From a virus, in IMG/VR virus record IMGVR_UViG_3300043464_001390, positions 1 to 24,480 of that record: a stretch of 24,480 bases of DNA; one strand, written 5' to 3'. A model generated the notes under the pieces. It made no database searches, was not told the origin of the DNA, and saw only the letters and a program-made list of their open reading frames with translations. The translations under genes were made by a program, and so were the position numbers. How positions within the stretch are numbered: the stretch's first letter is position 1; every line of letters begins with the position of its first letter. Shown here piece after piece: positions 1-24,480 of the stretch.

Positions 1-189
1 ATCAATAATCAACACCCCACTATCGTTGATATAACCTTCTTCAATTAAATACTTTGTGATTCTTTCTCTACAACAATCGTCTTCATGTACATCACATATT
101 TCTGGATGTCGTAATACAACAAATCTATTGGCCCAAATTGTTATATCGTGGTTGTTAATACTAACTTGGTGAAAATTAACGTCTTCCAT
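1..189 (-). CDS. Unknown protein, C-terminus cut by the window edge
   Basis: An open minus-strand frame starts with ATG at 189 and runs 63 codons without a stop to the window edge, so the C-terminus is missing. The visible protein begins MEDVNFHQVSINNHDITIW and has a Cys/His/acidic cluster at about residues 32-44 (H-x3-C-x2-H-x3-C-C), which could be a metal site, though no known zinc-binding family is recognised. It is divergent from the ADP-ribosyltransferase-like gene, with 22 bases between the two start codons. On the minus strand that gap reads TATAAATA (209 to 202), the classical T4 late promoter element, 12 bases before this ATG. There is no Shine-Dalgarno sequence. Function unknown; I am fairly sure it is coding because of the uninterrupted frame and its placement. 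Confidence 0.6.
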   Translation of the reverse strand, partial: MEDVNFHQVSINNHDITIWANRFVVLRHPEICDVHEDDCCRERITKYLIEEGYINDSGVLIID

Positions 190-201
190 TAAGTATAAGT
201 A

Positions 202-209
202 TATTTATA
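202..209. promoter_or_regulatory. TATTTATA / TATAAATA element in a divergent intergenic gap
   Basis: The plus strand reads TATTTATA, ending 2 bases before the ATG at 212. The minus strand reads TATAAATA, the T4 late promoter consensus, 12 bases before the minus-strand ATG at 189. The same plus-strand octamer also precedes the starts at 6112, 8679 and 23857. Which strand it serves here, or whether it serves both, cannot be settled from sequence alone. Confidence 0.45.
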
Positions 210-211
210 GA

Positions 212-625
212 ATGATGAAACGATATAGTTTATTATACGAATCCAGCATATATGATTATCTAGTGTGGGAACCAACTGGAAAGTTAAAGTATATAGCCGA
301 TGAATTAGATAAAATTCCAAATGATAATAATGTTTTGTATAGAGGAATGTCAGAAAAAGAGTATAATGTTCTTAAGAAGTATGGTAAGGTTACATCCAAA
401 GGAAAGGGTAACACCAGAAATATTGTAGGAAGTTATTTAGCCAGTGATTTTAAATTGGCAGCAAGATTTGCCTTAGTCAATTATAGAGACAAAGGTGAAG
501 GTATTATAGTAGTGGTGGATAAAAATAAATTGCCGGATTTAAAAAATGTAGATCCAGGCAATTACGTCACTAGTTATATACCGATAGAAGCAGTAAACCA
601 AACTATAGATCTAAAAAAGTTATGA
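212..625 (+). CDS. ADP-ribosyltransferase-like protein
   Basis: A 137-residue protein of unproven function that resembles small ADP-ribosyltransferase-fold proteins. Visible signs are a YRG motif at residues 43-45 (the arginine that starts the NAD-binding half in many of these enzymes), a following GKVTSKGKG segment, then YLASDFKLAARFA at 75-87, which looks like the 'S/T... helix with A--FA' segment of the fold, then a beta strand IIVVVD at 98-103. The usual E-x-E catalytic turn is not evident near the C-terminus; the segment ends YIPIEAV. It may therefore be inactive, a KptA/PARP-like variant, or a different fold. Phages such as T4 use ADP-ribosylation (Alt, ModA, ModB) to modify host RNA polymerase and other targets. 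ATGATG at the start leaves residue 1 or 2 as the true start. The stop overlaps the next ATG (ATGA). Confidence 0.6.
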   Translation: MMKRYSLLYESSIYDYLVWEPTGKLKYIADELDKIPNDNNVLYRGMSEKEYNVLKKYGKVTSKGKGNTRNIVGSYLASDFKLAARFALVNYRDKGEGIIVVVDKNKLPDLKNVDPGNYVTSYIPIEAVNQTIDLKKL

Positions 626-801
626 GTAATATTAAATTAACAAAACAACAGGCAGAACAAAAGGTATACGATTTAACCGAAAAACTTCTTTTCGTAAAGA
701 AGGATTTTAAGGATGTAGCTGCAGGCTACAAGGAAAAGATGAAAGAAATTGAAAACGAGATTAAGGCTATTGTAGAAGAAGCTTCTGCTGGTAATTCTTA
801 A
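622..801 (+). CDS. Small coiled-coil protein, unknown
   Basis: A 59-residue protein starting MSNIKLTKQQAEQKVYD and ending in EEASAGNS. The start codon overlaps the stop of the upstream ADP-ribosyltransferase-like gene (ATGA at 622-625), typical of translational coupling. The whole protein is charged and predicted by eye to be helical, with heptad-like spacing of hydrophobic residues, so a short coiled coil is likely. No family is recognised. The stop codon overlaps, tail to tail, that of a possible tiny minus-strand gene. Confidence 0.65.
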   Translation: MSNIKLTKQQAEQKVYDLTEKLLFVKKDFKDVAAGYKEKMKEIENEIKAIVEEASAGNS

Positions 802-896
802 TATTTCTTTTTTTGTTTCTTAGGAAGAGTCTTTTTCTTTTGTAGTTTAATACTTTCCAAAAATAATTTGACCTTTTCTTTAAATTTTTTTGTCAT
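798..896 (-). CDS. Possible tiny basic protein
   Basis: A minus-strand frame of 32 codons from ATG at 896 to TAA at 798-800. The protein begins MTKKFKEKVKLFLESI and its last 14 residues are almost all lysine, glutamine and proline. It faces the 59-residue gene and their stop codons overlap by a few bases (TTAA at 798-801), which often marks real convergent genes. Against it: very short, highly lysine-rich in an AT-rich region, and no ribosome-binding site. It could equally be chance. Confidence 0.35.
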   Translation of the reverse strand: MTKKFKEKVKLFLESIKLQKKKTLPKKQKKKY

Positions 897-919
897 ATAA
901 TTAATTATGAAGATTGATA

Positions 920-948
920 TTGACAAATACTAAAAATTTTTGTAATAT
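920..948 (+). promoter_or_regulatory. Possible sigma70-like promoter
   Basis: A perfect TTGACA at 920-925 is followed by AT-rich -10 candidates: TAATAT at 943-948 with a 17-base spacer, or TGTAAT at 941-946 with 15. It lies in an intergenic gap about 80 bases ahead of the gene starting at 1029, and would give a leader containing the inverted repeats at 961-990. Confidence 0.4.
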
Positions 949-960
949 CACGAAATACTT

Positions 961-990
961 TCTCAGGCTGATAATCTGAGACTATATCAG
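961..990 (+). promoter_or_regulatory. Two mutually exclusive leader hairpins
   Basis: TCTCAG (961-966) pairs with CTGAGA (976-981) around a 9-base loop, while CTGATA (968-973) pairs with TATCAG (985-990). The two stems share bases, so only one can form at a time. No T-tract follows, so this is not a standard terminator. A regulatory role in the leader of the gene at 1029 is possible but unproven. Confidence 0.3.
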
Positions 991-1028
991 TAATATCAAA
1001 CATTAAAAATCAAAAACTAGCTAGTATA

Positions 1029-1232
1029 ATGCAAACTAAAGACAAGAAGAGTAATGTTGAAACCTCAAATGAACGTTATGTTGTTATGAGGAATGGTGCT
1101 AGAGTCTCTGATGAAGAGTACTCAAGTAAGGATGAGGCAACGCCAGAATATGAACATTGGAATCGTGTTATTTCACGATGGCCTGATGGTAGTAAGTTGG
1201 AAATTGTAAATCTAACAAGAAGGAACAAGTAA
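1029..1232 (+). CDS. Small unknown protein
   Basis: A 67-residue protein with a polar N-terminus (MQTKDKKSNVETSNERY) and a compact second half rich in charged and aromatic residues, including YVVMRNGARVSDEEYSSKDE and WPDGSKLEIV. The composition suggests a small folded beta-containing protein. There is no signal peptide, membrane segment or motif I can assign to a family. It is the first gene after the gap containing the possible TTGACA promoter and hairpins, and lies one base upstream of the next gene, so the two form a short operon ending at the terminator at 1472-1504. The start lacks a Shine-Dalgarno sequence. Confidence 0.7.
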   Translation: MQTKDKKSNVETSNERYVVMRNGARVSDEEYSSKDEATPEYEHWNRVISRWPDGSKLEIVNLTRRNK

Positions 1233-1233
1233 T

Positions 1234-1449
1234 ATGGGATTAAGACAAGAAATTAAATCTGCAAACTCCGAATCAGAAATCACAGCTCTTTTAAATAAGG
1301 GTAAAGGATTTGAATTTGCAAGTGAAAACACTAAACATGCTTGGAAATCAACTGCTAAATTCAGACTAGCGGAGTTGTCCTCTAAAGAAGTGGTACAAAG
1401 TCCAGAGAAGCCGGTTCAGTCAAAGAAGTCAGTTAAGAAAACTAAATGA
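1234..1449 (+). CDS. Small unknown protein with lysine-rich tail
   Basis: A 71-residue protein starting MGLRQEIKSANSESEITALL. The body is helical-looking (ALLNKGKGFEFASENTKHAW, then a short RLAEL segment) and the last 20 or so residues are a lysine-rich, proline-containing tail (KPVQSKKSVKKTK). A basic tail could contact nucleic acid, but nothing proves it. AAGGAA about 8 bases before the ATG is one of the few good ribosome-binding sites in the window. It is the last gene before a strong terminator. Confidence 0.7.
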   Translation: MGLRQEIKSANSESEITALLNKGKGFEFASENTKHAWKSTAKFRLAELSSKEVVQSPEKPVQSKKSVKKTK

Positions 1450-1471
1450 GTTAAATATTTGTAAAATGTCA

Positions 1472-1504
1472 AAAGGCACCAATAAAATGGTGCCTTTATT
1501 TTTT
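1472..1504 (+). terminator. Rho-independent terminator
   Basis: A perfect 10-bp stem, AAAGGCACCA (1472-1481) with TGGTGCCTTT (1488-1497), around a 6-base loop, followed by ATTTTTT. It ends the small operon 1029-1449. Confidence 0.92.
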
Positions 1505-1510
1505 GTCTGG

Positions 1511-1539
1511 TTGAGTATTTGAATTGATATATATACTCA
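1511..1539 (+). promoter_or_regulatory. Inverted repeat overlapping a possible promoter
   Basis: TGAGTAT (1512-1518) and ATACTCA (1533-1539) form an inverted repeat with a 14-base AT-rich centre that contains TATATATA (1528-1535). It lies between the terminator and the gene starting at 1546, so it probably holds that gene's promoter. The repeat may be an operator or merely a weak hairpin. TATATATA differs by one base from the TATTTATA element seen elsewhere but lies 10 bases from the start, further than the others. Confidence 0.3.
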
Positions 1540-1545
1540 GTTATT

Positions 1546-1899
1546 ATGTCTAAAAAATATTGTTCAACGACTCTACCATGTGAGTACAATGAGATGGAGA
1601 AGTACATCTTGAAAAATAAGACATCGTTAACATTAAAAGTTGTTGATTCAATTGAGTATGCTTTGAAAAACAAACTTGTTAATGTTGAAGTCTTTAAATT
1701 CAAGAATAGCGAATATATCGTTTTACTTAATGAATCATCATTCAAGGAAAACTTAGATTTTATCTTTAACTATTACATTCAAACAGAACAATATGAGTAC
1801 TGCGAGAATGTAAAGAAAATACAAAAACTACTAGATAAGAAACACAATGAGCAAGAAAAAAGACACAAGCCCAAAGGTTCATCAAAACACAAAGATTAA
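1546..1899 (+). CDS. Unknown 117-residue protein overlapping phoH
   Basis: Starts MSKKYCSTTLPCEYNEMEKY. It looks like a soluble mixed alpha/beta protein: a strand-rich middle (VVDSIEYALKNKLVNVEVFK, EYIVLLNES) followed by a helical, tyrosine-rich second half and a lysine/histidine-rich C-terminal tail. No family recognised. Its last 53 bases overlap the start of phoH in another frame, so the two are probably translated together. The basic tail lies in the overlap, so its composition may partly reflect the constraint of encoding the PhoH N-terminus. Confidence 0.65.
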   Translation: MSKKYCSTTLPCEYNEMEKYILKNKTSLTLKVVDSIEYALKNKLVNVEVFKFKNSEYIVLLNESSFKENLDFIFNYYIQTEQYEYCENVKKIQKLLDKKHNEQEKRHKPKGSSKHKD

Positions 1900-2557
1900 A
1901 GATTCAATTCAAATCAAAAGTGTAAACTTAACCGAAAAACAAAAACAGCTCATAGATGTACTAACAAATAAAAATACAAAGTTGGTTTTCATATCAGGTC
2001 CGGCTGGTACTAGCAAAACATATACATCGGTCATGGCAGGTCTTAGTTTAGTTAATGACAAACGTGTGAGTGAGATTGTATATGTTAGAAGTATAGTTGA
2101 AAGTAGTGATAGTAAATTAGGATTTTTACCAGGCGAAATGGATGAAAAGATGAGTCCATATATTCAACCACTAGTCGATAAGCTTGAAGAGATGCTTCAT
2201 AGAGGTGATGTTGAAAAATTACAAAAGGAAGAACGAATTCATGGTTTTCCAGTAAACTTCTTACGTGGGTTGAGTTGGAATGCTACCGTAATTGTTGCGG
2301 ACGAAGCTCAAAACATGACCAAAAAAGAATTAATAACACTTATAACCCGTGTTGGAGAGTTTAGTAAGTTATATGTGTGTGGAGATCCAGATCAAAGCGA
2401 TATTAATGGAAAGAGCGGATTTTCTGCGGTTATGAATATATTTGACGATCAAGAAAGCAGAGATAATGGTATTCATATTTTTAAATTTGACGAAGAAGAT
2501 ATTGTTAGAAGTGGATTAGTCAAATATATATTAAAAAAGTTAAAAAAGCTAACTTGA
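1847..2557 (+). CDS. phoH: PhoH-family ATPase
   Basis: A 236-residue PhoH-like P-loop ATPase. The Walker A motif GPAGTSKT lies at residues 51-58, the Walker B motif is VIVADEAQN with DEAQN at 152-156, and GDPDQSD at 179-185 corresponds to the usual sensor-like GDxxQ(x)D of the family. The segment SKLGFLPGEMDEKMSPY is also characteristic (the family has LGFLPG...K..PY). The family belongs to the superfamily 1 helicase-like ATPases; in bacteria PhoH is linked to RNA metabolism, and in T4-like marine phages it is a common auxiliary gene whose exact role is unsettled. The length is close to that of other phage copies. The first methionine is the only one before residue 63, so the start, inside the upstream gene, is secure. 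No good Shine-Dalgarno; translation is probably coupled. Confidence 0.93.
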   Translation: MSKKKDTSPKVHQNTKIKDSIQIKSVNLTEKQKQLIDVLTNKNTKLVFISGPAGTSKTYTSVMAGLSLVNDKRVSEIVYVRSIVESSDSKLGFLPGEMDEKMSPYIQPLVDKLEEMLHRGDVEKLQKEERIHGFPVNFLRGLSWNATVIVADEAQNMTKKELITLITRVGEFSKLYVCGDPDQSDINGKSGFSAVMNIFDDQESRDNGIHIFKFDEEDIVRSGLVKYILKKLKKLT

Positions 2558-2561
2558 TTGA

Positions 2562-2569
2562 TAATTATA
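2562..2569 (+). promoter_or_regulatory. TAATTATA element before the first fibre gene
   Basis: TAATTATA differs by one base from TATTTATA and ends 4 bases before the ATG at 2574. There is no Shine-Dalgarno sequence. Candidate late promoter by its position. Confidence 0.35.
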
Positions 2570-2573
2570 TATT

Positions 2574-3935
2574 ATGGCAGTAGTAATATCCAATAGAGGT
2601 AGATTAATATCAGATTTAACATCAGTAGCTAATCTGAACAATGATGATTTATTTATCATTCAATCTGTAAATGCAAGTACCAATTCCACAAGAAAAGCTA
2701 CTATCTCACAATTATCACAAAAGGTATTGGGTAGTTTAAGTTCTTATTCTACCACCGTGAAGTTTAGTAGCACCGGTAACGAATTTACAGGTGCATTTTA
2801 TAATGCAAATGGTAATACATCAAATTTGTATGATGTAACAATACGTAATAGTTTATCTATTGGTACAGGTGTTACTGCTACTATAAGTCCTACAAATCTT
2901 ACATTCGCTCCTATTAATGGTGCGTTGTTTACAAAAAAGATTACAAATACAATTGGTGGTATTACAGGAAGTGCATCTACTGGATTTACAGGCAGTTTGA
3001 AAGGTAAATTGACTGGTCCAGTAACAGGTAATGTTACTGGAAATGTTGTTGGTAATTTAACAGGTAATGTTGCAGGTAATGTTACTGGAAACGTTGCTGG
3101 TAATGTTACTGGCAATATTACTGGCAATGTTACTGGTGATATTTATTCACCAACATCCATGTTGGTACTAGACAATGGTACGGGTGTTCCAAAGAGTGCA
3201 AGATTTTATGGAACTTCATCATTTGCTACTTGGGCCGAAAATGTTGTTGGCGGTAATACTGGTATTAATGCAACACAGGCAAGATCATATGTTACTACAT
3301 CCATGAATTCAGGTGGAGGTGTTGCGAATACACTTCCAAAGTTTAGTGGTACTAGTAAGTTGGGTTTATCATCTATAAATGATAATGGTACATCAGTAAG
3401 TATTTCTACAGCGTTGACTGTTGCAACCAAAATATCTGCTGGAGGTATTAGTGGTAGTTTTTATGGTGGTTCTGGTGGGTATAAAACACAAGGTACTAAA
3501 TCAGTAAGTTTCTGGGGTACAGGCAGTCATGCTGTAACTGCTAGTTATGTGATTTCAACGATACCATTGGAAAATACAAGTACCGCTACATTATCCGGCT
3601 TTTTAGGTGGAACAAACGAAGGTGGTGTTGGTGCTTATTGTTATGCTATCACACATGGATTTGGTGTAACTCCATCGTGGATAAGATCTACTTTGTATTG
3701 TGTCACTGGTGATGCGGGATATGTGACTGGAGATGAAGTTGATTTGAATGCTATAGAACAAGATGAACTAGATGCCAATGTGTTTTCAACATGGACCAAT
3801 TCGACTTATGCGGCTATATCTGTCGCTGGAAACACTGGTTTTGCAAATAATTTATACATTCCAAATAAAATAGGTGGCACATGGACATTGATCGTCCCGG
3901 CTAATTGGAAATATAAAATTAGAGTTTTGAAATAA
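2574..3935 (+). CDS. Tail-fibre-like structural protein 1
   Basis: A 453-residue fibre-like protein. The N-terminal 50 residues (ISDLTSVANLNNDDLFIIQS, then RKATISQL) look like the short anchoring module found at the start of many phage tail-fibre and baseplate-attached proteins. Residues 144-190 are twelve consecutive tetrapeptides of form G-N-V-T/A, a fibrous beta shaft by inference. Further on comes the motif SVSFWGTGSHAVTASY, then a C-terminal domain of about 95 residues containing THGFGVTPSWIRSTLYC and GDEVDLN, matching the tip of the next gene product. It is therefore probably an adhesin or baseplate decoration that binds a host surface structure. No chaperone or protease domain is seen. 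It follows phoH by 16 bases and may have its own promoter. Confidence 0.8.
   Translation: MAVVISNRGRLISDLTSVANLNNDDLFIIQSVNASTNSTRKATISQLSQKVLGSLSSYSTTVKFSSTGNEFTGAFYNANGNTSNLYDVTIRNSLSIGTGVTATISPTNLTFAPINGALFTKKITNTIGGITGSASTGFTGSLKGKLTGPVTGNVTGNVVGNLTGNVAGNVTGNVAGNVTGNITGNVTGDIYSPTSMLVLDNGTGVPKSARFYGTSSFATWAENVVGGNTGINATQARSYVTTSMNSGGGVANTLPKFSGTSKLGLSSINDNGTSVSISTALTVATKISAGGISGSFYGGSGGYKTQGTKSVSFWGTGSHAVTASYVISTIPLENTSTATLSGFLGGTNEGGVGAYCYAITHGFGVTPSWIRSTLYCVTGDAGYVTGDEVDLNAIEQDELDANVFSTWTNSTYAAISVAGNTGFANNLYIPNKIGGTWTLIVPANWKYKIRVLK
3003..3143 (+). repeat. Tandem 12-base repeat coding for GNVT units
   Basis: About twelve in-frame 12-base units, each coding Gly-x-x-x and mostly GNVT or GNVA. 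Units differ at third positions and at a few codons, so the array is not a recent perfect expansion, but it remains prone to slippage and could vary in length between relatives. Confidence 0.85.
3501..3541 (+). repeat. Shared fibre segment, copy 1
   Basis: This stretch, coding SVSFWGTGSHAVTA, is nearly identical in DNA to 4980-5020 in the next gene; only two differences are seen in the first 40 bases. The conservation at base level, beyond the flanking sequence, suggests recent duplication or recombination between the two fibre genes. Confidence 0.85.
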
Positions 3936-3947
3936 AATACTATTATA

Positions 3948-3955
3948 TACTTATA
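3948..3955 (+). promoter_or_regulatory. TACTTATA element before the second fibre gene
   Basis: TACTTATA, one base from TATTTATA, ends 4 bases before the ATG at 3960. There is no Shine-Dalgarno sequence. Candidate late promoter. Confidence 0.35.
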
Positions 3956-3959
3956 ACAT

Positions 3960-5420
3960 ATGTCAACACCTTGTAATAGTTTAAATGTCCAACTGATTAA
4001 AGTAAGTAAGTTAGCTAGCTATAGCGCTTTAAAAGGTCGTGATATTATTTTAACGATTCAATCCGGATCATCTTTATATTCTCGTAAATCTACTATAAAT
4101 AACATCGCATCATTTGTATTTAATCATCCAAGTGGATCTTATAGTGGATCGTTCAGTGGTAGTTTTAAAGGTAAAGCCAGTGGTAGTTTTAGTGGTAGTT
4201 TTTATGGCACCGCAACACGTTCATTGACTTCTTCATATCTACGTCAAACCAATCAAAATACTACAAATGGTGTTGGATATTATGATGGCACCAGATTAAC
4301 AAGTGCTCCTGGTTTAGTATTTGATAATAACATAGGCGGAGCTAAATCACTAAGTATTTCATCATCTTTACCATTTAACTTTTTAAAAATTGCAAGTCGT
4401 GGATTAACTAGTGGTGGTACTAAATATAATCAGGCTGGAATTAGTCTAGCTAATTATAATAGTAGTGAACCATATCCAACTTATGACTCATGGACACTTC
4501 TCAGTGCTACGAGTGGAAGTTTAACTTTTATCGCACCAATTGGTTCTAATGCATTTTCTTCATCCACTATAAAGGCACAAAGTACTACCGGTGAATGTTA
4601 TGGTATGGTACAAAGAAGAAATGGTTTTTATTTTTGGCCATATATGGTTAGCAATACACCAGCTAGAGATGGTGCTATCGGTATAGGCGTTCAACCACCT
4701 GAAGAAGCCACAGGATCATTTGATAAATATTTAAGAGCCAAACTACAAATAAATATGTTTAGTGGTAGTGGTGAAGGACCATGGAGTGTGCCTGCAACTG
4801 TAGAAAATAGAGCTACAGCTATATTGGTTAACTATGGATCTTCAAGTGCGGTTACAGGCCTTACAAAAACATTCTTTGTATCTGGAAGTGGTAATACCTA
4901 TATACATGGTAAATTAAACGTTAATAGAGGAGTGACAGGATCATTCTATGGCACTGGATTTAAAACTTTAAATGGTAAATCAGTGAGTTTTTGGGGTACA
5001 GGCAGTCATGCTGTAACTGCATCATGTGTTTTAACAGGAGGATTAAATAATGGTCTTGGTGGATTAGGAGCTAGTTTATATTATACAGCAACTAGTGTTC
5101 CTGCGGTATCAACATATTACAATAGTGCATATACAGTAACCCATGGTCTTGGTACACCTGCTTTAGTTAGAGCTACATTGATCTGTAATAGTAGTGATGT
5201 GGGGTATTCAGTAAACGATGAAATAAGCGTAGAACAATTGCATGACGATACTGGTGGTGCTGACGACGAAAGACCGATTACAACGGTTTGGACTGATAGT
5301 ACACAGGCAGGAGTAGCATTTGCAGCTTGGTCGAGTGGAATATATCTAAGCGCAAAAACTGGTGGTAGAACTACTTTAGATACTAGCAAATGGAATGTAA
5401 AGTTGAGAGTTTGGAAATAA
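3960..5420 (+). CDS. Tail-fibre-like structural protein 2
   Basis: A 486-residue paralogue of the preceding fibre-like protein. It has a similar N-terminal module (LIKVSKLASYSALKGRDIIL, then SRKSTINNI), then a Gly-Ser-Phe shaft at residues 58-83 (repeats of SGSF). A unique middle domain of about 230 residues follows, rich in Tyr, Trp and Ser (RRNGFYFWPYMVSN), then the shared KSVSFWGTGSHAVTAS segment and the shared C-terminal tip with THGLGTPALVRATLIC and NDEISVEQ. The middle domain is absent from fibre 1 and is the likely specificity-determining or carbohydrate-binding part, though no fold is recognised. Both proteins probably attach to the baseplate and contact the host. Found 24 bases after the first fibre gene, with no Shine-Dalgarno. 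Confidence 0.8.
   Translation: MSTPCNSLNVQLIKVSKLASYSALKGRDIILTIQSGSSLYSRKSTINNIASFVFNHPSGSYSGSFSGSFKGKASGSFSGSFYGTATRSLTSSYLRQTNQNTTNGVGYYDGTRLTSAPGLVFDNNIGGAKSLSISSSLPFNFLKIASRGLTSGGTKYNQAGISLANYNSSEPYPTYDSWTLLSATSGSLTFIAPIGSNAFSSSTIKAQSTTGECYGMVQRRNGFYFWPYMVSNTPARDGAIGIGVQPPEEATGSFDKYLRAKLQINMFSGSGEGPWSVPATVENRATAILVNYGSSSAVTGLTKTFFVSGSGNTYIHGKLNVNRGVTGSFYGTGFKTLNGKSVSFWGTGSHAVTASCVLTGGLNNGLGGLGASLYYTATSVPAVSTYYNSAYTVTHGLGTPALVRATLICNSSDVGYSVNDEISVEQLHDDTGGADDERPITTVWTDSTQAGVAFAAWSSGIYLSAKTGGRTTLDTSKWNVKLRVWK
4131..4208 (+). repeat. Tandem SGSF-coding repeat
   Basis: Six short in-frame units (SGSY, SGSF, SGSF, KGKA, SGSF, SGSF) form the shaft of the second fibre protein. The DNA units AGTGG(A/T)(T/A)(G/C)TT(T/C)(T) are similar but diverged. 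The same GSF-type repeat occurs at several places in the fibre-like gene 15223-17118. Confidence 0.75.
4980..5020 (+). repeat. Shared fibre segment, copy 2
   Basis: Second copy of the nearly identical segment at 3501-3541, coding SVSFWGTGSHAVTA. It lies at the boundary between the variable middle and the shared tip, where module exchange by recombination would be expected. Confidence 0.85.
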
Positions 5421-5424
5421 AATA

Positions 5425-5456
5425 TTGACATCTTACTATTTTTGATTATATATATT
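5425..5456 (+). promoter_or_regulatory. Possible sigma70-like promoter for hsp20
   Basis: A perfect TTGACA (5425-5430) is followed by TATATA (5449-5454, 18-base spacer) or TATATT (5451-5456, 20-base spacer). It lies 4 bases after the fibre gene stop and about 100 bases before hsp20. Unlike the fibre and baseplate genes, hsp20 has a leader and a good ribosome-binding site, which suggests a different class of promoter, probably early or middle. Confidence 0.45.
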
Positions 5457-5477
5457 CTTAGATGGTGATCTTATGGA

Positions 5478-5538
5478 CACTATCTACTATAGTGCTCGAG
5501 TGAGGCTATTAGGTTAATAAGTTCAACAGAATTATTAA
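5478..5538 (+). promoter_or_regulatory. Structured leader of hsp20
   Basis: CACTAT (5478-5483) pairs with ATAGTG (5489-5494) around a 5-base loop. TTAATAA (5514-5520) pairs with TTATTAA (5532-5538), an A/T-only stem that ends one or two bases before the ribosome-binding site AGAAAGG (5540-5546). The weak second stem beside the Shine-Dalgarno could act as a heat-melting element, as leaders of bacterial small heat-shock genes often do, but the SD itself is not visibly paired. Suggestive only. Confidence 0.3.
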
Positions 5539-5553
5539 AAGAAAGGTAAATAT

Positions 5554-6036
5554 ATGTCAGTAGTAAAATATAGTCCGTTTGCATTACGTCATGTTGATCG
5601 TGATGAGTTTTTAACACCATTTGACCGCGTATTTGATGAAGTATTTGCGGCACATTTCCCAGAACTAAATAAAGAGTTAGGTGTTGGTTTTTTTGAAAAA
5701 CAAAGTTATCCCCGTGTGGATGTTATTGATTATAATGATCGTGTAGAAATTCTGGCTGAAATTCCTGGTCTATCAAAAGAAGAGGTTTCTGTCGATGTAC
5801 AAGAAAATGTACTTACTATAAGTGGTCAGAAGATTAAAAAGGTTGATGATAAAGAATCATTAGGAAAGTACATTCGTCGTGAGTTAAAGCATAGTAGTTT
5901 CAAACGTAGTTTTACACTTGGTGATCAGATTGATAGAAGAAGTCCATCGGCAAAATTTGAGAATGGGTTGTTAAAGGTTACTTTATTAAAGATTAAACCT
6001 ACAATTCCAGAAACTAAGAAAATAAAGATTGATTAA
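5554..6036 (+). CDS. hsp20: Small heat-shock protein, Hsp20 family
   Basis: A 160-residue ATP-independent holdase chaperone of the alpha-crystallin family. The alpha-crystallin domain runs from about residue 52 to 146, with YPRVDVIDYNDRVEI, then AEIPGLSKEEVSV, then LTISGQ, and ends with the family signature AKFENGLLKVTL at 133-144. An I-x-I motif (I157-K158-I159) at the extreme C-terminus is the usual oligomerisation anchor. The N-terminal arm has a short FDRVFDEVFA segment typical of bacterial and phage members. T4-like cyanophages carry similar genes, often beside tail genes. A role in folding or protecting tail proteins is plausible but inferred. AGAAAGG is a good ribosome-binding site 7 bases before ATG. 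A strong terminator follows, so it is probably a single-gene transcript. Confidence 0.95.
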   Translation: MSVVKYSPFALRHVDRDEFLTPFDRVFDEVFAAHFPELNKELGVGFFEKQSYPRVDVIDYNDRVEILAEIPGLSKEEVSVDVQENVLTISGQKIKKVDDKESLGKYIRRELKHSSFKRSFTLGDQIDRRSPSAKFENGLLKVTLLKIKPTIPETKKIKID

Positions 6037-6056
6037 TAGTCAATCATGGTTATGTT

Positions 6057-6090
6057 AAACCCCGCTAGATTAAAAATAGCGGGGTTTTTT
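6057..6090 (+). terminator. Rho-independent terminator after hsp20
   Basis: An 11-bp stem, AAACCCCGCTA (6057-6067) with TAGCGGGGTTT (6077-6087), around a 9-base loop and followed by more T. It is unusually GC-rich for this window. An open frame reads through it from 6046 into the next gene, but the hairpin shows that the real start of that gene is at 6112. Confidence 0.95.
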
Positions 6091-6100
6091 AATATTCAAA

Positions 6101-6108
6101 TATTTATA
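6101..6108 (+). promoter_or_regulatory. TATTTATA element
   Basis: TATTTATA ends 3 bases before the ATG at 6112, just after the hsp20 terminator. No Shine-Dalgarno sequence. One of four exact copies, all immediately before gene starts. Confidence 0.5.
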
Positions 6109-6111
6109 TAT

Positions 6112-7164
6112 ATGATAAAATTTAAACACTTGGTGATACTTAGCTCTTTATTGATTGCCGGATGTGCTGCGTATTTTAGTGTATACGGAATTGGTATGTT
6201 GTTTTCAGGCGCAACTATTGCTGCTATGATAATGGCATCTTCTTTGGAACTAGGCAAATTGGTGACAACATCTTGGTTATTTAGATATTGGAATAAAGCC
6301 AACATATTAATGCGTGTATACATGATTTTTGCTGTGTTTGCATTGATGGGTATAACATCATTGGGTATTTTTGGATTTTTGACATCTGCGTTTCAAAAAT
6401 CATCATTAGAAAACGAAGTGTCTATATCTAAGATTTCTGCATTTGAAATACAAAAAGTCGAGGAAAGTAAGAAGATAGAATCTACAAAGACATCTATAAG
6501 TAATCTATTTAAGTTAAGAAGTTCGCAAGAGTCCAGATTATCAGAAACTTTAACTAATGTAGTTATTGCCAGAAACCCAATTCAGTTTCAAAATATACAA
6601 AATCAAATCAACGATCAGATTGGAGATATAAATAAACAAATGGAGGCTGAAAACGAAAAGTTAAAAGTCTCCGGTGATAAGATTTCCAAGTTGGATGATA
6701 GTATATTTAAATTGAAAATTGAGAATAGTCAGAAAAAAGATTTAACTACATTTAAATTTGTTGCTGACGAATTCAACACAACTATTCAAAAAGTTGCTAA
6801 ATGGTTCATAATTGTATTGATTGTAGTCTTTGATCCACTAGCAATTATATTGTTGTTGGCATATAACATTTCTTCTAATAGAACATATGAAGAAGATAAA
6901 ACTGATTATGAAATCTATAAGAATGATAAAAAGGCTGAAGAAAAACCTGTAGAATCACCTGTTCCATCCGAAAAATCAGAACCACAGATTATAGAAAAGA
7001 TTGTTGAGGTAGAAAAGCCTGTGGAAAAGATTGTTGAGAAAATAGTAGAAGTTGAAAAGCCTGTAGAAAAAATAGTTGAAAAAATTGTTGAGGTAGAAAA
7101 GCCTGTTGAAAAAGTTATAAAACAAAAAGTACCAGGTGTTAGAGGAATGTTTAGTAGTTTTTAA
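6112..7164 (+). CDS. Membrane protein with coiled coil and repeat tail
   Basis: A 350-residue protein of unknown function. The frame is open from 6046 but that start lies ahead of the terminator; ATG at 6112 directly after TATTTATA is preferred and begins MIKFKHLVILSSLLIAG. Hydrophobic segments lie at about residues 5-26, 28-44 and 66-92; residues 95-225 form a long charged coiled coil; a fourth hydrophobic segment is at 231-253 (WFIIVLIVVFDPLAIILLLA). The C-terminus has three 14-residue repeats (IVEKIVEVEKPVEK) at 293-334. The coiled coil would lie between membrane segments 3 and 4, on one side of the membrane. The segment SLELGKLVTTSWLFR is familiar to me from membrane proteins of other T4-like environmental phages, which have no assigned role; I could not verify this. 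It may act at the host inner membrane during infection or lysis. Confidence 0.8.
   Translation: MIKFKHLVILSSLLIAGCAAYFSVYGIGMLFSGATIAAMIMASSLELGKLVTTSWLFRYWNKANILMRVYMIFAVFALMGITSLGIFGFLTSAFQKSSLENEVSISKISAFEIQKVEESKKIESTKTSISNLFKLRSSQESRLSETLTNVVIARNPIQFQNIQNQINDQIGDINKQMEAENEKLKVSGDKISKLDDSIFKLKIENSQKKDLTTFKFVADEFNTTIQKVAKWFIIVLIVVFDPLAIILLLAYNISSNRTYEEDKTDYEIYKNDKKAEEKPVESPVPSEKSEPQIIEKIVEVEKPVEKIVEKIVEVEKPVEKIVEKIVEVEKPVEKVIKQKVPGVRGMFSSF
6988..7113 (+). repeat. Three 42-base tandem repeats
   Basis: Three consecutive 42-base units (6988-7029, 7030-7071, 7072-7113), each coding a 14-residue (I)VEKIVEVEKPVEK unit. Units 1 and 3 share the string GAGGTAGAAAAGCCTGT, so they are more alike than either is to unit 2 there. 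Valine-Glu-Lys-Pro repeats are extended, spacer-like sequence in many surface proteins. Confidence 0.9.
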
Positions 7165-7229
7165 ATAAAAAAATTAATTTTCTCAAATCGTAATATATAT
7201 TTTATACTTGAGGATAGAATTCAATATAT

Positions 7230-7364
7230 ATGAACGAAGAAGAATTGCAAGAGCTATACAGACTAATCAAGTATAGCTACGAAAATACTGATTGGAACTC
7301 CGTTAAAGAATCGTTAGATTACATAGCAGAATTTATTGATGTGTCTGATGATATAGTGGAATAA
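7230..7364 (+). CDS. Small acidic protein, unknown
   Basis: A 44-residue protein starting MNEEELQELYRLIKYS and ending in IDVSDDIVE. It is strongly acidic and looks like two helices with regularly spaced hydrophobic residues. It starts 65 bases after the membrane-protein gene and stops 4 bases before the next start, so it sits well as the first gene of the run leading to the late sigma factor. No ribosome-binding site and no family recognised. A small acidic helical protein beside a sigma factor could be a partner, but that is speculation. Confidence 0.6.
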   Translation: MNEEELQELYRLIKYSYENTDWNSVKESLDYIAEFIDVSDDIVE

Positions 7365-7368
7365 CCGA

Positions 7369-7674
7369 ATGATATACTTTTTAATATTTGTTTTACTAAT
7401 TTCGTTAGTGACCAACATTTTTTTGTTCATCTCGTTGCGCCGTGCATTTTTTACGATAGACATACTTGAAGCATGGTTGGTTGACTTTAAAGGATTAGTA
7501 AATAATGTATACAAAAAGTTGAAGGATGTTGATAATCGTGGTATCTTTGAAAAAGATGACGATGTTGGATTTATGTTTTCTGACATCGTTAATATTATAA
7601 AGATAACCAACGAAAGGATAAATGATGAGTCCAGTAATCCAGCCAACATTGATGAAAAAACCAACGAAAATTAA
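7369..7674 (+). CDS. Small membrane-anchored protein
   Basis: A 101-residue protein with one N-terminal transmembrane segment (about residues 3-23, IYFLIFVLLISLVTNIFLFI), followed by RR, so an N-out/C-in anchor is likely by the positive-inside rule. A soluble helical domain follows with VDNRGIFEKDDDVGFMFSDI. I recall similar segments (DN.GIFE.DDDVGF.F..I) in other T4-like environmental phage genomes, of unknown role; this is unverified memory. Its last 53 bases overlap the start of the late sigma gene, so the two are probably translated together. Confidence 0.7.
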   Translation: MIYFLIFVLLISLVTNIFLFISLRRAFFTIDILEAWLVDFKGLVNNVYKKLKDVDNRGIFEKDDDVGFMFSDIVNIIKITNERINDESSNPANIDEKTNEN

Positions 7675-8620
7675 GAAGAAGCTTGTTAAAACAACAAGTA
7701 AATCTAAAGTCACTAAGGCTTCTAAGAAGCCAGAAATTTCTATTTCAGTTGTACTGAAGAAAGATATCAAGAAAAAGAAAGTACTTAATAGTAAAAAAGA
7801 AAAAACACCAAAGTTTAAAAAAACATCAGAGATAGTTGTTCCTAGATCTAATGTTGTTCCAAAAGCTGAAATTGATCCCAATGAATCGGATGAAATCACA
7901 TTGGTTGATGAAAATGAACCAAAGAAAAGAAGACGCGGTAGAAACAAAAAAGAAAAGATTTATTTCAGTAAGGCTACTGAAGAAGCTATTGTTAAATATA
8001 ATGAAGAGGAAGATATTCATATACGAAACAATATTTATGAAACAAAAATCAAGTATAGTTTTGAAAAGTTAGTTGAGAATATTTTTAACACGTTTAAATT
8101 CACTTATTTTGATAATAGTCCATTGGAAATTCAAAAAGAAACAGTATCACATTTAGTTTCAAATATTCATAAATTCCAATCAGGTAAAGGTAAAGCATTT
8201 AGCTATTTCAGTATTGTTGCTAAGAATTACTTGATATTCCACAACAATACAAATTATAAACGATTCAATCAACACGTAGATATTTCCGAAACTCCTGGTG
8301 AATCATCTGTATGTTTGCAAACTGAAGATGCCCATCATAAGAATGTTCAAACACAAGAATTGATGAAATTGCTCGTGGATTATTGGGAAAAGAATATTCG
8401 TAAGATTTTCAATAAAGAAAAAGATTTGAATATCGCATATGCCGTTATAGAGTTATTTAGAGGATGTGATAGATTGGAAACATTTAACAAAAAAACATTA
8501 TATCTTTATATTAGAGAAATTAGTGGATGTAAAACACAACAAGTCACTAAGGTTATTAATAAGATGAAAAACTATCAAAACTTCATAATGCAGAACTATC
8601 TAAACCGAGGAGTTATTTAA
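7622..8620 (+). CDS. gp55: Late-transcription sigma factor, gp55-like
   Basis: A 332-residue protein whose C-terminal two thirds match T4-type gp55, the sigma factor that lets host RNA polymerase recognise late promoters with the sliding clamp. The core begins at about residue 113 (YFSKATEEAIVKYN). The typical signs are RNNIYETKIKYSFEKLVENI, then FTYFD, then HKFQSGKGKAFSYFSIVAK (A192-K201), then FHNNTNYKRF, a sigma-2-like helix pair. Residues 1-110 are a lysine-rich low-complexity arm (KIKKKLVKTTSKSKVTK, KKRRRGRNKKEK), absent from T4 gp55 (185 residues), which could bind DNA or the clamp. GAAAGGA 4 bases before ATG is a strong ribosome-binding site and supports the 7622/7625 start. Terminated by a hairpin 18 bases downstream. 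Confidence 0.85.
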   Translation: MMSPVIQPTLMKKPTKIKKKLVKTTSKSKVTKASKKPEISISVVLKKDIKKKKVLNSKKEKTPKFKKTSEIVVPRSNVVPKAEIDPNESDEITLVDENEPKKRRRGRNKKEKIYFSKATEEAIVKYNEEEDIHIRNNIYETKIKYSFEKLVENIFNTFKFTYFDNSPLEIQKETVSHLVSNIHKFQSGKGKAFSYFSIVAKNYLIFHNNTNYKRFNQHVDISETPGESSVCLQTEDAHHKNVQTQELMKLLVDYWEKNIRKIFNKEKDLNIAYAVIELFRGCDRLETFNKKTLYLYIREISGCKTQQVTKVINKMKNYQNFIMQNYLNRGVI

Positions 8621-8637
8621 AAACAATTAAATTAACT

Positions 8638-8665
8638 AACCACCTAAGAAATTAGGTGGTTTTTT
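8638..8665 (+). terminator. Rho-independent terminator after gp55
   Basis: AACCACCTAA pairs with TTAGGTGGTT around a short GAAA loop (GAAA is a stable tetraloop), followed by five T. It separates the sigma gene from the baseplate operon. Confidence 0.95.
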
Positions 8666-8666
8666 C

Positions 8667-8674
8667 TATTTATA
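8667..8674 (+). promoter_or_regulatory. TATTTATA element at the head of the baseplate operon
   Basis: TATTTATA ends 4 bases before the ATG at 8679 and lies just after the terminator. No Shine-Dalgarno. Strongest candidate for the late promoter of the baseplate genes. Confidence 0.55.
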
Positions 8675-8678
8675 TGAT

Positions 8679-9023
8679 ATGGATCTAAATTTTGAGATAT
8701 ACAAGGGAAAATCCTTCTCAGGCCTTTGCAAGGATATTGTAAAGAATTCTGAAAATAAGAAGGATCAAATTGATATAGTGGTTTCTGAACTCAGAGGGTT
8801 GATAAAGACTGTTAACGACGCTGTTATTATTGTACCTCTTATTAAAGACTACTTTGATGTGGGTGTTAAGAATGATGAACAACTTATCAAAATAGCGGCG
8901 GTTGTACAAAGAATGGTTGCAAAGACCGAAAATACACCCGATGGATTACAAACATTGATCTCTGAAGAAGAACGTAAACAATTGATGGATGAAGTAGTAA
9001 AGATAAGTAAAACCACCGAATAA
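8679..9023 (+). CDS. Small conserved tail-module protein
   Basis: A 114-residue, mostly helical soluble protein starting MDLNFEIYKGKSFSGLCKDI, with VSELRGLIKTVNDAVIIVP and KDYFDVGVKNDEQLIKIAA. I recall very similar sequences upstream of spike/baseplate genes in other uncultured T4-like phages, but no function is attached; this is memory, not a search. There are no membrane segments. It opens the baseplate operon, and its TAA is separated from the next ATG by one base, so it is probably made together with the spike and could be a chaperone, adaptor or minor structural protein. Confidence 0.75.
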   Translation: MDLNFEIYKGKSFSGLCKDIVKNSENKKDQIDIVVSELRGLIKTVNDAVIIVPLIKDYFDVGVKNDEQLIKIAAVVQRMVAKTENTPDGLQTLISEEERKQLMDEVVKISKTTE

Positions 9024-9024
9024 A

Positions 9025-10737
9025 ATGAGTAGCTCTACCAATGTAATGAATATTGTTAGGAACCTTAGCCAACCGGCTAAATCCACAGATCCAGCAAATA
9101 TTCTTTCAGCAAATCCAAACTTTCAATTAGCCGTTGTAGTTGATATTATACTGGATGAAAATCATCCATATATGGGTAAGAATCAAAACGATCCTAACGC
9201 ATATCCAGCACCAACAATAAAATATCAACAAATACCAGTAAATTACAACACAAACGTTCCAACTCCATCAGATGTTGATTATAGCTATATTGGTAGAGCA
9301 AAAATAAGAATACTAAGTTTAGAAAAACAAACCGCTGTTGAAAAATTACCATGGGCCATTCCATTGGATACCACAATAACACAATATCCTCTGATAAATG
9401 AACAAGTAATGGTATTAAAGATCGGTGATAGTTATTTTTATACCAAACCACTAAGTAAGTTTAATTTCGTTGGAACGAATGGAGATTTTGTAACTGAAAA
9501 GTCTGCAAGTGATACATCAAATAGTGCAATTCCATATTTAAAACCTACAAACAAAGAAAGTTATATTTCACACCCGGCGTTTACTAGTGTGAATCAAACT
9601 GGATTTTTTGGAAACTATTTTATTGTCAATCCTTATATTAGATCCGTTAAAAAATATGAGGGTGATACAGCAATAGAAAGTAGATTTGGGCAATCAATTC
9701 GATTTAGTGCTTACGACGACAATAGATTAATTGATAAGAATATTACAGATTCGTCTTACATTCTAGATAAAAATTTATTTAAAAAATCATCTGCGGGTGG
9801 ATATGGTAACCCAAAAATTACTATTAGAAATAGACAGAGAAATATTTCTAGAGATGTAGATCAATTTGTACATCCAAAGTTACCAAAGATATCAAAAATC
9901 AATGGTCAAGAAAAAAATTATGGTGGACAAATTGATGAAGATATAAATCACGATGGTAGCACTATTGAAATATCTAGTGGTGCAACGCAATCCAAATGGA
10001 AAACTACAATATATAAAAGTATATTTGGTGTATCTGCAGATAACGAACCAACCGAGGAACAAACCAAATTCAATCCCGATAATTCTACAAAATTTGTAAT
10101 GCCTGTTCTGACTGGTGACCAAATTGTTATAAACACAGATCGATTGGTGTTGAGTAGTAGATTTGCAGAAACTCTACATTTTAGTAAACAACGTTATGCG
10201 GTTGTTACTGATAATGAATATTCAGTCGATGCCAACGATCAGGTCGTAATAACAACAAATCGATTGACATGTTTAAACTCACCACAAATATTTCTCGGAC
10301 AATATGGAGAAACCAACGAACCAGCGATGTTAGGTCAGACTACGGTTGATTGGTTATATGATTTATGCAATTGGTTATTAGATCACGTTCACTGGTATCA
10401 TCACGTACATCCACATCCACATGGACATCAAGATGCCGGTGCTATAAATCAACAAAATACAATGGATGCACAACCAAATCAAACTCAAATTCCAGTACAA
10501 CAAATAACCTTAAAATTGTTGAGAGATAACTTACACAAAACTTTGAGTAGAAGAGTATTTTTGACAGGCGGAGGTTATGCTCCGGGAAGTAATGGTGTAA
10601 AGCCACCAGGCAGTGGTGCTGAATGTCGTGATCCAGTTAAGATTAATACCGTAACTGGTGAAGGTGTTGTGGGTGATTTCAAAGGTAGAAATCGTCGAGA
10701 AGGTCCGGTACAAATTGAATTTGAATTTCAAGATTAA
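9025..10737 (+). CDS. gp5-like baseplate spike/hub protein with histidine cluster
   Basis: A 570-residue protein that looks like a baseplate spike. Residues 88-140 (IGRAKIRIL ... PLINEQVMVLKIGDSYFYT) resemble the OB-fold of gp5/VgrG-type spikes; FGQSIRF at 221-227 sits in a segment I associate with gp5-type hubs. Residues 365-450 (VLTGDQIVINTDRLVLSS, then VVITTNRLTCLNSPQIFLG) look like the repeating strands of the trimeric beta-helix needle. Just after it, residues 454-468 hold eight histidines in HVHWYHHVHPHPHGH, a probable metal-binding tip. In known spikes such as P2 gpV the tip binds iron through HxH. No lysozyme domain is seen, unlike T4 gp5, so peptidoglycan would be cut by another protein or the spike only pierces. 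The last 50 residues after the cluster are Gly/Pro-rich. Confidence 0.75.
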   Translation: MSSSTNVMNIVRNLSQPAKSTDPANILSANPNFQLAVVVDIILDENHPYMGKNQNDPNAYPAPTIKYQQIPVNYNTNVPTPSDVDYSYIGRAKIRILSLEKQTAVEKLPWAIPLDTTITQYPLINEQVMVLKIGDSYFYTKPLSKFNFVGTNGDFVTEKSASDTSNSAIPYLKPTNKESYISHPAFTSVNQTGFFGNYFIVNPYIRSVKKYEGDTAIESRFGQSIRFSAYDDNRLIDKNITDSSYILDKNLFKKSSAGGYGNPKITIRNRQRNISRDVDQFVHPKLPKISKINGQEKNYGGQIDEDINHDGSTIEISSGATQSKWKTTIYKSIFGVSADNEPTEEQTKFNPDNSTKFVMPVLTGDQIVINTDRLVLSSRFAETLHFSKQRYAVVTDNEYSVDANDQVVITTNRLTCLNSPQIFLGQYGETNEPAMLGQTTVDWLYDLCNWLLDHVHWYHHVHPHPHGHQDAGAINQQNTMDAQPNQTQIPVQQITLKLLRDNLHKTLSRRVFLTGGGYAPGSNGVKPPGSGAECRDPVKINTVTGEGVVGDFKGRNRREGPVQIEFEFQD

Positions 10738-10739
10738 TT

Positions 10740-12335
10740 ATGAGCGAGTATTATATAGCCTATGAAGAAAGTGTGCCATGGAATGGTACCGTTTTTAATG
10801 CTAACGATTATAGAAGAGCTATAAACTCATTCTATTCAAAAGTTGATCTTGTACAACCAAATGCGATAGTAGAGGATGGTGCTCCAACGCCAAATATTTC
10901 TGTAAAAAATTTGTCTCCAGACGCAAATTTTCCTAATGAATTGAATTTTAGTTTAAGTGGAAAATTTTCAACATCAAAACGTGATCAATTAACCGGAAAT
11001 TATTTAGCAAATGTTACTTTAAGTGGAGACGTTAAGATTCCAAGACAATCATCTAGTGGAAAAATACTGAAAGCTATAATAGCATCCGATTTTAAAACTA
11101 CGACTGCTGTTGGAAAGACTCCCGGTGAAGCTTTCAATAATGCTTTTAAACAACTAAGAGAATCTTTGTTACAAACTTTAGCCGATCAAGTTGGTGGTTC
11201 CGGTCAGGGAATTAAAGTGGAACGTCAAGATCCATTTACTGATCCTGAACCAGCATTACCAGGCCCACCAACGCAGGCAATATCTGGAGTAACTAATAAA
11301 GCTCCGGTCGTTGATAATCCAAACATAAAACTGCCAACACAAGAAGTTAAACAATTGGACGCAGCTGCAGCTCAAACAACAGTTCAGTCATCTGTATCCA
11401 AAGCACAAACATCAGTTGGAAATGTTACAAGTCAAGTTCAAAGTACAGCGTCTGGAACAATTGGTCAAGTTCAAAGTGCAGCTAGTAATGCAACCAGTCA
11501 AGTTCAAAGTACTGCGGGGGGAGCTGTAAATCAAGCACAAGGATCTATATCTAATGCAACATCTCAAGTTGAATCCGCATCTACAGCTTTAAATGGATTA
11601 ACCGGTGGTTTATTGGGTGGAGCTGCTGGTGCTGGTATAGGAGCTTTGGCCGGCGGTGGTAAAGGTGCATTGATCGGCGGATTGTCAGGCGCAGCATTAG
11701 GTGGTGTGGTTGGCAGTCTAAAGTCTAAAACCGATGGATTGGGTAAAGACTGGAATCCAGACAAATTCAATCCAACATCGATTGCTGGAAACGACAAAGT
11801 TATTGATCCAAAAACTGGACAAATAACATCTACACAAGCTATAGCTAAAGCCGATGCTGCTAAAAAGGCTTTAGGAGTTGGTTTGTTGGGTGGAGCTGTT
11901 GGTGCTGGTATTGGTGCTCTGGCTGGTGGAGGCAAAGGTGCATTGATTGGTGGTTTAGGAGGAGCTGCCGTGGGTACAGGATTGTCACTAGGAGGTGTAA
12001 CTGGAGGGGCTTTAGCAGGAACTGGTCTTGGTGCTGGTATTGGTGCTCTGGCTGGTGGTGGTAAAGGTGCAATAATAGGAGGAGTTGCTGGTGGGGCTTT
12101 GGGTGCTGCAGCTGCGAAGTTATCGTCGATTAAAAATGGTGTTCCAAAACCAAAAATACCTAAACCACCAAGTCAGCCAAGAATTAAAACGGTTAAGATA
12201 AAAAAACCAAAGGACTATACTGGGGATATAAATGTTCCATCCTCGGTCGATTTTCAAAAAGAAGCTATGTCGTTGCCAAATGTAGGCACTGAACAATTAT
12301 CAAATATTAATCAAAATCTGTCTGGTCTAGTATAA
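10740..12335 (+). CDS. Baseplate-module protein with hendecad and glycine-zipper repeats
   Basis: A 531-residue protein not matched to a family. Residues 1-160 are a folded domain (VTLSGDVKIPRQ; then a helix EAFNNAFKQLRESLLQTLAD). Residues 165-220 are proline-rich linker. Residues 228-282 are five 11-residue repeats of NATSQVQSTAS type, likely an extended amphipathic helix. Residues 289-325, 379-414 and 415-460 are three glycine-zipper blocks sharing GAGIGALAGGGKGA, the G-x3-G pattern of membrane-inserting and oligomer-packing helices. The C-terminus is basic and proline-rich (KPKIPKPPSQPRIK). It sits right after the spike gene, so a protein ejected into or through the host membrane is a reasonable guess: a pore or DNA-channel component, or a tape-like hub part. 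Unproven. Confidence 0.7.
   Translation: MSEYYIAYEESVPWNGTVFNANDYRRAINSFYSKVDLVQPNAIVEDGAPTPNISVKNLSPDANFPNELNFSLSGKFSTSKRDQLTGNYLANVTLSGDVKIPRQSSSGKILKAIIASDFKTTTAVGKTPGEAFNNAFKQLRESLLQTLADQVGGSGQGIKVERQDPFTDPEPALPGPPTQAISGVTNKAPVVDNPNIKLPTQEVKQLDAAAAQTTVQSSVSKAQTSVGNVTSQVQSTASGTIGQVQSAASNATSQVQSTAGGAVNQAQGSISNATSQVESASTALNGLTGGLLGGAAGAGIGALAGGGKGALIGGLSGAALGGVVGSLKSKTDGLGKDWNPDKFNPTSIAGNDKVIDPKTGQITSTQAIAKADAAKKALGVGLLGGAVGAGIGALAGGGKGALIGGLGGAAVGTGLSLGGVTGGALAGTGLGAGIGALAGGGKGAIIGGVAGGALGAAAAKLSSIKNGVPKPKIPKPPSQPRIKTVKIKKPKDYTGDINVPSSVDFQKEAMSLPNVGTEQLSNINQNLSGLV
11421..11585 (+). repeat. Five 33-base repeats coding 11-residue units
   Basis: Residues 228-282 divide into five 11-residue units (NVTSQVQSTAS, GTIGQVQSAAS, NATSQVQSTAG, GAVNQAQGSIS, NATSQVESAST). 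Odd and even units are more alike among themselves, giving a 22-residue super-repeat. Eleven-residue periodicity fits an extended right-handed or amphipathic helix. Confidence 0.75.
11604..12119 (+). repeat. Three glycine-zipper repeats
   Basis: Three blocks at 11604-11714, 11874-11981 and 11982-12119 each code GAGIGALAGGGKGA(L/I)IGG. Copies 2 and 3 share at least 29 identical bases (starting GGTGCTGGTATTGGTGCTCT), while copy 1 uses different third-position bases, so copies 2 and 3 are the younger duplication. Copies 1 and 2 are separated by a 53-residue non-repeat segment. Confidence 0.85.
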
Positions 12336-12351
12336 TTATATATATAAGCAT

Positions 12352-12825
12352 ATGAAAAGTGATGTCTTAAAAGAAGTAATCAAGAAAATAGTACAACAAG
12401 AAGTAAAATCCATTCTTAAGAAGGAATTGAGATCCTGCTTAGCTGAAATAATTCTATCAGAAGATTCCAGAAAAAGTAAGGTAAAGGAAACGTCTACCAT
12501 CAAAATGGAAGAAATTCTTGAGGAATCTGTAGAAGAAGAAGTTGTTCCACAACCTCCAAAGAAGTTTGTTAGATATACAAGCAACGATGTGTTGAATCAG
12601 ATCTTGAACGAAACAAAGGGTGGAGTTCCAAGAGAAGGTCAATATGTTGGTTTATCCGAAGGATTTTCAAATATAGGTGGGGATAATTCGATAATCAATG
12701 AAGCTGTTGCTCCTGTAAAAGCTCCTGAAAATGCACCCGCCGAAGTAAAGGGAGTTTATCAAGCTATGACCAGAGACTATTCAAAGTTGATGAAAGCTAT
12801 AGATAAGAAGAGAAACAAGGTTTAA
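12352..12825 (+). CDS. Small baseplate-module protein with N-terminal coiled coil
   Basis: A 157-residue protein. The first 60 residues are strongly helical and charged (VLKEVIKKIVQQEVKSILKK), a likely coiled coil, followed by an acidic stretch (EEILEESVEEEVV). The C-terminal half holds LNQILNETKGGVPREGQYVG, a proline-rich linker, and a closing helix MTRDYSKLMKAIDKK. I recall the last motif in other environmental T4-like phages beside gp25, but no function is known to me. Found between the glycine-zipper gene and gp25, 3 bases before the latter, so an adaptor or assembly role in the baseplate is likely. An AT-rich TATATATA precedes it by 5 bases, with no Shine-Dalgarno. Confidence 0.7.
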   Translation: MKSDVLKEVIKKIVQQEVKSILKKELRSCLAEIILSEDSRKSKVKETSTIKMEEILEESVEEEVVPQPPKKFVRYTSNDVLNQILNETKGGVPREGQYVGLSEGFSNIGGDNSIINEAVAPVKAPENAPAEVKGVYQAMTRDYSKLMKAIDKKRNKV

Positions 12826-12828
12826 TAC

Positions 12829-13242
12829 ATGGCTAAAAAAGCGTTAGGTTTAAAATTACCAATTACTCTGGGTCAAGATGGATACTTTCAGACCAATTCT
12901 TTGACTGCGGATCAATTGTCTTCAAATATTCAAAACCTATTGTTGACCAAACCAGGCGAAAGACGATTCAATAATGCATTTGGTTCAAGCTTATATGGAT
13001 TATTGTTTCAAATGACCGACTTGGATGTATCAAAAGAAATCATTGTGGATGCGGTTCAACGTGATGTTGATAAATTTGTTAATGGTGTGATTGTAAATGA
13101 TGTAAAAGTTCAATTATCTAATGAACAAAATTTCACTGGAACAATTAATAATGATAAGAATAAGATATTTATAAGCGTCGTATTTACTTATAATAATACG
13201 ACCGCAACGACGGATGTAGCAATTTCAAACCCTAGAATCTGA
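12829..13242 (+). CDS. gp25: Baseplate wedge subunit gp25
   Basis: A 137-residue protein of the GPW/gp25 family (T4 gp25 is 132 residues). The family's central signature is plain: IQNLLLTKPGERRFNNAFGSSLYGLLF at residues 34-60, with KPGER at 41-45 and FGSSL at 51-55. Next come helix DLDVSKEIIVDAVQRDVDKF and strands VNDVKVQLS and KIFISVVFTY. In T4 gp25 forms part of the wedge at the sheath-baseplate junction and starts sheath assembly together with gp6, and the equivalent protein is found in all contractile systems. The stop overlaps the gp6 start (TGATG at 13240-13244), a sign of translational coupling. Confidence 0.95.
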   Translation: MAKKALGLKLPITLGQDGYFQTNSLTADQLSSNIQNLLLTKPGERRFNNAFGSSLYGLLFQMTDLDVSKEIIVDAVQRDVDKFVNGVIVNDVKVQLSNEQNFTGTINNDKNKIFISVVFTYNNTTATTDVAISNPRI

Positions 13243-15221
13243 TGTCAGAAATAATTAACAAAACGTTTAGAACAAACACAAAGGATGTTAACTATGTGAA
13301 TAGGGATTTCACATCTTTAAAACAACAACTTATTGACTTCACCAAGCAGTATTATCCGTTGTCATATAGAGATTTTAGTGAAAGTTCTCCAGGTCAGATT
13401 TTTATTGAACAAGCCGCATATGTTGGTGATGTATTATCATATTATACAGATCAACAATTTTTAGAAAGTTTTATCCAATTTGCTGTTGATCGTAGAAACA
13501 TTATTAACTTGGCTAAATTCCTCGGTTATAAGCCAAAGGTGTCATCTGCATCATCAACCGATGTTGATATATTTCAATTAATACCTTCTATACAAACAAC
13601 CAATAACGAATATATACCAGATGAACGTTATGCGTTGATATTAAGACCATTTACTCAACTATCAAGCATAAGTGGGGTCAATTTTATAGTTGAAGAAAGT
13701 GTAGATTTTACACAAGACACATTATTCTCACCAAGAGAGATTAGTGTATTCAATAGAGATGCAACTGGCGCACCACAATTCTTCTTACTTAAGAAATCAA
13801 CCAAAGCTTATTCCGGCACCATCGTAACTAAACAAGTAAGTGTTAATGCAGCTACTCCATTTTTGTCGATTAAGTTGGATGAAACAAATGTATTGAAAGT
13901 TGTTAGTGTGGTTGATAGCAATAATAACAACTATTACGAAGTTGACTATCTAGCACAAGATACAATTCCACTAAAAGTTGATAATGTTCCACTTACAAAT
14001 CAAACATTGTCAAAGTATAGAGGCGAAACTCCAAAAATTCTTAAATACTTAAGAACTGAAAAAAGATTCGTAACAACAATCGACGAGAATAATTTTACAT
14101 ATATTCAATTTGGTGCAAATACTGAGAATTTTGAAAACACGATTGTAGTTCCAAATCCAACAAATGTTGGCGTTGCATTATCTAATCTTAAGAATCTAAA
14201 TATTAGCTTAGATGGTACAAATGTACTAAAGAGCAATTCTTATGGTGTGTCTCCTTCCAACACAACATTAACAATCACATATATAATCGGTGGTGGTGTT
14301 AATTCAAATGTAAATTCAGGTGATATAAGTAAAATATCAGCAACATCTTTTCAAAATGACACAACTGGTTTGACTGATAGTGAAATATCATTGTTGAACA
14401 ACATTAAAAACTCTTTGAGAGTAAATAACAATGAAGCTTCAACTGGTGGAGATGATGCAGAATCGGATGAAGAAATCAGACAAAATGCTATTCTGAACTT
14501 TTCTTCTCAAAACAGAATGGTTACTCAAGATGACTTTTTGTTAAGAGTATATGCTCTTCCTCCAGATTTGGGAAACATAGCCAAAGCTTATGTTCAAAGT
14601 AACCTAACACAACAAGTTACATACAATGGATTAGTTTCTGGTATAACAACCATTGATAATAATCTAAATGTCGATTTAAATCCAATTAATCCATTGGATA
14701 GAAGAAAGTTTTTGGAATCAAATAATCCATTTACAAACAATTTATACTTATTGGGTTATGATGCAAATAAAAATTTGACAACGATCAATCAAGCTACACT
14801 TCAAAACTTGATTACTTACGTAAAAAATTATAGAATATTAACCGATAAGATCAATATAATTGATGGATTTATAGTCAACATCGGTGTGGAATTCAAAATA
14901 TCAGTATTCCAAGGATTTAATAAACGTGATGTTTTAAATAATTGTATTCAATCTGTTAAATCATTTTTTGAAATTGATAAGTGGAGTTTCAATCAACCAA
15001 TCAATCTCAGTCAATTAAATTTTGAAATTATGAAGGTTGAAGGAGTCCAATCTGTTACTGATATTAAGGTAAAAAATTTAACCATTGATGATGGCAATTA
15101 TTCTCCAGTTGCTTATAACATCAGTATCGCCACTCAAAACAATATTGTGTATCCTTCAAAAGATCCATCAGTATTTGAGGTTAAATATCCAAACTCTGAC
15201 ATAAAAGGATTGGTAGTCTAA
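13242..15221 (+). CDS. gp6: Baseplate wedge subunit gp6 (baseplate J-like)
   Basis: A 659-residue protein, essentially the length of T4 gp6 (660). The N-terminus has the expected pattern: VNYVNRDFTSLKQQLIDFTK, YYPLSYRDFSESSPGQIFIE, QAAYVGDVLSYYTDQQF, then FAVDRRNIINLAKFLGYKP at about 82-100. The C-terminal half carries the baseplate-J like part: ASTGGDDAESDEEIRQNAI, MVTQDDFLLRVYALPPDLG, then FVNIGVEFKI and a final INLSQLNFEIMKVEGVQSVTD. In T4, gp6 dimers form the inner ring joining the wedges and contact gp25, gp53 and gp7. Its position after gp25 is the standard arrangement. No Shine-Dalgarno; coupled to gp25. Confidence 0.95.
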   Translation: MSEIINKTFRTNTKDVNYVNRDFTSLKQQLIDFTKQYYPLSYRDFSESSPGQIFIEQAAYVGDVLSYYTDQQFLESFIQFAVDRRNIINLAKFLGYKPKVSSASSTDVDIFQLIPSIQTTNNEYIPDERYALILRPFTQLSSISGVNFIVEESVDFTQDTLFSPREISVFNRDATGAPQFFLLKKSTKAYSGTIVTKQVSVNAATPFLSIKLDETNVLKVVSVVDSNNNNYYEVDYLAQDTIPLKVDNVPLTNQTLSKYRGETPKILKYLRTEKRFVTTIDENNFTYIQFGANTENFENTIVVPNPTNVGVALSNLKNLNISLDGTNVLKSNSYGVSPSNTTLTITYIIGGGVNSNVNSGDISKISATSFQNDTTGLTDSEISLLNNIKNSLRVNNNEASTGGDDAESDEEIRQNAILNFSSQNRMVTQDDFLLRVYALPPDLGNIAKAYVQSNLTQQVTYNGLVSGITTIDNNLNVDLNPINPLDRRKFLESNNPFTNNLYLLGYDANKNLTTINQATLQNLITYVKNYRILTDKINIIDGFIVNIGVEFKISVFQGFNKRDVLNNCIQSVKSFFEIDKWSFNQPINLSQLNFEIMKVEGVQSVTDIKVKNLTIDDGNYSPVAYNISIATQNNIVYPSKDPSVFEVKYPNSDIKGLVV

Positions 15222-15222
15222 T

Positions 15223-17118
15223 ATGCATAAATTTATATATCCAGCTAAAGATACATACATCAACAACTCATCAACCTTTGAAGATAAAAACTTTGGAATT
15301 GATGAGATATTGGAAATTTATGCATCCAACAAAGGATCTGAGACGATCTTCACCACACCAAATTGGCACGCCGCTCCACAAACTACATCTTCTTATGGAA
15401 ATGAAGGTTGGTTAGCATATAACACAAGTTCTCTTTTTATATACTCTGGTAGTACATGGAGAAAGTTCAGTCTTACATCCGATACAATCTCAGGCACCAG
15501 CTTCATTGCAAATTTCTCAGGAAGATTGAGTAACGTAACTGCCTCTACAAGAAAGAGATTGTTTGTGTCTGGATCAGCAGGATATACATCTGGTTCATTC
15601 AGTGGAAGTTTCAACTTTGTAAACAATAATTTTTATGCAAATGGTCGCTGGACCACTGGAAGTTTTTCTGGATCAATAAAAACAGGAGCAACATTTACCA
15701 GACTAAACGTTGGTCCAAGAAACTATACAATATCCCCACTTACCGCATCTGTTACTGGAACAGGAAGTTTCAAGAATCTAATTGGCACAATTGTGGGTAG
15801 ATCAAATACAGGTTTACCATGTTGTACTGGATTTTATAGACCAGTACGTGCATTTTTAAGTGGATCATTCACTGGAAGTTTTTCATCATCCAATTTCAAT
15901 GGATATATACAGACCGTGACAGCATCACGTTTGTATAGAGCCGATGTTACTAATTTTACAGGATACTTTGATGGAAAATATACTGGTACGTTTACAAGAC
16001 CATCTACCGCTACATATTTATTGTATCCAGAATTTTCAAGAACCATAATTAAGTTTGATTTAACCGAGTTAAGTCAATCTATTGCAAGTGGACAAATTTC
16101 AAGTTCTTATATGAAATTTTCATTGAACTTGAAGGCTGCTGGTGCTAGAAATCTTCCACTAGACTATAAGATTTACGCATATCCGTTAAGTGCAAGTTGG
16201 GAAAATGGTAATGGTAGATATGCCAATGGTGGTAGTGAGATGGGAGCTAGTTGGGATTATAGAAATTATTCTGGTAGCGGATTGTGGTATCGTAATTTGC
16301 AAACCCGCAGTTATCAACAGGTTGATTACTTACTAACCTCATCTTATGCCACTGCAAGTTTTAAAAATCAAGGTGGAACTTGGTATTATAACGTTCCATC
16401 AACATATACCAACAAACGTAATTGGATTTGTAGTTCATCTTTCTTCCCAGGATTAAGAAATTCAAGACTGATTGCCAGCCAATCTTTCTCATATGGATCA
16501 CAAAGTGATATAAACATGGATATAACCACGATGGTAAGATCTTGGTTGTGTGGATGTGTTCCAAATAATGGATTAATATTGTTAACCTCGTTTGAATTGA
16601 GCACACCTCCATTGGATTATACTGATGGTCTATTACAATTCTTCAGTAAAGAATCTAACACTATATACTCTCCATATTTGGATGTAGCTTGGGAGGATGT
16701 AGTCTTTAAAACTGGTAGTTTAGCTCCTCTCAGTGGGTCTACAGATAATTTGATTAATCTTCAGTATTTGAAGGACGCTTACAAAGCTGGTAGTATTCCA
16801 AAGGTATTTGTATTTGGTAGAGATAAGTATCCATTAAAAACATTTAATAAAGCTTATCAACAACCAGTCATGGTTACTCCTAAGTACTTACCACGAACAT
16901 CCTACTATATGATTAAGGATGCGGAATCTGAAGAAGTATTAGTAGATTTTGATAGATATACAAAGTTGAGTTGTGATGCAACCAAAGGAAATTACTTTGT
17001 AATAGATACAACAGGACTACCACAAGAAAGATATTTCAAAATACTTATTAAGGTAGAATATAGTGATGGTACCGTTGATATTGCGGATACTGGCAAAATA
17101 TTCAAGATAGTAAGATGA
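15223..17118 (+). CDS. Fibre-like protein with a split DNRLRE/CBM96-like domain
   Basis: A 631-residue beta-rich protein. The start matches the first strands of DNRLRE/CBM96-like domains (IYPAKDTYINNSSTFEDKNF, then ILEIYASNKG, residues 5-38). The rest of that domain resumes at R273 (RTIIKFDLTELSQSI; KIYAYPLSASWENGNGR; GGTWY; QSDINMDITTMVRSWL; NNGLILLTSFE; IYSPYLDVAWED, to about 494). The 230 residues between are Gly/Ser/Phe repeats (GSFSGSF, SGSFTGSF) and a CCTGFY stretch, as if a shaft or loop had been inserted. The final 135 residues form another beta domain. DNRLRE/CBM96 modules bind polysaccharide in cell-wall and surface proteins, so this could be a host-recognition decoration on the wedge. 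It lies between gp6 and the gp7-like gene, 1 base after gp6. Confidence 0.75.
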   Translation: MHKFIYPAKDTYINNSSTFEDKNFGIDEILEIYASNKGSETIFTTPNWHAAPQTTSSYGNEGWLAYNTSSLFIYSGSTWRKFSLTSDTISGTSFIANFSGRLSNVTASTRKRLFVSGSAGYTSGSFSGSFNFVNNNFYANGRWTTGSFSGSIKTGATFTRLNVGPRNYTISPLTASVTGTGSFKNLIGTIVGRSNTGLPCCTGFYRPVRAFLSGSFTGSFSSSNFNGYIQTVTASRLYRADVTNFTGYFDGKYTGTFTRPSTATYLLYPEFSRTIIKFDLTELSQSIASGQISSSYMKFSLNLKAAGARNLPLDYKIYAYPLSASWENGNGRYANGGSEMGASWDYRNYSGSGLWYRNLQTRSYQQVDYLLTSSYATASFKNQGGTWYYNVPSTYTNKRNWICSSSFFPGLRNSRLIASQSFSYGSQSDINMDITTMVRSWLCGCVPNNGLILLTSFELSTPPLDYTDGLLQFFSKESNTIYSPYLDVAWEDVVFKTGSLAPLSGSTDNLINLQYLKDAYKAGSIPKVFVFGRDKYPLKTFNKAYQQPVMVTPKYLPRTSYYMIKDAESEEVLVDFDRYTKLSCDATKGNYFVIDTTGLPQERYFKILIKVEYSDGTVDIADTGKIFKIVR

Positions 17119-17119
17119 T

Positions 17120-17593
17120 ATGGCAAATATACCATTAGTTTATAATGTATCTTTGGTTGATGTCCAAAAGTTCAGAGACTTTGGTACATTCTCTAATAAT
17201 TTCGATGACTTCGGAAATCTACGTCAAGTTTATTCAGTTACACAATCTGTAAGTGGTAGTTTGAATTATGTAAATTTACCACTTAAAGTATTTGTGTACA
17301 ATGAATCTAAAATTGTGGATACCAATCCAACTTCTTTTACAGAACTACAAACTGAGGAATCTGTTGACAATAGAAATATTGATCAAGTTCTTGAAGAATA
17401 TAATAAATCTATTGCTGAAAATCGTATTCTGAATGAAACTATCAATCAATTGGTTGAGAAGTATGAAACCAATGATGATAAACAGGTAATTGCGTCAATG
17501 AAGAATGAAATTATCAAACTTAGAATTGAATTGGGTCAGGGTAATGTACCTTCGGATTTTAGCGACGACTACCCATTCTTACCAATAATTTAA
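17120..17593 (+). CDS. Small baseplate-module protein with coiled coil
   Basis: A 157-residue protein. The N-terminal 60 residues look like a folded beta part (IPLVYNVSLVDVQKFRDFG, LPLKVFVYNES). Residues 85-140 are a helical coiled coil (VLEEYNKSIAENRILNETIN; QVIASMKNEIIKLRIELG). It ends in DYPFLPII. No family recognised. Only one base separates it from the genes on both sides, inside the wedge operon, so a structural adaptor between the fibre-like protein and the large wedge protein is likely. No ribosome-binding site. Confidence 0.7.
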   Translation: MANIPLVYNVSLVDVQKFRDFGTFSNNFDDFGNLRQVYSVTQSVSGSLNYVNLPLKVFVYNESKIVDTNPTSFTELQTEESVDNRNIDQVLEEYNKSIAENRILNETINQLVEKYETNDDKQVIASMKNEIIKLRIELGQGNVPSDFSDDYPFLPII

Positions 17594-17594
17594 T

Positions 17595-20500
17595 ATGCCT
17601 TATAATTACCTAACAATAAATGAAAGTGGACTAAATTCTGGTTTGGTAAGTGCTTCTTATTTTGATGTAGAATTACAATCATTGTATGAACAACAATATA
17701 GCACGAATGAAATATTCTTTGGAGATTCGGATGATGATCTTATAGAGCTTAGTTTGTATAATTCAGGTCAAGAACCTTTAACTTTTAATAGAGTGGTACC
17801 TAGTGTTACTTATAGTGTAATTCAAGGTGATTATTTGGACATTAATGGCCAATCTAAAAATTATAGAGTATTAAATCCAAATACTAATATAACTAGATTT
17901 GGTGATAATATACTTTTACATCCACAATTTGATTTAAAGTTCAATCAGGTAAGTCCTGGTTTGTACTATTTGTTGTACAATCCAACCAGAAATGTGGCTG
18001 GTAATTCTATAAATAAATTAGTAATCAAGGAAATATCTCCTAGTAGAACTGAGTTGAGACTTTCGTTTGCTTTTAATCAAAACTCAAGTGCATCTAATAG
18101 ATTGTCAGCGATTAAGATTACATCATTTGCTGATAAAAAATATTTGTTTTTACAACTAGAGGATAATTTAATCAATATAATTGATAACAATCCTATATCT
18201 CAGAATTTTTTCAGTGAAAAACAAAATTTAAATGTAATAAAAATCTGTCAGAATTTAGGTTTTAAAAATGAAGCTGATTTAACACAATTTATAATTGATT
18301 CATATGTTGGATTTGACCGAGTTTTAGTATTGAATAGAACTGAAAACTCTGATGTTCTTTCCTATCAATCTGTTAAGTTTACAGGTATTGCACAACAATT
18401 AAAGAATTTCATATATCAATACAACGATACAGAATTTTCTGCGGATGAAATTCAACTTGCGTTCAAAACCATTGTAACTAAAGTATCTCAAGATAGAATT
18501 GTACAAAAAACATCGTTGAATGCGGTTGATCTACAAGATGCTATTAATTTATTTGTACAGATAATATACACCGACTGGTTACAACCTCAAACCAACACAC
18601 TTCTTGCAAATTATAGTGAACGATTCTTTGGTTTATACAAAAATGCATTAAATTTTGATAACGGAAATCTTGTAAAAATCTTAAGTCATACAAGTTACTA
18701 CAATGCAATTGATGGGGTTGATAATGTTCAAGTAAAATTAGATGCTCCACTTCCAACTGAGTATAATATTAAATCAACTTGTTGGATATCAAATATTTCA
18801 ATCGCTCCACTTTATTTCAAAGTTAATATATACGCCGACAGTGTATCTAGAAAAGTATATTTAAATGGAGTTAATTTTTCAGTACAAGTACCAACTATAA
18901 GTCCTACAAATGATAGATTTGCAGATTTAGATAAAAATACAATATTCTATGCACAATCGAAGTTAAAGGAAAAAGTAAATGATTTGTTAATTAACTACGA
19001 TAACTTTGATAATTTTATAAATTATTCATCGGCAGAACTTAGATCTAAGATAGCAAAGAATAAGATTAGTCAGTATAGCAGTTATGATACATCAAAAGAA
19101 CAAATTAGTCAACAAGCGGATTCTGCTAATACTGCTATATCATCATCTTTGTCTGAAAAGTTTGATTCGATCACACAAAATCAAATCGATTTGTTAAACA
19201 CATTTGATGAGTATGAATCATATTTGTTCTTTAATACATCCAGTATAGATGATAAAATACAAGATGGTGTTTCATATGACAGAGACAACTATGATAGTTT
19301 ATTGAACCAGTTGCCTGAGTATTTAAAGAATGACCCACAATCTGAAGACTATATAAAGTTTACATCAATGGTTGGCCACTTCTTTGATAATATATTGGTT
19401 TATATCAAGAAGTTTCCTAGAGCGTATCCAATCAATTATAATGATAACAATGATTATCCAAAGAATTATATAGAAGAGTTGTTAAATTCATTTAATTGGA
19501 ATGTTGACAATGTTAAATTTGAAAAAAGTGATATAACTCAACTATTATTTAATGCATCAGAATATACAGGATCTTTATCTTCATCATATTTTGATTATGC
19601 TAAATCTATACTCAATAGATTTGCAAATAATATGAGTGGGATATATAAGACCAAGGGTACTTCTACCTCATATGAATTGGTGAGAAGTATTTTTGGTGTA
19701 TCAGCTGATTTGATACAACCAGTTGAATATGGAAGTAGTGATGTTTTAGTAAATAGACAAGTGTTCTACGATTTTGATGATATCGTGTACATGTCCAAGT
19801 TTACAAACAATGAATATATAAAATTCAATTATACAGGCAGTGAATTTACACTACAATCCAGTGGATTACCATATTCTCAGAGTGCGACTCCAGGCACTGG
19901 CATTACACAATCATTTAGAGAAGTATTCACAGGATTGTCTGCGTTAGAGTGTTCTTTTAGATTCAAGAGTAACAACTATGAATATTTGGATAGAATTCCA
20001 TTAATTAAGAAGTATAGAAATAACAAAGTAGATTGGGAAATTTATATTAAGAAAGCCACACAACAAGTTAGTGGTCAGTTAATATTTAATTTTCAACCAC
20101 AAGGAACTGATTCAAATTCCATCGTACTTCAAGAACTTCCATTGTTGAATGGTGATGTTTATACAATCTTGTTGACTAGAGATATTGCTCCTGGCGTGTT
20201 TGATACTCCAAGTACAACTATAAATCAATATCCACTTACACAATCTGTAACATCATCTGCTGCCAATAAATTTGCTCCATATGTTTACACGTTGGCTATT
20301 AATCAGTATTATGGAAGTCAATTAAATTTTACCGCTAAGAAAAATTCAACTATTTTATACGATCACAATAGATATTTTTCAAGTGGTAGTTATCACGTTG
20401 GTAACTTTTCATCATCTGTAAAGTTTATTGGTAACATTGATAAAGTTAAAGTTTATTTGGATCCGGTGTCAGCTGATAATTTTGACGAACATTCTTATAA

Positions 20501-22040
20501 TATTAATTCATTTGCGATTGATGATAAAGAAAGAGAGTATAAAAACGCACGTTATGTTTGGAGTTTTGATACTCCGGTGAGTTTGTACGCATCAACACCA
20601 ATTAAGTTGATACCAAATCAAAACTTATATTACAATGATAATTTTCAAGCTGTTAATTTCCCAGCTCAAATTGAAACATTACCTTATCCAATTTGTAAAC
20701 CAATGGAAGTTACTAAGTTTCCATATCAATTTGAGAAGTTATCTTTGAAACAATCAATTAACTCAAATAAATTTGGGCCAAATTATAGAAATAATAGTAA
20801 GATAAATAAGATTGATATGATACTAGATACAAATTTAGTACCATCTGAACAATCCTCATACACAGAAGATGTAATTGGTGCCGATTCAAATTTGGTTGGA
20901 TATTATATTTCTCCGTATCAATATTTGAATACAAAGATTGAAGATTTCTTGGGTAAAGAAGGTATTACAGATGTAATTGGAAATCCAGCTTATTTGACTA
21001 AACAAAGTTATCCAGAATTGAAAACACTTCAAGCTGAATTTGCTAAGTTAAATGAAAAGTATGTGTATCCACAGGAATTTTTGAGTACTTATAAGTTTTA
21101 TATTGATTTTTCAATCTTTGACTTTATAAAGAAGTTGACTCCTCAAAGAGCTACATTAAAACGAGGTATATTGTTAGAACCTTCTATATTTGAAAGACAA
21201 AAATTCAATTATAGAAATGTGGATGTAACTGCTTTGGATCCAGATAATCCACTTGCATCTTCATCAAGTTTAATCACGTTTAATAATTATGCTACATTTA
21301 CGTCTAGTTTGATTAATACAAATGATACGTCAAGCTATGGTATTGTAACACTATTTGAAACAAATGATATTGATACAGATAAAGATCAGTATAATTATTC
21401 AATGTTTGAAATCAAACCATCATATGATGTAAGAGATTTCGTATATAGCAAATATGGTAAGGATATTGGTATTGATAACAACGGAGCATATATTAGAGAT
21501 TTGCCTAAGGTCAGTCAAAATAGTTACTACTTGATGACCAATAACAAGCTTCCAAGTGTAGTTGGATTTACATCTAGTTACTTTGAAGTTCAAATCGCCG
21601 GATCTGGGTCTGTAACTGGAAGTAGATTTTATAGAGATTTATACAAGGGTGACATGAATTCAGGTTATTCTAAGAGACACTTGAGTAAGTTTGTATTTGC
21701 TGGTTCAAGAAATAGATATCGTGCCGTGAGTGGTTCTATAACCAGAATCACGAATGGTGTAAAATTAGATAAAAGCAGAGGTTCTTTAACATATTACCCA
21801 TTTACCAAAGGTAAAAATGATTATACCAGAACCGTCAACCGAAACGGACTACCAAATGGATCATTACCAGTAATTTCTATTCCTGGATTCTTGTCTATGG
21901 AAGTTACAAGTAGTACATTCCCTAAATATGGTACATTAACTGGATCTGTTGGTAAACCTAAATCAATATTTGTACAATTGCCAATAACCGCATCTATATA
22001 TACCAGCGCAAGCTTGGATATGTACATAATGAATTTATAA
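17595..22040 (+). CDS. Giant baseplate wedge protein, gp7/gpI-like
   Basis: A 1481-residue protein, longer than T4 gp7 (1032). Residues 40-160 are an N-terminal beta domain. At about 570-705 lies a gpI/gp7-like region: LLNQLPEYLKNDPQSEDYI, MVGHFFDNILVYIKKFPRA, YIEELLNSFNWNVDNV, then NRFANNMSGIYKTKGTSTSY and ELVRSIFGV, the KGT...lFGV helix pair typical of tail protein I/Afp12-type wedge proteins. Residues 715-970 look like a concanavalin/LamG-type sandwich (DDIVYMSKFTNNEYIKFNY, LECSFRFKS, VDWEIYIKK, VYTILL, KFIGNIDKVKVYLDPVS). The C-terminus is beta-rich with aromatic residues. Position after gp6 supports the wedge assignment, since gp6 and gp7 bind each other in T4. The LamG-like insert could bind glycans. 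The central assignment is inferred from motif and synteny. Confidence 0.7.
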   Translation: MPYNYLTINESGLNSGLVSASYFDVELQSLYEQQYSTNEIFFGDSDDDLIELSLYNSGQEPLTFNRVVPSVTYSVIQGDYLDINGQSKNYRVLNPNTNITRFGDNILLHPQFDLKFNQVSPGLYYLLYNPTRNVAGNSINKLVIKEISPSRTELRLSFAFNQNSSASNRLSAIKITSFADKKYLFLQLEDNLINIIDNNPISQNFFSEKQNLNVIKICQNLGFKNEADLTQFIIDSYVGFDRVLVLNRTENSDVLSYQSVKFTGIAQQLKNFIYQYNDTEFSADEIQLAFKTIVTKVSQDRIVQKTSLNAVDLQDAINLFVQIIYTDWLQPQTNTLLANYSERFFGLYKNALNFDNGNLVKILSHTSYYNAIDGVDNVQVKLDAPLPTEYNIKSTCWISNISIAPLYFKVNIYADSVSRKVYLNGVNFSVQVPTISPTNDRFADLDKNTIFYAQSKLKEKVNDLLINYDNFDNFINYSSAELRSKIAKNKISQYSSYDTSKEQISQQADSANTAISSSLSEKFDSITQNQIDLLNTFDEYESYLFFNTSSIDDKIQDGVSYDRDNYDSLLNQLPEYLKNDPQSEDYIKFTSMVGHFFDNILVYIKKFPRAYPINYNDNNDYPKNYIEELLNSFNWNVDNVKFEKSDITQLLFNASEYTGSLSSSYFDYAKSILNRFANNMSGIYKTKGTSTSYELVRSIFGVSADLIQPVEYGSSDVLVNRQVFYDFDDIVYMSKFTNNEYIKFNYTGSEFTLQSSGLPYSQSATPGTGITQSFREVFTGLSALECSFRFKSNNYEYLDRIPLIKKYRNNKVDWEIYIKKATQQVSGQLIFNFQPQGTDSNSIVLQELPLLNGDVYTILLTRDIAPGVFDTPSTTINQYPLTQSVTSSAANKFAPYVYTLAINQYYGSQLNFTAKKNSTILYDHNRYFSSGSYHVGNFSSSVKFIGNIDKVKVYLDPVSADNFDEHSYNINSFAIDDKEREYKNARYVWSFDTPVSLYASTPIKLIPNQNLYYNDNFQAVNFPAQIETLPYPICKPMEVTKFPYQFEKLSLKQSINSNKFGPNYRNNSKINKIDMILDTNLVPSEQSSYTEDVIGADSNLVGYYISPYQYLNTKIEDFLGKEGITDVIGNPAYLTKQSYPELKTLQAEFAKLNEKYVYPQEFLSTYKFYIDFSIFDFIKKLTPQRATLKRGILLEPSIFERQKFNYRNVDVTALDPDNPLASSSSLITFNNYATFTSSLINTNDTSSYGIVTLFETNDIDTDKDQYNYSMFEIKPSYDVRDFVYSKYGKDIGIDNNGAYIRDLPKVSQNSYYLMTNNKLPSVVGFTSSYFEVQIAGSGSVTGSRFYRDLYKGDMNSGYSKRHLSKFVFAGSRNRYRAVSGSITRITNGVKLDKSRGSLTYYPFTKGKNDYTRTVNRNGLPNGSLPVISIPGFLSMEVTSSTFPKYGTLTGSVGKPKSIFVQLPITASIYTSASLDMYIMNL

Positions 22041-22086
22041 TTACAAATTTCGATAAAAAAACAAAACTTAGAGATAATTATTATAT

Positions 22087-22725
22087 ATGGCATATTTAGA
22101 CAACAACGTTCTTACGGTAAACGCGATACTTACTAAGAAGGGTAGAGAAATCCTAGCAAAAACCGGTGGTTTAAACATCACTGCATTTGCTTTAGCTGAT
22201 GATGAAATCGACTATACTCAATTCAACCCAAATCATCCACTTGGTAGCGCATACTATGATATAGCTATTCGTAATACACCTGTGATGGAACCAATTACCG
22301 ATGAGTCTCAATTGATGAAATATAAGTTGGTAACATTGAATGATGGTGTAACTGCGGTGCCTACAATCAATTTGAACATTTCTTCTATAAACGTACCAAG
22401 AGATTTTACTGGAGAAATATTGTTGAGTCCAAGTACTAATCCAACTTACAACGTAACATTGGGTTATACCGCAATATTATCAAATAAGAACGTAGGCACG
22501 TTGGTTGTAACTGAAACTAATAGTATCAATTCTTCTACAGCAACTATCCCAACATTTGCTGGCGATTTGGCATCCAATACTTCACAGGCTGTAGTTGGTA
22601 ATAAGTTTAGATTTATTCCAAACGCTTCTCTAGCAAAGACTACCACAACAAACATTACAATCATTGGTAATGAAAGTGGTGGTAATACCGCAATCAACGT
22701 TACCGTAACAGTACCAACAACTTAA
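22087..22725 (+). CDS. Conserved structural protein of unknown role
   Basis: A 212-residue protein starting MAYLDNNVLTVNAILTKKGR. The first 110 residues (ITAFALADDEIDYTQFNP; HPLGSAYYDIAIRNTPVM; LMKYKLVTLND) match a protein I remember from many uncultured tailed phages beside baseplate genes, with no known function; this is unverified. Residues 110-212 look like an immunoglobulin-like beta domain (ISSINVPRDFTGEI, TYNVTLGYTAIL, TTTNITIIGNESGG, TVTVPTT). A gap of 46 AT-rich bases separates it from the large wedge gene; the start has no Shine-Dalgarno. Likely a minor tail or baseplate component. Confidence 0.75.
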   Translation: MAYLDNNVLTVNAILTKKGREILAKTGGLNITAFALADDEIDYTQFNPNHPLGSAYYDIAIRNTPVMEPITDESQLMKYKLVTLNDGVTAVPTINLNISSINVPRDFTGEILLSPSTNPTYNVTLGYTAILSNKNVGTLVVTETNSINSSTATIPTFAGDLASNTSQAVVGNKFRFIPNASLAKTTTTNITIIGNESGGNTAINVTVTVPTT

Positions 22726-22731
22726 TAAATT

Positions 22732-23826
22732 ATGATATTTAGTCAATTCACAAAAGATGACATCGTAGCGGGTAGAATTAACCAAGTTTCATCTGGATTA
22801 TTTGGATCTGGGGATTTGCAGGTTAGTCAATCTCTTTTTACAACATCATCTACACAGGGTCGTCAATTGACCGGATCATCACCTTATGATGTTAAGAATG
22901 GTCAATACTACCTGGATGTTTATTATAGCAGTGAACAATATTTTGCAGTCGCATATGGCGACTATGCAAATACAGGTAGTTCACAATATGATAGTCCTAA
23001 CTATTCTGTGCCTGTATTGACCAATGAAACAAAGGTCATTTATACACAATACAAGAATACATTGCTACAACCAGGCGATACACTATTTAGTTTTGCTTCT
23101 GGTAGTGTAGATAATCCAGTTGATAGTGAAGCACTATTTGCAGTTAACTTTTCAGCCGATAAGTTTAAAGATCAAGTTGACCCAGGTCAAATTCAATTAA
23201 ATTTAAGCGGTGCAAATGGAATTTATTCTTTCATCGATGATTCACAAGTTGTCAATAAGTCTCTTAGTGTATATAATATAATTTCAGGTTCTATCATCAA
23301 TGGTGTACCAACTCCATATTTAAAGTCTGGTACTGTACAATATGAAGGAATTGGTTTGTTTTATCCAACAAATGGCGTAGTTGTTTTAAATGCCATAAAT
23401 TTACAAAAACGTGTAGGAATTAATTCTCAAATTGCAAATAGAGCAGGTTTTCCAAATTCAACATCTACAAACGTAGATGGTCACTGGAGAGTATGGACAA
23501 GAGACTTTTTTAAGGCACTAAAAGGAACAAGCAAATTGATGAGTGTACGAAAGAGTGAATTTGTTCCATCCACAAATTATTTCGTTCGCGTCAAGAATAA
23601 AGAGTTTAATTATAGTAACAACCCAACATTTGTATCAGATGGTACTGATGGACAAACAAAAGGTACAATCATTTATCAAGATTTGATAAATAATCCTCGT
23701 ACTTATATTACATCCGTTGGCTTATACGATACTAACAACGAACTATTAGCAATTGGTAAGTTGAGTCGTCCAACACAAAAATCGTTTGATAATGAATTGT
23801 TGATTAAAGTTAGAATTGACTTTTAA
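22732..23826 (+). CDS. Structural protein of unknown role
   Basis: A 364-residue protein starting MIFSQFTKDDIVAGRINQVS. The start (FTKDDIVAGR..QVSSGLF) and the segments YYLDVYYSSEQYFAVAYGDY and VIYTQYKNTLLQPGDTLFSF resemble proteins I remember downstream of gp7-like genes in environmental T4-like phages, annotated only as structural. Residues about 150-180 (LFAVNFSADKFKDQVDPGQI, then YSFIDDSQ) resemble a segment of the next, partial protein. C-terminal beta-rich region ends TSVGLYDTNNELLAIGKLS. No membrane segments or catalytic motifs. Probably a baseplate or fibre-attachment component; exact role unknown. It begins 6 bases after the previous stop. Confidence 0.75.
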   Translation: MIFSQFTKDDIVAGRINQVSSGLFGSGDLQVSQSLFTTSSTQGRQLTGSSPYDVKNGQYYLDVYYSSEQYFAVAYGDYANTGSSQYDSPNYSVPVLTNETKVIYTQYKNTLLQPGDTLFSFASGSVDNPVDSEALFAVNFSADKFKDQVDPGQIQLNLSGANGIYSFIDDSQVVNKSLSVYNIISGSIINGVPTPYLKSGTVQYEGIGLFYPTNGVVVLNAINLQKRVGINSQIANRAGFPNSTSTNVDGHWRVWTRDFFKALKGTSKLMSVRKSEFVPSTNYFVRVKNKEFNYSNNPTFVSDGTDGQTKGTIIYQDLINNPRTYITSVGLYDTNNELLAIGKLSRPTQKSFDNELLIKVRIDF

Positions 23827-23843
23827 TTATCAATAAATCTTCC

Positions 23844-23851
23844 TATTTATA
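23844..23851 (+). promoter_or_regulatory. TATTTATA element
   Basis: TATTTATA ends 5 bases before the ATG at 23857 and is the fourth exact copy in the window. AGG directly before the ATG is too close to serve as a Shine-Dalgarno. Confidence 0.5.
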
Positions 23852-23856
23852 TTAGG

Positions 23857-24480
23857 ATGATTAAATTTTTCAAAAACGAAGACATACTTGTTACTGCATT
23901 CTCTGTAGCGTCTACACAGAATGTCAATAACATTGTTACCGATTTGATAGCTGGAAATGATTCAAACGAATATTTTCCAATATTAATATTCAACGACGAG
24001 TGTGATTATAATGTATCCGGAAGTTGTGAACCAAACTCTTCCAATCAATCATATTTAGCTGAGTCTCAGTATTCAGGCGTAATTCCAAACTTTGAAATTG
24101 GAAAATATATCACATCCAGCGTTGTATTTTATCCAAAAGATAGTGAGTTTTACAATGTAAAAACTAATCCTACAAATTCAGTTGGAACATATCAAGGACA
24201 AGTTTATAATACTATCAAACGAATGTATTATAACAATTACAATAATGGATATGATATATTTGGATTTGATGGATATGATACATCAAAGGCTAAATTGAAT
24301 TTAACAAATGAATTTTCTTTATTTAGTTTTGCATCTTCTCAAGCTGGGGATCGTATCAGACCAGGTTCAGTTCGTATAAATAATCAAAGTGGAGATATAA
24401 TTGGATATATCGTAGATGATAAAAATTATAACCTCTATTTATCTGGAAGTTACTTCATTAATTATTTCGGTTATAATTCC
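23857..24480 (+). CDS. Structural protein, cut by the window edge
   Basis: An open frame of 208 codons from ATG at 23857 to the window edge with no stop, so the C-terminus is missing. It begins MIKFFKNEDILVTAFSVAST and contains FPILIFNDECDYNVSGSC, YITSSVVFYPKDSEFYNVK, FSLFSFASSQAGDRIRPGSV and YIVDDKNYNLYLSGSYF. The last two segments resemble the LFAVNFSADKFKD..PG..Q and FIDD pattern in the protein just upstream, suggesting a related structural domain. No family recognised. It starts about 30 bases after the previous gene and may have its own promoter. Confidence 0.75.
   Translation, partial: MIKFFKNEDILVTAFSVASTQNVNNIVTDLIAGNDSNEYFPILIFNDECDYNVSGSCEPNSSNQSYLAESQYSGVIPNFEIGKYITSSVVFYPKDSEFYNVKTNPTNSVGTYQGQVYNTIKRMYYNNYNNGYDIFGFDGYDTSKAKLNLTNEFSLFSFASSQAGDRIRPGSVRINNQSGDIIGYIVDDKNYNLYLSGSYFINYFGYNS

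Follow-up and report, generated by a model that had tools for sequence, protein, structure and literature searches.

Leaderless mRNAs are known from phages and bacteria, for example those of lambda cI and the giant phage phiKZ, and they have a -10 element directly before AUG and no Shine-Dalgarno sequence. PMC5312081 notes in general terms that transcripts of phages frequently lack a leader. The T4 late promoter (gp55 with gp33 and gp45) consists of an octamer alone, TATAAATA, without a -35 element, before structural genes. According to PMC2988020, this octamer begins at -13 from the transcription start, and the variants known in KVP40, 44RR, S-PM2, and Aeh1 differ from T4 elsewhere than in the central bases. 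For the uncultivated Far-T4 phages, a study from 2015 reported that it had detected none of the T4 core transcription-regulation genes and that transcription might follow other patterns there (PMC4360716).

Here we analysed a viral DNA of 24,480 nt (the window) from a large set of mostly uncultured T4 relatives. The initial annotation had proposed that TATTTATA, found just before start codons, is a candidate late promoter giving leaderless mRNAs. A recount bore out its four exact plus-strand copies at 202-209, 6101-6108, 8667-8674, and 23844-23851, which are separated from the start codon by 2 (ATG 212), 3 (ATG 6112), 4 (ATG 8679), and 5 bases (ATG 23857). The one-mismatch copies 4 bases before the ATGs at 2574 (TAATTATA) and 3960 (TACTTATA) were also placed correctly. 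The octamer is thus real in its positions, gaps, and variants. The claim that no exact plus-strand copy occurs inside a gene was wrong, because a fifth copy at 13166-13173 sits within ORF 12829-13242; four exact minus-strand copies also lie within ORFs of the window. The features are as follows; the site at 194-201, both hairpins, and the site at 22075-22082 were read from the sequence.

194-201, minus strand: candidate late -10 variant TACTTATA, 4 bases before ATG 189 of ORF 1-189
202-209, plus strand: predicted late -10 element TATTTATA, 2 bases before ATG 212 and 5 before ATG 215
2562-2569, plus strand: candidate late -10 variant TAATTATA, 4 bases before ATG 2574
3948-3955, plus strand: candidate late -10 variant TACTTATA, 4 bases before ATG 3960
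6060-6090, plus strand: terminator-like hairpin and T-run, just 5' of the 6101 octamer
6101-6108, plus strand: predicted late -10 element TATTTATA, 3 bases before ATG 6112
7622-8620, plus strand: probable phage late sigma (gp55-like region 2; second helical domain), the proposed reader of the octamer
8640-8665, plus strand: terminator-like hairpin and T-run, adjoining the 8667 octamer on its 5' side
8667-8674, plus strand: predicted late -10 element TATTTATA, 4 bases before ATG 8679
12339-12346, plus strand: candidate late -10 variant TATATATA, 5 bases before ATG 12352
13166-13173, plus strand: exact TATTTATA in ORF 12829-13242, 76 bases before ATG 13242, not taken as a leaderless site
22075-22082, plus strand: tentative late -10 variant TAATTATT with 2 mismatches, 4 bases before ATG 22087
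23844-23851, plus strand: predicted late -10 element TATTTATA, 5 bases before ATG 23857

The minus-strand ORF 1-189 runs off the window edge, and its site at 194-201 lies back to back with that at 202-209. ATG 215, 5 bases past the first octamer, is the second ATG there, following ATG 212. For the gene at 6112, the mechanical ORF start is 6046, which is 5' of the terminator-like hairpin. The copy at 13166-13173 is also present at -76 in orthologues from G001, G003, and G006; this conservation possibly reflects coding constraint only.

TATTTATA corresponds to TATAAATA on the same strand with the two central bases changed (AA in T4, TT here), so that 6 of 8 bases are identical, and in both cases a phage-encoded sigma, here a probable one, lies nearby in the genome. 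Reading the motif as the reverse complement of the T4 octamer is therefore unneeded. The enriched octamer of the window's group is TATTTATA and not the T4 consensus; sense-strand TATAAATA was not the leading upstream octamer (15 vs 1.5 at -25 to -1, scattered), and the reverse-complement reading was rejected. In T4, used as a control, the same script recovered TATAAATA at -22 to -36 from the ATG, which leaves room for a leader, whereas the octamer here lies mostly 11-15 bases before the ATG. The T4 upstream regions contained 5 copies of TATTTATA besides 12 of TATAAATA.

Among 991 unique gene starts of relatives, TATTTATA was the most enriched 8-mer at -25 to -1 (126 vs 2.5 expected), and 120 of the 126 copies began at -15 to -11 from the ATG. 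The count in relatives that the initial annotation had called for thus gave about 50-fold enrichment at a fixed position before the start codon. Enrichment was genome-wide in relatives of 303, 131, and 105 kb, and the octamer was also found in 48 more distant loci. LR756508, which carries a homologue of the candidate sigma, was not enriched for the octamer over the 100 kb examined of its 484 kb, and matches in a 50 kb stretch of Stenotrophomonas CM1 were too few to judge. The base directly 5' of the octamer was A or C, and the histogram of distances to the ATG had two humps. The start codons that followed were ATG (124), ATT (7), GTG (2), and TTG (2), counted by a script that favours ATG where several fit, and codon periodicity began at the ATG adjoining the octamer.

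The octamer was conserved at orthologous genes. At the first site (202-209), scored at ATG 215, an exact copy was present at -12 to -14 in 15 of 17 unique orthologous upstreams, and a copy with at most 1 mismatch in 16 of 17. Exact copies preceded the orthologous start in 26 of 27 cases for gene 6112, stood near the ATG in 5 of 6 for gene 2574, and were at -13 in all 23 for gene 23857. For gene 8679, the octamer was exact in 14 of 26 orthologues and within 1 mismatch in 26/26; for gene 3960, these numbers were 2/9 and 9/9, and for gene 12352, 0/30 and 26/30. Gene 22087 had a copy with at most 1 mismatch in 12 of 25 orthologues and an exact one at -9 in 3/25. In immuto, the octamer was at -21 before the orthologue of gene 8679, and an exact copy was at -27 before that of gene 22087. 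Exact copies preceded orthologues of tube genes, sheath genes, and 8679. None was found before the replication-gene orthologues checked, and the gp23 orthologues in all genomes examined were without an exact octamer in the stretch looked at.

Outside the window's group, Rhodothermus phage RM378 encodes a homologue of the candidate sigma (hmmsearch E 2.2e-13), and its upstream octamer TATTTAAA occurred 27 times vs 0.4 expected, the commonest position of the 7-base core being -13 (11 cases). RM378 differs in the seventh octamer base, a wider spread of distances, and a thermophilic cultured host, Rhodothermus marinus. In Flavobacterium phage immuto (Immutovirus), whose host is Flavobacterium sp. 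LMO8, TATTTATA ranked first among upstream octamers (22 copies at -60 to -1 vs 0.26 expected) and preceded the terminase, gp20, sheath, and tube genes, but mostly 18-41 bases before the ATG (-9 to -12 in 4/22). Microcystis phage Mel-JY01, which infects Microcystis elabens, had 14 upstream copies vs 1.2 expected (-60 to -1), including those of gp20 and tube genes, with nine at -39 to -51. By eye, GGAG, AGGA, or GAGG was present in 9 of 16 Mel-JY01 leaders of octamer genes; for its terminase and gp23 genes, the stretch inspected contained no exact copy.

Position next to the ATG, as initially described, therefore applies to most copies in the window's group, while in Mel-JY01, immuto, and a minority of genes in the group itself the octamer lies further upstream, in several cases with a Shine-Dalgarno sequence in the leader. 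In G001 and G003, for instance, it stands at -31 to -59 before the tube and sheath genes, whose leaders contain a Shine-Dalgarno sequence. No near-octamer gene (0/94) had a Shine-Dalgarno sequence vs 8 of 27 distant-octamer genes, in agreement with the initial observation that no usable one is present, although this absence is partly forced because the octamer occupies that place. In a logo of the 94 sites, no position on the 5' side beyond the octamer and its flanking base exceeded 0.21 bits, and no -35 element was seen.

We consider it likely that TATTTATA is a late -10 element placed for a start at or near the ATG, giving a leaderless or nearly leaderless mRNA for the first gene. In this T4-superfamily group, the octamer, preceded by A or C, would form the -10 of a late promoter without a -35, late timing being suggested by gene content. 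It would be read by RNA polymerase with a phage-encoded sigma, most likely the 7622-8620 product. With the T4 geometry, in which the octamer begins at -13, transcription would start at the ATG. Because strict T4 spacing would begin inside the ATG at distances of 11-12, the start would have to lie a little closer to the octamer than it does in T4; usually it would fall at, or about 0-3 bases from, the A of the start codon. Messages with the octamer against the ATG are thus probably leaderless or nearly so, as initially predicted, and the first gene of a late unit would be translated from such an mRNA. Genes further down the unit would use Shine-Dalgarno sequences or coupling. Some late genes, a minority that includes those for the tail sheath and tube of two relatives, would carry the octamer at a greater distance from the ATG, with an ordinary leader that in several cases contains a Shine-Dalgarno sequence. 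A sigma70-like class, TTGACT/A, peaked 34-38 bases before the ATG, a position that would imply little or no leader too.

The octamer could be a late promoter whose mRNAs are not leaderless, with another start or upstream read-through supplying a leader. The start at the ATG is deduced from sequence, and in the same group the octamer appears to work also at -20 to -60 with leaders. We nevertheless hold this to be unlikely, as a -10 element 3-7 bases from the ATG allows few leader bases at most in any known sigma geometry, the distance is as tightly kept as at gene 23857, and the TTGACT/A class is placed likewise. The T-runs, which were upstream of 26 of 94 octamer sites vs 66 of 831, also count against this reading.

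More improbable still is that the octamer is a translation-initiation signal (an AU-rich ribosome or S1 site) in a Shine-Dalgarno-poor host and not a promoter. Such a signal would fit the narrow distance to the ATG of most copies in the window's group and the genes there without a Shine-Dalgarno sequence. However, the octamer marks transcription-unit starts, often after T-runs: none of 600 starts whose same-strand gap was at most 10 had it near the ATG, against 47 of 229 with a gap of 21-60. It has no exact copy before the replication-gene orthologues checked, lies at -18 to -51 before late genes of immuto and Mel-JY01, some of them the same late genes, and is similarly distant before tube and sheath genes in G001 and G003. 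Many TTGACT genes, moreover, are set against the ATG by a different promoter. These sequence tests support a promoter rather than a translation signal. Chance in an AT-rich genome can be dismissed, since the count in the window is unremarkable (9 exact copies on both strands vs 5.25 expected, at least 9 in 8/100 shuffles; 122 one-mismatch copies vs 103 expected, matched by 4/100 shuffles) but the enrichment with fixed position in relatives, including one of 41% GC, and the near-complete conservation at orthologues rule it out.

The 7622-8620 product is the probable late sigma that would read TATTTATA. An hhalign comparison with seven gp55 sequences gave a co-linear alignment that is weak by sequence (P 0.0053, Prob 6.9%), and 0 of 40 column shuffles scored as high (best shuffle P 0.015). 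A predicted model (pLDDT 82) matched sigmaE region 2 with Z 9.8 and rmsd 2.5 over 91 residues, the comparison tool warning that helical folds often yield middling Z; in this model, the protein has the region 2 fold of the sigma-70 family. Foldseek alone gave E 0.064 at best. A first model, covering the entire protein, was of low quality (pLDDT 62), and its structural matches count for little; the best viral one, UPI00000381BA (264 aa, E 1.7e-3), equals the RM378 homologue in length. The phmmer search against PDB returned a MecA match only (E 0.041), the profile search found none, and no PHROGs, Pfam, or NCBIfam family was found for the protein. Its immuto and LR756508 homologues matched sigma PHROGs at no better than E 0.62 and E 0.19, respectively. 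The annotated sigma of RM378 was ruled out as a counterpart (hhalign P 0.25). As regards the host, the sigma profile had 5 matching loci among bacterial and archaeal genomes, scattered over MAGs from unrelated groups, and none of 12 records contained photosystem family PF00124. Sliding-clamp family PF02916 gave no match in 12 records, and its positive control gave none either.

In the open-access literature, we found no evidently related report of TATTTATA as a phage promoter; one may exist elsewhere. The window is tied to RM378 by kinship. The analysis provides a consensus for the predicted late promoter, a candidate for its sigma, and a rule for where the promoter is placed. Compared with known leaderless mRNAs, the prediction here covers an entire late class of one phage group, apparently along with an early class, whose messages would be leaderless through promoter placement. 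We are evenly divided on a wider proposal, covering the window's clade and RM378 with its related octamer. In it, leaderless mRNA would be the norm for genes at the head of units, whether late (from TATTTATA with the phage sigma) or early (from TTGACT/A with a host-type sigma70), Shine-Dalgarno leaders would be kept for a few such as sheath and tube, and the late sigma would combine a gp55-like domain with a second domain replacing a separate gp33. The octamer rule would improve start-codon calls on many metagenomic contigs. One promoter at varied distances from the ATG, with or without a leader, forms a natural series, so the relation between promoter position and translation mode can be tested; as the hosts of RM378, Mel-JY01, and immuto are named, an experimental check is possible.

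The octamer TATTTATA had been proposed in the initial annotation as a late-promoter -10 element placed against the ATG. A scan of the window recovered the four exact plus-strand copies and two one-mismatch copies listed there. However, the accompanying statement that no exact plus-strand copy lies within genes had overlooked one in ORF 12829–13242. Four exact copies are on the minus strand, all within ORFs.

202–209, plus strand: exact octamer
6101–6108, plus strand: exact octamer directly preceded by a terminator-like hairpin
8667–8674, plus strand: exact octamer directly preceded by a terminator-like hairpin
23844–23851, plus strand: exact octamer
4 bases before the ATG at 2574, plus strand: one-mismatch copy
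4 bases before the ATG at 3960, plus strand: one-mismatch copy
13166–13173, plus strand: exact octamer within a gp25-like gene
194–201, minus strand: TACTTATA, back to back with the 202–209 site and separated by 4 bases from the start codon of minus-strand ORF 1–189

The start codons of the divergent pair at 194–209 are 26 bases apart, with one candidate promoter each. The whole window holds nine copies of the octamer where 5.25 would be expected, a count that 8 of 100 shuffles also reached; therefore, the window alone is little proof. Three relatives (G001, G003, and G006) keep the octamer of the gp25-like gene at -76 from gp6, and Microcystis phage Mel-JY01 has it at -51; the 13166–13173 copy may serve gp6 as an internal promoter or be kept by coding constraint alone. 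By eye, TTGACA and TAATAT with a 17-base spacer were seen at 918–946, at least 83 bases before the ATG at 1029; a small inverted repeat comes next. This may be a sigma70 promoter whose transcript carries a leader.

The baseplate gene (13242–15221) of the window, a virus record of 24,480 bases, matched 23 phage records. The best matches were Mel-JY01 at 42%, LR756508, an uncultured phage of 484 kb, at 38%, and Flavobacterium phage immuto at 34%. IMG/VR scans for relatives gave 80 loci with the baseplate gene and 75 with PhoH. Upstream stretches showed enrichment at a fixed place: among 991 unique ATG starts from these loci and the window, TATTTATA was the top-enriched 8-mer in the 25 upstream bases (126 vs 2.5 expected from coding sequence), and 120 of the 126 copies begin 11–15 bases before the ATG. 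It ranked first or second in relatives of 303 (41% GC), 131, and 105 kb (35 vs 0.58, 18 vs 0.18, and 19 vs 0.39), the competitor being the same motif offset by one base. In 60 upstream bases of 48 more distant loci (sigma identity 44–71%), the counts were 36 vs 3.2 and 50 vs 1.6. Full-text literature searches, including one for the octamer itself and judged from listings, gave no description of TATTTATA as a phage late promoter; NATAAATA occurs in cyanophages according to PMC2984593.

Table. Octamer near the ATG in orthologues of window genes (named by ATG position): number with an exact copy, number with no more than one mismatch, and number of orthologues. Counts are unique upstream sequences, otherwise not dereplicated.
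Gene 215: 15, 16, 17
Gene 1546: 2, 22, 26
Gene 2574: 5, 6, 6
Gene 3960: 2, 9, 9
Gene 6112: 26, 26, 27
Gene 8679: 14, 26, 26
Gene 12352: 0, 26, 30
Gene 22087: 3, 12, 25
Gene 23857: 23, 23, 23

No Shine-Dalgarno (SD) sequence was scored in orthologues of these nine genes. The window's own closest copy for gene 1546, TATATATA at 1528, is 18 bases out, and thus no site is claimed there. The orthologue comparison gave no exact octamer near the ATG for the remaining 15 genes, among which an SD takes its place in genes 1234 (16/20 orthologues), 5554 (18/19), and 15223 (20/26). The replication-gene orthologues checked had no exact octamer, although one RecA orthologue carries TAGTTATA, and the octamer was likewise absent from major capsid gene orthologues.

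The surroundings of the starts bear on whether the octamer is a promoter or a translation-initiation signal. With a same-strand gap of at most 10 bases, none of 600 dereplicated starts had an exact octamer near the ATG, to which overlap with upstream coding sequence may contribute; the proportions were 14/92, 47/229, and 34/263 at gaps of 11–20, 21–60, and >60. With an opposite-strand neighbour, they were 1/35 (≤10), 0/4 (11–20), 10/32 (21–60), and 12/94 (>60). T-runs at -37 to -13 preceded 26 of 94 starts with the motif vs 66 of 831 without (P 1.5e-7). Within the window's group, an SD accompanied 0/94 near octamers, partly forced because the octamer occupies the SD place, vs 8/27 far ones (Fisher P 2.5e-6); starts without octamer had 115/831 (control zone, 61/831).

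In immuto and Mel-JY01, the octamer mostly lies farther out. It is the top upstream 8-mer of immuto (22 vs 0.26 in -60 to -1; 150 of 160 kb), ranging from -9 to -41 with 18 of 22 at -18 or further. Mel-JY01 has 14 vs 1.2, with nine copies between -39 and -51; visual inspection of its 16 genes with an octamer in the upstream 120 bases showed GGAG, AGGA, or GAGG in the leaders of 9. As a control, T4 gave TATAAATA (12 vs 0.46 in -60 to -1) at -22 to -36. Distances differ among orthologues: the tube gene octamer is at -33 in G001, -31 in G003, -29 in immuto, and -44 in Mel-JY01, and that of the sheath gene at -59, -41, and -33 in the first three, with no exact copy in G006 or Mel-JY01. Upstream of gene 8679, members of the window's group have the octamer at -12 or -13 (one-mismatch in G001); the immuto orthologue has it at -21 and the Mel-JY01 orthologue has none. 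A further immuto motif around TATCAATA (13 vs 0.2), within a longer repeated string, is possibly an additional promoter class; Mel-JY01 has upstream repeats ACAACCTAACAGGA and CTTGCATAC.

The protein of 7622–8620 is probably a late sigma, judging from sequence and predicted structure. Conserved counterparts in immuto, Mel-JY01, and LR756508 match it at 35–42%, and hmmsearch found a homologue in Rhodothermus phage RM378 (E 2.2e-13), a hypothetical protein starting at 17032. For the predicted structure of residues 99–332 (pLDDT 82), the 50 VIA-align matches listed were mostly sigma-factor chains, including sigmaE region 2 (Z 9.8, rmsd 2.5, 91 residues; the tool cautions on helical folds); Foldseek alone gave a best E of 0.064. 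Profile alignment to seven gp55 sequences was co-linear and weak (P 0.0053; 0/40 shuffles scored equally high). We infer that this protein reads the octamer. The RM378 homologue helps this reading, as TATTTAAA occurs upstream there (27 vs 0.41, core most often at -13), whereas LR756508 weakens it, having the homologue and no such motif enriched in 100 of 484 kb.

According to the T4 review PMC2988020, the late octamer begins at -13, roughly a turn of the helix upstream of the start, and -35 conservation is absent. The logo of 94 sites here likewise contained no -35 element, the only other conserved base being A (67%) or C (29%) immediately 5′ of the octamer. Counted from the ATG to the octamer's first base, T4 spacing as given there would put the start on the ATG at distance 13 and 1–2 bases inside it at 12 and 11; therefore, the true start would be at the ATG or slightly closer to the octamer than in T4. 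Among 223 dereplicated starts, distances peaked at -12 (51) and -13 (29) and dropped off between -16 and -19 (2, 2, 3, and 0, respectively) before increasing again from -20. Leaders of 3–6 bases may be disfavoured, too long for leaderless initiation and too short for an SD. Codon periodicity of substitutions (607 pairs, 201 sequences) begins at the octamer-adjoining ATG and is absent before it, indicating that the start codons are correct.

A second promoter class, TTGACT/A, is most frequent 34 to 38 bases before the ATG (75 matches in these five positions; between -100 and -50, about two at each position). Visual inspection of the 44 TTGACT sites listed showed a -10-like hexamer 5–9 bases before the ATG in many of them; a few of the 44 resemble coding sequence. 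In G006, G001, and G003, this class precedes many small genes. Its placement supports the start-at-ATG geometry of the octamer class, and its transcripts would likely be early and leaderless or nearly so.
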